Source: Acidobacterium sp.
GTDB lineage: Bacteria; Acidobacteriota; Terriglobia; Terriglobales; Acidobacteriaceae
Assembly: GCA_003131625.1 (NCBI GenBank)
Contig: PKVY01000139.1
Coordinates: 476 to 55,511 of the forward strand
Length of the DNA stretch: 55,036 bases
Direction: 5' to 3'
The notes under the pieces were generated by a model. It saw only the letters and a program-made list of their open reading frames with translations. It searched no databases and was not told where the DNA came from. Positions 1 to 55,036 of this stretch are shown here, in pieces (position 1 is the first letter of the stretch; each line of letters opens with the position of its first letter). The position numbers and the translations under genes were made by a program.

Positions 1-188
1 CGGAAGGCAAAGGCTTTCCGAAGGCATCTCAGTTCTACGGAAAGCCGGGGAAAGCATCCGAAGATCGGTAGAAATACTCTGATATTCTGGAACTGCAGGC
101 GTGCCACTGTCATTTGGCAAAGCCATGCAAACGATACAACATAAACTACTTATGCCGCATCCGAATGAGTGCGGCCGGAAAATAATAT
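1..188. other. Non-coding leader ahead of the sigma-factor gene
   Basis: No gene is visible here. An imperfect 8-bp hairpin lies at 1-20 (CGGAAGGC against GCTTTCCG). A GGAACT box at 89-94 followed 14 bases later by GTC at 109-111 resembles an ECF-type promoter and could mean autoregulation, but the spacing is short and no start site can be fixed. The 15-base string at 86-100 recurs with one change at 2803-2817, upstream of hicB. Confidence 0.3.
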
Positions 189-791
189 TTGACCGACCCA
201 CGACAGAAACCCAGCACCGACCTTAGCGAGGCTGATGCCATCGAGCGGGCCAAGCAGGGGGACGCGGACGCGTTCCAGGTGCTTTACGATAAGCACAAGC
301 GGCGCGTCTATTCGCTCTGCCTCCGGATGACCGCCAACACGGCTGAGGCGGAAGATTTGGCGCAGGAAGCGTTTTTGCAGCTCTATCGCAAGATTGGGAC
401 CTTCCGCGGCGACTCGGCGTTTTCGACGTGGCTGCACCGGCTGGCGGTGAATGTGGTGCTGATGCATCTGCGGCGCAAGGGATTGCCGCAGATATCGCTG
501 GAGGAGGCGCTGGAGCCGGCGCAGGACGACGGGCCACGCAAAGATATAGGAGCGCGGGATTTGACGCTGTCGGGCTCGATCGACCGGGTGACGCTGGAGC
601 GAGCCATCGAGAATCTGCCTCCCGGTTACCGGCTGGTTTTTGTACTACACGATGTGGAAGGGTACGAGCATAATGAGATAGCGGAGATGCTGGATTGCTC
701 CACCGGGAACAGCAAATCGCAGCTGCACAAGGCGCGGATGAAGCTGCGCGACCTGCTGAAGAAGGGCCAGCGGAAGGAGCAGATCGCGTGA
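189..791 (+). CDS. RNA polymerase sigma factor, ECF subfamily
   Basis: This is a 200-residue alternative sigma factor that would direct core RNA polymerase to a small set of promoters. Region 2 covers roughly residues 22-97 ([17 protein letters not shown], then [12 protein letters not shown] and [11 protein letters not shown]). Region 4 covers about 133-193, with the usual [17 protein letters not shown] and a helix-turn-helix ending in [10 protein letters not shown]. Length and the absence of regions 1 and 3 fit the ECF group. The start is TTG at 189: an in-frame TAA lies at 183-185 and no ATG occurs before residue 47. The stop overlaps the start of a zinc anti-sigma gene, so the two are translationally coupled and very probably work as a sigma/anti-sigma pair. 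The signal sensed cannot be told from sequence. Confidence 0.93.
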
Positions 792-1063
792 CTGTGATCC
801 GCGCCATGGACAAAACCATGACCTGTGCCGAATTCCAGGACGTCCTTCCGGAGCTGTTCGAGTCGCAGAGCGACCTGTCGAACCACGAGCATCTGAAGAG
901 CTGCGAGAACTGCGCTGCGCTGGTGCGGGACCTCGAATATATTGCGTCGCAGGCGCGGCTGCTGCTGCCGATTCACGACCCCAGCCCCGCGGTATGGGAC
1001 AACATCCAGCAGGCAATCCAACAAGACAAGCCTGAGCCCCCGTCGACAACCGCGCGGAAATAA
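788..1063 (+). CDS. Anti-sigma factor with zinc-binding (ZAS-like) motif
   Basis: A protein of about 91 residues starting at GTG 788, which overlaps the sigma-factor stop in a GTGA arrangement; ATG at 806 is an alternative start. It contains H-x3-C-x2-C (HLKSCENC), the signature of zinc-containing anti-sigma domains that clamp ECF sigma factors. The family usually carries a membrane helix after this domain. None is seen here, so it should be cytoplasmic, as in redox-responsive ZAS proteins, where the Cys ligands themselves are the sensor. The partner is inferred from coupling to the upstream gene. The C-terminal third is polar, with no recognised domain. Confidence 0.8.
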
Positions 1064-1104
1064 GGCTGGCTGTCCGGCCTGGCGTTCATATAATCAGCAC
1101 AAGC

Positions 1105-1713
1105 ATGAGCGGCCCGGCTTCGTTTCCGGCAAATCCATCGCGCATCATCCTCACCGGCTTTATGGGCGCGGGCAAGACTACTGTCGGCGCGCTGCTGGCG
1201 GAGCGCCTTGGGTGGGATTTTGTCGACTCGGACCTGCTGGTGGAAGCGCGCGCGGGGATGACGGTGGCGGAGATCTTCGAGAAGCGGGGCGAAGCCGTGT
1301 TTCGGGAGATGGAAGCGGTGGCGATTCGGGATGCAGCGTCGGCAGACCGGCTGGTGGTGGCGCTGGGCGGGGGCGCGCTGGAGATGGCGGCAACGCGCGA
1401 CCTGGTGGCGGGATTGCCGGATGCACTGGTGGTATTCCTCGACGCACCGCTGGAGACGCTGTTGGCGCGATGCGCGGGACATGCAGACGGCCCGGTTCGT
1501 CCAGTGCTGGCGGATCGCGCTCGCCTGGCGGAGCGCTGGAACGCGCGTCTTCTGTGGTATCGCCGGGCGCATGTCACCGTCGACACAGCGGACCTTTCGC
1601 CGGAGGCTGTGGCGGAATGCATTCTGCAGAGAGTTGAGCCGGGAATTGGAGGCGCCCAGCCTGCTAACGGTCGCTCAAGCAGCGCGCGCAGCAAGCCGGG
1701 AGTGCCTGCATGA
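1105..1713 (+). CDS. aroK: Shikimate kinase
   Basis: Phosphorylates shikimate with ATP to shikimate 3-phosphate, the fifth step of the chorismate pathway, in the cytoplasm. The Walker A loop GFMGAGKT is at about residues 18-25. The shikimate-binding FVDSDLLVEARAG follows near residues 38-50, the GGGAL loop near 88-92, and the lid region with Arg residues (GPVRPVLADRARLAERW) near 128-144. Family length is about 170-180; the extra 25 residues form a polar C-terminal tail. Its stop overlaps the next start (ATGA at 1710-1713). A class I DAHP synthase of the same pathway lies 8 kb away on the other strand, so the two are not an operon. Confidence 0.93.
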   Translation: MSGPASFPANPSRIILTGFMGAGKTTVGALLAERLGWDFVDSDLLVEARAGMTVAEIFEKRGEAVFREMEAVAIRDAASADRLVVALGGGALEMAATRDLVAGLPDALVVFLDAPLETLLARCAGHADGPVRPVLADRARLAERWNARLLWYRRAHVTVDTADLSPEAVAECILQRVEPGIGGAQPANGRSSSARSKPGVPA

Positions 1714-2780
1714 CCAGCACGAAGCCGATGGACCCGCGCGGCATCGTCCTGTTCGCGTTTGGCGTTGCGATCGCGCTCTATATGTCCTACATCCTGCGCG
1801 ACGAACTGGTGGTGATTTACGTAAGCGCGCTGTTCGCGGTGGTGCTAATGCCGCTGGTGCGGGGCGTGATGAAGCTGCACATCGGAAGGTGGCACCCGAG
1901 CCGGGGCATCGCTGTGCTGCTGATTGTGGTGCTGACCGCGGGGAGCCTGGGCGCTTTCTTCGGCTTCGCGCTCCGGCCGGCGTTCAGGGACCTGCGGGAG
2001 TTTGTGCGGGAACTGCCGCAGCGAGGGCCGCAGTTCTTTGCCCGCATCCAGCAAGTTCCGTTGCTGCACGACGTCAATCTGGATGCGCTGCAGGAAAAGG
2101 TTCAGGACATTGCCGGCAATCTGGCGACCTATGTGGTTCGCTTCGCGAGCGACTGGGCGGGGACGGTGGTTCGTATTATTGCGGGGATTGTGCTGACGGT
2201 GTACTTCATCCTCGAAGGGGATGAGGCGTACGGGTGGTTTCTCTCGCTGTTTCCGATGGAGCGGCGGCTGCGCCTGGATCAGACGCTGGCGCGGGCCTCG
2301 GCGCGCATGGGCCGGTGGTTGCTGGGGCAGGGGACGCTGATGCTGATCCTGGGCGTGTGCAGCACGATCGTCTTCGCGCTGCTGCGGGTCCGGTATGCGT
2401 ATGCGCTTGGAGTCATCATGGGGCTGTTCAATCTGGTGCCAGTGGCGGGAGCGCTGATTTCGGTTACGCTGGTGGTGCTGGTGGCGGCGCTGGATTCCTG
2501 GGGGCGCGTGGCGGGGGTGCTGATTTTCTATATTGCGTATCTGCAGGTCGAGAATACCTGGCTGACCCCAAAGATTATGCGGACGCAGGTCGACCTTGCG
2601 GGACTGACGATACTGATTGCGCTGCTGCTCGGGTCGTCGCTGGCGGGCATTATCGGAGCGATGGTCGCTGTGCCGACCGCGGTGCTGATTGCGGTGGTGC
2701 TGAACGAGTACGCGGTGCACGAAGAGGGGGGCATTATCGCGGAACCGCATCCAGCGCCCGCCACGCCGCGTGTCGAGTAG
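1710..2780 (+). CDS. AI-2E family transporter (PerM-type membrane protein)
   Basis: A 356-residue integral membrane protein of the AI-2E/PerM exporter family. Two hydrophobic helices come first (from about residues 10 and 32). They are followed by a soluble stretch (about 85-150, LREFVRELPQRGPQF) and then a cluster of helices, including the conserved segment GLFNLVPVAGALIS near 230-243 and a pair of helices near the C-terminus. Members have been linked to export of autoinducer-2, to Na+/H+ antiport and to uptake of small solutes, so the substrate here is open. It overlaps aroK by four bases and is probably co-transcribed, although the two have no known functional link. Confidence 0.85.
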   Translation: MTSTKPMDPRGIVLFAFGVAIALYMSYILRDELVVIYVSALFAVVLMPLVRGVMKLHIGRWHPSRGIAVLLIVVLTAGSLGAFFGFALRPAFRDLREFVRELPQRGPQFFARIQQVPLLHDVNLDALQEKVQDIAGNLATYVVRFASDWAGTVVRIIAGIVLTVYFILEGDEAYGWFLSLFPMERRLRLDQTLARASARMGRWLLGQGTLMLILGVCSTIVFALLRVRYAYALGVIMGLFNLVPVAGALISVTLVVLVAALDSWGRVAGVLIFYIAYLQVENTWLTPKIMRTQVDLAGLTILIALLLGSSLAGIIGAMVAVPTAVLIAVVLNEYAVHEEGGIIAEPHPAPATPRVE

Positions 2781-2828
2781 GTCCGGGCTGTGGCAGTGAT
2801 AGTCTGAAACTGCAGGCTGGTCGAGCAT

Positions 2829-3038
2829 ATGTTGTTTCACGTCACTTTGGAGAAGGCTGAGGACGGCTGGATTGTGGCCGAATGCCCCGCTCTGCCGGGA
2901 TGCGTCTCGCAGGGCCGCGATGAGAAGGAAGCCCTGGAGAATATTCGGGAAGCGATTACCGCGTGGATGTGGGCTGAGGACCAGAAAGCCGCGAGTTCTC
3001 TGCCACCTGACCGAACACCGGTTGTCGTAGCTGTCTGA
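2829..3038 (+). CDS. hicB: HicB-family antitoxin, short form
   Basis: A 69-residue protein with the partial RNase-H-like HicB fold: FHVTLEKAEDGWIVAECPAL followed by PGCVSQGRDEKEALENI and a helix. It lacks the C-terminal DNA-binding domain of longer HicB proteins, so it probably neutralises a toxin without repressing by itself. An open frame for a HicA-type toxin follows about 50 bases downstream, in the hicB-then-hicA order often seen for short HicB forms. There is no strong ribosome site ahead of ATG 2829. The 15-base motif at 2803-2817 lies just upstream. Confidence 0.82.
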   Translation: MLFHVTLEKAEDGWIVAECPALPGCVSQGRDEKEALENIREAITAWMWAEDQKAASSLPPDRTPVVVAV

Positions 3039-3082
3039 AAAGATCCCCAAAGCCTATGGATTTTCGGATCGGTGCGCTATAA

Positions 3083-3322
3083 CGCATTCGAGGACACCTC
3101 GTTGGGAAGCTCGGCAACGTCTCCGGCAAAGAAGCGGCTAAGGCATTTGGCCGCGCCGGGTGGCAGATCGCTGGACAAGTGGGCAGCCACCTGGTCATGA
3201 CGAAAGCCGGACAACGCGCGAATCTCTCGATTCCCCAGCACAAGGAACTTTCGGTGGGGACGTTGCGAGCCCTGATCCGCGCGGCGGGAATGACGGTGGA
3301 GGAGTTCACCGAGCTGTTGTAA
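3083..3322 (+). CDS. hicA: HicA-family mRNA interferase, no canonical start codon
   Basis: The frame is open from 3083 to TAA at 3320-3322. It encodes KLGNVSGKEAAKAFGRAGW, then a GSHLVM segment holding the catalytic HicA histidine, and a C-terminus (VGTLRALIRAAGMTVEEF) that matches the HicA double-stranded-RNA-binding-like fold over its full length. After the in-frame TAA at 3080-3082 there is no ATG, GTG or TTG before the conserved domain. The nearest options are ATT at 3086 or GTT at 3101. A GAGG at 3090-3093 would serve a start near 3101, and the TTG at 3102 beside it is out of frame. Either translation is very weak or the start was lost and the toxin is silenced. The fold is otherwise intact. 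Confidence 0.65.
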   Translation, partial: RIRGHLVGKLGNVSGKEAAKAFGRAGWQIAGQVGSHLVMTKAGQRANLSIPQHKELSVGTLRALIRAAGMTVEEFTELL

Positions 3323-3461
3323 ATTTGCGGTCGCATCAGCGCTGTTCGTCAGCGGGCATTCGCGCCTGGTATCATGAAAGACAGGCCTAACGCTGTTCTG
3401 CGAGATCCTTCTCCATGCACCTTTGTTCCCACCATCACGACGTTCGCCGGCCAGGAATCGT

Positions 3462-4457
3462 ATGGCTGTGACCTCGGCTCCTTCGGGCATCGAGCCGGGA
3501 GTGGTTGCGCTCGAACCGCAAACCGGGGCCGGGCACCATCCGCATCTGCACGCGCCACGCGCGGGCGAGACCGCATCGCTGCTGGTGGATTATCGCGAGC
3601 TGTTCAAACTGCGCGTGACGCTGATGGTGACGCTGACGGGATGGGCGGGGTTTTATCTTGGGTCGATGCGCTCGGGGATCAGCAGCGTCCAGCCGGGGTT
3701 GCTGGAGACGCTGATCGGCATCAGCGTGGTTTCGTCGGGCGCGGCCGCGCTGAACCAGGCGATTGAGCGCAGGCTGGATGCGAAGATGCTGCGGACAGCA
3801 AACCGCCCCATGGCGACGGGGCGGATCGGTCTGGCGCACGGCATCACGATCGGGTTGCTGGCGATTATTGCGGGGACGCTATGGCTGACCCATGAGACGA
3901 ATTTCATTACCGGTGGGCTGACGCTGCTGACCGCGTTTCTGTACGTGGCTGTGTACACGCCGCTGAAGCGCTTTACGACGCTGGCGACGTTTATCGGGGC
4001 GTTTCCGGGAGCGATGCCGCCGCTGCTGGGGTGGACCGCCGCCCGCGGCGTGATCGAGTGGCAGGGTGTGGCGCTGTTTGCAATTCTCTTCGTGTGGCAG
4101 TTTCCGCACTTCATGTCGATTGCGTGGCTCTATCGCGAGGACTACGCGCGCGCGGGGATTCGCATACTGCCGGTGGCGCAGCCGGATGGCTGGTCGACGG
4201 CGCTGGAGGCGCTCACTTACGCGGTGCTCATGATTCCGGCGAGCCTGCTGCCGTTCTGGCTGCACATGGATGGGAAGATTTATGCGGGAGTCGCGCTGGC
4301 ATTGGGGCTGGTGTACCTCGGCTACACGATTCGCTTTACGGGGATCGTGCGAGCGCGGAGTGAAACCGAATCGAGAATGTACGCGCGCGACCTGCTGAAG
4401 GTGAGCGTGATTTATCTGCCGCTGCTGCTTGCTGCATTGATGCTGAATGCGAAGTGA
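3462..4457 (+). CDS. ctaB: Protoheme IX farnesyltransferase (heme O synthase)
   Basis: A UbiA-superfamily prenyltransferase that adds farnesyl to heme b to give heme O for terminal oxidases, in the inner membrane. About nine hydrophobic helices follow a polar N-terminus of about 45 residues. The family motif appears as RRLDAKMLRTANRP (about residues 103-116), a variant of the N-x3-D-x3-DAKM-x-RT-x2-RP site. The second polar loop contains the conserved HFMSIAWLYREDY. ATG 3462 is chosen because AGGA lies 6 bases upstream; the frame continues upstream to 3423 without family sequence. It is followed by a DUF420 gene, a neighbour typical of cytochrome oxidase assembly loci. Confidence 0.9.
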   Translation: MAVTSAPSGIEPGVVALEPQTGAGHHPHLHAPRAGETASLLVDYRELFKLRVTLMVTLTGWAGFYLGSMRSGISSVQPGLLETLIGISVVSSGAAALNQAIERRLDAKMLRTANRPMATGRIGLAHGITIGLLAIIAGTLWLTHETNFITGGLTLLTAFLYVAVYTPLKRFTTLATFIGAFPGAMPPLLGWTAARGVIEWQGVALFAILFVWQFPHFMSIAWLYREDYARAGIRILPVAQPDGWSTALEALTYAVLMIPASLLPFWLHMDGKIYAGVALALGLVYLGYTIRFTGIVRARSETESRMYARDLLKVSVIYLPLLLAALMLNAK

Positions 4458-4460
4458 AGC

Positions 4461-4490
4461 AGGGTACAGGGTATAGGGTACAGGGTATAG
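4461..4490. repeat. Heptamer tandem repeat array, AGGGTAY x4
   Basis: Four consecutive 7-base units alternate AGGGTAC and AGGGTAT, starting 4 bases after the ctaB stop. If DUF420 translation began at GTG 4454 the array would be read as protein, which is unlikely. It is one of six arrays in the window with the same 7-base phase but different units. Confidence 0.85.
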
Positions 4491-4501
4491 AAACCGCCGA
4501 A

Positions 4502-5074
4502 ATGCCGACAGCAGCGACGAGTCCGAAACTGAGCCCGAGGCCGAAGCAGTCGATGTCGGCGCCCATAGCGGCGATCATCGGCGTGAGCGTGGCGGCAACG
4601 CTGTTTCTGTTCTGGCTGATTTATGTTCATCCAGCGTCGGACGCGGCGGCTGTGCGCTACACGTTCCTGCCGAATCTGAATGCGCTGCTGAACGGGTTGA
4701 GCGCCATTGCGCTGCTGATTGGCTTCTATTTCATCCGGACGCATCGTATTGCGCTGCATCGCGCCAGCATGATGACGGCTTTCGTCTTCAGCTCTCTTTT
4801 TCTGGTCTGCTACATTGCCAATCACGCGCTGCATGGCGACACGCTTTATCCGGTGCACAACCGCGTCTACTATGCCGCGTATCTGCCGATTCTGATCAGC
4901 CACATTGTGCTGGCGATTGTGGCGCTGCCCATCGTGCTGATCACGTTTTACCTGTCGCTGTCGCGGCGGTTCGCAGCGCATCGCAAGCTGGCGCGGTTCA
5001 CATTTCCGCTATGGCTCTATGTTTCGGTGACGGGCGTGGTGGTGCGCGTGATGCTGGTGGCGGCGCTGCGCTAG
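4502..5074 (+). CDS. DUF420 family membrane protein
   Basis: About 190 residues with five predicted helices, among them IAAIIGVSVAATLFLFWLIY, a stretch containing ALLNGLSAIALLIGFYFI, and a C-terminal helix ending in VRVMLVAALR. The pattern, with conserved histidines in the loops (RIALHRASMM, ANHALHG, SHIVLA), is that of DUF420, a family found beside cytochrome c oxidase genes and thought to help its assembly. ATG 4502 is preferred; ATG 4554 is also possible. The GTG at 4454 that overlaps the ctaB stop would force the heptamer repeat to be translated. The link to heme O synthase upstream supports a respiratory role. Confidence 0.82.
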   Translation: MPTAATSPKLSPRPKQSMSAPIAAIIGVSVAATLFLFWLIYVHPASDAAAVRYTFLPNLNALLNGLSAIALLIGFYFIRTHRIALHRASMMTAFVFSSLFLVCYIANHALHGDTLYPVHNRVYYAAYLPILISHIVLAIVALPIVLITFYLSLSRRFAAHRKLARFTFPLWLYVSVTGVVVRVMLVAALR

Positions 5075-5101
5075 AGGGCCGCGGGGCACGCCGGATATTC
5101 G

Positions 5102-5383
5102 ATGGCCGATAGATCAGAAATCGCAAACCGGGTGGAAGCCAGTGACGACGGAACGAGGTCGCTGTTGCGAACCGGCGGCTGGATGCTGGTGGCCGGCGTG
5201 CTGGCTGCGCTTCTGACCGCGACTGTCTTCGGCGGGATCAGCCGCCAGGGTCCGCACACCAACGCGGGATGGCTGTCGCTGATGGCGGCGCTGATGTGCC
5301 TGCCCTTTGGACTGATGCTGTTTGCCCTGGGCGCGGCGAAATGGCTGCGCAACCGGCGGATCGCGCGCACAAGCCAGCATTAG
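5102..5383 (+). CDS. Small two-helix membrane protein, unknown
   Basis: 93 residues. A polar N-terminus (about 25 residues) is followed by two hydrophobic helices, WMLVAGVLAALLTATVFGGI and LMAALMCLPFGLMLFALGAA, and a basic C-terminal tail (KWLRNRRIARTSQH). No domain is recognised. It lies 27 bases after the DUF420 gene on the same strand and may belong to the heme/oxidase assembly cluster, but that rests on position alone. Confidence 0.6.
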   Translation: MADRSEIANRVEASDDGTRSLLRTGGWMLVAGVLAALLTATVFGGISRQGPHTNAGWLSLMAALMCLPFGLMLFALGAAKWLRNRRIARTSQH

Positions 5384-5629
5384 CATTCGTTCGTGTAGCG
5401 CAGCGAGGTAACCGCCGTGGTTCGCAGACGTTCGCGAATCGGTGGCGCGCACCCGCCCGCCAGGATACGCTCGTGAACAGGACGGGACCGCGTATTGACC
5501 AAGAGCAGCTTTGCCGGGGGTCCCTGGTTCCTCAGCCGATCGCGACGAAAGCGCGCGATGCGGGTTCAAGGATAATGCTCTGAGAGCCGGGCCGCGCCTG
5601 GCTGCGTGCCCAGCAAGGAGAGATCTCTG

Positions 5630-6577
5630 ATGAAGACCACGGGACGATTCGCTGTACTGGCGGTGGTCGCCAGCTGCCTGTTGATCTCAACTGCGCGTGC
5701 GCAGTCGACGCCGCCGGCGCAGAACCAGCCACCGCAGCAGGATCAGGCTCAGGATCAAAACACCGGAGTGTCGCATCCTCCGGCGGATGACACGATCCAG
5801 GCGGACGAGGATGTTGCGCCGCCGGTTGTGGCTCCCAGGCCCAAACCGTCCGCAGCGATTCCGATGACGCCGGCGAAGCCGGCCGTTGTGGCGCCGCAGC
5901 CCGGCGATCCCGATTACGGGATGGTCACTTCGGCTCCCGGGACCACGACCGATGCGGCGTTGACCAGGCGTTCCTGGAATCCCGACGACGGCATGGTCAA
6001 CTATGTTCCGTCGGACCCGAATGAGTTGGCGGCGGGCACCAATATTCGCGTGCGCTTGTCGCAGGATCTCTCGACGACAGAAGCGCATCCTGGCGAGGCT
6101 TTTCGCGCGGTTGTGGACAGGGATGTGTCCAAGGAAGGGCGAGTGATCATCCCGGCGGGCGCGGAGCTGCGCGGCCACGTGGTTGGCGTGTCGCAGGGAC
6201 ATCACCTTGGCCCGCACGCGACCATTCGTCTCCGCCCGGAGATGGTGATGCTGCCAGATGGCACGGCGTATCACCTCTACGCGGAGGCGGTGCAGTCGAA
6301 GGCGCCCGGGACTCGCACCACGGACGAGGGCGGGATTGCAGCCAGCCCACACTATAAAAAGGACGCGATCGAGTACGGAGCGGGCACGGGCGCAGGCGCG
6401 GTCGCCGGCGGCGAGATTGCCGGCCCGGCGGGCGCGGGTGTGGGATCGCTGGTGGGCGCGGGTGTGGTGACGGCACACATGCTGATGGCGAAGCCCGCGG
6501 CAGCCAACCTGCCGCAGGGATCAATGCTGGTGTTCAGCCTGACGGAGCCGATGACGCTGACGCCGACCAAAAACTAG
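5630..6577 (+). CDS. Secreted protein with TrbI/VirB10-like C-terminal domain
   Basis: 315 residues. A signal peptide (KTTGRFAVLAVVASCLLIST, cleavage after ARAQ) comes first. A long Pro/Gln/Asp-rich linker runs to about residue 135 and contains two related segments, GDPDYGMVTSAPG and NPDDGMVNYVPS. The C-terminal domain has NIRVRLSQDLSTTEAHPGE, then GRVIIPAGAELRGHVVGV, which resembles the beta-rich VirB10/TrbI fold, and a Gly/Ala-rich helix of the glycine-zipper kind (about residues 245-280). No other conjugation genes are nearby, so a transfer role is unlikely; an envelope role is a guess. ATG 5630 is preached by AAGGAGAG upstream; GTG 5606 is an alternative. Confidence 0.6.
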   Translation: MKTTGRFAVLAVVASCLLISTARAQSTPPAQNQPPQQDQAQDQNTGVSHPPADDTIQADEDVAPPVVAPRPKPSAAIPMTPAKPAVVAPQPGDPDYGMVTSAPGTTTDAALTRRSWNPDDGMVNYVPSDPNELAAGTNIRVRLSQDLSTTEAHPGEAFRAVVDRDVSKEGRVIIPAGAELRGHVVGVSQGHHLGPHATIRLRPEMVMLPDGTAYHLYAEAVQSKAPGTRTTDEGGIAASPHYKKDAIEYGAGTGAGAVAGGEIAGPAGAGVGSLVGAGVVTAHMLMAKPAAANLPQGSMLVFSLTEPMTLTPTKN

Positions 6578-6639
6578 CCAGACTGCGAATCCCCGGAGCG
6601 GCGGCAGCCGACGCGATGAACGGGCAGTGTTTCCGCGAA

Positions 6640-6760
6640 GGGAGCATAGTTATCCGATGGTACGGATAAGCTATTACGTTTATCGATAAGTTACTATCTC
6701 GATGAATAAGCCCTCCATTACATAGGGATAAATGATCGATCCCGCAAGGTTACTTCTGGT
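6640..6760. other. AT-rich palindromic segment in non-coding DNA
   Basis: This stretch is clearly richer in A and T than its surroundings. It holds a TATCCG/CGGATA hairpin (6651-6668) and the perfect palindrome TTATCGATAA (6680-6689). No gene or mobile-element end is recognised. From 6578 to 6640 nothing is seen. Confidence 0.5.
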
Positions 6761-6803
6761 CCCGTCTGACGGTTGTTTTTCCGCATAGTGCGGCCCTGAG
6801 CTC

Positions 6804-6833
6804 TTGACAGTATTTTGGTACTGCCCCCATACT
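6804..6833 (+). promoter_or_regulatory. Strong sigma-70-type promoter
   Basis: A perfect TTGACA (6804-6809) is followed 18 bases later by CATACT (6828-6833). It points to the zinc-ribbon gene at 7098 and implies an untranslated leader of about 255 bases. The near-consensus -35 box is the best sigma-70-like site I found in the window. Confidence 0.7.
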
Positions 6834-6839
6834 CGCACC

Positions 6840-7097
6840 ATTGAAGCCTTGCAGAATGTAGGGTGGGCCTAACGTTGTTCTTACCCTTTCCCCGCACACA
6901 TAGATGGAACCGCACGCCGCTTTCAGGCGGCACTGATCACTGGTTGGAAATACGCTGAAGGGTTCAGCGGGCGAAAAAGGTAAGGATGCGGAGTTCCCTG
7001 GCTGACCGCACCCCTCCCCTCTTCCCTTTTCTGTCCTGAAAGCGGCGTGCGGCTTCACGCCCCAAAACTGCCGGTAACCGCTGAAGGGAGATACCCG
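6840..7097 (+). ncRNA. Putative structured leader RNA with long-range 18-bp stem
   Basis: CCGCACGCCGCTTTCAGG at 6910-6927 is perfectly complementary to 7035-7052, enclosing 107 bases. Inside lies a 7-bp hairpin, CGCTGAA-GGG-TTCAGCG (6953-6969), and a purine-rich strand (about 6970-6995) facing a pyrimidine-rich one (about 7014-7032). The left arm can instead fold locally as GCCGC-TTTCAG-GCGGC (6916-6931), so two exclusive folds exist. The stem ends 45 bases before the start codon at 7098. This looks like a regulatory leader or an independent small RNA; no known Rfam class is recognised by eye. Confidence 0.5.
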
Positions 7098-7370
7098 ATG
7101 GTGAACAACTGCTCGAACTCAGGGTGCGGCAAGCCCCTGCACTATCTGCGGGAAGGCCGGATTTTCATTTTCGACGCCTCCGTGGGCGCGGGTGAACCGG
7201 GCGCAAAGCGTTCGCGCCGCCTGGAGCACTACTGGCTCTGCGGAGGCTGCTCGGAAACCATGATGATGGTGCAGGACGGGCAGGGGAGGATCCGTATCAT
7301 GTCGAAACCAACGATCGCCATGGAGACGGAGGAAACTGCACCGGTCGTTGCCTCGATGCTGGCGTCCTAA
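7098..7370 (+). CDS. Small zinc-ribbon protein of acidobacterial type
   Basis: 90 residues. An N-terminal NNCSNSGCGKPLHYLREGR and a later LEHYWLCGGCSETMMM supply two pairs of cysteines spaced for one zinc site. The C-terminus is polar. Similar CGKPL-type short proteins are, to my knowledge, frequent and often multi-copy in Acidobacteria, with no assigned function. ATG 7098 has GGGAG 7 bases upstream; an upstream in-frame ATG at 7047 would lie inside the leader stem. The strong promoter and the folded leader suggest high, regulated expression. Confidence 0.7.
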   Translation: MVNNCSNSGCGKPLHYLREGRIFIFDASVGAGEPGAKRSRRLEHYWLCGGCSETMMMVQDGQGRIRIMSKPTIAMETEETAPVVASMLAS

Positions 7371-7453
7371 AGCAAGACAGAGGACATAATTTCGCAGGGC
7401 GGAGTCTCCGCTTGCGCACCGTTGCCGATTTCCGGCAATCTGGTGGCGGTCCG

Positions 7454-8320
7454 ATGATGCAACGCCTCTACGTTCCGCCGGCGCCGCTGGCTTCTTTCAT
7501 CCGATGCTTCTGGTATTGGGAAGGCACGCCCCATCACCCCAGCGCGCCAACAGAGGGGGCACCGGGGGCCCCGACGCCACAACCCCACGCTCGCGAGCGG
7601 CTGCTGCCGAATGGCGAGGCGTCGATTGTCTTCAATCTGCGCGATGAGGAGATGCGTCTCTACGACGCGGACGATCCGAGCCGATTTGTGTCGTGCGGGC
7701 TGGCCGGGCTTACCGGCGCGCGGACCCACTGCTTTGCAATCGATACGGCGGCGGAGGAGTGGGTGGTGGGGATCCAGTTCCGGCCGGGTGGGACGTTTCC
7801 GTTCTTCCGCGAGCCAGCGGGGGAAGTGGCGAATCGTTCGATGCCTCTGGAAGACCTGTGGCGGGACGCAGCAGGCGAGATTCGCGAGCAGTTGCTGGCG
7901 GCGTGTTCGGCGGATGCGATGTTCGCGGTTCTTGAGCGAGCCCTGATGGCGCAACTGGTGCGGGGGCTGGAACTGCATCCCGCGATCGAATTTGCCCGAG
8001 GTCATATTTGCCGCGCGCCCCAGGTCGCGACGGTGTCGGGCGTGATGGAGAGCATTGGGCTGAGCCAGAGGCGGTTCATCGAGCTATTCCGGGAGCAGGT
8101 GGGGCTGACGCCGAAGGCGTTTTGCCGGGTGCGGCGTTTCCAGCGGGTGCTGGAGGCGGTGCATCGACGGAAATCGGTGGACTGGGCGCAGGTGGCGCTG
8201 GATGGCGGCTATTACGACCAGGCCCATTTCATTCACGATTTTCAGGGCTTTTCGGGGCTCACGCCTGCGGCGTATCTGGCGCTGGCGACGGAACACCTGA
8301 ATCACGTGCCGATGGCGTAA
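7454..8320 (+). CDS. AraC-family transcriptional regulator
   Basis: 288 residues. The N-terminal sensing domain begins RLYVPPAPLASFIRCFWYWE, characteristic of the DUF6597-type AraC proteins, and includes FRPGGTFPFF near residues 112-121. The C-terminal AraC DNA-binding domain has two helix-turn-helix units: IGLSQRRFIELFREQVGLTP and, ahead of the end, ALDGGYYDQAHFIHDFQGF. ATG 7454 (or 7457) follows a GGTGG; a TTG at 7412 would add 14 residues. It lies upstream of a PhnB-like protein and a YjbR protein on the same strand, a common soil-bacterial grouping. The inducer is unknown. Confidence 0.85.
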   Translation: MMQRLYVPPAPLASFIRCFWYWEGTPHHPSAPTEGAPGAPTPQPHARERLLPNGEASIVFNLRDEEMRLYDADDPSRFVSCGLAGLTGARTHCFAIDTAAEEWVVGIQFRPGGTFPFFREPAGEVANRSMPLEDLWRDAAGEIREQLLAACSADAMFAVLERALMAQLVRGLELHPAIEFARGHICRAPQVATVSGVMESIGLSQRRFIELFREQVGLTPKAFCRVRRFQRVLEAVHRRKSVDWAQVALDGGYYDQAHFIHDFQGFSGLTPAAYLALATEHLNHVPMA

Positions 8321-8399
8321 CGCGCAGGAGCCCCTTCAAATTTTTACAATCCTCCCTGAGCGGCGCAGGGCCACAATGGTTCTCATCCCAGGAGGGATT

Positions 8400-8861
8400 A
8401 TGTCTCCAGTGAAAGCAGTTCCCGAGGGCTACCACAACGTCCAGCCCTATCTGCATATTCGCGGGGCCGCGCAGGCCATCGAGTTTTATAAAAAGGCATT
8501 CGGAGCGACCGAGATTATGCGCATGCCACAGCCGGACGGCCGCCTCGGCCACGCCGAAATCCGGTTTGGCGACTCCGTGGTGATGCTCGCCGATGAGCAC
8601 CCCGAGCGAGGCATCCATGGACCGGAGCACTACGGGGGTGCGCCCATGACGCTGATGTTCTACACGGAGGACTGCGACGGGATTTACCGGAAGGCGCTCG
8701 GGGCCGGTGCGAAGAGCGTGCGGGAGCCCACGGATCAGTTCTATGGCGATCGGATGGCGGGGGTCGAGGATCCGTTCGGATTCCAGTGGTACATCGCGAC
8801 GCATATTAAGGATGTGTCTCCGGAGGAGATGAATGCGGCGATGGCGGCGCAGAAACCGTGA
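8400..8861 (+). CDS. PhnB-like glyoxalase/bleomycin-resistance fold protein
   Basis: 153 residues with two vicinal-oxygen-chelate repeats: NVQPYLHIRGAAQAIEFYKK (about 15-34) and MTLMFYTEDCDGIYRKALG (about 81-99). The conserved ends FGDSVVMLADE and WYIATHIKDVSPEE match PhnB/YdcE-like proteins. A strong AGGAGG lies 8 bases before ATG 8400. The metal site is only partly visible, so glyoxalase activity cannot be claimed. It overlaps the following YjbR gene (GTGA at 8858-8861). Confidence 0.85.
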   Translation: MSPVKAVPEGYHNVQPYLHIRGAAQAIEFYKKAFGATEIMRMPQPDGRLGHAEIRFGDSVVMLADEHPERGIHGPEHYGGAPMTLMFYTEDCDGIYRKALGAGAKSVREPTDQFYGDRMAGVEDPFGFQWYIATHIKDVSPEEMNAAMAAQKP

Positions 8862-9238
8862 CGACCGCCGCAGAGTTTCGCCGTCTGGCACTGAGCCTGC
8901 CGGAAGCGGAGGAGCGCGAGCACATGCATCATCCGGATTTCCGCGTGGGCGGGAAAATTTTCGCGACTCTGGGCTATCCGGACAAGAACTGGGGGATGGT
9001 GAAGCTGTTCCCGGATCAGCAGGCGGAGTTCGTTGCGGCGAACCCGAAGATGTTCGCGCCGGTGAAGGGCGGGTGGGGCAAGCAGGGCGGCACCAATGTT
9101 CTGCTGAAGGAGGCGAGCCAGGAGCGGGTGCGAGAGGCGCTGACCGCGGCGTGGCGGAATACGGCGGGGAAGGGGCTGGTTGCAGCAGAGGTCGCGCCGG
9201 TTCCGAAGCCACGGCCCGCAAAGAAACGCCGAGGCTGA
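8858..9238 (+). CDS. MmcQ/YjbR family protein
   Basis: 126 residues starting at GTG 8858, translationally coupled to the glyoxalase-fold gene. FRRLALSLPEAEEREHMHHP, FRVGGKIFATLG, a VKLFPDQQAEF segment and a final helix (VREALTAAWRNTA) are typical of the CyaY-like YjbR fold, annotated as possible DNA-binding. A basic tail of Pro/Lys/Arg follows. Function is unknown in the family. It often sits next to PhnB-like genes, as here. Confidence 0.85.
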   Translation: MTTAAEFRRLALSLPEAEEREHMHHPDFRVGGKIFATLGYPDKNWGMVKLFPDQQAEFVAANPKMFAPVKGGWGKQGGTNVLLKEASQERVREALTAAWRNTAGKGLVAAEVAPVPKPRPAKKRRG

Positions 9239-9243
9239 GTCGG

Positions 9244-9271
9244 ATGGTCGCGTTTAGATGGACGCGTTTAG
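9244..9271. repeat. 14-base direct repeat in heptamer phase
   Basis: ATGGTCG CGTTTAG is followed at once by ATGGACG CGTTTAG, that is, two 14-mers made of two 7-base units with one mismatch. The array lies between the convergent ends of the YjbR gene and recR and contains the recR stop codon. Confidence 0.75.
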
Positions 9272-9867
9272 ATCGTATGACGGCCTTCGAGGGCGCGGGT
9301 CATGGTGACTTCGTCGGCGTACTCAATGTCGCTGCCGGCGGGAACGCCGGTGGCGATGCGGGTGATGCGCACCTGAGAGGATCGCAACAAGTCGGCCAGC
9401 CAGATTGCGGTGGCTTCCCCTTCGACGGTGGGCGAGGTGGCGAGGATAATTTCGTCGAGTTCGCCACGGTTGGCGCGCGCGACGAGATTGCCGGTGCGCA
9501 GATGCTCGGGTCCGACGCCGTGGAGGGGCGAGAGCGTGCCGTGCAGGACGTGGAAGACGCCGTTCCAGGAGCGGGTCTTTTCGATGGTGCCGATATTGGT
9601 TGGCTCCTCGACGACGCACACCAGGCGCTGATTGCGGGTGGGGCTGGCGCAGTAGAGGCAGGGATCGACGTCGGTGATGTTGTTGCAGATGGAACAGAGG
9701 CGGAGGCGCTCTTTGACGTCGCGGATTGCGGAGGAAAGAGCTACAGCATCCTCGTCATCGGAGCGCAGGATGTGAAAGGCGAGGCGCTGCGCGGATTTGT
9801 TGCCGATGCCGGGCAGCTTGCGCAGCTCTTCGATGAGGCGCGCCATGGGTTCCGCGAATCGTGACAA
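9268..9867 (-). CDS. recR: Recombination mediator protein RecR
   Basis: 199 residues, the normal RecR length. RecR works with RecO (and RecF) to load RecA at gaps. The helix-hairpin-helix LRKLPGIGNKSAQRLAFHIL is near residues 16-35, the four-cysteine zinc finger (CSICNNITDVDPCLYC) near 58-73, and the Toprim domain (VCVVEEPTNIGTIEKTRSW, then ATSPTVEGEATAIWLADLL) beyond residue 80. No dnaX or YbaB gene, the usual neighbours, is next to it in this window. Confidence 0.96.
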   Translation of the reverse strand: MSRFAEPMARLIEELRKLPGIGNKSAQRLAFHILRSDDEDAVALSSAIRDVKERLRLCSICNNITDVDPCLYCASPTRNQRLVCVVEEPTNIGTIEKTRSWNGVFHVLHGTLSPLHGVGPEHLRTGNLVARANRGELDEIILATSPTVEGEATAIWLADLLRSSQVRITRIATGVPAGSDIEYADEVTMTRALEGRHTI

Positions 9868-9879
9868 AGAAGGGCCTCT

Positions 9880-10974
9880 CTAACCCGCGGCGGCGACGGA
9901 ATGGGTGGGTGCTGGCTGGGCGGAGCGGCCGGCGCGCACCGCTTGAGCGAGTTCGGTGAGCAAAGTTCGGGTTTCATCCCAGCCGATGCAGGCGTCGGTG
10001 ATGCTCTGGCCGTAAACCAGCTCGCGGCCAGGGACAAGCTTCTGCGCTCCGGCGACGAGGTTGCTTTCGAGCATAACGCCGACGATGCGGCGGTCGCCGC
10101 CGGCGATCTGAGCGGCAACGTCGCGGCACACGGCGGGCTGGCGGGTGTGGTCTTTGCGGCTGTTGGCGTGGCTGCAGTCGATCATGACGCGCGGTGTCTG
10201 GCCGGATTCTTCGAGGAGGCGGCAGGTCTGGTCCACCGAGGCGGGGTCATAATTGACGGTCTCGCGTCCGCCGCGGAGGATGATGTGGCAATCGGCATTG
10301 CCGGCGGTGAAGAGAATCGCCGACTGGCCGTATTTCGAGTGGCCGAGAAAGGTGTGCGGATGACCGGCGGAGAGGATGGCCTCGATGGCGATCTGCACAT
10401 TGCCGGAGGTGCCGTTCTTGAAGCCGACCGGGCAGGAGAGGCCCGAGGCGAGCTGGCGATGGCCCTGGCTCTCGGTGGTGCGCGCGCCGATGGCGCCCCA
10501 GCTGACCAGCTCGGCGACGTACTGGGGCGAGATCATGTCAAGGAATTCGGTGCCGGCGGGCATGCCCATCTCGGCGAGGTCGAGCAGGAGGCGGCGAGCG
10601 AGGCGGAGGCCATCGTTGATGCGGTAGGACTCGTCGAGGAACGGGTCGTTGATGAGGCCCTTCCAGCCGAGGGTGGTGCGCGGTTTCTCAAAGTAGACGC
10701 GCATGACGATGCGGAGCTCGGGGGCGAGTTCGGTCATGATTTCTTTGAGGCGGCGGGCATAGTCGCGGGCGGCGGTGGGATCGTGGATGGAGCAGGGCCC
10801 GGCGACGACCAGCAACCGGTGGTCGCGCTGGTGCAGGATGTCCACGATCTCGCGGCGCGCATGGAAGACGGTAGCGGAGGCCGTCTCAGTGACGGGCATC
10901 TCCTCTTCCAGGAAGACCGGAGGCAGAACAACTTTTGTAGACCTGATACGCAGGTCGTCCGTGCGATAGAACAT
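9880..10974 (-). CDS. aroG: 3-deoxy-7-phosphoheptulonate synthase, class I-alpha
   Basis: Condenses phosphoenolpyruvate with erythrose 4-phosphate, the first step of aromatic amino-acid synthesis. 364 residues. VVAGPCSIHDPTAARDYARR carries the metal-binding Cys. RVYFEKPRTTLGWKGLINDP and, later, ARTTESQGHRQLASGLS form the substrate site; DCSHANSRKDHTRQ carries the metal His. The residue pattern is that of the AroG/F/H feedback-regulated class. It lies 12 bases after recR on the same strand. A second DAHP synthase of a different subclass is present at 51.7 kb, in DNA of different origin. Confidence 0.94.
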   Translation of the reverse strand: MFYRTDDLRIRSTKVVLPPVFLEEEMPVTETASATVFHARREIVDILHQRDHRLLVVAGPCSIHDPTAARDYARRLKEIMTELAPELRIVMRVYFEKPRTTLGWKGLINDPFLDESYRINDGLRLARRLLLDLAEMGMPAGTEFLDMISPQYVAELVSWGAIGARTTESQGHRQLASGLSCPVGFKNGTSGNVQIAIEAILSAGHPHTFLGHSKYGQSAILFTAGNADCHIILRGGRETVNYDPASVDQTCRLLEESGQTPRVMIDCSHANSRKDHTRQPAVCRDVAAQIAGGDRRIVGVMLESNLVAGAQKLVPGRELVYGQSITDACIGWDETRTLLTELAQAVRAGRSAQPAPTHSVAAAG

Positions 10975-11037
10975 GGGCTTTCCTCAGTGTAAGCGAGGGG
11001 CCGATGTCGCGGTTGCGCGGCCCTCTATGATCGAGGA

Positions 11038-11406
11038 ATGAGGCTGCTGGCTGCGCTGGTGCTGGCGTTCCATCTTGTTTGGATCCTGTGGGTGATCTTT
11101 GGGGCGGTGTGGACGCGCGGGCGCAAATGGCTGACCGGGTTTCATATCGCGTCGATTGTTTGGGGCATGATCGCTGAAGCGGGTCCCTGGCCGTGCCCGT
11201 TGACGATCCTGGAAGACCACCTGGAAGCCGGGGCCGGCATTCAGCCCTATAACGGCGGATGTCTTGTGCATTATCTGGACGCGATCATGTATCCGAACCT
11301 ATCGGTCAGGGTGATCATTGGTTTCGCGGTCGCGGTATGCGCGGCGAACCTGCTGATTTATGTTTGGCGGCTGGTGCAGGCGCTGCGGGCGCGGGCAGCG
11401 AGCTAG
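11038..11406 (+). CDS. DUF2784 family membrane protein
   Basis: 122 residues with three or four helices (LLAALVLAFHLVWILWVIFG, WLTGFHIASIVWGMIAEAG, VIIGFAVAVCAANLLIYVW). The conserved PCPLTILEDHLE segment between helices 2 and 3 identifies DUF2784. Function unknown. Its stop codon TAG shares the palindrome CTAG (11403-11406) with the stop of the convergent gene. Confidence 0.82.
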   Translation: MRLLAALVLAFHLVWILWVIFGAVWTRGRKWLTGFHIASIVWGMIAEAGPWPCPLTILEDHLEAGAGIQPYNGGCLVHYLDAIMYPNLSVRVIIGFAVAVCAANLLIYVWRLVQALRARAAS

Positions 11407-11942
11407 CCGGGTCCGGTGCCGGTCTTGCCGCGCTCCTTCTTGTGGATGTCGAAATAGACGTCCTGAGAGATCGACATCTGGCGCGCCTCATCGGTGGCGC
11501 TTTGCGCGGCTTCGACGGCGGTCTTATGGGGAAAGTCGTAGCTGGGGTCGGAGCCCACGGCATTGAGAGCTGCCGGCCATTTTGCGGTATCGGCGACAAG
11601 TTCCCTGAGGGATTTGCGAATATCGGCGTGGGCCGCATCGTAAGTGTCGAGGTTGTCCTGGAGCTCGTCGCAGAGGTGGGTGAATTCATCAAACCTGGCG
11701 CGGACCTGAGCTTTTTCGTTCGCGGACTTTCCGGGGCCTGCCAGTTGTTTGATTGCGTCGAGACGCTCGTCGATGAACTTCATATAGAGCTTGATGCGCT
11801 CGTTGGGATTGGTCTTGTTATCGCGAATCTGCTGGACCTCGTCCTCGGTGAGGGGATCGCTGGAGTCCTGGGCGCGCAGCCTGGGGGCGAATCCGGCAGT
11901 GAACACAAGGAAGAGGAGGAAGCAGGCGATCCGGCGTGACAT
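11403..11942 (-). CDS. Secreted helical protein, unknown
   Basis: 179 residues. A signal peptide (RRIACFLLFLVFTAGFAPRL, cleavage after RAQ) precedes a charged, all-helical body (LTEDEVQQIRDNKTNPNERI, IKLYMKFIDERLDAIKQLAG). The first ATG with a sensible signal peptide is 11942; the frame continues upstream without recognisable sequence. No domain is recognised. Proteins of this kind occur in Acidobacteria as hypotheticals. Confidence 0.6.
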   Translation of the reverse strand: MSRRIACFLLFLVFTAGFAPRLRAQDSSDPLTEDEVQQIRDNKTNPNERIKLYMKFIDERLDAIKQLAGPGKSANEKAQVRARFDEFTHLCDELQDNLDTYDAAHADIRKSLRELVADTAKWPAALNAVGSDPSYDFPHKTAVEAAQSATDEARQMSISQDVYFDIHKKERGKTGTGPG

Positions 11943-12137
11943 GAGACGACCTCTGCGGATACCACAATATTGGATGCGCGGGGGCGGTCGATGCAAGAGC
12001 CGGTGGCCAGGATTGGGGGCAGATGAAGAAAAGGTCATGAGTGGCAGGGCGGATTACGCCTGTTGACGAACAACGGTCCTACATAAGCCAGCGTCCCTTC
12101 CACAGGTTGGGCGCGGCTTTTCGCGACTGCGGCTGTG

Positions 12138-13337
12138 ATGGGCGTGCTTCCAGGAAGCCCCCGAGGGGTGTGGGTGCCTTTGAGCGATTATTCTTCAGGC
12201 CGGCTGCGGAGGATTGTGCCTGGCGTGACAGTGCTGGCGTTGCTCGCCGGGGCTGCACCGGGCCCGCTCGCCCAGCAAACGAAGGGTGTCTCCTCCAGCG
12301 TGGAAGAGTTGCCGGATGCGCCTGGGTACAGCTCATCGCTGAGGATGATGCACGATTCGGAACAGCAGGCGGCAGCGGCTGGATCGGCGGGACCGGCTGC
12401 TCCGGCGACGATCGAAGGCACAGTCACCGATACGAATGGCGGTGTGGTGGAGGGTGCGCGGGTAATCCTGTCGGGTGAGAAGCCTGGGGATCAACGCGTC
12501 GCGGAGTCGGGGAGCAACGGACAGTTCGTTTTTCTCGGGCTGCCCGCGGACAACTTCAAACTGACGGTGAGCGCGCCGGGAATGGGGACGGTGGTTTCGC
12601 CGCAGATTGTTTTGGGTGCGGGTCAAACACGCTTTCTGCCAGCGATGGTGTTGCCTGTGAACGCGGGAATAACGGAAGTGCGGGTGGTCGGGAACCAGAA
12701 GCAGATCGAAGAGGAAGAGGCCGAAGAAGACATGCATATCGAGGAGAGCCAGCGGGTGCTGGGGGTCATTCCGAACTTCTACAGCAGCTTCGACTGGAAT
12801 GCGCCACCCCTGAACGCGCGGCAGAAGTTTCATCTGGCGTTTCGCTCGGAGATTGACCCCATTACGTTTGTGGGAGCGGCGGCCATTGCCGGCGGGGAAG
12901 AGTACAAGGGGATTTATCCCGGGTACGGAACCGGCTTCAGCGGGTTTGGCAAGCACTTTGCGGCGCAATACGCGAACGATTTCGACAGCCGGATGATCGG
13001 GAGCGCATTGTTGCCGTCGCTGTTTCATCAGGATCCCCGGTATTTCTACAAGGGAACAGGGACGATCCGGTCGCGAACGCTGTATGCGATCAAGTCGGCG
13101 TTCATTTGCCGGGGCGATAACGGGAAGCCAGAGTTCGATTTCTCGCACATTGTGGGGGACTTTGCGGCGGGGACATTGTCGAACCTGTACTATCCGGAGT
13201 CGAACGAGGGGAAAACGCTGGTCTTTACGAACGGCCTGATTGAGATTGCGGGCGAGGCGGGGACGAATCTGGTGCGGGAGTTTGTGCTGCGGGGACTCAC
13301 GACGCACGTGCCTGGGAGTTCAGCGAGGAAGCCGTAG
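12138..13337 (+). CDS. Secreted carboxypeptidase-regulatory-like domain protein
   Basis: 399 residues. The N-terminus has a long signal region (GVTVLALLAGAAPGPLAQQ). A carboxypeptidase-regulatory beta-sandwich follows at about residues 92-175 (TIEGTVTDTNGGVVEGARVI, then GQFVFLGLPADNFKLTVSAP), the module that opens acidobacterial TonB-dependent proteins. The C-terminal half (FYSSFDWNAPPLNARQKFHL, LLPSLFHQDPRYFYKGTGT) is a conserved acidobacterial domain without known function. There is no beta-barrel of receptor size. ATG 12138 and GTG 12135 are equivalent starts. An acidic run (EEEEAEEDMHIEE, about residues 193-205) separates the halves. Confidence 0.72.
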   Translation: MGVLPGSPRGVWVPLSDYSSGRLRRIVPGVTVLALLAGAAPGPLAQQTKGVSSSVEELPDAPGYSSSLRMMHDSEQQAAAAGSAGPAAPATIEGTVTDTNGGVVEGARVILSGEKPGDQRVAESGSNGQFVFLGLPADNFKLTVSAPGMGTVVSPQIVLGAGQTRFLPAMVLPVNAGITEVRVVGNQKQIEEEEAEEDMHIEESQRVLGVIPNFYSSFDWNAPPLNARQKFHLAFRSEIDPITFVGAAAIAGGEEYKGIYPGYGTGFSGFGKHFAAQYANDFDSRMIGSALLPSLFHQDPRYFYKGTGTIRSRTLYAIKSAFICRGDNGKPEFDFSHIVGDFAAGTLSNLYYPESNEGKTLVFTNGLIEIAGEAGTNLVREFVLRGLTTHVPGSSARKP

Positions 13338-13424
13338 CTCGAGAGTGTGAGCCATGGCGAGACGCGGTGCGCGTATTGCGGCGATCCGACTGGAGACTGG
13401 TTCCGAGTTGATATGCCGGCTCAC

Positions 13425-14654
13425 TTATGGCTCGGCGTAATAAGCGGTGTTGGTGCGGGTGGTGAGTCCGGGTTTGTTGACCTTGACCTGGAGAGTGCGG
13501 TATTCGTCGGGTTGGGCCGAGGGCGTGGACTCGAAGGAGAGCGCGTACCAGGAGTCCGCGTCGGCCAGGCCGGCGGCAATTTCGGCGGCGATGTCCTTGC
13601 TGTCGTCGAGAACCTGGCCGCCGCTCTGGGTGGCGAGAACAGGCAGCGCCAGATCGGCGGCGTTGGCCTGGGCGGACGCCGTAACGGGGGTCATAAAGGG
13701 ACTGTAGTAGCCGCTATTGAGTCCGTCGCTGTGCAGCAGATCGGGAGTCGTGACCGTATCCAGGGTCATCTGCGCTACGCGGATTTCGGTGGAGAGGTCG
13801 GCGATGTGATCGAACAAGCTGCTCTTGACTTCAGGAGTATCGGGGAGAAACCCAGGGCCTGAGAGGAGCGGCCAGCCGGGGCCGATCCAGATGACGATCA
13901 CGCGGCCAGGGACGTCCTCCTGCTGGACGGCGATCTTATTCAGGGCCGTGATGGAAAGCAGAAAACGCTGATTCTGGTCCTCCCATTGAAGGTTGACCTT
14001 CTGCGTGCGGGGCTGGGCTGTGGTCGGCAGGGTGCCGGGACTGCGGAGGCCAGGGAAGAGCTCGTGGTTGTAAGGGTCGCCGGCGGAGTCAGACTGGTGA
14101 ACGTCGCCGGGCAGGTTCTTGAGATAAGTGAGCAGAGCATTAGCGTCATGGGAAGGCGGGCTTACAGCGGCTCCAAAATCGGAGAAATGGGCGATGGCGA
14201 TGGGCCAGGGGAGCGATCCGCGACTTTGAGCGAGAAATTTTTCGACCGCCTTGCGCTCCGAGGCAAAGTTCCTGGCGGAGTTGTTCACCGCGTCGAGCAG
14301 AAGAATGACATGGAGAGGCTGGTCCTTGGCGTTCCCCGTCAGCGGACGAAACGAGCTGATCTTTTGCGGCTGGCCGTTGTCGAGGATAGTGAAATCGTCC
14401 TGGCTCAGGCCGGTGACCGCCTTGCCCGAGGGATCCGTAACGAGCACGTTGAGGATGATGTGGTGGGAGGCTTCGCTGGTGTGCTGGCGCTCTTCGTCGG
14501 AGCGGGGAATGAGCCGCACAGTGGCGTTGGGCGCGGGCTTCGCAGACTGTTCTGGCGCCGGCGAAGCGGGAGTGGTCTGCTGTGCCAGGGAGGAAAGCGC
14601 AAAGCCGATGAACAGAGGGCCGGACCATGTTCCGGACCATCGCAATGCCAGCAT
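13425..14654 (-). CDS. Secreted VWFA-like protein of acidobacterial type
   Basis: 409 residues from ATG 14654. A signal peptide ends near SSLAQQ and is followed by a Pro/Ala-rich linker. The segment HHIILNVLVTDPSGKAVTGL with DFTILDNGQPQKI is the standard entry to the VWFA-like proteins common in Acidobacteria. The Rossmann-like part starts LHVILLLDAVNNSARNF; the metal-binding DxSxS motif is degenerate (D-A-V-N-N-S). The tail SWYALSFESTPSAQPDEYRT is also typical. An ATG at 14705 would add 17 residues before the signal peptide. Confidence 0.75.
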   Translation of the reverse strand: MLALRWSGTWSGPLFIGFALSSLAQQTTPASPAPEQSAKPAPNATVRLIPRSDEERQHTSEASHHIILNVLVTDPSGKAVTGLSQDDFTILDNGQPQKISSFRPLTGNAKDQPLHVILLLDAVNNSARNFASERKAVEKFLAQSRGSLPWPIAIAHFSDFGAAVSPPSHDANALLTYLKNLPGDVHQSDSAGDPYNHELFPGLRSPGTLPTTAQPRTQKVNLQWEDQNQRFLLSITALNKIAVQQEDVPGRVIVIWIGPGWPLLSGPGFLPDTPEVKSSLFDHIADLSTEIRVAQMTLDTVTTPDLLHSDGLNSGYYSPFMTPVTASAQANAADLALPVLATQSGGQVLDDSKDIAAEIAAGLADADSWYALSFESTPSAQPDEYRTLQVKVNKPGLTTRTNTAYYAEP

Positions 14655-16284
<1,630 letters not shown>

Positions 16285-16358
16285 AAAGATTTAATCGGCA
16301 GGTTGCCGCTGGGGCGCTCCGATTGCCGGAGTGTGGAGGGCGGATACTTCAGACGCAG

Positions 16359-16379
16359 TGTCTCCACGTCGAGACATTT
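16359..16379 (+). terminator. Possible weak terminator after eno
   Basis: TGTCTC-CACGTC-GAGACA forms a 6-bp stem followed by TTTG. It lies 75 bases after the eno stop. The T run is short, so it may be only a hairpin. Confidence 0.3.
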
Positions 16380-16435
16380 GATCGGATGCCGCAAGGTCGC
16401 GGGATCGCGGTGAGATGTCCTGGAAGGAGACTCAA

Positions 16436-16981
16436 ATGCGGGAAATAGCATGGTTGTTTCTGCTGGGTACGTTGCCGGTTTTGGCAGCGACGACAACAAC
16501 GGCGAAGCCCGGGATTGGGACCAATGTGGCGGCGTCGAGCGAGAACCCGGCGCCGGAGCATCCGGTGACGGCAGCGCAGGTGCACCAGATACTAGAACTA
16601 ACCGGGACGGCAACGCTGAAACGGGAGATGCTGGACGGGATGCTGCCGTACCTGAAGCAGATGATGCCCTATATGCCAACTGATGTGGTGGCGGACCTGC
16701 AGCGGACGCTGGGGACCGCGAATTTTGAGGGGGCGATGGTGCGGTCGTTTCAGCAGCATTTGTCGACGGAAGATGCCGCGCAGATCATCGCTTTCTACCA
16801 ATCGCCGGCAGGGAAGCACATGGTTGGCGTGATGCCGAAGATTCTCAATGAGGGCCAGGATGCCGGATCGGAACTGGGACAGCAGGTGATGGTCGAGGTG
16901 ATCCAGCGACACAAGGACGAGATCGACGCGGCAGCCAAGGTTTATCACGAGGAGCATCCAGCGTCCGCGCCGCAGCAGTAA
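16436..16981 (+). CDS. Secreted DUF2059 domain protein
   Basis: 181 residues. A signal peptide (REIAWLFLLGTLPVLAA) leads to a Thr/Ala-rich linker and then a helical DUF2059 domain from about residue 45: VHQILELTGTATLKREMLDG, MVRSFQQHLSTEDAAQIIAF, YQSPAGKHMVGVMPKIL. The F/Y-x(n)-SP-x-GK element is diagnostic of the family, which has no known function and is exported. ATG 16436 follows AGGAG. A terminator closes the gene at 16995-17019. Confidence 0.82.
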   Translation: MREIAWLFLLGTLPVLAATTTTAKPGIGTNVAASSENPAPEHPVTAAQVHQILELTGTATLKREMLDGMLPYLKQMMPYMPTDVVADLQRTLGTANFEGAMVRSFQQHLSTEDAAQIIAFYQSPAGKHMVGVMPKILNEGQDAGSELGQQVMVEVIQRHKDEIDAAAKVYHEEHPASAPQQ

Positions 16982-16994
16982 GCAAGATAGCGGG

Positions 16995-17019
16995 ATGCGG
17001 AGCGATGGCTCCGCATTTT
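16995..17019 (+). terminator. Rho-independent terminator
   Basis: ATGCGGAG-CGATGG-CTCCGCAT is a perfect 8-bp stem followed directly by TTTTC, 14 bases after the stop of the DUF2059 gene. Confidence 0.75.
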
Positions 17020-17053
17020 CGTGTGCGCACCAGGGCCAACCAGAGGAGATAGC

Positions 17054-18682
17054 GTGCCTGATTCGAAGAAGCCGGTTGTACTGACGATTTTGGATGGATG
17101 GGGCTATCGCCCGCAGATCGAAAACAACGCGATCGCGCTGGCGCGCAAGCCGGTGTACGACAAGCTGCTCGAGGAGTATCCGAACACGCTGCTGCATGCG
17201 TCGGATCACTTTGTGGGGCTGCCGGATGGGCAGATGGGCAACAGCGAAGTGGGACATCTGAACATCGGCGCGGGGCGCATCGTGCAGATGGACATCACCC
17301 GCATCGACGCGCTGATCGCGAATGGGGAATTCTTCAGGCATCCGACGATTGTCGAGGCTTTGCAGAAAGCGCGGAAGACACAGCTGCATCTGTTTGGGCT
17401 GGTGTCGGACGGCGGCGTGCACTCGCATCAGGAGCATTTGTATGCGCTGCTGAAGGCTGCGAAGCAGCAAGGCGTCGAGAGGGTCTTCGTGCATGCCTTT
17501 ATGGATGGACGCGACACGCTGCCGACCAGCGGAGCGGGGTATCTGGCGGCGCTTGAACAGAAGATGCGCGAGTTTGGCGGGAAACTGGCCAGCGTCTCGG
17601 GGCGCTATTACGCGATGGATCGCGACCGGCGATGGGAGCGCGAGAAGAAGGCCTTCGACGCGATGGTGAAGGGGCAAGCCGAGGGCGGCGCTTACAAGGA
17701 TGCGGTTGCGAGGGTGAAGGAGTCGTACAACAACGGCACGACGGACGAGTTTATTGTGCCGTTCGTGGTTACAGATGAGCCCGGGAAGCCGAACGGGCTG
17801 ATCCGCGACGAGGACGTGTGCCTCATGTTCAATTTCCGCGCGGATCGGGCGCGTCAGATTACGCGGGTTCTGGCGCGGAACAGCGGGCTGAGCAAAGAGG
17901 CGGGGCGCGAGCTGCCGTCGTGGGAGGAACTGGACGCGACGATTCCGCGCAGCGAGATTCCGAGCAGGCTGCACTACGTGTGTATGACGCAGTACGACAA
18001 GAATTTCACGCTGCCGATGGTCATCCGTCCGGAGTCGATGGAGAACCTGCTGGCGGATACGATGGCGCAGGCGAATTTGCGGAACCTGCGCGTGGCGGAG
18101 ACGGAAAAGTACGCGCACGTGACGTATTTCTTCAACGGCGGGATCGAGAAGCCGTTTCCTGGGGAGGATCGGATTCTGATCCCATCACAGAAAGTGGCGA
18201 CGTACGATCTTGCACCGGAGATGTCGGCGGCGGGGATCGCGGACACGGTGGTGAAGGCGGTGAACGACCGGGCATTCGATGTGGTGGTGGTGAACTTCGC
18301 GAATGCAGATATGGTGGGGCACTCGGGACGACTGGAGCCGACCATCAAAGCGGTCGAGACGGTGGACGCGTGCCTGGGGCGGATTTATCAGGCGATGAAA
18401 CAGCGAGGCGGTGGGGCGTGGCTGATCACCGCGGATCACGGCAACGCGGAGCTGATGGTCGATCCCGTCACGGGCGGGCCGCACACGGCGCACACGACGA
18501 ATCCGGTGCCGTTCATCTTTGTGAGCGAGGATGCGAAGCAGTATTCGATGCGTCCGGATGGATCGCTGCGCGATATTTCGCCAACGATTCTGGGGCTGCT
18601 CAACCTTGCGGAGCCGCAGCAGATGACGGGCGGGGATCTGCGGGTTAAAAGCAGGCAGCAGGCACCAGGCAGTAGGGAGTAG
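17054..18682 (+). CDS. gpmI: 2,3-bisphosphoglycerate-independent phosphoglycerate mutase
   Basis: Interconverts 3- and 2-phosphoglycerate with two Mn ions; alkaline-phosphatase superfamily. The start [20 protein letters not shown] holds the first metal Asp. [20 protein letters not shown] holds the phosphorylated Ser; [20 protein letters not shown] and [14 protein letters not shown] form the substrate site. [20 protein letters not shown] and [15 protein letters not shown] supply the second metal site. GTG 17054 has GAGGAG 6 bases upstream. 542 residues is long for the family; the last 11 ([11 protein letters not shown]) come from a heptamer repeat array. A strong terminator follows. Confidence 0.96.
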
Positions 18683-18685
18683 AAA
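18651..18685. repeat. Heptamer array GCAGGCA-like, inside the gpmI 3' end
   Basis: Five units in strict 7-base phase: GCAGGCA, GCAGGCA, CCAGGCA, GTAGGGA, GTAGAAA. The array supplies the last codons and the stop of gpmI, and reads differently in each frame because 7 is not a multiple of 3. Confidence 0.8.
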
Positions 18686-18690
18686 AACGA

Positions 18691-18741
18691 GTGGGCTCGT
18701 TCCGGGATCGAATCCCTGGGACGAGCCCGCTGCGTTTTTTT
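18691..18741 (+). terminator. Rho-independent terminator of gpmI
   Basis: GGGCTCGT (18693-18700) pairs with ACGAGCCC (18721-18728), with further pairing inside the loop (TCCGGGA against TCCCTGGGA). A run of seven T follows at 18735-18741, 8 bases after the gpmI stop begins the stem. Confidence 0.85.
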
Positions 18742-18810
18742 GGGGGGCCGATCGCTTCCGGGCTGAGTCCCGCCTCCGATCCTTCAGAGAGCGTGCATCG
18801 AGAGATCTAA

Positions 18811-18838
18811 CCTGGCAGGCCAGGGTCTCTGGTATGCT
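18811..18838 (+). promoter_or_regulatory. Palindrome overlapping a candidate promoter
   Basis: CCTGGC-AG-GCCAGG (18811-18824) lies just upstream of a TATGCT box (18833-18838) that could be the -10 site for the GH172-like gene at 18954. A repressor bound there would cover the -35 region. The interval 18742-18953 holds no gene. Confidence 0.35.
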
Positions 18839-18953
18839 GCACGATGGCTCGCGGGGGCGGCGTTCCCACAGAGCCAGCAGGCGCTCGAGCCTGCAAAGGT
18901 ATAACAACCTCTGCTGACGAGGGCCGGTTCTTCAAAAGAAGGAGACCAGCGCG

Positions 18954-20105
18954 ATGCGAGAAGCCCTGATAGCGGTGATGATGGCGGTTTGTGCGGCGGG
19001 AGCCTGGGGGCAGGCCGCGCCGTGGATGCCGGATGTGACCCAGCAGCAGACTTATGCCTGGCACCACACTTCGAGCGCCGAGCCCACGGGTGGCAATCGC
19101 GATGCCATGGCGATTACGCCGGGACAGACCATGACGATTCTGGATACCGACGGACCCGGGGAGGTCTCGCACCTCTGGTTCACCATCGACAGCCCGGAGC
19201 CGTATCACCTGAAGCGCATCGTGCTGCGCATTTATTGGGATGGAGAAGAGAACCCCAGTGTGGAGACACCGATCGGCGACTTCTTCGGGCTGGGTCTGGG
19301 GGTCTACTACACCTGGCAATCGGAAATGCTTTCGGTGGGAAATACCAGGGCGCTGAATTGTTTCTTCCCCATGCCGTATCAGAAGCACGCGCGCATTACT
19401 GTCACCAATGAAGGGAAGATGACAGTCCAGAACCTGTATTACAACATCGACTATCGCATCGACGCGCGCCCGTTGCCGCCGGGGACCTTGTATTTCCATG
19501 CGCAGTACCGGCAGGCACAGCCGAACCACGGCTGGACGAATGAATGGTACGAAAACGGCGATCCACTCGTGAACTATCGGAGAAACACGGACGCCAAGGA
19601 CAACTATGTGTGGTTCGAGGCGAAAGGGCATGGCCAGTTCGTCGGCGTAACGATGTCGGTGCTGCAGAACCAGGACGGCTGGTGGGGTGAGGGAGACCCG
19701 ATGTTTTTCATCGATAACGCCGAGACGCCGATGGGACCGGGCGGCACCGGCTCAGAAGATTACTTTCTGGGCGCATGGGATTTCGGAGGGGCGTCGTTTG
19801 CCTATCCGCTCTACGGAGCGCCCATTGTGGGCAAGGAACTGGCGGGAGAACGGTGGAGCGTCTACCGGTTCCATCTGGATTCTCCGATCCCATTCACAAG
19901 ATCGATGAAAGCGACGATCGAGCACGGGCACGCCAACCATCGGTCGGATAACTTCTATTCCGTTGCGTATTGGTATCAGGCGGAGCCGCACATGCCGTTT
20001 CCGCCGCTGCCGTCGATGGATGGCCGGATTCCAACGCTGCAGATCGTGGGCGGGCCGGGAAATGGGGAGGCTGGAAAACCGGCCACCGGACTCTCGCCGA
20101 AATAG
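18954..20105 (+). CDS. Secreted DUF2961 protein (GH172-like glycoside hydrolase)
   Basis: 383 residues. A signal peptide (EALIAVMMAVCAAGAWGQA) is followed by the DUF2961 double jelly-roll fold: TDGPGEVSHLWFTIDSPEP, RIVLRIYWDGEENPSVETPI, GDFFGLGLG, FPMPYQKHARITVTNEG. Later come FFIDNAETPMGPGGTGSEDY and YRFHLDSPIPFTRSMKATIE. DUF2961 contains the GH172 family, whose characterised members act on arabinofuranosides and difructose anhydride. The acidic residues of VETPIGDFF and GTGSEDYF lie where the catalytic acids of that family are expected. It ends close to a convergent glycogen synthase gene. Substrate unknown; plant or microbial polysaccharide is an inference. Confidence 0.82.
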   Translation: MREALIAVMMAVCAAGAWGQAAPWMPDVTQQQTYAWHHTSSAEPTGGNRDAMAITPGQTMTILDTDGPGEVSHLWFTIDSPEPYHLKRIVLRIYWDGEENPSVETPIGDFFGLGLGVYYTWQSEMLSVGNTRALNCFFPMPYQKHARITVTNEGKMTVQNLYYNIDYRIDARPLPPGTLYFHAQYRQAQPNHGWTNEWYENGDPLVNYRRNTDAKDNYVWFEAKGHGQFVGVTMSVLQNQDGWWGEGDPMFFIDNAETPMGPGGTGSEDYFLGAWDFGGASFAYPLYGAPIVGKELAGERWSVYRFHLDSPIPFTRSMKATIEHGHANHRSDNFYSVAYWYQAEPHMPFPPLPSMDGRIPTLQIVGGPGNGEAGKPATGLSPK

Positions 20106-20126
20106 GCAACGGCCGGCCGGGCGCGG

Positions 20127-21368
20127 CTACGGATTGCGGCTGTCGATCAGCCGACGGTAAAGTCCGATGGTCTGTTCGGCGATGGTGGACCAGGAGAATT
20201 TCTCTTCGGCACGTTTGCGGCCGGCATCGCCGAAGCGGCGTGCTTTATCGGGATCGGCGAGCAGGGCGGAGATTTTTGCGGCGAGATCGCGCGAGAACTG
20301 TTGCGGATGAAGAGGAAAGCTGGTGACCGGGTTCTGGTCAAACGGAACCAGGTAGCCGGTTACACCATCGACGACGACTTCGAGGATACCGCCGGTGGCG
20401 CTGGCGACGACAGGCGCGCGGCAGGCCATGGCCTCGAGATTGATGATGCCGAAGGGCTCATAGACGGATGGGCAGCAGAAGACGCTGCAGTTGCTGTAGA
20501 GCTGGATGGCCTCGGGCTTGGTGAGCATCTTCTCGATCCATATGACCCGCGGATTGACAGCGCGGAGGCGGTCGATTTTCTCGCGCATCTCGGCTCCGAT
20601 CTCCGGCGTGTCGGGAGCCCCGGCGCAGAGAACGACCTGGGTTTGCGGAGGCAGGTGAGGGATGGCATCGACCAGATGCGTGACGCCCTTTTGGCGGGTG
20701 ATGCGGCCGACGAAGAGGACATAAGGACGGGAGGGATCGACACCGTACTCGACGAGGGCCGCGTTGCGAGTGGTCTTTTGATACTCCTGCAGATCGATGC
20801 CGTTGTAGATGACGTGGATCCGGTTGGGATTGATCTCAGGATAGGCGCGGAGGATATCGGCCCGCGTGCCCTGGGAGACGGCGATCACGGCGTCGGCATC
20901 GAGAATCGCAGTGCGCTCCATCCAGGAGCTCATGACGTAGCCGCTGCCGAGCTGCTCGGCCTTCCAGGCGCGCAAAGGTTCGAGACTGTGAGTAGTGAGG
21001 ACAAAGGGAATGTTGTAGAGCTTCTTTGCGAGGAGACCCGCCATCGCGACATACCAGGTATGGGTGTGGACGATGTCGATGGCGGAGAGAGACGTAATCT
21101 GAGCGAGGTTGAGGCTGAAGGTCTCAAGGGCAGCCTTGAATTTCTCCTGGGTGCCGTCGGTGATGATGGACCAGGGCTCGGCGCCCCGGACATGGAGGTT
21201 GCCTTTGTCGGATAACTGATCGCCCCAGCAGTGGACTTCGACCTCGATGGATTTCGCGAGCTCGCGGCTGAGGTACTCAACGTGGACGCCGGCGCCACCA
21301 TAAACAAGGGGTGGGTACTCTCGGGTCATCAGACCGACGCGCAAAGAAGCCTCCGGGACGAGTTCCAT
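20127..21368 (-). CDS. glgA: Glycogen synthase, actinobacterial-type GlgA/GlgM
   Basis: 413 residues, a GT-B glycosyltransferase acting on nucleotide-glucose. The start LRVGLMTREYPPLVYGGAGV with HVEYLSRELAK matches the short GlgA/GlgM group (alpha-1,4-glucan or maltose-1-phosphate synthase) and not the KTGGL-type E. coli enzyme. DIVHTHTWYVAMAGLLAKKL, VIYNGIDLQEYQ, YVLFVGRITRQKGVTHLVDA and the E-x7-E motif EPFGIINLEAMACRAPVVAS follow in order. ATG 21368 is used; a further open 63 residues upstream lack family similarity. No glgB, glgC or glgE is in the window, so glycogen versus maltose-1-phosphate synthesis cannot be decided. Confidence 0.85.
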   Translation of the reverse strand: MELVPEASLRVGLMTREYPPLVYGGAGVHVEYLSRELAKSIEVEVHCWGDQLSDKGNLHVRGAEPWSIITDGTQEKFKAALETFSLNLAQITSLSAIDIVHTHTWYVAMAGLLAKKLYNIPFVLTTHSLEPLRAWKAEQLGSGYVMSSWMERTAILDADAVIAVSQGTRADILRAYPEINPNRIHVIYNGIDLQEYQKTTRNAALVEYGVDPSRPYVLFVGRITRQKGVTHLVDAIPHLPPQTQVVLCAGAPDTPEIGAEMREKIDRLRAVNPRVIWIEKMLTKPEAIQLYSNCSVFCCPSVYEPFGIINLEAMACRAPVVASATGGILEVVVDGVTGYLVPFDQNPVTSFPLHPQQFSRDLAAKISALLADPDKARRFGDAGRKRAEEKFSWSTIAEQTIGLYRRLIDSRNP

Positions 21369-21747
21369 CTTACGGTGTTTCCAGGAATGCAATACCTCAT
21401 CGCAGTAACGGGATTTGCCGGTTCGCTCAAGCTCCCGAGCGGCGAAGGCTGGCTGGCCACGATTTGGCATGGCGCTTTCGACCGAGCAGGCTTGGCCCAT
21501 GCGAGACTCGGCAAATAGGATGCAAAAACCGGGATTAACTGAATCGTTACTGACCACCGATTACGGTATTCGATTGAAAGGACAGGGCCTGTTCGGTTGC
21601 GGACATGCATGTTCGCTTTTGGACGGGAAAGTCGTTTCGAGGGAGGGACGGCGCGGCGCAGCCCTATGAAAATGCGTTGTCCGTGATATTCGCGAGAGTG
21701 GCATGCGGAGTGCGGGCTAGAGTGCGCTCCCCACGAATGGAGGCACC
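21369..21747. other. Divergent intergenic region, no gene
   Basis: 379 bases separate the divergent glycogen synthase and permease genes. No coding frame, repeat array or clear promoter is convincing. Only the GGAGG at 21739-21743, the ribosome site of the permease, is identified. Confidence 0.5.
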
Positions 21748-24132
21748 TTGAGCACTCTGTGGCAGGATCTACGTTATGCATTGCGGCAGCTGCGTAAGTC
21801 GCCTGGGTTCACCCTGGTGGCTTTATGCACGCTCGCCCTTGGCATCGGCGCGAACACCGCGATCTACAGCGTCATCCATGGAGCGCTGCGCCTTCCGTAT
21901 GACAACGCGAGCCGCATTGTTGCGGTAGAGAATGTCTATCCGCAGGGATCGTACTTTGCCAATTCGTGGCCGGATTTTCTGCAGTGGAGGAGTCAGCAGA
22001 AGAGCTTCACGCAACTGGCCGCGACGTTCACGGTTCGCTCGACGTGGACCGGGGCAGGCGAGCCGCAATTGCTGAACGTGGGCCTGGCGAGCGATGGGTA
22101 TTTTGGTGTCTATGGCGTGGGGCCGATTCTGGGACGGGCGCTGGCTCCGGGAGATCATCAAAAAGGTGCTGCGCCGATGTGCCTGCTGGTTGCAGATTTC
22201 TGGCGCACGCAATTCGGGAGCGATCCGCAGGTTCTGGGCAAGCCACTTAACCTGAACGGCAAGACATGCACGATCATCGGTGTCATGCCGAAGATGGTCC
22301 CGGAGGGGTTTCGTCCGGTGCAGGTGTGGGCGCCGATGGAACTGCAGCCTCCTTACATCGAGCACGGGACGAATTATCTGTTCACTGTCGGGTTGCTGCG
22401 GCCGGGAGTGAGCCTGTTGCAGGCGCAGGCTGAACTGCGGGGAATTCAGGCGCAGATCGACAAGCAATTTCCCAACAATTCCCACGGGATCGATGTCGAG
22501 CTGCTTTCGCAGGAAGTGTTCGGAGACCTGCGCTCCATCATGAACATCCTGCTGGCAGCGGTTGCTTTTATTCTGCTCATCGCGTGCGTGAACCTCGCGA
22601 ACATGCTGCTGGCGCGGGCCGCGGATCGCGAGCGGGAATTCGCGATTCGCCGTGCACTGGGGGCTTCGCCGCGCCGGATGGTGAGACAGGCTCTGACGGA
22701 AAGCCTGCTTCTCTCCGTCGGCGGCGCGGCGGCGGGTCTGGTCCTGGCGGTGGGACTGATTCACATCCCGGTGGCGGCATGGCCCAAGGGGCTACAGCCA
22801 CCTTCCAGCGTGCATCTTGACGGCATCGTGCTGGCGTTCACTTTGGGCCTTGGCCTCGCGACGGGGCTTTTGTTTGGCATGATTCCGGCGCTGCGCATTC
22901 TGCGCCAGCGGGAAAACGCAGCGATGCAGCAGGGCCGCTCGGTCACCGACTCACGGGAGCACCAGTTCACGCGCTCCAGCCTGGTGGTTGCGGAGATTGC
23001 GCTTTCGATGCTTCTGGTGGCCGGCTCTCTGAACATGGCGTTCTACTTTCTGCGGCTGTTGCGCGTCGATCCCGGAGTGAATCCGCAGAACGTGCTTACG
23101 ATGGGCATTACGCTTTCTCCGGCCCGGTACTCGGATCCGGCGCAAATGGGGCGCTTCTATGACGCGGTTCTGGAGAAACTCGCTGCATTGCCGGGGGTGA
23201 GCCATGTTGCCGGTTCCGTCGATATGCCGTTCAATGGGGCCAACGCCAACGGAGACTTCAGCTATGAGGGGCAGCCCGGCGGAACAGCGGATCGCAATCC
23301 CTTTGCGGATATGCATTCCGTGACGCCCGGTTTCTTCGCGACCGTGCAGACGCCGTTTCTGGAGGGGCGCGATTTCACACCGCAGGACACGGCCAGCTCG
23401 CAGAAGATAGTCATCATCAATCGTGGAATGGAACAGAAGCTGTGGCCGGGACAGAGCGCCATTGGCAAACATCTCCACTGTTGCTCGAACGATGGGAATT
23501 ACGTGATTGTCGGCGTAGTGCGGGACGTGCGTTACGCGGGTCCGGCCGCGCCGGTGGGCTTCGAGATCTATACCAATGTGCAGCAGGGTCCCATGCCATT
23601 TCTGGGATTTCTCCTGCGGATCTCCGGCGATCCGCTGGCGCTGGCGGAAAGCGCACGCCGGGCAGTTGCTTCGATCGACCCGGGACAGGCGGTTTCGAAT
23701 ATCACGTCGCTGGAGACGCTGGCGCAGGCGTCGATCGCCGGCCAGCGAACCTCGACCATGGTTACCGGCATTCTCGGCGCACTGGCGCTGCTGCTGGCCA
23801 GCGTGGGCGTCTACGGTGTGATTGCCTACTCGGTGAGCCGGCGGGAGCGGGAGTTTGGGATCCGCATGGCGCTGGGCGCCGATCGTGGCGCGATCATGAC
23901 GCTTCTGTTCTCGGGCGCGCTGAAGCTGATGATCATCGGCGTTGTGATCGGCGCGGGCCTGGTGATCGCGATGCGGGCCTGGATGGATTCGCTGATTGGC
24001 GCCACGGGAACGAGTGCCGGGGCGTTGCTGAGCGCGGGGATTCTGCTGTGCGCGGTCGCATCCATCGCGGCGCTGGTTCCGGCCCGCCGCGCAACGCGGA
24101 TCCAACCGGTGCAGGCGCTGCGAACGGAGTGA
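21748..24132 (+). CDS. Duplicated orphan MacB/FtsX-type ABC permease
   Basis: 794 residues. The start LWQDLRYALRQLRKSPGFTL with TLALGIGANTAIYSVIHGAL is the signature of the acidobacterial duplicated orphan permeases. Two copies of the unit 'periplasmic MacB-core then FtsX helices' follow: the first FtsX block near residues 270-400 (LLIACVNLANMLLARAADRE, REFAIRRALGASPRRMVRQA), the second near 665-790 (GVYGVIAYSVSRREREFGIR, MALGADRGAIMTLLFSGALK, ending in PARRATRIQPVQALRTE). No ATPase gene is adjacent, as usual for this group. TTG 21748 is the start, with GGAGG 4-5 bases upstream. Substrate unknown. It is the strongest phylum marker in the window. Confidence 0.93.
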   Translation: MSTLWQDLRYALRQLRKSPGFTLVALCTLALGIGANTAIYSVIHGALRLPYDNASRIVAVENVYPQGSYFANSWPDFLQWRSQQKSFTQLAATFTVRSTWTGAGEPQLLNVGLASDGYFGVYGVGPILGRALAPGDHQKGAAPMCLLVADFWRTQFGSDPQVLGKPLNLNGKTCTIIGVMPKMVPEGFRPVQVWAPMELQPPYIEHGTNYLFTVGLLRPGVSLLQAQAELRGIQAQIDKQFPNNSHGIDVELLSQEVFGDLRSIMNILLAAVAFILLIACVNLANMLLARAADREREFAIRRALGASPRRMVRQALTESLLLSVGGAAAGLVLAVGLIHIPVAAWPKGLQPPSSVHLDGIVLAFTLGLGLATGLLFGMIPALRILRQRENAAMQQGRSVTDSREHQFTRSSLVVAEIALSMLLVAGSLNMAFYFLRLLRVDPGVNPQNVLTMGITLSPARYSDPAQMGRFYDAVLEKLAALPGVSHVAGSVDMPFNGANANGDFSYEGQPGGTADRNPFADMHSVTPGFFATVQTPFLEGRDFTPQDTASSQKIVIINRGMEQKLWPGQSAIGKHLHCCSNDGNYVIVGVVRDVRYAGPAAPVGFEIYTNVQQGPMPFLGFLLRISGDPLALAESARRAVASIDPGQAVSNITSLETLAQASIAGQRTSTMVTGILGALALLLASVGVYGVIAYSVSRREREFGIRMALGADRGAIMTLLFSGALKLMIIGVVIGAGLVIAMRAWMDSLIGATGTSAGALLSAGILLCAVASIAALVPARRATRIQPVQALRTE

Positions 24133-24169
24133 AAGATTCGCGGACCGGCCGGGGTGCGGCCGATCTGGA

Positions 24170-24430
24170 TCAGGCTGCCTGCTCCAGGTCGATCTCCGGA
24201 GGGAGGAAGGTCAGCATCCAGCAGTGGTCAAACCTGCGGGTTGCAACTGTGTATCCGGAGAAAAACACGGTATAGAGGCCATCGGGGAGATCCGACGGCT
24301 CATCCTGGATCCTGCATCGCGTGTAAACCCGGGCCTTAGTGGACGATTCCTTCCATGTGAGCAGCGTGCAGTGGGCTTCACGATCCATGCCCCTCAACAC
24401 TCCCGGCACTCGGACAACCGATGACTTCAC
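24170..24430 (-). CDS. Small conserved-looking protein, unknown
   Basis: 86 residues from GTG 24430, with AAGGATC 7 bases upstream. VVRVPGVLRGMDREAHCTLL, a TKARVYTRCRIQDEP strand and GLYTVFFSGYTVATRRFDHC suggest a small beta-rich fold with two or three Cys. I believe similar short proteins occur in other Acidobacteria, but I cannot name a domain; a PilZ-like fold is one possibility. It lies convergent to the duplicated permease. Confidence 0.5.
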   Translation of the reverse strand: MKSSVVRVPGVLRGMDREAHCTLLTWKESSTKARVYTRCRIQDEPSDLPDGLYTVFFSGYTVATRRFDHCWMLTFLPPEIDLEQAA

Positions 24431-24531
24431 AACGCTGATCCTTAAAGTTTGATTTTCCCAGGGGTACTTGCCGGTAGATGATGAGTCGGCGGAAAAAGTT
24501 TACTCCTCAGTAAAACGCGTACCGCGAAAGC

Positions 24532-26043
24532 TCAAAAATCCATGTGCCCGCGCACGGCCTCGACCCAGACGGGGCCGCGGTCGCGGTTGTAGCCGGGATC
24601 GTCGATGTGCTGGACATCGAAGGCGAAGAAGAGACCCTTCCAGGCGTGCCAGGTGTAGTAGCTCTCGACAATGTTCTCGCGTCCATAGTTCAGGCGGCCA
24701 TCGCCGAGCAGAAAACCGAGGCCGCCGTACTTCAGATAATTCTGGTGATCCTTCTTGATGGCGTTGCTGACGAAGGCGGTGCCGATCTTGTCGGCGGGGC
24801 GATGCCAGCGCGCGCCGGCGTAGTCGCCGGCAATGACTACGGACTGCGCGTCTTCGGTGTAGGCGTAGGATTCCTCCTTGTCGTCGTTCCAGCCGAAGCG
24901 CGTGCCGACGCGGAAATTCTCGGTGATCTCCTGGGAGTTGTTCCAGCTGAAGCCGTATTTCACGGTGCCGAAGCGCTCGACGGAAGTGATCTCGGGAGCG
25001 GAGGTGAGGCCGGCGAGGTAATCCTGCACAGCAAGGCGATAGTTGCCCATATGCGCGGTGTTGGCGAAGGCGAGAATCTTTGTCGTTCCTTTGCGGCCGT
25101 GGATGAGGGAGTGGCGGAGCTCATATTCCCAGTTCTGGCCGTGGGCGCGGGAGAAGGCCCAGTCGAGCGCGATGCCATTGGCGACGACGGGCATAGCGAA
25201 GATACCGTAGCGGGCGCTCCAGTTGCGGTCATCGTATTCGAGCAGCCCACCGACGGTGTAGCCGCGGGTATCGGCAGCGTAGTCCCAGGTACCGTTGTCG
25301 TCGATGGTCCAGTTGAGGAACTGGAGATGGCTGTCGGTGGCGACCGCGTTCACATCCATGAAATCGTTCGCGCCCATCTTGCCGATGCGGGTTTCGAAGC
25401 GGCGGACCGGGACCTCGGTGGCGAGAGAGAACTGATCGCGGTCGGACTCGGTCATTTCGCTGGTAAGGCCGATGGCCTGGTGGATCCCTCCGCGGGCGAG
25501 GTAGGGTGCAGTGCCGAGGTTGGGATTGCGGACCACATCCAGGTTAGTGAATCCGGCGAGGCCCAGAGCTTCGCCAAGACCGCGGCCTCCGGCGCTCTCG
25601 AAGTCGAGGAGGAGATCGGTGTTGTAGCGGAGGCTATGGTGTGGCTGATAACCGAGGTAGAGGGTTTCGACGAGGGAGGTTTTGTATTCCCCGGCGTTGT
25701 CGAGGCTGTTGGGACCCTGGTAGGGCGAATGGAAACCGGGCTTCGCCTGGAAAATGGTGTTGGTTTGGCCAGAAATCCAGTAGCGGGATGTTTGGCTGTG
25801 GGGGAACATGGTGAGGCTGGGATCGTCGCCGGCTGCCACAGCGGGCTGCGGGGTGGGTGTTTGCGGCGGTTGTTGAGGGGCGCCGGATTGCATGAGCGCG
25901 GGGAGTGCCGGATCCCCGACCGGGGGAATCGCTGTATCGAGGTGCGGAACGGGGACATCAGGAAGGGTGGCCGAAGGACGGAGCGACTGTGCGCCCGCGG
26001 GCGGAACGCAGAGGATCGAGATGATGAGGCAACAACGCAGCAA
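24532..26043 (-). CDS. OprB-like carbohydrate-selective porin
   Basis: 503 residues, outer-membrane beta-barrel. A signal peptide (RCCLIISILCVPPAGAQ) is followed by a Pro/Gln-rich linker to about residue 75, then a barrel of alternating strands: HSQTSRYWISGQTNTIFQAK, YKTSLVETLYLGYQPHHS, TEVPVRRFETRIGKMGANDF (the OprB-type RxGKM element), and RLNYGRENIVESYYTWHAWK. The C-terminus ends in aromatic Phe (GHMDF), the outer-membrane sorting signal. TTG 26043 is chosen because AAGGAGG lies 5-8 bases upstream and the signal peptide starts there. It is divergent from an RcnR/FrmR-like regulator whose operator lies in the shared region, so metal- or aldehyde-dependent control is possible. Confidence 0.82.
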   Translation of the reverse strand: MLRCCLIISILCVPPAGAQSLRPSATLPDVPVPHLDTAIPPVGDPALPALMQSGAPQQPPQTPTPQPAVAAGDDPSLTMFPHSQTSRYWISGQTNTIFQAKPGFHSPYQGPNSLDNAGEYKTSLVETLYLGYQPHHSLRYNTDLLLDFESAGGRGLGEALGLAGFTNLDVVRNPNLGTAPYLARGGIHQAIGLTSEMTESDRDQFSLATEVPVRRFETRIGKMGANDFMDVNAVATDSHLQFLNWTIDDNGTWDYAADTRGYTVGGLLEYDDRNWSARYGIFAMPVVANGIALDWAFSRAHGQNWEYELRHSLIHGRKGTTKILAFANTAHMGNYRLAVQDYLAGLTSAPEITSVERFGTVKYGFSWNNSQEITENFRVGTRFGWNDDKEESYAYTEDAQSVVIAGDYAGARWHRPADKIGTAFVSNAIKKDHQNYLKYGGLGFLLGDGRLNYGRENIVESYYTWHAWKGLFFAFDVQHIDDPGYNRDRGPVWVEAVRGHMDF

Positions 26044-26180
26044 CGCCCCTCCTTGCAGGGCTTTGAGTGACCAGGGATGATCTTCGCCGCAGAGTTTTGC
26101 AGTTTTGCTACAGAAGAGGGATGCGGGTTGGCGGCAAAGCGCGCAACGGGAAAATCGGAGTACACTGGCCCTGGGTTTCT

Positions 26181-26204
26181 TATAGCATACCCCCCTACCA
26201 TATA
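26181..26204. promoter_or_regulatory. FrmR/RcnR-type operator
   Basis: A run of six C (26190-26195) is flanked by AT-rich half-sites, TATAGCATA to the left and TACCATATA to the right. This is the layout of FrmR and RcnR operators (G/C tract between TA-rich arms). It ends 8 bases before the regulator start at 26213 and lies 138 bases from the divergent porin start. Confidence 0.65.
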
Positions 26205-26212
26205 AGATGAAC

Positions 26213-26488
26213 ATGAGCAACACAGAGCGGGAAAAGCAAAAGCTGGTGGCGCGGATCCACCGCATTCGTGGGCAGGTGGACGCCATCGAACGGTCACTGA
26301 CGACGGAAGATGATTGCGCCGCGCTGCTGATGCTGCTGGCGAACGTGCGGGGGGGCATCAACAGCCTGATGGCCGAGGTGCTGGAGGACCACATTCGTCT
26401 GCACATGATGTCGCCGGAGAAGGACACCCTGCCGACGACGGAGCTGGCGGAAGATTTAATCGAGCTGGTGCGGGCGTATCTGAAGTAG
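26213..26488 (+). CDS. CsoR/RcnR/FrmR family sensor repressor
   Basis: 91 residues from ATG 26213 (ATG 26207 adds two), an all-helical tetrameric DNA-binding protein. The line-up with family members puts the sensor residues at Cys35 (EDDCAALL), His60 and His64 (EDHIRLHM). Cys35/His60/His64 is the RcnR set, but RcnR His3 is Asn here. Overall sequence (RIRGQVDAIERSL, SLMAEVLEDHIR, ELVRAYLK) is closer to formaldehyde-sensing FrmR, whose reactive Pro2 is Ser here. So it combines a FrmR-like body with RcnR-like ligands. Nickel/cobalt, copper or zinc sensing is plausible. Its own operator lies immediately upstream. No efflux or formaldehyde dehydrogenase gene is adjacent. Confidence 0.88.
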   Translation: MSNTEREKQKLVARIHRIRGQVDAIERSLTTEDDCAALLMLLANVRGGINSLMAEVLEDHIRLHMMSPEKDTLPTTELAEDLIELVRAYLK

Positions 26489-26637
26489 AAGCGGAAGCCG
26501 GAAGGTCGTTGGCTGAGGCCACACGGTACGGCGGAGCCCTTTCACGGTACCAAGGTTTGCGAAATCCGGCGCCGAGGATCGAAATTACAAATCTGCGACA
26601 GAGCGAGCTAGGCGACAGTGAAACCATCGAACCAGGT

Positions 26638-28077
26638 ATGCAGCAACATCCGGTGATCATTCAGGGCGGCATGGGTGCCGGGGTGTCCAGCTGGCGGCTG
26701 GCGCAGGCGGTTTCGCAGCTGGGGCAGCTGGGCGTGGTTTCGGGGATGGCGCTGGATGAGATCCTGGTGCGGCGCCTGCAGGATGGCGACCCGGGCGGAC
26801 ACATGCGGCGCGGGCTGGATGCTTTTCCCTTTCCGGCGATGGCGGAGCGTATCTGGCACGCGAATTACATTTCCGGCGGGAAAACCTCCACAGCTGCGTA
26901 CCGTACGCTGCCAACGCACGAGCAGGAAGAGCCGCGGGAGCTGGCCGAGTTGTGTGTTGTGAGCAACTTCGTCGAAGTGTTTCTGGCGCGCGAGGGGCAC
27001 AGGAACCCGGTAGGCATCAATTACCTGGAGAAGGTTCAGATTCCGCATTTGCCTTCGCTGTATGGGGCGATGCTGGCGGGGGTCGGGTACGTACTGATGG
27101 GCGCGGGGATTCCACTGCACGTCCCCGGAGTGCTGGATCGGCTGGCCGAGTACCAGGAGGCGGAATACGGGCTGCACGTGATCGGTTCGTGCGAGGGCGA
27201 CGATGTGACGATGCACTTCGATCCGCGCGAGTTTATGGGGGGCGGGTTGACGGGCGGTGAGCCGGCGCCGCTGCGGCGGCCGGCGTTTCTGGCCATTGTG
27301 TCGTCGAACACGCTGGCGGCGACCATGCTGCGCAAGGCCAACGGCAAAGTGGATGGGCTGGTGATCGAAACGCGAACGGCGGGTGGGCATAACGCACCGC
27401 CGCGGGGCAAGCTGCAGCTCAACGCCAGGGGTGAGCCGGTTTACGGTGAGCGGGATGCCATCGACCTCGAGAAAATTCGGGAACTGGGATCGCCTTTCTG
27501 GCTGGCGGGCGGCTACGGTTCGGCGGCAAAGCTCCGCGAGGCTCTGGAACTGGGAGCGGCCGGCGTCCAGGTGGGGACGGCGTTCGCCTTCACGCGCGAA
27601 TCGGGACTACGCGAGGATCTGAAGCAAGCACTGCTCGAGAAGGCGCAGCGGGGCGAGGCGCAGGTGTTCACCGATCCGCTGGCTTCGCCGGCGGGATTTC
27701 CGTTCAAAGTGGCGTGCCTTGAAGGTACGTGTTCAGAAGAGGCGGTGGCCGCGGCGAGGCCGCGCATCTGCGACCTCGGATTTCTGCGCGAGATGTATCG
27801 CGGCGAAGACGGGCGGATCGCGTATCGTTGTCCGGCCGAGCCTCGGTCGACCTATTTGGCGAAAGGCGGAAAGGCTGAGGATGCGGAGGGCCGCATATGC
27901 CTCTGCAACGCGCTGATGGCCAACATTGGTCATCAGCAGGTGCGTTGTGGGCATCACGTCGAGCCACCGCTGGTGACGGCGGGGGACGATCTAACGGAGG
28001 TTGGGCGTTTTCTGCCGGCGGGCAGCACGAGTTACGGCGCAGCCGATGTGCTCGACGCGCTGCTGGTGGCGCAATAG
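26638..28077 (+). CDS. Nitronate monooxygenase-type flavin oxidoreductase
   Basis: 479 residues, a TIM-barrel FMN enzyme of the 2-nitropropane dioxygenase family, which oxidises alkyl nitronates; long forms are also related to PfaD enoyl reductases. VIIQGGMGAGVSSWRLAQAV, GVGYVLMGAGIPLHVPGVL, VDGLVIETRTAGGHNAPPRG (with the conserved GGH), and FWLAGGYGSAAKLREALELG followed by AGVQVGTAFAF form the FMN site. The extended C-terminus with several Cys and His (ICLCNALMANIGHQQVRCGH) is typical of the long subgroup. ATG 26638 starts six bases after a weak CCAGG. It lies 149 bases downstream of the regulator and could be its target, but that is only position. Confidence 0.85.
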   Translation: MQQHPVIIQGGMGAGVSSWRLAQAVSQLGQLGVVSGMALDEILVRRLQDGDPGGHMRRGLDAFPFPAMAERIWHANYISGGKTSTAAYRTLPTHEQEEPRELAELCVVSNFVEVFLAREGHRNPVGINYLEKVQIPHLPSLYGAMLAGVGYVLMGAGIPLHVPGVLDRLAEYQEAEYGLHVIGSCEGDDVTMHFDPREFMGGGLTGGEPAPLRRPAFLAIVSSNTLAATMLRKANGKVDGLVIETRTAGGHNAPPRGKLQLNARGEPVYGERDAIDLEKIRELGSPFWLAGGYGSAAKLREALELGAAGVQVGTAFAFTRESGLREDLKQALLEKAQRGEAQVFTDPLASPAGFPFKVACLEGTCSEEAVAAARPRICDLGFLREMYRGEDGRIAYRCPAEPRSTYLAKGGKAEDAEGRICLCNALMANIGHQQVRCGHHVEPPLVTAGDDLTEVGRFLPAGSTSYGAADVLDALLVAQ

Positions 28078-28097
28078 CAGAGTTCTCCCAACATGAC

Positions 28098-28643
28098 TTA
28101 CGCTGAGGCGCTGTGGCCGGAGCATTGAAGGACCCCGAGAAATTTACTCCAGGGGCCGACCGCGTCGCGGTATTGGTGCGCCATGATCCGCGAGATCTGA
28201 TGCAGGTGGGTCAGGTCGTGCGCGGCCCAGGTCGAGAGTAACTCCGATAGCGTGACCACGCCCAGGGCGGGATGGCGGCCGCGGCGCACAAAATCCGCGG
28301 GCTGTAGATGGAGCGCCCGCAGATGCTCGAGATTTCCGGCGCGCAGGCGGGCGAATTCATCCAGCAGGAATGCGAGCGTCTGGCCTTCCGATTCGCGGGA
28401 CTGCGCGAACCGGTCGAAGGGATCGAAGGGCCGCGTCTCTCCGGATTCGAGGATTCGCTTCACCCGCGGAATCCAGTCGGTGCGTTCGCCATGATTCAGG
28501 TGGCCGACCACGTCGAACGCCGTCCAGGTAGTTTCTCCTTCGTTGCGTTGCGTCCAGGCATCGGGAAGGTCGCGGAGCAGCGCGTCGAGAGCGGCCGGTG
28601 TGCGGGCGAGCAGAGCGGTGGTGTCATCGAGGTTGAAAGGCAT
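28098..28643 (-). CDS. DinB-like four-helix protein
   Basis: 181 residues, DinB/YfiT-type helix bundle. TTWTAFDVVGHLNHGERTDW and STWAAHDLTHLHQISRIMAH carry the His residues of the usual metal site (one in GHLNHGE, two near AAHDLTHLHQ). Members are thiol-dependent transferases or hydrolases, often with bacillithiol or mycothiol, and are induced by stress in Bacillus. The cofactor here is unknown. ATG 28643 is preceded by GGAGG. It converges on the nitronate monooxygenase gene. Confidence 0.8.
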   Translation of the reverse strand: MPFNLDDTTALLARTPAALDALLRDLPDAWTQRNEGETTWTAFDVVGHLNHGERTDWIPRVKRILESGETRPFDPFDRFAQSRESEGQTLAFLLDEFARLRAGNLEHLRALHLQPADFVRRGRHPALGVVTLSELLSTWAAHDLTHLHQISRIMAHQYRDAVGPWSKFLGVLQCSGHSASA

Positions 28644-28737
28644 GCGTCCTCCGGTTGAAAGGTCGATGAATGGATTCAGCCCGAGGGACTCGGGACACAG
28701 AAGGTTGGTCAGATCGCGTTGACTCGACGGCCATTTC

Positions 28738-30054
28738 TCAGAACGGAGGCCACTCCAGCGAGCCGCCTTCGAGTAAGGCAGCACACTTTTCGACGCGGTA
28801 GCCTGCGCCGTCGTGGACCGCGAAGACGCGAGGACGACCGGTAGGGCTGGTGCTCCAGAGAGAGCAGCCGGCGTAGGCGCCGTCTTTGCGGACGATGTAG
28901 TACTCCATGTCGAGAAGACGGATTTTGGTCATGTCGCCGTCGTAGTTGCGGACGATGCGGCGGAGGGTTTCCATGCCTGCTTCCTGAGGGGTGCGTCCCT
29001 GGCGCATGAGTTCAACGATGGTGTGCGCGCCCGCGACCTTGATGTTTTCTTCACCAGAACCGGTGGCGCCTGCGGAGCCGACGTCCTGATCGGTGTAGCT
29101 GCCAGCGCCGAGGATGGGTGAGTCGCCGAGGCGGCCAGGGAGCTTCCAGGCGAGGCCGGAGGTGGTGGTGGCGCCGGAGATCTCTCCCCTGGGGTTGACG
29201 CCGGAGACGTGGATGGTGCCGGTGGTGGGCCAGAGGATTTGTTCGGCGGCATAGAGGCGATCTTCGGGTGCAATGCCGAGGTCGGCGGCCATCTGGACGA
29301 GCTTCCGCCCGCGGAGCCGAATGGTTTCTGCCCATTCGGGAGTGGGGTGACGAGGGACGACGCCAGGCCGGAGTTGTGGTGCGGTGGGTTGAGCGGCAGT
29401 CTGGACGGGCGAGTCCTGGCGCAGGGACGAGAGGCCGTGCAGGTCCATGGTGGGTTTGGGCGCGGGACGGCCGGCGTAGGGATCCTTCCATCCTGGCTCG
29501 GTCATGCTGGGGCCCCACCAGTCCATCTGGGAGTTGTTTTCCTTCCAGAGCATCCAGATTTTGCGGGCGTCGTCGGTGAGGAGGTTTTCTTTGGGAAAGC
29601 CGAGGTCGACTGCGAAGCGCTGGGCACCTTCGGCAACCAGCATGACGTGGCCGGTGTGCTCGTAGACCTTGCGGGCGACGAGGCAGACGTTCTTAATGTC
29701 GCGGACGCCGCCGACGGAGCCAGCGGAACGGGTGGGCCCGTGCATGCAGCAGGAGTCGAGCTCGACGACGCCTTCTTCATTGGGAAGGCCGCCAAGGCCC
29801 ACGCTGTGGTCTTTGGGGTCGTTTTCCCGGCCGAGGCAGACGTGATGGACAGCGTCGAGAGTGTCCTGGCCATCGAGGAGCATCTGGTAAGCCTCCTGGA
29901 TGGAGTTGTCGCCGGTGACGCGGGTGACGATGACGGGTTTCGCGGGGGGTTGGAGCTGTTTGACGGAATCGGCGGTTTGCGAGAAGGCGTCGGGGAGGGT
30001 GAGGCTCGCTGTGGTGAGCGCGCCGAGCGAGAGAAAATCGCGCCGTGTAGTCAT
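28738..30054 (-). CDS. Tat-exported asparaginase/glycosylasparaginase-family hydrolase
   Basis: 438 residues, Ntn-hydrolase of the type 2 asparaginase and N4-(N-acetylglucosaminyl)-asparaginase superfamily, which cleaves itself ahead of a nucleophilic Thr. A twin-arginine signal (TTRRDFLSLGALTTASLTLP) directs export. NSIQEAYQMLLDGQDTLDAV, VGLGGLPNEEGVVELDSCCM and AGSVGGVRDIKNVCLVARKV are family sequence. The self-cleavage region reads WPTTGTIHVSGVN with SGATTTSGLAWKLPGRLGDS and PILGAGSYTD after it, so the nucleophile is probably the Thr of GTIH, not the common HGTVG or HDTIG context. ATG 30054 gives the Tat signal; ATG 30063 is three codons earlier. Confidence 0.8.
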   Translation of the reverse strand: MTTRRDFLSLGALTTASLTLPDAFSQTADSVKQLQPPAKPVIVTRVTGDNSIQEAYQMLLDGQDTLDAVHHVCLGRENDPKDHSVGLGGLPNEEGVVELDSCCMHGPTRSAGSVGGVRDIKNVCLVARKVYEHTGHVMLVAEGAQRFAVDLGFPKENLLTDDARKIWMLWKENNSQMDWWGPSMTEPGWKDPYAGRPAPKPTMDLHGLSSLRQDSPVQTAAQPTAPQLRPGVVPRHPTPEWAETIRLRGRKLVQMAADLGIAPEDRLYAAEQILWPTTGTIHVSGVNPRGEISGATTTSGLAWKLPGRLGDSPILGAGSYTDQDVGSAGATGSGEENIKVAGAHTIVELMRQGRTPQEAGMETLRRIVRNYDGDMTKIRLLDMEYYIVRKDGAYAGCSLWSTSPTGRPRVFAVHDGAGYRVEKCAALLEGGSLEWPPF

Positions 30055-30075
30055 GCAGGGCATGGTAGCAAAAGA

Positions 30076-30138
30076 CAGGGATTAAGAATCAGGGATTAGA
30101 GATTGGAGGCCGGTAATCAGGGATCAGTGAGCAGAGTG
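30076..30138. repeat. Heptamer array built on CAGGGAT
   Basis: Nine consecutive 7-base units: CAGGGAT, TAAGAAT, CAGGGAT, TAGAGAT, TGGAGGC, CGGTAAT, CAGGGAT, CAGTGAG, CAGAGTG. The exact unit returns three times at multiples of seven. It fills most of the 99-base gap between two minus-strand genes. Confidence 0.8.
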
Positions 30139-30153
30139 CCGAGTCATTGTTGG

Positions 30154-31269
30154 TTAGTGCACTGTTTTGACGCCGCCGAGCTGACGGAAGGTGACGCGGG
30201 GGTTGCCGTCGTCCGGACGATCGCTGGCGTTGGTGCCGAGATTCCATGCGGGATCGTCCTGGTTCAGTCTGGTTGCGACCCGATCGAGAGAGGTCAGAAA
30301 TGTACACATCAGGTGGTAGCTCTTGAAGTAGGCGTCACCATCGACGGCCGCGGCAATGTCCGCAGCCGAGCCCGGCAATCGATCGGATTCCGGCGGGACG
30401 GAGTGGATGACGATGGTCGGGATCATGAGGGCGCGGAAGGGATCGGTGTCATCGACAGACAGCCAGCGATGCGGGCTGGTTTCCAGCGGAGCCTGGGTCA
30501 AGCCGTCATCGATAGCGGCCCAGAGCAGTTCGATCTGCAGATGGGAAGAGCCGAGCACGGGATCTTCGAAGGGACTGAAGGTGGTGAAGTAGCGAGTGAC
30601 GCCGAGACCGAGAGCATCGAGGTCAATCATGGCCCGAATGCGATGCTTCTCATCGCGGGAGAGCGATTTGATCCACGTAGTGGCGCCCTCGCCTTTCCAG
30701 GTTTCGAGAAAGATATAGGTGTGTCTTCGCGGCTGGCCCTGAATGGCCTTATAGAGGAAAGGCAACAGAGCCGCGCCACTCCAGCCGGCGATGGCGCCCT
30801 GGCCTTTGCCGCCGTGCTCATAGTGGGCGGCGATGACGACGGTTCCCGTTCCCTCCTCGCCTGGCCAGGTGCAGATGAGGTCGGCGCCAGCGGTCCCGTG
30901 CTTGTCGGTGATGGGTTCTTCGCTCATCCGGCTGCCGTCGCAACCGGCTGCGCGGAAGGCGGCACGGAGGCGGTCAAGACGCGCGGCGTCGGTGGAAGGA
31001 ACAGCGTGCACTTCGTTCTCGACGGTCTCGCGCGCGGCAGGGTAATAGAAAAGGACGCGGGAGAGGGCGGAGGATTCCTTTGACGGGGCGCTGGACGAGC
31101 CGGAGGATGCGGGCGGAGTGTCGCCGGGGGCAATCGGACCTGCAGCCGGCGTTGCGGCGTGCGAAGAAGCAGCTGCGACCTGGGTGGATGGGGCGGGTGT
31201 CGATTGACACAGGAGAGCTGGAGACGCGAGGAGAAGGACAACCAGTGGGGTGGTGGCCCGTAGAGGCAT
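30154..31269 (-). CDS. Secreted M28-like peptidase, metal ligands altered
   Basis: 371 residues. A signal peptide (TTPLVVLLLASPALLCQ) and a Ser/Ala/Pro-rich linker to about residue 70 precede an aminopeptidase-like domain. The first metal region reads VVIAAHYEHGGKGQGAIAGW, where M28 enzymes have H-x-D; YIFLETWKGEGATTWIKSL takes the place of the E-E-x-GL-G segment. RAMIDLDALGLGVTRYFTT and DDTDPFRALMIPTIVIHS match the later D and H regions. Several ligands therefore differ from active M28 peptidases, and it could be a non-peptidase relative. An open frame continues far upstream of 31269, but it is a shadow of the opposite gene. Confidence 0.68.
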   Translation of the reverse strand: MPLRATTPLVVLLLASPALLCQSTPAPSTQVAAASSHAATPAAGPIAPGDTPPASSGSSSAPSKESSALSRVLFYYPAARETVENEVHAVPSTDAARLDRLRAAFRAAGCDGSRMSEEPITDKHGTAGADLICTWPGEEGTGTVVIAAHYEHGGKGQGAIAGWSGAALLPFLYKAIQGQPRRHTYIFLETWKGEGATTWIKSLSRDEKHRIRAMIDLDALGLGVTRYFTTFSPFEDPVLGSSHLQIELLWAAIDDGLTQAPLETSPHRWLSVDDTDPFRALMIPTIVIHSVPPESDRLPGSAADIAAAVDGDAYFKSYHLMCTFLTSLDRVATRLNQDDPAWNLGTNASDRPDDGNPRVTFRQLGGVKTVH

Positions 31270-31434
31270 TGAAAGCGCTCCAGGACAAACAGCATAGCAC
31301 CGGTGGTAGTACGTTTGTCTTGCTGAAAGCGGGAAGGATCGTGCCAATGAGTATTCTTTCGTGGCCACCGGCGGCCCGGTTGCCGTCCTGCGCCGACGCG
31401 GTGCTAATCTTGCTGTTTCGGAGGGATGCCCGTG

Positions 31435-32844
31435 ATGGTTCGGAGAGGCTTTCTGTTGTTGTGTTTCGTGGTTGCGAGTGCTGTATCCGAGGGGCAGTTG
31501 ACGGTCAATACGCTGCCGGCGGACGTTGCCCAGAAGCTGGATCAGGTGGCGGAGCAGGCGCTCCAGCAGACGGGGGTGCCGAGTGCTTCGGTGGCCATCG
31601 TGCGCGATGGAGAGATTGCGTACACGAAGGGGTATGGGAAGGCGCGGCTGGATCCTCCAGAGGCGGCTGAGCCGGGCATGCGGTACTCGATTGGGTCGAT
31701 TTCGAAGCAGTTCACGGCGGCGGCGGTTTTGTTTCTCGAGCAGCAGGGGAAGCTGTCGCTCGACGACCAGGTGGGGAAGTACCTGCCGGACCTCACGCGC
31801 GCGAACGAAGTGACGATCCGCATGCTGTTGTCGCACACGTCGGGCTACCGGGACTACTGGCCGGAAGATTACCTGATGCCGCCGATGCTCGAGGCAACGA
31901 CAAGCCAGCACATCCTGGATGTGTGGGGAAAGAAGGCGCTGGATTTCGATCCGGGCACGAAGTGGCAGTACTCGAATACGAATTATGTGATCGCGGGGCG
32001 GATTGTGGAGAGGGTCAGCGGGGAGCCGCTGATGCAGTTTCTGGAGGAGCACATTTTCCATCCGCTGGGGATGAAGGAGGTATGGAACTCCGACCTGAAG
32101 AAGCTGGGGGACACCGATGCGCAGGGTTACAGCCGATACGCGCTGGGACCGTTGCGGCCTTCTCAGAAAGAGGGAGCGGGGTGGATGTTCGCGGCGGGCG
32201 AGCTGGCGATGCCTGCCTACGACCTGGCACAGTGGGACATCAGCGTGATGAACCGATCGCTGCTGGAGGTGAAGTCGTACGACGAGATGTTCACGCCGGT
32301 GAAGCTCAAGGACGGGAGCGACTCGCATTACGCGCTGGGACTGGGCGTAGGGGATCTGAGCGGGCACGGATATCTGGAACATTCGGGCGAAGTGATGGGA
32401 TTTACGTCGGAGAATTATGTGTTCCCGAAGGAAAAGCTGGCGATCGCGGTGCTGACCAATCAGGATGCGGCACGGGCGGCGGGGGTGATTGCACGCGGAA
32501 TGGCTCCGCTGCTGCTGGGGGCGACGACGCAGGGTGCGAGCGTGGCGGAGGCGCAGGCGCGGGAGCTGTTCGAGAACTTCCAGCAGGGGAAGATCGACCG
32601 AAGCCTGTTCACGCCGTGGTGCAACGCGTATTTCAGCGCACAGGCGATCGGGGATTTCCAGTCGAGTCTTGCGCCGCTGGGTAAGCCGTCGAGCGTGAGG
32701 CAGGTTATGGACGAGCTGCGCGGCGGGATGACGTTTCGCGTTTTTCGCGTAGAGTTTCCGAACAGCACCCAGCGGCTGACGATCACGACGTACACGATGC
32801 CGGATGGGACGCTGGAGCAATACCTGGTGCTGCCGGCGAACTGA
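31435..32844 (+). CDS. Serine hydrolase, class C beta-lactamase-like
   Basis: 469 residues, exported (signal RRGFLLLCFVVASAVSEG). The penicillin-binding fold shows S88-x-x-K91 in GSISKQFTAAAVLFLEQQGK, the Tyr-x-Asn as YSNTNYVIAGRIVERVSG, and the third motif as HSGEVMGF. QGKLSLDDQVGKYLPDL and MLLSHTSGYRDYW are typical of the EstB/DD-peptidase-like group. A C-terminal domain of about 110 residues (from FENFQQGKIDRSLFTPWCNA) is of unknown role. ATG 31435 has GAGGG at 10 bases; ATG 31426 touches it. Penicillinase, esterase or peptidase activity cannot be told apart. Confidence 0.85.
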   Translation: MVRRGFLLLCFVVASAVSEGQLTVNTLPADVAQKLDQVAEQALQQTGVPSASVAIVRDGEIAYTKGYGKARLDPPEAAEPGMRYSIGSISKQFTAAAVLFLEQQGKLSLDDQVGKYLPDLTRANEVTIRMLLSHTSGYRDYWPEDYLMPPMLEATTSQHILDVWGKKALDFDPGTKWQYSNTNYVIAGRIVERVSGEPLMQFLEEHIFHPLGMKEVWNSDLKKLGDTDAQGYSRYALGPLRPSQKEGAGWMFAAGELAMPAYDLAQWDISVMNRSLLEVKSYDEMFTPVKLKDGSDSHYALGLGVGDLSGHGYLEHSGEVMGFTSENYVFPKEKLAIAVLTNQDAARAAGVIARGMAPLLLGATTQGASVAEAQARELFENFQQGKIDRSLFTPWCNAYFSAQAIGDFQSSLAPLGKPSSVRQVMDELRGGMTFRVFRVEFPNSTQRLTITTYTMPDGTLEQYLVLPAN

Positions 32845-32921
32845 GCCCGCCGGTCAGGCGAGGCAGCTTCGTCGCAGGAGACCCTTCGAGCCGCAGATGC
32901 GCAACCCTGCCTTTGTTCCGC

Positions 32922-32966
32922 TTTTTACGACCTTGTAAACGAGTTGTAACAATCGGGAACAAGAAT
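32922..32966 (+). promoter_or_regulatory. Pho-box-like direct repeats and -10 box of pstS
   Basis: TTGTAA occurs at 32933-32938 and 32944-32949, exactly 11 bases apart, with a weaker third unit (TTTTTA) at 32922-32927. Eleven bases is the unit length of PhoB direct repeats. A -10-like AAGAAT (32961-32966) starts 10-11 bases after the last repeat, as in PhoB-activated promoters that lack a -35 box. Phosphate-starvation control of pstS by a PhoB-type regulator is inferred. Confidence 0.6.
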
Positions 32967-32995
32967 CGGCTCAGCTTTATCCGAGGGGGAAGTCC

Positions 32996-34003
32996 GTGAG
33001 AAAGAGCGTGATTCTGGCGGCTGTGCTGGTCGTGTCTGCAGCCTGTACCGCCCAGGCGCAGCATCTGAATGGGGCGGGGGCGACATTCCCGTACCCGATT
33101 TATTCCAAGTGGTTCAGCGAGTATGCCCGGCAGCATCCGGGAGTGGAGATCAACTACCAGTCGATCGGATCCGGAGGCGGGATCGCCCAGGTGACAAACG
33201 GGACGGTGGATTTCGGGGCCAGCGACATGCCGATGACCGACGGGATGCTGGCGCAGTCCAGGGTGAAGCTGCTCCACATTCCGACGGTGCTGGGAGCGGT
33301 GGTTCCGGTGTATAACGTGCCGGGCGCAGGACCAGACCTGAAGTTTGCGCCCGATGTTCTGGCGGATATCTATCTGGGGAAGATCGGCAACTGGAGCGAT
33401 GCGCGGATTGCGAAGGACAATCCAGGGGTGAAGCTGCCGAACCAGGAGATTTATGTGGTGCATCGGTCGGACGGCAGCGGCACGACGTTTATCTTTGCCG
33501 ATTACCTTTCAAAGGTGAGTCCGGAGTGGAAGAGCAGCGTGGGCGCGAACTCCGCAGTGGCATGGCCGAGGGGCATTGGCGGTAAGGGCAATGAGGGCGT
33601 GGCGGGCCTGGTGCGGCAGATGCCGGGGGCGATTGGGTATGTGGAGCTCATCTACGCACTGCAGAACCACATCTCTTACGGATACCTGCGCAATGCGGCG
33701 GGGACATGGCTGAAGGCGACCATCGAGGGGGTGACCGACGCGGCCGGATCCCTGAAGACCATGCCGGCGGATTTCCGCGTATCCATTACGAATGCGCCGG
33801 GGAAGGACGCCTATCCGATCTCGAGCTTTACCTACCTGCTGGTCCCGCTGCAGCCGGCGGATGCGGCTAAGGAAAAGGTGATTAAGGATTTCCTGAACTG
33901 GATGCTGGATCACGGCGAGGGCGAGGTCTCGACACTGGACTACGCGCCGCTGCCGGGTTCGGTGGCGGACAAGGTGCGCTCGGCGGTCTCGAAGCTGCCC
34001 TGA
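32996..34003 (+). CDS. pstS: Phosphate ABC transporter, substrate-binding protein
   Basis: 335 residues, periplasmic. Signal peptide KSVILAAVLVVSAACTAQA; the Cys at about residue 17 is followed by TAQAQ, so a cleaved soluble form is likelier than a lipoprotein. Phosphate-binding loops are HLNGAGATFPYPIYSKW, YQSIGSGGGIAQVTNGTVDF, GASDMPMT and HRSDGSGTTFIFADYLSK. GTG 32996 follows GAGGGGGA. First gene of pstSCAB-phoU. A terminator after it (34024-34051) should make PstS more abundant than the permease. Confidence 0.96.
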   Translation: MRKSVILAAVLVVSAACTAQAQHLNGAGATFPYPIYSKWFSEYARQHPGVEINYQSIGSGGGIAQVTNGTVDFGASDMPMTDGMLAQSRVKLLHIPTVLGAVVPVYNVPGAGPDLKFAPDVLADIYLGKIGNWSDARIAKDNPGVKLPNQEIYVVHRSDGSGTTFIFADYLSKVSPEWKSSVGANSAVAWPRGIGGKGNEGVAGLVRQMPGAIGYVELIYALQNHISYGYLRNAAGTWLKATIEGVTDAAGSLKTMPADFRVSITNAPGKDAYPISSFTYLLVPLQPADAAKEKVIKDFLNWMLDHGEGEVSTLDYAPLPGSVADKVRSAVSKLP

Positions 34004-34023
34004 GGGCACCGGACAGGTAAGCC

Positions 34024-34051
34024 GGGGCGCATCCACGGATGCGCCCCTTTT
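34024..34051 (+). terminator. Terminator/attenuator between pstS and pstC
   Basis: GGGGCGCATC-CACG-GATGCGCCCC is a perfect 10-bp stem followed by TTTT, 20 bases after the pstS stop. Partial read-through would couple pstCAB-phoU to the pstS promoter at a lower level. Confidence 0.75.
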
Positions 34052-34174
34052 GCGTCAGGGCGAAGACGGGGGTCTCGAATCGGTACGCTGGACCACCGCT
34101 GTGGATGGTTTATTTCCTTGTTTTTCATTGCGATTAACGTGGCGTTCAAAAACCCGGGGTAGGGTAAACGAGTC

Positions 34175-35224
34175 GTGATCCTGCGCATTCAGGAACCCCG
34201 CGCACCGAAAGTACCGGACGCGGCCACCCCGCTGGGTGGTCCTGTGCGGGTGGCCGTGCCCGCACCTTCCTCCCCGATCAGAACTTTTCTCCAGAGCAGG
34301 GGAAACTCGAGGATGGCCGATTCGACCTTCCGCTGGCTGATGCTGCTCTGCGCTCTGAGCATTTTTGCCATCGTCGCGCTGATCGCCATCGAGCTGGTGA
34401 CGCATTCGCAGATGACGCTGGCGAAATTTGGCCTGAAGTTTTTCGTGGGCAGCGCATGGGACCCGGTGAGCGGCGAGTTTGGGGCTCTGCCGTTCATCTT
34501 CGGGACGCTCGTGTCATCGGCAGTATCGCTGATTCTGGCGGTTCCGCTGGCGGTCGGAGTGGCGATTTTTCTGACTGAGATGTGTCCAAAGGCGCTGCGC
34601 GGGAGCTTCTCGTTTCTGACCGAACTGCTGGCGGCGATTCCCAGTGTCGTCTACGGAACCTGGGCGATTTTCACCCTGGTTCCGCTGCTGCGCGAGTATG
34701 TGGATCCGGTGCTGATCAAGCTGCTGGGGTGGACCGGATTATTCGTGCAACCGGATTTCGGCATTGGCATGTTCGCGGCGGGAGTGATTCTGGCGATCAT
34801 GATCCTGCCCATCATCTCGTCGCTGACGCGCGAGGTGATGACGGCGGTGCCGCACACGCAGCGCGAGGCGGTGCTGGCGCTGGGCGCAACGCGCTGGGAG
34901 ATGATCCGGATGGGGGTGTTGCGCAACGCGCGCGTCGGCATCGTGGGCTCGATCATTCTGGGCCTGGGGCGGGCGCTGGGCGAGACGATGGCGGTTGCGA
35001 TGGTGATCGGCAGCAGCCCGACGATTTCGAAGTCACTGCTGGCGCCGGGCTACAGCATGGCAGCCGTGATCGCCAACGAGTTCAACGAAGCGGTCAGCGA
35101 CGTGCATCGGAGCGCACTGATCGAGATTGGGCTGGCGCTGTTTCTGGTCACGATTGTGGTGAACGCCTGTGCGCGGCTGCTGGTCTGGGCCGTGACGCGT
35201 GGAGCACCGGCGAGGGCAACCTAA
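34175..35224 (+). CDS. pstC: Phosphate ABC transporter permease PstC
   Basis: 349 residues, inner-membrane subunit. Six helices: RWLMLLCALSIFAIVALIAI, a stretch with FIFGTLVSSAVSLILAVPLA, LLAAIPSVVYGTWAIFTLVP, the segment GIGMFAAGVILAIMILPII, and the last two near the C-terminus. The permease EAA loop reads REAVLALGATRWEMIRMGVL and is followed by GLGRALGETMAVAMVIGS, characteristic of PstC. GTG 34175 gives a polar 46-residue N-terminus; ATG 34313 is an alternative that has no good ribosome site. Confidence 0.93.
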   Translation: MILRIQEPRAPKVPDAATPLGGPVRVAVPAPSSPIRTFLQSRGNSRMADSTFRWLMLLCALSIFAIVALIAIELVTHSQMTLAKFGLKFFVGSAWDPVSGEFGALPFIFGTLVSSAVSLILAVPLAVGVAIFLTEMCPKALRGSFSFLTELLAAIPSVVYGTWAIFTLVPLLREYVDPVLIKLLGWTGLFVQPDFGIGMFAAGVILAIMILPIISSLTREVMTAVPHTQREAVLALGATRWEMIRMGVLRNARVGIVGSIILGLGRALGETMAVAMVIGSSPTISKSLLAPGYSMAAVIANEFNEAVSDVHRSALIEIGLALFLVTIVVNACARLLVWAVTRGAPARAT

Positions 35225-35234
35225 CGCGGACGAC

Positions 35235-36113
35235 ATGGCGACCACCCATCCAAAGTCGAGTACCGCGAATCGCCGCTGGCGCTGGTTCGCAAACCATACG
35301 GCATCGGTTCTTGCGGTCGCCAGCACCATCCTGGTGATCGCGCCGCTGGTGGCTATCTTCGTCGACCTGGTCTACAAGGGTGCTGTTTCCCTGAACTGGA
35401 ACTTCTTCACTAAGCTGCCGGCGCCGGTAGGCGAGAATGGCGGGGGCATGGCCAACTCGATCGTCGGCTCTGCTCTTCTTCTGGGGCTGGCGAGCCTGAT
35501 GGGGGTTCCGATAGGGATTTCGGCGGGGATTTATCTCTCGGAGTACGGACGGGGAACCAAGCTGTCGAACGTCGTGCGTTTTACCGCGGATGTGCTCAAC
35601 GGCGTGCCTTCGATTGTGATGGGGATCGCGGTGTACGGGCTGATCGTCGTACCGCAAAAGGGCTTCTCGGCCTTCGCGGGAGGCGTCGTTCTGGGAATCA
35701 TGATGATTCCGACGGTGGCACGGACGACCGAGGAGATGCTGCTGATGGTGCCGCACTCGATTCGCGAGGCGGCGCTGGGGCTGGGGGTTCCGAACTGGCG
35801 GTCGATGCTGTCGATCACGCTGAAGACCGCGATGCCTGGTGTGATTACCGGCTGTATGCTGGCCTTTGCGCGCGTGGCCGGGGAAACGGCTCCGCTCCTG
35901 TTTACCGCGCTGGGCAATGAGTTCTGGAGCACGGCGCTGAACCAGCCGATTGCCGCCCTGCCGCTGCAGATTTACGTTTATGCGCTCGGCCCGTACGACG
36001 AATGGCATCGGCTGGCATGGGCCGGATCGCTGGTTCTGGTCTTTCTGATCGTGGTCTCCGTCGCTTTGGTCCGCTTCGTGACCACGCGCGGCGTGCTGAA
36101 AGGGGCAAGTTAA
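35235..36113 (+). CDS. pstA: Phosphate ABC transporter permease PstA
   Basis: 292 residues, partner of PstC in the membrane channel. Helices begin with ASTILVIAPLVAIFVDLVYK and SIVGSALLLGLASLMGVPIG. GISAGIYLSEYGRGTKLSNV and FTADVLNGVPSIVMGIAVYG are PstA hallmarks; the EAA loop is REAALGLGVPNWRSMLSITL, followed by ARVAGETAPLLFTALG. ATG 35235 is chosen; GTG 35199 would overlap pstC by 26 bases. The pstB start follows after 3 bases. Confidence 0.94.
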   Translation: MATTHPKSSTANRRWRWFANHTASVLAVASTILVIAPLVAIFVDLVYKGAVSLNWNFFTKLPAPVGENGGGMANSIVGSALLLGLASLMGVPIGISAGIYLSEYGRGTKLSNVVRFTADVLNGVPSIVMGIAVYGLIVVPQKGFSAFAGGVVLGIMMIPTVARTTEEMLLMVPHSIREAALGLGVPNWRSMLSITLKTAMPGVITGCMLAFARVAGETAPLLFTALGNEFWSTALNQPIAALPLQIYVYALGPYDEWHRLAWAGSLVLVFLIVVSVALVRFVTTRGVLKGAS

Positions 36114-36116
36114 GCG

Positions 36117-36875
36117 ATGGGGGTCAGCATCGAGGTCAACAACCTGAACGCATGGTATGGAACCAACCACACGTTACAGGACATCACGCTGCATATTCCG
36201 GCGAACGAGGCGACGGCGCTGATTGGGCCTTCGGGTTGCGGGAAGTCGACGTTTGTACGCTGCCTGAACCGGATGCACGAGACGAATCCGATCGCCAAAG
36301 TGACGGGCGAAGTGAAAGTCGGGGGCCAGGATATCTACAGCGAGACTTCGGCGGTGGAAGTCAGGCGGCGGATCGGAATGGTATTCCAGCGGCCGAATCC
36401 GTTTCCGACGATGTCGATTTACGACAATGTGGCGTCGGGGCTGCGGCTGAACGGCTACCGTAACCGGCGCGTGCTGGATGAGGTGGTGGAGCGTTCGCTG
36501 AAGAGCTCGGCGCTGTGGGACGAAGTGAAGGATGAGCTGAAGAAGAAATCCGGCGCGAGCCTTTCCGGCGGACAACAGCAGCGGCTGTGCATCGCACGGG
36601 CGCTGGCGGTGGATCCGGAAGTGCTGCTGATGGACGAACCGGCGTCGGCGCTGGATCCGGTATCGACCGCGAAGATCGAGGATTTGATTTTCCAGCTAAA
36701 GGTGCAGTACACGATTGTGATTGTGACGCACAACATGCAGCAGGCGGCGCGCGTAGCCGAGCGCACCGGGTTCTTCCTGAACGGCAGGCTTGTCGAATTC
36801 GATTCGACGCACAAAATATTTACGAACCCCGGGGACAAGCGGACGGAAGATTACATCACGGGCAGGTTTGGATAA
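36117..36875 (+). CDS. pstB: Phosphate ABC transporter ATPase PstB
   Basis: 252 residues, drives phosphate import. Walker A is [18 protein letters not shown]; the Q-loop [17 protein letters not shown] is specific to PstB. Signature [20 protein letters not shown], Walker [14 protein letters not shown], and the switch His in [20 protein letters not shown] are intact. The stop shares one base with the phoU start (TAATG at 36873-36877). Confidence 0.97.
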
Positions 36876-37567
36876 TGCGAATCCGATTCCAGCAAAACCT
36901 GGACGATTTGAAGGAAAAACTGCTGGTGATGGCGGGGATGGCCGAGCAGTCGATCCAGCGCGCGGTGGAGGCGTACCGGGTGCGCGATCTTTCCATCTGC
37001 GATCTTGTGGATCGCGGAGAGATGGCGATCAATCGTCTGGAACGGGAAATCGATCAGATGGCGCTGGACCTGCTGGCGATGGAGCAGCCGATGGCCATCG
37101 ACCTGCGGTTTATTTTGTCGGTGATCAAGATCAACGCGGACGTGGAGCGCGTCGGCGACTCGGCGCGGGTGATCAGCGATCGGGTGCGGGAGCTGCAAGC
37201 GTTTCCGATGGCGGAACTGCCGATCGATATTCCGCGGATTGCAAACCTGGCGAGTGGGATGGTGCGCAAGTCGCTGCAGGCGTTCATCGAAGGCGACGCG
37301 GACATGGCGGAGGCCGTGCTTCTGATGGACGACAGCGTGGATAAGCTGAATGGAGCGGCGCATTACACGCTGCTGAACCTGATGAAGAAGGAGCCGAACC
37401 TGGCTCCGCAGGCATTGAATGCGCTGATGATCTCGCGGGCGCTGGAGCGGGTGGCCGATCACGCTACCAACATCGCCGAGGACGTGATTTTCTGGGTACG
37501 GGGAGCGGATGTGCGCCACAACGTGGGCGTCGCGGCGGTGGACAGCCAGCGTGGAGGGAAGAGCTAG
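36875..37567 (+). CDS. phoU: Phosphate signalling protein PhoU
   Basis: 230 residues of two three-helix bundles. The metal-binding E/D-x3-D patterns appear at VERVGDSARVISDRVREL and again at LERVADHATNIAEDVIFWV, the classic PhoU repeats. PhoU couples the Pst transporter to the PhoR/PhoB sensor and keeps the regulon off in excess phosphate. Last gene of the operon; no phoR or phoB is in the window, so the regulators are elsewhere. A divergent-orientation helicase gene ends 45 bases downstream. Confidence 0.95.
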   Translation: MRIRFQQNLDDLKEKLLVMAGMAEQSIQRAVEAYRVRDLSICDLVDRGEMAINRLEREIDQMALDLLAMEQPMAIDLRFILSVIKINADVERVGDSARVISDRVRELQAFPMAELPIDIPRIANLASGMVRKSLQAFIEGDADMAEAVLLMDDSVDKLNGAAHYTLLNLMKKEPNLAPQALNALMISRALERVADHATNIAEDVIFWVRGADVRHNVGVAAVDSQRGGKS

Positions 37568-37611
37568 CCGCAGACGGGTCGAAAACGGATCGCGACGAAA
37601 GCGCCGTAGCC

Positions 37612-40600
37612 CTATGCCGGGCCGGGGTCCCAGTGGTCGAGCGCGGTGATCGCCGGATAATACAGTCCCAGGCGAAGTGGGGTATCCGGCCCGTGCAGGG
37701 CGCGCAACGCGCGTGCATAGGCGAGGAGCTGCGGGGCGTAGAGAGCGCGCTCAGCCTGAAGGAAAAGGGCGCCGGAGGGAGCTCGGCCGCTCGTCTTGTA
37801 GTCAATCACCCACAAATAATCGGAGCCTTCGACAAGCGGTTCGGGGCCGGCGCGGAAGACGCGATCGGCGCGCAAGGTGCGGAGGCGGGAGCCGGATTCG
37901 CCGGTGACCACGCCGGACCATGAGACTTCGGACTGGGCTGCGGCGTGGGGGGCGAGAATCCACTGACAGACCGGATCGGCCGCGCAGGCAAGCAGCATCT
38001 GTGTCACGGTGCTGGTGACAGATTTGAGGGAGTCGCCGATGAGTGCCGACGCGCGGAGCAGGGCGACGACGCGTGAGCGGAGCTGGGCATTGTCGAGGCG
38101 GGCGAGCTCGGAACCGAGGCGCTCGAGAAGCGTGTGCACCGCCGAACCGATCAGGCGAGCCTGGCGTGAGCCCTCCGGACGCAGGAATTCGGGAGTATCC
38201 GGAGGACCGGAAGAAATTGATCCGGTCACGGTTACATTTTCCTGGGATGTGAGTTGCGCGGCATCGAGCGGCAGGCGACGCAGGGTGAGACGAGGGGCCG
38301 ATTCGCCGACGGCAGCGACTTCTTCGAGAACGCCGGGGGCGGGGAAGGCGAGAACGCGGGCGGGGGGCGCGACTGGAGACTCGCGCAGAGCCGATTCGAA
38401 GTCCGCATGCAGCGCCGGCCACGCCGTGGCCAGCAAGCTGTCCTTGTTCTCGTACCTGACGCCAGAGGCGGAGGCAACGGCGGCGCCGAGGAGATGCAGC
38501 TCGCGACGCGCGCGCGTGCAGGCAACGTAGAAGAGGCGCTTGCGCTCTTCGTCGAAGCGAATCTGACGCTGATTGCGGACCCAGGCGTACAGGGGTTCTG
38601 TGTCTTCTCCGTGGAGGCCGATGGGGGCGACCAGGAATTCGTTTTCGGCGGAGTTACCGGGACTGGTCCGCTCGAGTGAGCAGACGAGCGGCTTTGGGTC
38701 GCTGGAAGACTTGCGGTCGAGACCGGGAACGAGGACGACTTCGAAGCCGAGGCCTTTGGCCTTGTGGATGGTCATGAGCTGGATGCCGCAGCGTTCGCTG
38801 ACAGCGGGGTCGGGCTGGGCGAAGAGGCGGTTGAACTCCGCGTCGAATTCCGCGGTGGATGGAGCAAGGCCGTCGGGCGTGACGGCGTCGAGCAAAGAGA
38901 AAAAGACCTGGGTGTTTTCGTAAGCCGCCGCGTCGATACAGGCGGGACCGCCGAGGGTCCGCCAGGTGCGTTCGATCCAGGAGGAGAAAGAGGGGGATTC
39001 AGACTGGCGCCAGCGGAGATCGAGGGCGCGGCGGAGGATTTCGGCGGTGCGGGAGAGGCGTTGCCGACCGTCGGCGGAGAGTAGGTACAGGTGACGGTCG
39101 ATGAGCTCCAGGATCGACAAATCCTTGAATTCGGGATGGTCGGAGCCGGTGAGGAGGTGGAGGTCGGAAAGCGTGAGACCGCACCATGGGGCACGCAGCA
39201 CGGAAAGCCATGCGATGCGGTTCATGGGGTGGAGCAGGGCGCGGGTGAGTGCGAGGAGATCGAGGAGTTCCTGGCGCTCGGACAGATGTTCGATATCGAC
39301 GGCGCGGAAAGGGATCTTGTTGCGGCGGAGCAGCGGGACGATCTGGGCAAGATGAGTGCGGGCGCGGACGAGGATGGCGACACGGTATTCGGAGCCGGCA
39401 GCCTGGGCCTGGGCGATGCGCGGGAGATGTTGCTCGAGAATGTGAAGAACGTCGAGAGCTTCCTGCTGCTGCGCGCTGGCGATGTCTGCCAGGGTGGCGC
39501 GACGATCTGCACTGCCGATCACCCGCGGGTGAATATGCAATGACGCCTGGGAGGGGTCAGCAGCCGCGGAGGAGTTTGCGCGCGCGAAAGGGACGGAGGC
39601 AGCGCCAGGAGGAGCTTCCTCAGCGCAGATGAGATCGAAGATGGCGTTGAGAGGATCGGTGAGGCCCGCATGCGAACGGAAGTTGACGGAAAGCTGCACA
39701 GGCTGACAGCGAACGCGGGTGCCAACAGGGCCGATGCCATGATCGCGTACGTGGGTGAAGAGCTCGACCTCCGCCTGGCGGAACAGATAGATGGATTGCA
39801 TGGGATCGCCAACGAGGAAGCAGGTGCGATGCTCGCCGGGATCCCAGGCGGTAAGGAGCGCGGAGACCAGTTTGTGCTGGCGGCGCGAAGTGTCCTGGAA
39901 CTCATCGATGAGGAGATGGCGGAGGTTGCCGGCAATGTCGATGACGCGCTCCGGAGATTTCTCGAGAACGAGGAGCGCGGCGAGGTTCAGCTCGGTGAAG
40001 TCCACTTTGTTGTGCTCGGCGAAGACAACGTTGAGCTCGGCAACGGCCTGGCGCAGGACTGTGAAGACATGGCGAAGGGTGGTCCACTGGGCTTCGGTGT
40101 AGGTGGCGGGGGGCAAGCGGCGAATGGCGCCGAGGGCAGTGAGGAGCTCCGGCTTGCGCTGAAGCCACTCCAGAAGGTTCTGCATGTCAGCCTTGCGCTG
40201 TTTGGCTTCGCGCCCGGTGGGGGGAAAACCCTGACGCACATTGACGTTTCTGCGCCATTCGTTTTCGCTGGTGAGGAGAAAATCGCAGATGCTGCTCCAG
40301 TGTTCCCGTGACATTGCCGGGGAGAGCGTCTGCATGCCCGCCAGGACAGCGAGGTCCTGGTTCCCCTGCGAGCAGGCGTAGTTGGCCAGTTGAAGCAACT
40401 GCCTGGCGACCGCCTCCTGATCGTTGAGAAGGCGCAAGGCTTCAGTGAGGACGCGGTGAATCTCGCGATAGAAGGGAGCTTCGAGCTTAATGCGCAGATC
40501 GGCCCAGTCCTCTTCGCTCATTTCCCTGGAAAGCGGGAAGGCGTCCTGCCACTGATCGCGCACTTGCAGCATGCCGGCGAGGAGCGATTCGCAGTCAGCG

Positions 40601-41160
40601 AGGCGGTTGTCGCGGAGATCGAGAAGGCGGGCGAGAGCCTCGTCGAGCGAGGCATTCGGACCGCCGAGATGTTCGAGGGTGCGACGGGCAGCGAGAGCGT
40701 ACAGCGAATCGGCTTCTTCGAGGGGCTGAAAACGGCCGCCGAGGCGCGCCAGCAGCGGGCGGTCGTGAGCGATGCGGAGGCAGAGCGAGTCGATGGTCTC
40801 GATCGCGAGGCGCTCCGGGTGGTCGAGGATGTTCCAGCCACGCCGTTCGGCGTGGGCAAGGGCATCTCGCGCAGCGGCCATGCGGTCGAAGTCCTCGGGG
40901 CCGAACTTGCGACGGCCGGCGGCGGCTTCCAGATCGCGCAGGATACGGCCGCGCATCTCCGCGGTCGCGGCCCGTGTGAAAGTGATGGCGAGAATCTCCT
41001 CGGGCTCGTCGACTGCGGCAAGGAGGCGCAGATAGCGGCGGGTGAGCAGGTCGGTTTTGCCGGAGCCTGCGGGGGCCTGAACGATGACTGAGCCGCGAAT
41101 GTCGAGGGCGGCTTCGCGCGCGGCAGCATCGGCCGGAGCGTCGACAAGGATGTTAGTCAT
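37612..41160 (-). CDS. AddA-like UvrD-family helicase with C-terminal nuclease
   Basis: 1182 residues, a superfamily 1 helicase-nuclease for double-strand-break processing. Motifs: Walker A VIVQAPAGSGKTDLLTRRYL (about 26-45), EILAITFTRAATAEMRGR, DEAD-type HLLIDEFQDTSRRQHKLVSA, FLVGDPMQSIYLFRQAEVEL, SVNFRSHAGLTDPLNAIF, MTIHKAKGLGFEVVLVPGLD and FYVACTRARRELHLLGAAV. Near the C-terminus LWVIDYKTSGRAPSG is the PD-(D/E)xK nuclease site, as in AddA and RecB. Its start ATG 41160 lies inside the end of the AddB-like gene (8-base overlap), so the two are one operon. It replaces RecBCD in many Gram-negative phyla. The gene is on the strand opposite to phoU. Confidence 0.9.
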   Translation of the reverse strand: MTNILVDAPADAAAREAALDIRGSVIVQAPAGSGKTDLLTRRYLRLLAAVDEPEEILAITFTRAATAEMRGRILRDLEAAAGRRKFGPEDFDRMAAARDALAHAERRGWNILDHPERLAIETIDSLCLRIAHDRPLLARLGGRFQPLEEADSLYALAARRTLEHLGGPNASLDEALARLLDLRDNRLADCESLLAGMLQVRDQWQDAFPLSREMSEEDWADLRIKLEAPFYREIHRVLTEALRLLNDQEAVARQLLQLANYACSQGNQDLAVLAGMQTLSPAMSREHWSSICDFLLTSENEWRRNVNVRQGFPPTGREAKQRKADMQNLLEWLQRKPELLTALGAIRRLPPATYTEAQWTTLRHVFTVLRQAVAELNVVFAEHNKVDFTELNLAALLVLEKSPERVIDIAGNLRHLLIDEFQDTSRRQHKLVSALLTAWDPGEHRTCFLVGDPMQSIYLFRQAEVELFTHVRDHGIGPVGTRVRCQPVQLSVNFRSHAGLTDPLNAIFDLICAEEAPPGAASVPFARANSSAAADPSQASLHIHPRVIGSADRRATLADIASAQQQEALDVLHILEQHLPRIAQAQAAGSEYRVAILVRARTHLAQIVPLLRRNKIPFRAVDIEHLSERQELLDLLALTRALLHPMNRIAWLSVLRAPWCGLTLSDLHLLTGSDHPEFKDLSILELIDRHLYLLSADGRQRLSRTAEILRRALDLRWRQSESPSFSSWIERTWRTLGGPACIDAAAYENTQVFFSLLDAVTPDGLAPSTAEFDAEFNRLFAQPDPAVSERCGIQLMTIHKAKGLGFEVVLVPGLDRKSSSDPKPLVCSLERTSPGNSAENEFLVAPIGLHGEDTEPLYAWVRNQRQIRFDEERKRLFYVACTRARRELHLLGAAVASASGVRYENKDSLLATAWPALHADFESALRESPVAPPARVLAFPAPGVLEEVAAVGESAPRLTLRRLPLDAAQLTSQENVTVTGSISSGPPDTPEFLRPEGSRQARLIGSAVHTLLERLGSELARLDNAQLRSRVVALLRASALIGDSLKSVTSTVTQMLLACAADPVCQWILAPHAAAQSEVSWSGVVTGESGSRLRTLRADRVFRAGPEPLVEGSDYLWVIDYKTSGRAPSGALFLQAERALYAPQLLAYARALRALHGPDTPLRLGLYYPAITALDHWDPGPA

Positions 41161-43903
41161 CTGGATCCTCGTCGTCGTTGCCCGGGACGCCGATGGGCGC
41201 GAGATTGAGTTCGGCGATGCGGCAGAGAGCCTGGAAATGGCACTGGTCGCAGGCATGCGGTCGGGGATCGACGGCGGCTTGGCCCGCCAGGAATTGTTCG
41301 GCGAGCTTTTCGAGGGCGCGGGCCCATTCGTCCCGCGTGGAATCGGAATAAGGATCGGTGAAGAGAACCGTTCTTGTGCCCTGATCGGCCAGGAGCTGCG
41401 AACGCGCGTCACGTACGCGCCCTTCAAATCCGGTTTCACCAGCGCGAATGCGGGCAAAGAGAATGCCGCTCAGGTTCTCGACATTGCCGTAGGCAGCGTA
41501 AAGGGGAAGCTGCGGATCGGAGGGGCGCTCGCCTTGCCAGGCGGCGGGCGAGACGCGACCGGTCTTGTAATCCAGAAGCAGGCGGCTGCCATCGGCGAGG
41601 AGGTCGATGCGATCGGCGCGAAGATTGAGGCGCAGGTCGCCGATGTGGACGTCGTCGAGGCGTTGTTCGCAGGCTTCAACGGTGAAGGGCTGACGGTTGG
41701 CTTCGATCCCGAGCCATTCCTCAATGCGCGTCAGGAGGCGGCGCTTTTCGGCCGCGAGGCAGCCCTGCTGCCATGGGTCGGCAGGAGAGGAGCCGAATCG
41801 GGCAGTAAAGACCGCATCGATATGTGCGTCGAGAATGCCGGGAAGTGTGTTTGTAACAATGGCAGTGACAAGATCGTCACGGGTGCGGATGGGTACCGGT
41901 TCAGACACGGAAAACAGGCGCTGCATCACCTCGTGGAGCAGTCTGCCTTGTGTGGCTGGGCTGAGCCCTCGTTCTGTGTCCTCGAGCGGCGAGGCACGGA
42001 GACGCTTTGCGGCAAAGGCCTGAAACGGGCATGCAGCCTGCCGCTTGAGAACATCTGCACCGCCGGCGTTTTGTTCGCGGGGCCATGGCAGCGCGCCGGA
42101 AACGTCGGCGATTTCTTCAAGAGACGCGATGGGAGGCGGCTGAGGTGCGGGGCCGAAGGTACTGGTGGATTGCGGACACGCATCGCTCGGGAACAGTACG
42201 GAAATGAGAGGCGAGGGGCGGAGTTCAGCGTCCTTGTCACGCTGAGCGAAGCTGAAGACGATCCGCGGGGCAGCGGCGAGCAGGCGCGAGGTCACGGTTT
42301 GGGCAAGGTTCCAGTCGTCGTCGGGAGTGGCATGGGGCATGGCGAACTGTCGCTGGAGGGCGGGCGGAAGCAGCGGATGGAAGCGGCCGCGCTGGGGCCA
42401 TGCGGCATCATCGGTGCCCATAAACCAGATGGCATCGAATTGCTGGCCGGAGGATTCGAAGGGGCCCATGATCTGGATGGGCGCGTCGTGGGACTCCGGA
42501 GCGAAGATGGTTTCCCGGCTCTGGCGCTCGAGAAGAGCGATGAAATCGTCGTAGTTATATCGGGCGCCGTCGAAATCGAGCAGGGCGATTTCGTCGAGGA
42601 GGCGTTGCCAGCGCTGGAGGGCCTGATACTGCACGGAGTCAGCTGTGCGTGGGCCGGGCCAGCCGACCCGATCGAGCAGGAGAGGGGCGAGATCGGTCCA
42701 TGCAGACAGTTGGCGGGAACCGTCGCGGATCCTGTTCGATTCCACGGCGCGCAGGAGATCGCCGAAATGGACGTGAAGAGTGCGCAGGGCGGGGAGTCCG
42801 GCGAGCGCATTGCGCCAGGTTACGAGGGAGCGTTCCGGCGATAGCAAACCGTAGCGGCGCTGACGGGCGTCATGCTGGGCGAGAGCAAGATGATTTGTAA
42901 CGGTGTCGGCGACGAATCCCGAGAGCATGAGCCAGGAAATCTCTTCTTCCTGGAGAGGCGCGGTGATCCAGCGCAGGAGCAGAAGAGCTGCGCGAATGGC
43001 GGGAATATCGGCGAGAGGCTGTCCGAGCGAGAATTCCCAAGGCATGAGGGACGAGGGGCGGCGGACGTCCTCGCTCGCGGGCATGAGAATGCGGCGGAAG
43101 ATGCGATCAATTTCGCGGCGCGCGTCGGCGATGCCAGGAACAATGACGGCGATGCGGGTGGTGGGGTTCTCAACCAGCAGATTGCGCGCCCAGCCTGCGC
43201 AGGTGGCGATTTCGTCACGCCGATCGTTGGCGACGATCCAGGAGCGGTTGGCATCCTGCTGGGCAAGCGGCGGTTCGGAACCGGCTTCGGTAACGGTGAT
43301 GCCATGAGATTCGAGCGCTGCAAGAAGGTCGCGCTGGGCGGGCGTGATGCGATCGAAGCCGACGAGGAGGAGTTCGGGCGGCAGCTTGAAATCGGCGGCA
43401 TTGCCGAGTAGCGAAGCCAGAGTCGATTCGAGGTCGCTGGCGCTGAGCCATCCGTGGCGGGCGCATTCGCGCTCGAAGCTGGCAGCCCAATGGCGGAAGC
43501 GCTCGGCATCAGTTTGGGCGTCGTTCGAACCCCAGGACTGCTGGCGGGATGAGTGGGCCTTCCAGGCGGAGAGCAGGGACCAGGCCTCCATGGCGAGAGC
43601 GGCCATCAGTTCCGGCGATATGACGAGGGCAGCGTCGTCGCGCTGGGCGCGGGTCCAGAGGGTGCGCTCCTGCAACGACGTGAGAAGAACGGGTGCGCCA
43701 TCGGTCGAGAAAACGTGATCGCGCCAGAGGTTGCGGAGCCAGGAATCCCAGTCGTAGATCGATGGCGTGGGCCAGACGGTATGGCCTGCGGCGCGCTGCG
43801 CTCCCGCGAATTGGAGGTGCAGAGCACGCGCGGCGCGGGGGCTGGCAGCGACGATGGTGGCACCGCGCCGGAGCGCATCAGCGATGGGCCGGGCCAATGT
43901 CAT
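41153..43903 (-). CDS. AddB-like PD-(D/E)xK nuclease/inactivated helicase
   Basis: 916 residues, partner of the AddA-like helicase. The N-terminus (ATIVAASPRAARALHLQFAG, WPTPSIYDWDSWL) is the degenerate helicase type found in AddB-like 'probable DNA repair' proteins; SQQFDAIWFMGTDDAAWP follows. The C-terminal nuclease has GRLLHEVMQRLFSV, LRADRIDLLADGSRLLLDYK with the catalytic Asp and Lys, and QLPLYAAYGNVENL. Four cysteines, one in RQAACPFQAFAA and three in HACDQCHFQALC (C-x2-C-x5-C), match the 4Fe-4S staple of AddB. It is divergent from the SCO gene with only 31 bases between starts. Confidence 0.86.
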   Translation of the reverse strand: MTLARPIADALRRGATIVAASPRAARALHLQFAGAQRAAGHTVWPTPSIYDWDSWLRNLWRDHVFSTDGAPVLLTSLQERTLWTRAQRDDAALVISPELMAALAMEAWSLLSAWKAHSSRQQSWGSNDAQTDAERFRHWAASFERECARHGWLSASDLESTLASLLGNAADFKLPPELLLVGFDRITPAQRDLLAALESHGITVTEAGSEPPLAQQDANRSWIVANDRRDEIATCAGWARNLLVENPTTRIAVIVPGIADARREIDRIFRRILMPASEDVRRPSSLMPWEFSLGQPLADIPAIRAALLLLRWITAPLQEEEISWLMLSGFVADTVTNHLALAQHDARQRRYGLLSPERSLVTWRNALAGLPALRTLHVHFGDLLRAVESNRIRDGSRQLSAWTDLAPLLLDRVGWPGPRTADSVQYQALQRWQRLLDEIALLDFDGARYNYDDFIALLERQSRETIFAPESHDAPIQIMGPFESSGQQFDAIWFMGTDDAAWPQRGRFHPLLPPALQRQFAMPHATPDDDWNLAQTVTSRLLAAAPRIVFSFAQRDKDAELRPSPLISVLFPSDACPQSTSTFGPAPQPPPIASLEEIADVSGALPWPREQNAGGADVLKRQAACPFQAFAAKRLRASPLEDTERGLSPATQGRLLHEVMQRLFSVSEPVPIRTRDDLVTAIVTNTLPGILDAHIDAVFTARFGSSPADPWQQGCLAAEKRRLLTRIEEWLGIEANRQPFTVEACEQRLDDVHIGDLRLNLRADRIDLLADGSRLLLDYKTGRVSPAAWQGERPSDPQLPLYAAYGNVENLSGILFARIRAGETGFEGRVRDARSQLLADQGTRTVLFTDPYSDSTRDEWARALEKLAEQFLAGQAAVDPRPHACDQCHFQALCRIAELNLAPIGVPGNDDEDPDD

Positions 43904-43934
43904 AGGGGATCTTCATCCAAGTGTAAACTGGCGG

Positions 43935-44837
43935 GTGAAGCCTCTTCGCGCGCACATTTCCACCGCTGCAATTCTGGCGGTGATTGTGTTTTTGGGGGGT
44001 TGTCACGGTACGGAGAAGACGAGCAGCACGACGGAACAACAGGCGGCAGGAAAGAAGTATCACATCCGTGGAATTGTGGTGTCGAGCAATGCGAAGACTG
44101 GCGCGGTGACGGTGGATACGGACGCGATTCCCGGATATATGGATGCGATGACGATGCCCTACACGCTGGCGCAGCCGAACATTGCGAGCGAGCTGCATCC
44201 CGGCGACACGATTACGGCGACGCTGACCGTTTCGGCGGACGCGGATGTGCTGGATGAGATTGTTGTCGTGGCGCAGGCGAAGCCCGATTACAAACCGGCG
44301 GTGACGTACAACGACCTGGAGCCCGGCGAAGCGGTTCCGGATTTTCGTTTTCTGAATCAGAGCGGACGCACGGTGCGGCTGGGGCAATGGCACGGGAAGG
44401 CGGTGCTGCTGACGTTCATCTATACGCGGTGCCCGCTGCCGAACTTTTGTGTGCGGATGAGCCGGAATTTTGCCGAGATGGACAAGGCGCTGGAGAAGGA
44501 TCCAAAGCTGTATGCGAAGACGCATCTGCTGAGCGTGAGCTTCGATCCGAAGTACGACACGCCGCAGGTGCTGCGCAGTTATGGCGGCGCGTATACGGGG
44601 AACTTCACAAAGGAGACGTTCGGGCACTGGGATTTTGCTGCGCCGACGGAGCAGGATCTGCCGAAGGTGCTGCAATTTTTCGATGTGGGCGCAACCCCGG
44701 AGAAAGACGGGACGATCACGCATTCGCTTTCGACAGTGGTGATTGGGCCGGACGGAAAAATCTACAAGTGGTATTCCGGTAATGAGTGGACGCCGGAGCA
44801 GATGCTCGAGGATGTGCGGAAGCTGGCGGGTTCGTGA
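43935..44837 (+). CDS. SCO1/SenC family lipoprotein with N-terminal CusF-like domain
   Basis: 300 residues from GTG 43935. The signal AAILAVIVFLGGC ends in a lipobox (LGGC), so it is membrane-anchored. Residues about 35-115 form a CusF-like copper domain (HIRGIVVSSNAKTGAVTVDT, then GYMDAMTMPYTLA with the M-x-M pair, and LHPGDTITATLTVSADADVL). The rest is a SCO/redoxin domain: the copper Cys pair in YTRCPLPNFC and the distal His in THSLSTVVIGPDGKIYKW are present. SCO proteins deliver copper to the CuA site of cytochrome oxidase. The fusion would put copper capture and delivery in one chain. A GntR-like operator follows its stop. Confidence 0.88.
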   Translation: MKPLRAHISTAAILAVIVFLGGCHGTEKTSSTTEQQAAGKKYHIRGIVVSSNAKTGAVTVDTDAIPGYMDAMTMPYTLAQPNIASELHPGDTITATLTVSADADVLDEIVVVAQAKPDYKPAVTYNDLEPGEAVPDFRFLNQSGRTVRLGQWHGKAVLLTFIYTRCPLPNFCVRMSRNFAEMDKALEKDPKLYAKTHLLSVSFDPKYDTPQVLRSYGGAYTGNFTKETFGHWDFAAPTEQDLPKVLQFFDVGATPEKDGTITHSLSTVVIGPDGKIYKWYSGNEWTPEQMLEDVRKLAGS

Positions 44838-44840
44838 GGG

Positions 44841-44870
44841 TATGATGGTGCAGGAAGTGGTCTGACCACT
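44841..44870 (+). promoter_or_regulatory. Promoter and GntR/FadR-type operator of the sugar kinase
   Basis: A -10-like TATGAT (44841-44846) lies 3 bases after the SCO stop. AGTGGT-CTG-ACCACT (44856-44870) follows at the expected start of transcription and matches the FadR-subfamily consensus TNGTNNNACNA in full. Repression by a GntR-family regulator that responds to a sugar acid is inferred; no such gene is in the window. Confidence 0.6.
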
Positions 44871-44891
44871 ACAGCAAGAGGTGAATGAACG

Positions 44892-45980
44892 ATGGGAAGC
44901 GCTCTGACGATCCGCAAAGAGGGTGAACTGGATTTCTTGTCGCTGGGTGCGCTGGTGCATCGGCTGGATCCGGGGATCATTCCATTTCGTAAGGCGACGG
45001 AATGCGCGATCCACGTGAGCGGCGGCGAGTTTAACGTTGCAGCGAACCTGGCGGATTGTTTTGGGATGAAGACGGCGATTGCTTCGGCGATGGTGGATTA
45101 TCCGATCGGCGACCTGATCGCGGAGCGGGTACGGGCGATGGGTGTGCGGCCGTACTACCGGCACTTCAAGCACGATGGTGTGAGTGGGCCGAACATGGCG
45201 ACGGTGTACAGCGATCGCGGATTCGGAGTGCGCGCGCCTGTGGTGTTCTACAACCGATGCAATGAGGCGGCGGCGCAACTGCAGCCGGGAGACTTCGACT
45301 GGAAAGGGATTTTTGCGGGCGGCGTGCGCTGGGCGCACAGCGGGGGCATTTTCGCGGCGTTGTCGCCGACGACGGCACGACTGGCCGTCGAGATGATGAC
45401 GGCCGCGAAGAACGCGGGCGCGGTGACGTCGTTCGACCTGAATTTCCGCGAGAAGCTGTGGAATGTGAGTGGCGGAGCCGATCGCGCGGTCGAGGTGATC
45501 GCACGCATCGTAGAACACGTCGACGTGCTGGTGGGCAACGAAGAGGATTTGCAGAAGGGATTGGGGATCGAAGGGCCAAAAGTCGAAGACAAGACGAAAT
45601 CGAAGCTCGATCCCAGCGCGTTCTTCGGGATGATCGACAGGGTGGTGAAAAAGCATCCACAGGTGAAGGTGGTGGCGACGACCTTGCGCGAGGTGCACTC
45701 GACGAACCGGCACAGCTGGAGCGCGGTGGCCTGGGTGGATGGGAAGACTTACATGGCGCCAACCGCGGATTTGGATGTTTACGATCGCGTGGGCGGCGGA
45801 GATGGATTCGCGGCGGGATTCTTCTACGGATTGCTGACGGGCGCCGATCCGGAAGAAGCGGTGAAGCTTGGATGGGCGCATGGGGCGCTGCTGACAACAT
45901 TTCCGGGAGACACGACCATGGCAACGCTGGATCAGGTGCGGGCGTTTGCGAAGGGTGGATCGGCGCGGATACAAAGATAG
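44892..45980 (+). CDS. PfkB-family sugar kinase (2-keto-3-deoxygluconate kinase-like)
   Basis: 362 residues, ribokinase fold. The N-terminal motif ECAIHVSGGEFNVAANLADC and the C-terminal ATP/catalytic motif DRVGGGDGFAAGFFYGLL (with the catalytic Asp) are complete; GGGD replaces the usual GAGD, as in several KDG kinases. VTSFDLNFREKLW and VLVGNEEDL match KdgK enzymes that phosphorylate 2-keto-3-deoxygluconate from uronate breakdown. An operator of the GntR type directly upstream agrees with sugar-acid control. Fructokinase or another hexose kinase cannot be excluded. Confidence 0.82.
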   Translation: MGSALTIRKEGELDFLSLGALVHRLDPGIIPFRKATECAIHVSGGEFNVAANLADCFGMKTAIASAMVDYPIGDLIAERVRAMGVRPYYRHFKHDGVSGPNMATVYSDRGFGVRAPVVFYNRCNEAAAQLQPGDFDWKGIFAGGVRWAHSGGIFAALSPTTARLAVEMMTAAKNAGAVTSFDLNFREKLWNVSGGADRAVEVIARIVEHVDVLVGNEEDLQKGLGIEGPKVEDKTKSKLDPSAFFGMIDRVVKKHPQVKVVATTLREVHSTNRHSWSAVAWVDGKTYMAPTADLDVYDRVGGGDGFAAGFFYGLLTGADPEEAVKLGWAHGALLTTFPGDTTMATLDQVRAFAKGGSARIQR

Positions 45981-46052
45981 CGCCCAGGGAGTAATCCCCA
46001 ACCTGGCTGCGTTTCTGGCGGTCTCCAGTAGACTGGTGGGACTGGAGGACGC

Positions 46053-46439
46053 ATGGCCAAAGTGACAATTCTGTTCGGCCTGCTGCTGATCATGCTGGGC
46101 GTGATCGGGTATGTGGGGACAGGGTGGAAAGCGCCGACCGCGTTGATTCCCACTTATGTGGGAATTGTGTTCACCATCCTGGGTTTCCTGGCGCGACGGG
46201 GAAGCCCGAAGCGGCGCATGCTGATGATGCACATCGCCGTGACGCTGGGGCTGCTGGGATTTCTGGCGACGGCGAAATCGATCTGGGACTTCATTCAGAT
46301 GGAACGAGGCCATATGTTTGCGCGGCCGATTGCGGTCGAGGACAAAGCCGTGATGTCGACCATGCTGCTGATTTATGTGCTCCTTTGCGTGCGTTCGTTC
46401 ATCAAGGCAAGAAGACAGCCGGTAGCCGGTAGCCAGTAG
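46053..46439 (+). CDS. Four-helix membrane protein, unknown
   Basis: 128 residues with four helices: VTILFGLLLIMLGVIGYVG, ALIPTYVGIVFTILGFLA, IAVTLGLLGFLATAKSIWDF and a C-terminal one (VMSTMLLIYVLLCVRSFI). The pattern suits small acidobacterial and planctomycete membrane proteins of unknown role. The last residues (QPVAGSQ) and the stop are written by a heptamer repeat array. An ABC exporter gene follows. Confidence 0.65.
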   Translation: MAKVTILFGLLLIMLGVIGYVGTGWKAPTALIPTYVGIVFTILGFLARRGSPKRRMLMMHIAVTLGLLGFLATAKSIWDFIQMERGHMFARPIAVEDKAVMSTMLLIYVLLCVRSFIKARRQPVAGSQ

Positions 46440-46465
46440 CTGGTTGCTTGTAGCGGGGTAGCGTG
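46417..46465. repeat. Heptamer array AGCCGGT-like
   Basis: Seven units in 7-base phase: AGCCGGT, AGCCGGT, AGCCAGT, AGCTGGT, TGCTTGT, AGCGGGG, TAGCGTG, each diverging further along the array. It spans the stop codon of the membrane protein and runs to the start of the ABC exporter. Confidence 0.8.
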
Positions 46466-48286
46466 CGAATGGGTTCGGTGCCAGCGATGAACGCGGAGCG
46501 CGGAAGCAGGGGTGCGCGGCGCGCCGATTTGCCGAAGAAGAAGACGGACCTGAAGAAAGTGATGCCGGAGATCTGGAAGCTGGTCCGGCCGCGCCGCTGG
46601 CTTCTGCTGTTCGGCTTCTTTCTGATGGGGATCAACCGCGTGGCCGGGTTGGTGCTGCCCTTCTCGACAAAGTTTCTGATCGACCGGGTTCTGGGAGCGG
46701 GCGGCAATCCGCGTTTGCTGATGCCGCTGGTGGGCCTGGTTTTCAGCACGACGGCGATCCAGGCGGTGACATCGTTTTCGCTGACGCAGCTGCTTTCGAA
46801 GGCGGCGCAGCGCATGATCACAGAGCTGCGACAGCAGGTGCAGCAGCATGTGGGGCGGCTGGCGGTGAGTTTCTACGACGCGAACCGGACGGGGTTGCTG
46901 GTTTCGCGCATCATGAACGATGTGGAAGGCGTGCGGAACCTGATCGGGACGGGGCTGGTGGAGTTCGTCGGCGGCATGCTGACGGCGGGACTGGTCTTCG
47001 GTTACCTGGTCTACAAGCAGCCGCAAATGACTCTGATTGTCTTTGGTGTGGTTGGAGTTTTCGTCGTTGTTTTGCAAAAGGCGTTTAAGACGATTCGGCC
47101 CATTTTCCGGGAGCGGGCGAAGATTACAGGCGAGGTAACGGGCCGGCTGACCGAGTCGCTGGGCGGCGTGCGCGTGGTGAAGGGGTATCACGCGGAGCGG
47201 CGCGAGGCGCAGGTGTTCACTGTCGGGGTTCTGCGACTGCTGGACAACGTGATGAAGTCGCTGACGGCGACGAGCCTGCTGAGCCTTGCGGCGACGACGG
47301 TGCTGGGGGTAGTGGGCGGCCTGGTGATGCTGATCGGCGGGCATCAGGTGATCGGTCACCAGATGACGACGGGCGGCTATTTCCAGTACACGATGCTGCT
47401 GGCGTACATGATCGCGCCGATCTTCCAGATCGTGAATATCGGGACGCAGCTGACCGAGGCGTTGGCGGGGCTGGACCGCACGATGGAGATTCTGGGGGAG
47501 AAAGATGAGTTCGCCGATCCGGCCCGGGTCGAGACGCTCCAGGAAATCGTGGGCGAGGTGCGGTTCGAGGATGTGCAGTTCTCCTACGAAAAAGACAAGC
47601 CGGTCCTGCACGGGATTTCGTTCGAAGCGCAGCCGGGAACGGTAACGGCGCTGGTGGGGTCGTCGGGATCGGGGAAGTCGACGATCATCAGCCTGATCTG
47701 CGCATTTCACACACCGGATGCGGGGCGCGTGCTGGTGGACGAGGTGGATCTGTCGACGGTGCGGTTGGACAGCTATCGTTCGCAGCTGGGCGTGGTGCTG
47801 CAGGAATCGTTCTTGTTCGATGGGACGATCAAGGACAACGTTCTGTTCTCGCATCCGGAGGCGACGGACGAAGAGTTCCTGAGCGCATGCCGGATTGCGC
47901 GCGTGGATGAGTTTGCGGAGCGATACCCGGAAGGGTACGACACGGTCGTGGGCGAGCGCGGGGTGAAACTGTCGGGCGGACAGCGGCAGCGGCTGTCCAT
48001 CGCGAGGGCGATTCTGGCGAGCCCGCGGATCCTGATTCTGGATGAGGCGACGTCGTCGCTCGATTCGGAGTCGGAGTCGATGATTCAGAATGGGCTGAGT
48101 TACCTGATGCAGGGGCGGACGACGTTTGTGATCGCGCACCGGCTCTCGACGATTCGAAACGCCGATCAGATTCTCGTGATCGACGAAGGGCGCGTTGTCG
48201 CGAGCGGTACTCACGCGCAGTTACACGCTCGCGAGGGGCTCTATCGAGATCTCTACGAGACGCAGTTTGCCGACCAAGAGGACTAG
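46463..48286 (+). CDS. ABC transporter, fused permease and ATPase
   Basis: 607 residues, a type IV exporter half-transporter (MsbA/LmrA-like). Six helices lie between about residues 45 and 330 (LLLFGFFLMGINRVAGLVL, GGMLTAGLVFGYLVYKQPQM, and AATTVLGVVGGLVMLIGG). The nucleotide-binding domain has Walker A VGSSGSGKSTIISLICAFH, signature LSGGQRQRLSIARAILASP, Walker B ILILDEATSSLDSESESMIQ and the H-loop FVIAHRLSTIRNADQIL. GTG 46463 or ATG 46469 can start it. Leu codons are almost all CTG until 48142 and CTC or TTA after it, which suggests that the last 48 codons come from another genome. Its stop overlaps the convergent fabI stop. Substrate unknown. Confidence 0.88.
   Translation: MRMGSVPAMNAERGSRGARRADLPKKKTDLKKVMPEIWKLVRPRRWLLLFGFFLMGINRVAGLVLPFSTKFLIDRVLGAGGNPRLLMPLVGLVFSTTAIQAVTSFSLTQLLSKAAQRMITELRQQVQQHVGRLAVSFYDANRTGLLVSRIMNDVEGVRNLIGTGLVEFVGGMLTAGLVFGYLVYKQPQMTLIVFGVVGVFVVVLQKAFKTIRPIFRERAKITGEVTGRLTESLGGVRVVKGYHAERREAQVFTVGVLRLLDNVMKSLTATSLLSLAATTVLGVVGGLVMLIGGHQVIGHQMTTGGYFQYTMLLAYMIAPIFQIVNIGTQLTEALAGLDRTMEILGEKDEFADPARVETLQEIVGEVRFEDVQFSYEKDKPVLHGISFEAQPGTVTALVGSSGSGKSTIISLICAFHTPDAGRVLVDEVDLSTVRLDSYRSQLGVVLQESFLFDGTIKDNVLFSHPEATDEEFLSACRIARVDEFAERYPEGYDTVVGERGVKLSGGQRQRLSIARAILASPRILILDEATSSLDSESESMIQNGLSYLMQGRTTFVIAHRLSTIRNADQILVIDEGRVVASGTHAQLHAREGLYRDLYETQFADQED
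48142..48286. other. Composition and codon-use breakpoint (likely contig join)
   Basis: Here the Leu codon switches from CTG to CTC inside the strongly conserved H-loop segment HRLSTIRNAD of the ABC exporter. All genes before it are acidobacterial in kind; all after it are actinobacterial. The frame is kept. A join at a conserved motif is what an assembler or homologous recombination would make. The last repeat array of the acidobacterial family is at 46.4 kb. Confidence 0.6.
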
Positions 48287-49062
48287 CCCATGGCGTATGC
48301 GCCGCCGTCGACGTGAATGACCGAGGCGGTCGTCGCGCGCAGCAGAGGTGACAACAAAGCGACCGCGGTGTCGGAGATGGCACTGGCGTCGTGCACGTCC
48401 CAGCCGAGTGGTGCTCGATCGCCCCAGGACTCTTCAAAGAGCGAAAATCCCGGAATCGACTTGGCGGCCATGGTGCGAATCGGTCCCGCAGCGAGCATGT
48501 TGACCCGGATCTTGTCCGTACCGACTTCGCGCGCGAGGTAGCGGCCGAGCGATTCGAGCGCCGCTTTCATCACGCCCATCCAGTCGTACATCGGATAGGC
48601 CCGGGTGCCGTCAAAGTCCAAAGCCACCACCGATGCGCCGCCCAGGGCGTTGCTCTTTTGCAGCAGGGGACGAAAGGCGCCCACGAGGGCCGCCAACGAG
48701 TACGTCGAGATGTGCATGGCGGTCGCCACGTCTTCGTAAGGCGCGACGAACATGCCTTCGCCAAGGCAACTCGGTGGGGCGTAACCAATGGCGTGCACGA
48801 GTCCATCGAGGCGCCCGAATCGAGCTTCGATTTCCACGACGGCGGCGGCGATCTGCTGGGGACTGGTCACGTCAAGTTCGATTACCTCGCCAACGTCACC
48901 TAGCTTTCGGGCGGTGCGTCGAGTGATGGAGGTACCTCGCCCGGCGCCCGTGAGAGCGACGCTCGCCCCCTCTTCCAGGGCTCGCTGGGCGATGCCAAAC
49001 GCGAGGGAGTCGTCGGTCAAAACGCCGGTGACCAAGATGCGGTGATCGCTCAGGAGTGCCAT
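48283..49062 (-). CDS. fabI: Enoyl-ACP reductase, InhA-like
   Basis: 259 residues, reduces enoyl-ACP with NADH in fatty-acid elongation. ILVTGVLTDDSLAFGIAQRA is the atypical Rossmann start of FabI/InhA. The catalytic Tyr/Lys pair is in MYDWMGVMKAALESLGRYLA, which matches InhA (YNWM context), and AAGPIRTMAAKSIPGF and WGDRAPLGWDVHDASAISDT complete the family pattern. The end is VIHVDGGAYAMG. The InhA form is typical of Actinobacteria. Its TAG stop shares the palindrome CTAG with the ABC exporter stop. Confidence 0.92.
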   Translation of the reverse strand: MALLSDHRILVTGVLTDDSLAFGIAQRALEEGASVALTGAGRGTSITRRTARKLGDVGEVIELDVTSPQQIAAAVVEIEARFGRLDGLVHAIGYAPPSCLGEGMFVAPYEDVATAMHISTYSLAALVGAFRPLLQKSNALGGASVVALDFDGTRAYPMYDWMGVMKAALESLGRYLAREVGTDKIRVNMLAAGPIRTMAAKSIPGFSLFEESWGDRAPLGWDVHDASAISDTAVALLSPLLRATTASVIHVDGGAYAMG

Positions 49063-49105
49063 GTTGTTAGCGTACTTCTAGGCTTTACGAGCAATGAGGA
49101 CAACG

Positions 49106-49756
49106 ATGACGACAGTGGGCATCTTGGGTGGCACCGGTCCGGCCGGTAGGGGCGTCGCGATTCGTCTCGCGAGTGCGGGTTATGACGTCGTGCTCGGTTC
49201 TCGCGACGCGACGCGTGCCGAGGTGACAGCGACCACGTTGTTACCCCGCGGTACCGGTGTGGTTCGCGGCGCCTCCAACGAGGTCGCCGCAGACTGTGAG
49301 CTCGTCATCGTCGCCACGCCCTGGGACGCCGCGGTCGCCACCGTGATCGCGCTGAGGACTTCTCTCGCCGACAAGACGGTGATCTCGATGGTCAACGCGC
49401 TTGTTCGAGAAGGAAAAGAGGTTCTCCCGCTCTATCCCTCGCGAGGTTCGATGGCCGCACAACTGGCCTTCGCCCTACCCGAGAGCACGATCGTGGCCGC
49501 CTTTCACCATCTGCCAGCTCGACAGATGGAAGACCTCGACAGCGAACTCGACGCCGACGTGATCCTCTGTTCAGACGACGAGGGGGCGTGCCTAAAAGTT
49601 GCGGCGATGGTGGACTCGATGCCCGGGCTGCACGCCGTCGTCGCCGGGTCGATGTCCCTCGCGAGTGCCGTCGAGGCGTTCACCGCGGTGTGCATTTCGA
49701 TCAACATTCGCCAAAAGTCGTACAGCTACGTAAAGCTCGCCGGGCTCAAGCACTAA
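49106..49756 (+). CDS. npdG: F420-dependent NADP reductase-like
   Basis: 216 residues. The Rossmann start TTVGILGGTGPAGRGVAIRL with LGSRDATRAEV, a central IVATPWDAAVATVIALR and the C-terminal GSMSLASAVEAFTAVCISIN match NpdG, which moves hydride between NADP and coenzyme F420. F420 is made by Actinobacteria, Chloroflexi and archaea and is rare in Acidobacteria, so the gene agrees with an origin change at 48.14 kb. ATG 49106 is preferred because GAGGA lies 5 bases upstream; ATG 49094 is an alternative. The stop overlaps the next ATG by one base (TAATG). Confidence 0.85.
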   Translation: MTTVGILGGTGPAGRGVAIRLASAGYDVVLGSRDATRAEVTATTLLPRGTGVVRGASNEVAADCELVIVATPWDAAVATVIALRTSLADKTVISMVNALVREGKEVLPLYPSRGSMAAQLAFALPESTIVAAFHHLPARQMEDLDSELDADVILCSDDEGACLKVAAMVDSMPGLHAVVAGSMSLASAVEAFTAVCISINIRQKSYSYVKLAGLKH

Positions 49757-50952
49757 TGCAGCTCTATGACAGTGCGCGCCGTGGCGTGTTTCCTCTCGAG
49801 ATCGGCCCCGTCGCGACGCTGTACAGCTGTGGCATCACGCCGTATGAAGCGGCACACCTCGGACACGCCTTCGTCTATCTGACCTTTGACGTTCTGACTC
49901 GCCGCCTGACTGATGCGGGTCACGAGGCTCGCTGTGTGCGTAACGTCACCGACGTCGACGACGACATCCTGCGTGTCGCGCGCGAGCGTGGCGTCGACTT
50001 CCTTGAGCTGGCGAGCGAGCAGGTGCGCAGGTTCGACCACGACATGGCCGGGATCGGCCTCCTGCCGGTTGACGCGGCACCGCGTGCGACCGAACACGTC
50101 GAGGAGATGGTGGACTGGATCGCGCGCCTCGTCGACGACGGCTACGCCTACTCGGTCAACGGTTGGGTCTTCTTCGACTCGGGCGCCTACCCGGACTACG
50201 GCCGGCTGAGCCATCTCGACCACCCGACCATGATCGAGCTCAGTCGCGGACGCGGTGCCGACCCGGACGACCCCCGCAAGCGGCATCCACTCGACTTCGT
50301 GCTCTGGCAGGCATCGGCCGCCGGCGAGCCGAGCTGGCCCAGTCCGTGGGGACCGGGGCGCCCCGGCTGGCACATCGAGTGCACGGTGATGTCCACCGGC
50401 GCGCTCGGCCACCCCATCGACATTCATGGCGGCGGCGACGACCTGATCTACCCGCACCACGAGTCGGAGATTGCCCAGGCCGAGGCGGGAGGGGTCGCTC
50501 CCTACGTTCGGCACTGGACCCATGTGGCGATGGTCAACCTCGACGGCGTGAAGATGAGCAAGTCCCTGGGCAACCTCGTCTTCGTCCGCGACCTGGTCGC
50601 CCGCGTGCCCGGCGCGGCGGTGCGCCTGCTTCTCGCGGCGCATCACTACCGGCAGTCCTGGTCATACGACGACGCCGAGCTCGAAGTCGCCGCGACACGG
50701 CATCGCCGCTACCTGTCGGCGATGCAGGGCGGTGGCGCCATCGGTCACGAGGCGGCCCGTCGACACGAGGAGCGCTTCTTCGATCGCCTCGACGACGACC
50801 TCGACACACCCGGGGCGCTCCAGGAGCTCGACGCCATCGCGCAGGAGCTCTCGAGTGGCACGCAGGAAGATGGACCCGGCACCGAGGGTCAGCAGTTGCT
50901 CGGAAGGTTGATGACCGTGCTCGGCGCGGAGACCGAGGCCGTGCCGGGTTGA
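49756..50952 (+). CDS. mshC: MshC-like cysteine ligase (cysteinyl-tRNA synthetase family)
   Basis: 398 residues, a class I synthetase catalytic core. CGITPYEAAHLGHAFVYLTF (HIGH box), GEPSWPSPWGPGRPGWHIEC (zinc Cys), DIHGGGDDLIYPHHESEIAQ and VKMSKSLGN are intact. CGITPY at the N-terminus and the PSWPSPWGPGRPG segment, with a length near 400 instead of 460, fit MshC, which joins Cys to glucosaminyl-inositol in mycothiol synthesis. A true short CysS cannot be excluded. The first 110 or so codons use T-ending codons freely and the rest almost none, so a second join may lie in the conserved RNVTDVDDDI region near 49.93-49.97 kb. Confidence 0.75.
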   Translation: MQLYDSARRGVFPLEIGPVATLYSCGITPYEAAHLGHAFVYLTFDVLTRRLTDAGHEARCVRNVTDVDDDILRVARERGVDFLELASEQVRRFDHDMAGIGLLPVDAAPRATEHVEEMVDWIARLVDDGYAYSVNGWVFFDSGAYPDYGRLSHLDHPTMIELSRGRGADPDDPRKRHPLDFVLWQASAAGEPSWPSPWGPGRPGWHIECTVMSTGALGHPIDIHGGGDDLIYPHHESEIAQAEAGGVAPYVRHWTHVAMVNLDGVKMSKSLGNLVFVRDLVARVPGAAVRLLLAAHHYRQSWSYDDAELEVAATRHRRYLSAMQGGGAIGHEAARRHEERFFDRLDDDLDTPGALQELDAIAQELSSGTQEDGPGTEGQQLLGRLMTVLGAETEAVPG

Positions 50953-50956
50953 GCGG

Positions 50957-51652
50957 TCAGCGACCCCAGGGCGCGCGGTCGCCGCGAGCCCGGAAGCGGA
51001 GCACCGCCGAGGAGATGTTCTCCTCGAGGAACTTGTAGAAGAGCTGCCGCTGCGACACGTCGATCGCGGCCTCAACCTCCTGGCCCTCGCGACGGCGTGC
51101 GATCCAGGGCGGAACGCCGTCGGCAACCATCTCGGTACCGACGCGGACGTGCACGAGCGAGTCGTTGTCCTCACTGACGTGCACGGTCACTTTGAGAACG
51201 AGACCGGTGTGCTCGACGATCCGCCAGCTCCGCTCCCAGCGAGCCTTGCGAGCCGGATCATGAGCCAGACGGACGCTTTCATCGACGATGACGCTCTCGC
51301 CGCTGCGAGCCGCGCGGCCCAGCAGACGCCGGATGCTCTGATCGAGGTCGCGAGCGATCCAGTTGGTCAGCGACGGCGCACGGTCGTTGAGGTCGGGGAA
51401 ACCGTTGGGATCCTTGGCCAGCTCGCCGATCGCCTGCACGGTACCGGCGTGGCGGCGGCAGTACGTGATGCCGGAGAACGCGACGCTGTGGGCGGGGCAG
51501 AACGCGGCCGGGCACCGACGCCCGCGGCGATCCCGGTAGGCGCAGAGCTGCGCGTCCGTATGGGTGCACCCGCGCAGCGAGCAGGGCCTGAGCACTGACA
51601 CGGCGATGCCGTTGCCGCTGTCCTGGGGGCTGGGTTGGTACAAGGTGGTCAT
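50957..51652 (-). CDS. Cys-rich N-terminal protein, unknown
   Basis: 231 residues from ATG 51652, with GGAG 8 bases upstream. The first 65 residues hold eight Cys and several His (PCSLRGCTHTDAQLCAYRD, then RRCPAAFCPAHSV and CRRHAGTVQAI), enough for two zinc sites. The rest is charged with an alpha/beta look (WERSWRIVEHTGLVLKVTVH, VEAAIDVSQRQLFYKFLEEN). I do not recognise a family. It converges on the MshC-like gene with 4 bases between stops and lies downstream of the DAHP synthase. Confidence 0.55.
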   Translation of the reverse strand: MTTLYQPSPQDSGNGIAVSVLRPCSLRGCTHTDAQLCAYRDRRGRRCPAAFCPAHSVAFSGITYCRRHAGTVQAIGELAKDPNGFPDLNDRAPSLTNWIARDLDQSIRRLLGRAARSGESVIVDESVRLAHDPARKARWERSWRIVEHTGLVLKVTVHVSEDNDSLVHVRVGTEMVADGVPPWIARRREGQEVEAAIDVSQRQLFYKFLEENISSAVLRFRARGDRAPWGR

Positions 51653-51694
51653 CGGCGGCACTCCACGGGGACGATCCTACCCCGGGGCCATCGT

Positions 51695-52729
51695 TCAGAC
51701 CGGTGACGGAGCTGTTGCGACCTGTCGATCCAGTGCGACGGCGAGCCGGCGGAGCGATGCCATCAATTCCGCGAAGGCTGCCGGTGTCAGCGACTGCGCG
51801 CCGTCGCTCAACGCGTTCTCGGGATCGGGATGGACTTCGATCATGAGGCCGTCCGCCCCCGCCGCGAGGCCCGCGCGAGCCATCGGGGGAACCAGGGGGC
51901 GGTGGCCGGTCGCGTGGGACGGATCGACGATCACCGGCAGGTGCGAGAGCGACTTGACCACCGGCACCGCGCTCAGGTCGAGGGTGTTGCGCGTCGCCGC
52001 CTCGAACGTTCGGATGCCGCGCTCGCAGAGCACCACGTTGGGGTTGCCGTGGGCGACCACGTACTCGGCGGCGAGGAGCCATTCCTCGATGGTGTTGCTG
52101 AGCCCTCGCTTGAGGAGGACCGGACGCCGGGCTCCGCCGACGGCCTCCAGCAGCGCGAAGTTCTGGGCGTTGCGGGTTCCCACCTGGAGCATGTCCGCGT
52201 ACTCCGAGACGATGTCGACGTCCGCCGGCGTGAGGACCTCGGTCACCACGGGCAGCCCGGTCGCCTCGCGTGCATCGGCGAGGTGGCGCAATCCGTCGAT
52301 CCCGAGACCGCGGAACGAGTACGGCGACGAGCGCGGCTTGAAGGCACCCCCGCGGAACATGGTCGCCCCCGCGCCAGCCACCGCGCGTGCGGTCGCCAGC
52401 ACCTGCTCGCGGCTCTCGACGGCACACGGTCCGGCGATCACGACAAATGACCCGTCCCCGAAGCGGACACCGGAGACGTCGACAACCGTCGGCTCAGGAT
52501 GCCACTCGCGTGTCACCTGCTTGTACGGCTTGCTCACGGGGATCGCGTCGACCACCCCGGGGAGATCGCAGAGCGCGTCGCGAATCGATCCAGGGTTGCT
52601 CCCGAGCACGCCGATCGCCAGGCGGTCGGCGCCGGGCAGCTCGATGGGCTCGAACCCGCGCTCACGCACGTGTCGGATGACATTCGCGACCTGTTCGGGG
52701 GTCGCCTGCACGTTCATGAGCACCAACAT
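51695..52729 (-). CDS. aroF: 3-deoxy-7-phosphoheptulonate synthase, type I-beta
   Basis: 344 residues. A ferredoxin-like regulatory domain (about 1-70, [20 protein letters not shown]) precedes the TIM barrel: [75 protein letters not shown] and [20 protein letters not shown]. This is the AroF type with built-in feedback, different from the class I-alpha AroG at 9.9-11.0 kb. Two unrelated subclasses in one window support two source genomes. Confidence 0.93.
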
Positions 52730-52754
52730 CGCCTGATCCTACGAGAAGCAGGGC

Positions 52755-53333
52755 TCAGGCCCACGTCCAGCTGTTCAGGATCTCCTGCAGACTGGCCGAG
52801 TCGGTGGCGAAATCGAACGGCAGGGTGGTGAGCGCGATCTCATAGGTGTTGCCTGACTGGTTGACCACCATGTCCTGGTTCTCCCGTGGCACCACCCCGG
52901 GGCTGCCGCCGGTGAACGTGATGGTCACGCCGGAGACACCGTCGATGTCCACGGGCTCTGCCTGGCTGATCCCGGTTGCTCCCGAGGGGATGACGGTCGC
53001 CAGGTATTGCCCGAGCTGATCATCGGCCACCGGCTGCGGCGTCGTCCTTGCGACCACGACGCCGTGGTCCGGAGCGGCCAGGAACATGAGGATGGTGCCG
53101 CCCCCGGCCAGGGCAGCGCTCTGGCTGGTCGTCTCGTCTCGCCAGCCCGGAGGGATGTTGGTTCGAAAACCCGACGCGGCGAACGGCGTCGCCTTCGGCG
53201 TCGGGCTCGCCGGCGCCGATGCGGCCGAGCTCGGGGTCACCGTCACCGCGGGCGAACCGCACGCCGCGAGCAGCAGGGTCGTGACGCACCCCGCTCCGAT
53301 GAGCGCGCGCGTGCGGACGGACGGCAAGGTCAC
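52755..53333 (-). CDS. Lipoprotein with Thr/Pro-rich linker, unknown
   Basis: 192 residues from GTG 53333. The lipobox is ACVTTLLLAAC-like (VTTLLLAACGS). A Ser/Ala/Pro/Thr linker (about residues 28-50) leads to a globular part (FRTNIPPGWRDETTSQSAAL, VVARTTPQPVADDQLGQYL) of about 140 residues that resembles the PsbP-like/actinobacterial secreted proteins with one central beta-sheet. Function unknown. Divergent from the GNAT gene (61 bases between starts). ATG 53396 is further upstream but would put 21 residues before the signal. Confidence 0.6.
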   Translation of the reverse strand: MTLPSVRTRALIGAGCVTTLLLAACGSPAVTVTPSSAASAPASPTPKATPFAASGFRTNIPPGWRDETTSQSAALAGGGTILMFLAAPDHGVVVARTTPQPVADDQLGQYLATVIPSGATGISQAEPVDIDGVSGVTITFTGGSPGVVPRENQDMVVNQSGNTYEIALTTLPFDFATDSASLQEILNSWTWA

Positions 53334-53394
53334 GTCACCGAGGATAGCCGAGCGATCCCGCCTGAGCAGGTATCGATGCGAGGACAATCCCCGC

Positions 53395-54219
53395 ATGGCA
53401 ACGCGCTCTGCGCTCCGTGTCGCGCGGCTCGGCCCAGTTCATGCCGGGCAGCTCGCTGCGCTCATCGATCGTGAGCCGGTGAACAACGTGTACCTGCGCA
53501 GCGAGCTGCGCCTCGGGTTCGAGGCCGGCGACTGGTGGGGTGCGTTCGAGGAGAACGAGCTCACATCGGTGGTGCTCGGCTGGTCGTTGGTGGTGCCGTA
53601 CATCCCCGATCTCGAGACGGCGGCGCCACTTGCACAAGCGCTTGCCGCAAGCGCGCAGCCGCGGATGATCGTCGGCCACCGGGCGTCGGTCATGGCCCTG
53701 CACAACGCGTTTCGACCGCCTCGGCCGGCTCGCGAGCTCCGCGATCCACAACCGCTGATGACCCTCGATCGGGGCGATCTCCAGGGGACGCCGTCCCCCG
53801 ACGTCCGCCTCTCGGTGCGAAGCGACCTCGAGGGGTTGATCGTCGCCGCGGCGCGTATGCACCGCGAGGAGATGGGCATCGATCCGCTCGCGGTGGACGC
53901 GCCGGCGTGGCGGATGCGCATGCTCAGCCTCATCGAGCGGCGCTGGAGCTGGCTGTGGATGCGCGACCACGAGGTGCTGTTCAAGGCCGAGCTGTCCGCG
54001 TGGACCCCCGAGGTCGTGCAGATCCAGGGTGTGTACACCGCACCGAAATATCGAGGCCAGGGCATCGCGCGGGCCGGGCTCGCGGCCGTGTGCGCCAGCG
54101 TCTTCAAGGACGTCCCGCGCTGCAGCCTCTACGTCAACCAGTACAACGTGATCGCGCAGCGCGTTTACGAGCGCCTGGGCTTCAAACAGACGGACGTGTT
54201 CGCCACAGTGATGTACTAA
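53395..54219 (+). CDS. GNAT acetyltransferase with DUF4081 domain
   Basis: 274 residues. The N-terminal half is DUF4081 (PVHAGQLAALIDREPVNNVY, LRSELRLGFEAGDWWGAFEE); the C-terminal half is a GNAT fold with the acetyl-CoA loop YTAPKYRGQGIARAGLAAVC and the closing ARVYERLGF-like stretch (AQRVYERLGFKQTDVFATVM). This pairing is widespread in Actinobacteria and of unknown substrate. ATG 53395 opens MATRSALRVARLG; the upstream open frame belongs to the shadow of the lipoprotein. Confidence 0.85.
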   Translation: MATRSALRVARLGPVHAGQLAALIDREPVNNVYLRSELRLGFEAGDWWGAFEENELTSVVLGWSLVVPYIPDLETAAPLAQALAASAQPRMIVGHRASVMALHNAFRPPRPARELRDPQPLMTLDRGDLQGTPSPDVRLSVRSDLEGLIVAAARMHREEMGIDPLAVDAPAWRMRMLSLIERRWSWLWMRDHEVLFKAELSAWTPEVVQIQGVYTAPKYRGQGIARAGLAAVCASVFKDVPRCSLYVNQYNVIAQRVYERLGFKQTDVFATVMY

Positions 54220-54232
54220 GCGCAGACCCACC

Positions 54233-54694
54233 ATGATCGAGACCAGCGCCGACGTCACCCTGCCGGTCACGCCCGAGGAAGCCTTCGCGGTCGTTGCCGA
54301 CATCGAGCATGCCGACTGGCTGCCCGCCGTCCGGCGCCTGCGCCATATCGGCGGGCCATCCGGTGGGGTGGGAGCGCGGTACGAGGTCGAGGCCGGGCTC
54401 GTCGGAAGGCATCTGCGCGGCGTGCTGGTATGCACCGAGCTGACGCCGCCGAAGCACATGGTGCTGACCCTCGAGGAAGGTTTGGATCTGACCCTCGAAG
54501 TCAACATTCGCAAGGTGGTTGGCGGTTGCACGGTGGTGATGTCGGCACGGTATTCGGTGACCGGGCGTCCCTTCGCCGGCGCTGTGGAGCTCGCCTCCCA
54601 GGGCGCGGCGCGAAGGGAGACGGCTCGAGCCTGCGAGCAGCTCGCCGCACGCTTCGGTCGCAAAAGCGGCAACGCCAGGAGCGCGGCAGGGTGA
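54233..54694 (+). CDS. SRPBCC (polyketide cyclase-like) protein
   Basis: 153 residues of the START/Bet v1-type fold. TSADVTLPVTPEEAFAVVAD followed by IEHADWLPAVRRLRHIGGP is the standard beginning of coenzyme Q-binding/polyketide cyclase proteins; GVGARYEVEAG and the C-terminal helix (GAVELASQGAARRETARA) agree. It binds some hydrophobic molecule; which one is unknown. Its stop overlaps the next start (GTGA at 54691-54694). Confidence 0.78.
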   Translation: MIETSADVTLPVTPEEAFAVVADIEHADWLPAVRRLRHIGGPSGGVGARYEVEAGLVGRHLRGVLVCTELTPPKHMVLTLEEGLDLTLEVNIRKVVGGCTVVMSARYSVTGRPFAGAVELASQGAARRETARACEQLAARFGRKSGNARSAAG

Positions 54695-55036
54695 CCAAGA
54701 GCGAGCTGGCCGACCGCGAGATCCTCGAAGCCAAGGTGCGATCGCTGCCGGCGCTCACCGAATCAGCCACTGCCCGGCTGCTCGCCGAGGTTCGCGTCCA
54801 CGGCCGAGGTCCTGCCCTCGACGAGCTGGTGGAGCACCAGCTGGCGTCCATCCTCCAGCTCGCCGAGGCCCGGGGTGGCAAAGGGGTCGAGGTGGGCGAT
54901 CTGACCCAGGAGGGGACGATCGCCGGCGTGGTCGCCGTCCTCGAGTACGCAGGGCAGGGTGGCCCCGCCTCCGGGCTGGATCGGTTCGTGAGCCGGCTGG
55001 TCGCCTCGCACCTGGACGACACCGTGGAGCTGGCCG
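54691..55036 (+). CDS. Sigma-70 region 2-like protein, cut by window end
   Basis: 115 residues are visible from GTG 54691, coupled to the SRPBCC gene. The stretch ELVEHQLASILQLAEARGG, then GVEVGDLTQEGTIAGVVAV, aligns by eye with sigma-70 region 2 (LVE-x-NLRLV..LA..Y and D-L-I-Q-E-G-x2-G-L). The Thr/Gln in DLTQEG is one change from DLIQEG. It could be a sigma factor of unusual sequence or a relative that no longer binds polymerase. The C-terminus is missing. Confidence 0.5.
   Translation, partial: MTKSELADREILEAKVRSLPALTESATARLLAEVRVHGRGPALDELVEHQLASILQLAEARGGKGVEVGDLTQEGTIAGVVAVLEYAGQGGPASGLDRFVSRLVASHLDDTVELA

Follow-up and report, generated by a model that had tools for sequence, protein, structure and literature searches.

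The window, a stretch of 55,036 nucleotides from the genome of Acidobacterium sp. (GCA_003131625.1), carries four arrays of 7-bp tandem units at or between genes, together with two further sites that had been grouped with them in the initial annotation.

4460-4490, + strand: array of four CAGGGTA units, first base alternating between C and T, dominant family (from the letters, run scan and gene search); follows a UbiA gene (3462-4457, stop 2 bp before the array) and precedes a DUF420 gene (4553-5074)
9243-9273, + strand: 14-bp tandem duplication between the YjbR and RecR genes, not a member of the family
14750-14770, + strand: doubtful site with two units of the dominant word, AGGGTAC and AGCGTAC (from the window ranking)
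about 18650-18685, + strand: array of five GCAGGCA units, decaying 3′-ward (from the letters and frame overlap)
30076-30138, + strand: decayed array of nine units, CAGGGAT exact three times (from the letters and lag-7 identity); between the start of an asparaginase gene (30054, - strand) and the stop of an M28 peptidase gene (30154, - strand)
46417-46465, + strand: array of seven AGCCGGT units, decaying 3′-ward (from the letters, lag-7 identity and gene search); the next gene is an ABC transporter gene (46487-48286)

All sequence letters quoted in the initial annotation were found in the window. The lag-7 identity of each array was ranked against all segments of the same length in the 55 kb, as well as against 2000 shuffles. 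These identities equal 0.87 at 4461-4490 (0 of 18336 segments as high), 0.79 at 18651-18685 (5 of 18334), 0.67 at 46417-46465 (4 of 18329) and 0.59 at 30076-30138 (6 of 18325), the last array scoring under the run threshold of at least 11. None of the 2000 shuffles reached these values, and the four are genuine period-7 arrays. Two of the six strict heptamer arrays originally proposed did not stand. The site at 9244-9271 is rejected, with an identity of 0.19 at lag 7 and 0.93 at lag 14; its 14-bp unit is present as a single copy in the orthologous gap of the closest relative, G001 (by eye). The site at 14750-14770 cannot be told apart from chance, as 339 of 18339 segments are as high, and is therefore unsupported on its own; it is absent from the runs at a score of at least 11 and is possibly a remnant of a dominant-word array.

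At a score of at least 12, the window contains three period-7 runs (20 dinucleotide shuffles averaged 0), no runs for periods 4 to 6 and 8 to 13, and two for period 14. Past 46440, no period-7 run scores at least 11, consistent with the earlier remark that arrays are missing beyond 48.3 kb. The arrays lie in gaps or gene ends, as first described, and two overlap the 3′ ends of reading frames: a phosphoglycerate mutase frame (17054-18682) takes its final codons and its TAG stop from the array at about 18650, while a TAG at 46437-46439 in the AGCCGGT array terminates a frame without Pfam match (46053-46439). Phase-variation contingency repeats are located within or ahead of surface or adaptive genes; the genes named here at arrays, from the window and a single ribosomal region, include those for UbiA, phosphoglycerate mutase, and ribosomal protein L2 with the genes next to it.

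Dispersal and recurring words

In 455 kb of the source genome, 48 period-7 runs score at least 10, compared to 1.0 in three shuffles; the same scan returned two runs for period 8 and eight for period 9. In stretches sampled from 20 further genomes belonging to the family, 15 period-7 runs scored at least 12, against 0 in five shuffles. Period 7 is thus enriched over other periods and over shuffled sequence in this genome and its relatives, which supports the suggestion of scattered heptamers resembling STRRs. A lack of enrichment in related genomes, named at the outset as a refuting outcome, was thus not observed. A period-7 signal pervading intergenic DNA was rejected, as array-free gaps are only slightly raised (0.277 at lag 7 versus about 0.265).

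A census of 1.23 Mb of the source genome gave 126 arrays. The biggest word family, CAGGGTR, accounts for 45 of these, compared to at most eight in 100 random draws, and YAG is present in 107 of the 126 units versus 20% of random 7-mers. One 21-mer pattern (up to three mismatches) has 106 and 110 matches in the source genome and none for its reversed control; a related pattern of this type is found in 11 of 12 genomes of the genus, and 54 of 69 arrays in relatives are built from words of the source genome. The tandem 7-mers thus belong to one dispersed family, built from a restricted set of words that is common to the genus. Units had been described as array specific; neighbouring arrays do differ, but the same units recur elsewhere in the genome.

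Most arrays lie outside coding sequences, with 62 of 67 (855 kb of the source genome) at most half inside a called coding sequence (CDS). Four units are found in 44 of the 126 arrays, five in 31 and three in 19, counts biased against few-unit arrays because the score cut-off removes short ones. Apart from YAG, no conserved ends were noticed save a weak A-run at the 3′ end (16 of 102 arrays versus 5.3%). The proposed unit-by-unit decay held in one sample, in which 5′ halves were cleaner (25 versus 9), and was not significant in two others (10 versus 11; 19 versus 11, P = 0.26). A G3 quadruplex motif fits 46 of the 126 arrays, including 35 of the 45 CAGGGTR arrays. Since just this share of the arrays carries it and words such as AGCCGGT and CAGTGAT lack GGG, quadruplex stalling is not general.

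Strand, edge and turnover between relatives

With GC skew as a stand-in for replication direction throughout, the nine named word families, oriented by their unit, follow the local skew in 99 of the 108 assignable arrays and run against it in 9. CAGGGTR does so in 24 of 25 and 19 of 20 arrays in two samples (together 43 of 45), and GCAGGCT is an exception word (one with, three against). Where both flanking genes oppose the skew, 14 of 15 CAGGGTR arrays still follow it, as do 10 of 12 other arrays, oriented by G content. Orientation is therefore tied to the skew and not to the gene, and transcripts contain the G-rich form at some arrays and the C-rich form at others. The gene for ribosomal protein L2 and those beside it are read along the G-rich strand. 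Based on the skew and this one ribosomal region, the G-rich strand is probably the leading strand, i.e., the lagging-strand template. An origin flip at dnaA was considered and rejected: the skew of the dnaA contig changes weakly and in the sense opposite to that expected at an origin, and the contig showed no DnaA boxes.

The G-rich strand's 5′ end is nearer to a CDS edge in 94 arrays of the source genome and its 3′ end in 24 (52 versus 9 and 42 versus 15 in two samples), as also in relatives (31 versus 6); the G-richest 28-mers of array-free gaps, used as a control, split 119 to 120. The placement at gene ends noted at the outset is thereby narrowed: arrays do lie near a CDS edge, but this edge is a start or a stop, whatever the gene direction, and lies 5′ of the array as read on the G-rich strand. 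In 420 kb of G017, from another genus, period 7 is clear (16 arrays), whereas the edge rule (5 versus 7) and the strand lock were not found and the skew is weak, so neither property holds everywhere.

In G001, all five comparable array gaps keep an array, four of them with a different word, while just 1 of 24 array-free gaps has one. The word thus turns over while an array stays in the gap, at orthologous sites with flanks about 93% identical. At 4460-4490, for example, G001 has four CAGTGAT-like units and G008 eight to nine of GAAGCTG/GAAGCCA; at 18650, the units judged by eye are ACAGGGT-like in G001 and GGGAACA-like in G008, and G003 has none. Beyond G001, an array is retained at orthologous gaps in 10 of 26 pairs, compared to 6 of 85 for array-free gaps. 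At C125:4112, G001 and the source genome share a TTAGGGA array, and in G001 a CAGTGAT array and an AGCCGGT array separate it from the stop. The TTAGGGA array is probably older than the two stacked before it, which could be gains in G001 or losses in the source genome. At C125:3541, the array is missing from G009, where the conserved downstream motif directly follows the stop.

Arrays are also lacking in some sampled stretches of relatives. G005, rated 100% complete, has no period-7 run scoring at least 12 in the 240 kb sampled, and neither have the three acidobacterial loci among those kept from a DAHP synthase query (80, mostly proteobacterial). Clear inverted pairs are present at single gaps. 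In the last called gap of C125 (16571-16720), such pairs have matching, species-specific words in the source genome, G003, G009 and G010 (partly by eye).

Origin of the arrays

We tentatively favour the reading that the arrays are dispersed, actively renewed intergenic heptamer repeats that behave like the G-rich heptamers of Xanthomonas and Nostoc, arising by replication-strand-dependent copying-in plus slippage and able to persist only outside coding sequence. As the lagging strand is synthesised, its nascent end would slip or switch template within or between arrays, with the recurring YAG as the microhomology for the switch. Units would be copied in from another array and then multiplied; fresh units would therefore enter at the 5′ (CDS-side) end, with older ones pushed outward. 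Coding sequence would halt this spread solely because insertions inside it are selected against. Rather than regulating genes, they would most likely be by-products, either selfish or neutral. That a dedicated, replication-strand-dependent process writes heptamer cassettes at CDS edges, the newest beside the gene, leaving gaps as stratified word layers that differ between close species, seems distinctly improbable.

Slippage had been one option at the outset. In its purely local form, a chance seed at each site is multiplied by the polymerase, period 7 suiting the polymerase footprint, an idea cited in Rehm 2015 (PMC4692102). Period 7 is preferred throughout the family as sampled, for the most part in arrays of different words, which agrees with this, and the arrays are not tracked by the one mobile-enzyme family tested, the Y1 transposases. 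Yet identical words recur far beyond random draws, orthologous sites swap words wholesale within flanks of about 93% identity, and arrays of unrelated words are stacked side by side, which makes local slippage the less likely account. Selection could instead keep the arrays as UTR structures (terminators, mRNA end or translation signals, or G-quadruplexes) whose position is conserved while the sequence drifts. Retention of sites between species, the matching inverted pairs of the C125 gap and a quadruplex motif in about a third of arrays are consistent with such a role. It is nevertheless unlikely, as orientation tracks the skew and not the gene, and G005 lacks period-7 runs in its sampled 240 kb. 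In addition, an inverted partner is better than all 15 swapped-flank controls in just 6 of 65 arrays (overall P = 0.21), and a general hairpin or terminator role was rejected on this ground.

IS200/IS605 elements insert into the lagging-strand template, which gives them a strand lock, and a transposase-like enzyme inserting array cassettes into single-stranded template would likewise explain the lock, the dispersal of the same words and an array-free site beside array-bearing ones. Against this stand the scarcity of conserved ends and, with the Y1 family alone examined, the presence of Y1 transposase genes (PF01797) in 12 of 12 genus genomes (one to six matches each), G005 included. As PF01797 is present irrespective of arrays, a Y1 tie is unsupported, and a mobile single-strand element is quite unlikely. 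REP/RAYT elements and BIMEs are also short intergenic repeats at gene ends, yet REPs are palindromes tied to Y1 transposases, whereas the arrays here are tandem 7-mers for which no link to PF01797 was seen. KOPS are chromosome polarity signals read by the translocase FtsK. Skew-locked, mostly G-rich, dispersed arrays could resemble signals for a DNA translocase, but their many words, their absence from 240 kb of G005, and an edge rule and word exchange that polarity signals do not predict make this very improbable.

Relation to known heptamer repeats

Among published repeats, the G-rich heptamers described from Xanthomonas and Nostoc, GGGNATC and GGGGA(T/C)T, come closest (Rehm 2015, PMC4692102). 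These share a dispersed, mostly intergenic 7-bp G-rich unit, and there, too, the nearer open reading frame, in whichever direction it runs, lies 5′ of the repeat as read on the G-rich strand, as here in 94 versus 24 arrays. The edge rule and inverted pairs were already shown in that work; new here is the strand preference. For Xanthomonas, that paper reports the absence of a leading- or lagging-strand preference, in contrast to 99 of 108 arrays here following the skew, our proxy for replication direction. It also describes an ability to form G-quadruplexes and a preference for four units. It covered a single unit type in each genome, while the arrays here have many words, same-site exchange, stacking and YAG in most units. 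A search for three GGGNATC units (up to one mismatch) found none in the source genome and was positive in 8 of 119 phylum genomes, with the reversed control positive in 7.

Several distinct heptanucleotide words in one genome are a likeness to the cyanobacterial STRRs, of which Calothrix has three (as cited in PMC4692102). The TAACTGA direct repeats of Beggiatoaceae are also dispersed and intergenic, mostly just 5′ of starts, but consist of a single word that is not G-rich (MacGregor 2015, PMC4679880). The matches listed from the open-access literature included none that describes repeats of this type in Acidobacteria; a survey table in PMC4060949 includes Acidobacteria.

Heptamer repeats in bacteria are known, yet the reason for their period of 7, their spread and their placement is left unexplained in the literature covered here. 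This genus offers a change of words at fixed sites with about 7% flank divergence, a lock to GC skew, a ribosomal region with array-bearing and array-free sites, and a relative, rated 100% complete, without arrays in its sampled 240 kb. Taken together, these features put the question of how such repeats arise within reach of a test.

Period-7 arrays in the genome, genus, and family

The initial annotation proposed comparing period 7 with shuffled sequence and with other periods. In 455 kb of the draft assembly (148 contigs, 5.39 Mb), lag-7 runs with a score of at least 10 numbered 48, against 1.0 in shuffled sequence (three shuffles), 15 at period 6, and 8 at period 9. Periods 4, 5, 8, 10, and 11 gave 0 to 4 runs each at the same score. 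The runs at periods 6 and 9, together with the 13 and 11 at periods 12 and 15, are put down to codon periodicity, which is visible in coding DNA, and the 39 and 27 runs at periods 14 and 21 are echoes of period 7. The array letters quoted in the annotation are present in the window, and four of its six claimed heptamer arrays show period 7 beyond chance. Of the other two, that at 9244 was rejected as a heptamer array, being a 14-bp duplication, and that at 14750 is too short for period 7 to be judged.

Elsewhere in the window, 7535-7577 and 1350-1389 have 84 to 94% matches outside colinear contigs in several genus genomes and are perhaps other dispersed repeats. The DAHP synthase gene (9880-10974) was possibly acquired by horizontal transfer; its relatives are mostly proteobacterial among the 80 matches listed, the best three named matches being a Terriglobia MAG, Granulicella, and a subdivision-1 MAG and the remaining 77 mostly proteobacterial. 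Those three make the genome probably acidobacterial, although the evidence is weak in view of the other 77.

At a score of at least 12, 126 arrays were identified in 1.232 Mb of the genome; the second part of this sample (377 kb) was chosen mostly for known CAGGGTR matches, so its array density is not that of a random sample. Greedy clustering with one mismatch placed 45 of the 126 arrays in the largest word family and 69 in the top three; when intergenic 7-mers were drawn at random 100 times, the corresponding maxima were 8 and 20. Of the 126 unit words, 107 contain YAG, versus 20% of random 7-mers. Among relatives, 54 of 69 arrays carry a word of a family with at least two arrays in this genome. 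A second repeat style of approximately 14 to 15 bases, AAGCGGTTAGCT-like, was seen by eye in the same ribosomal-region gaps in four relatives (loci G002 L264, G003 L254, G008 L256, and G010 L252).

With one mismatch allowed, CAGGGTRCAGGGTRCAGGG occurs 249 times in the genome (reversed controls, 0). The pattern is present in 11 of 12 genus genomes; family-wide, 31 of 299 genomes have it, representing 11 of the 71 genera. Other family members (355 kb, 20 genomes; two stretches picked for a known match hold 2 of the 15 runs, and one stretch is all N) yielded 15 period-7 runs at a score of at least 12 versus 0 in five shuffles. All 15 fall in 7 of the 20 stretches, mostly with words differing from those found here. 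Within the genus, G005, rated 100% complete, has no arrays in 240 kb at a score of at least 12, with approximately 19 expected at the rate of this genome; some of its gaps hold heptamer-like remnants by eye. Mean |GC skew| per 20 kb equals 0.125 here, 0.111 in G003, 0.046 in the array-free G005, and 0.055 in G017 (another genus), and array abundance may track skew strength among these four genomes.

In another family of the phylum, G388 (contig of at least 6.4 Mb) has 90 array matches to the Xanthomonas-type GGGNATC versus 5 for reversed controls, on both strands among the matches listed. G381, also of this phylum, matches the reversed GGGNATC pattern only (21 matches), perhaps another word.

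Array sites and words in related genomes

Matching 35 gaps of this genome to those in relatives gave 140 pairs (arrays at a score of at least 10). In the closest relative, G001 (flanks 93% identical), arrays occupy 5 of 5 array gaps versus 1 of 24 array-free gaps (p = 5e-5), and at 4 of the 5 shared sites the words differ by two or more changes. The remaining relatives, pooled, have arrays in 10 of 26 versus 6 of 85 gaps; for all relatives, the counts are 15 of 31 versus 7 of 109 (p = 4e-7, pairs not being independent), and 12 of the 15 retained-site arrays carry another word. Two sites illustrate this, the second read by eye and outside the 140-pair comparison:

3' of the UbiA stop: window, CAGGGTA x4; G001, CAGTGAT-like x4; G008, GAAGCTG/GAAGCCA x8-9
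3' of phosphoglycerate mutase: window, GCAGGCA; G001, ACAGGGT-like; G008, GGGAACA-like

By eye, the phosphoglycerate mutase stop codon lies within the array in both the window and G001. Several gaps hold arrays of differing words in succession, as on C125, a contig with ribosomal proteins:

C125:4112, this genome: stop, then TTAGGGA array
C125:4112, G001: stop, then CAGTGAT array, AGCCGGT array, and the same TTAGGGA array and flank as in this genome

In the C125:3541 gap, arrays score at least 10 in G001, G003, G004, and G011, and weaker arrays are seen by eye in this genome and G008. In G009, GGATTAGAGAGCATGCC stands directly 3' of the stop; elsewhere it sits beyond the array. The gaps of G005, G006, and G010 are long, with no array at a score of at least 10. 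These two gap comparisons indicate that clean gain or loss of arrays is possible immediately 3' of the stop, ahead of the sequence that follows. The last called gap of C125 (L241:16571-16720) and its orthologs in G003, G009, and G010 contain inverted array pairs, those of G003 and G010 identified by score and those of this genome and G009 by eye. Their word differs among the four genomes while the two arms match, and they could form long hairpins. Inverted partners were not general among the arrays tested.

Orientation and placement of the arrays

Relative to GC skew over 10 kb on each side, 24 of 25 CAGGGTR arrays in the first sample and 19 of 20 in the second run with the skew (43 of 45; p = 1e-6), versus 195 of 304 solitary CAGGGT outside arrays. 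Across nine named families, oriented by unit rather than G content, 99 arrays run with the skew and 9 against (108 of 126 counted, each at most one mismatch from a named word and located where |skew| exceeds 0.05). The G/C-neutral CAGCGTT follows the rule (7 to 1), and GCAGGCT is contrary to it (1 to 3). Arrays with G excess in relatives give 24 to 1, a partly circular count because orientation was taken from G content. Where both neighboring genes oppose the skew, 14 of 15 CAGGGTR arrays still go with it.

Ribosomal operons are usually co-oriented with replication. The ribosomal protein L2 gene on C125, in what we take to be the S10 region from its gene order, reads on the + strand, as do its neighbors; local skew is approximately +0.22, and the arrays are mostly +. 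This points to the G-rich strand as the leading one, an assignment not confirmed on the dnaA contig.

In the first sample (61 of 67 arrays, outside CDSs with two neighbors), the median distance to a CDS start or stop on the G-rich strand is 13 bp from the 5' end and 145 bp from the 3' end, and 52 arrays lie nearer at 5' and 9 at 3'; the second gives 42 versus 15 (57 of 59), and relatives give 31 versus 6 (37 of 41, partly at orthologous sites and thus not fully independent). The G-richest 28-mers of array-free gaps gave 119 versus 120. This edge rule was not found in G017 (5 versus 7). CDS limits come from a simple gene caller of our own, for which 18 of 20 window genes checked match Pfam.

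Arrays had initially been placed in gene ends or gaps. Where the 5' distance falls between -12 and 14 bp, the edges listed comprise 42 stops and 19 starts. Of these 19 start-edge arrays, 15 stand 1 to 6 bp before the called start codon (e.g., L023:14826-14857), leaving no room between for the usual ribosome-binding site.

Relation to known repeats and origin

The edge rule is already known from Xanthomonas: in Rehm et al. 2015 (PMC4692102), heptamers lie 28 versus 160 nt from the ORF, whatever its direction. The arrays share this rule and their placement with the Xanthomonas/Nostoc repeats. However, the unit type differs, and the Xanthomonas repeats are reported to lack a strand preference, whereas the present arrays are strand-locked. 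They are therefore a variant of the Xanthomonas/Nostoc repeats and not a member.

Array placement and orientation follow a chromosome strand and CDS limits rather than gene direction, which makes a role in one transcript hard to maintain. The sharing and exchange of words favor copying between arrays, and the edge rule and layering point to growth at one end. With modest confidence, we favor a mechanism in which lagging-strand slippage with template switching would generate the arrays.
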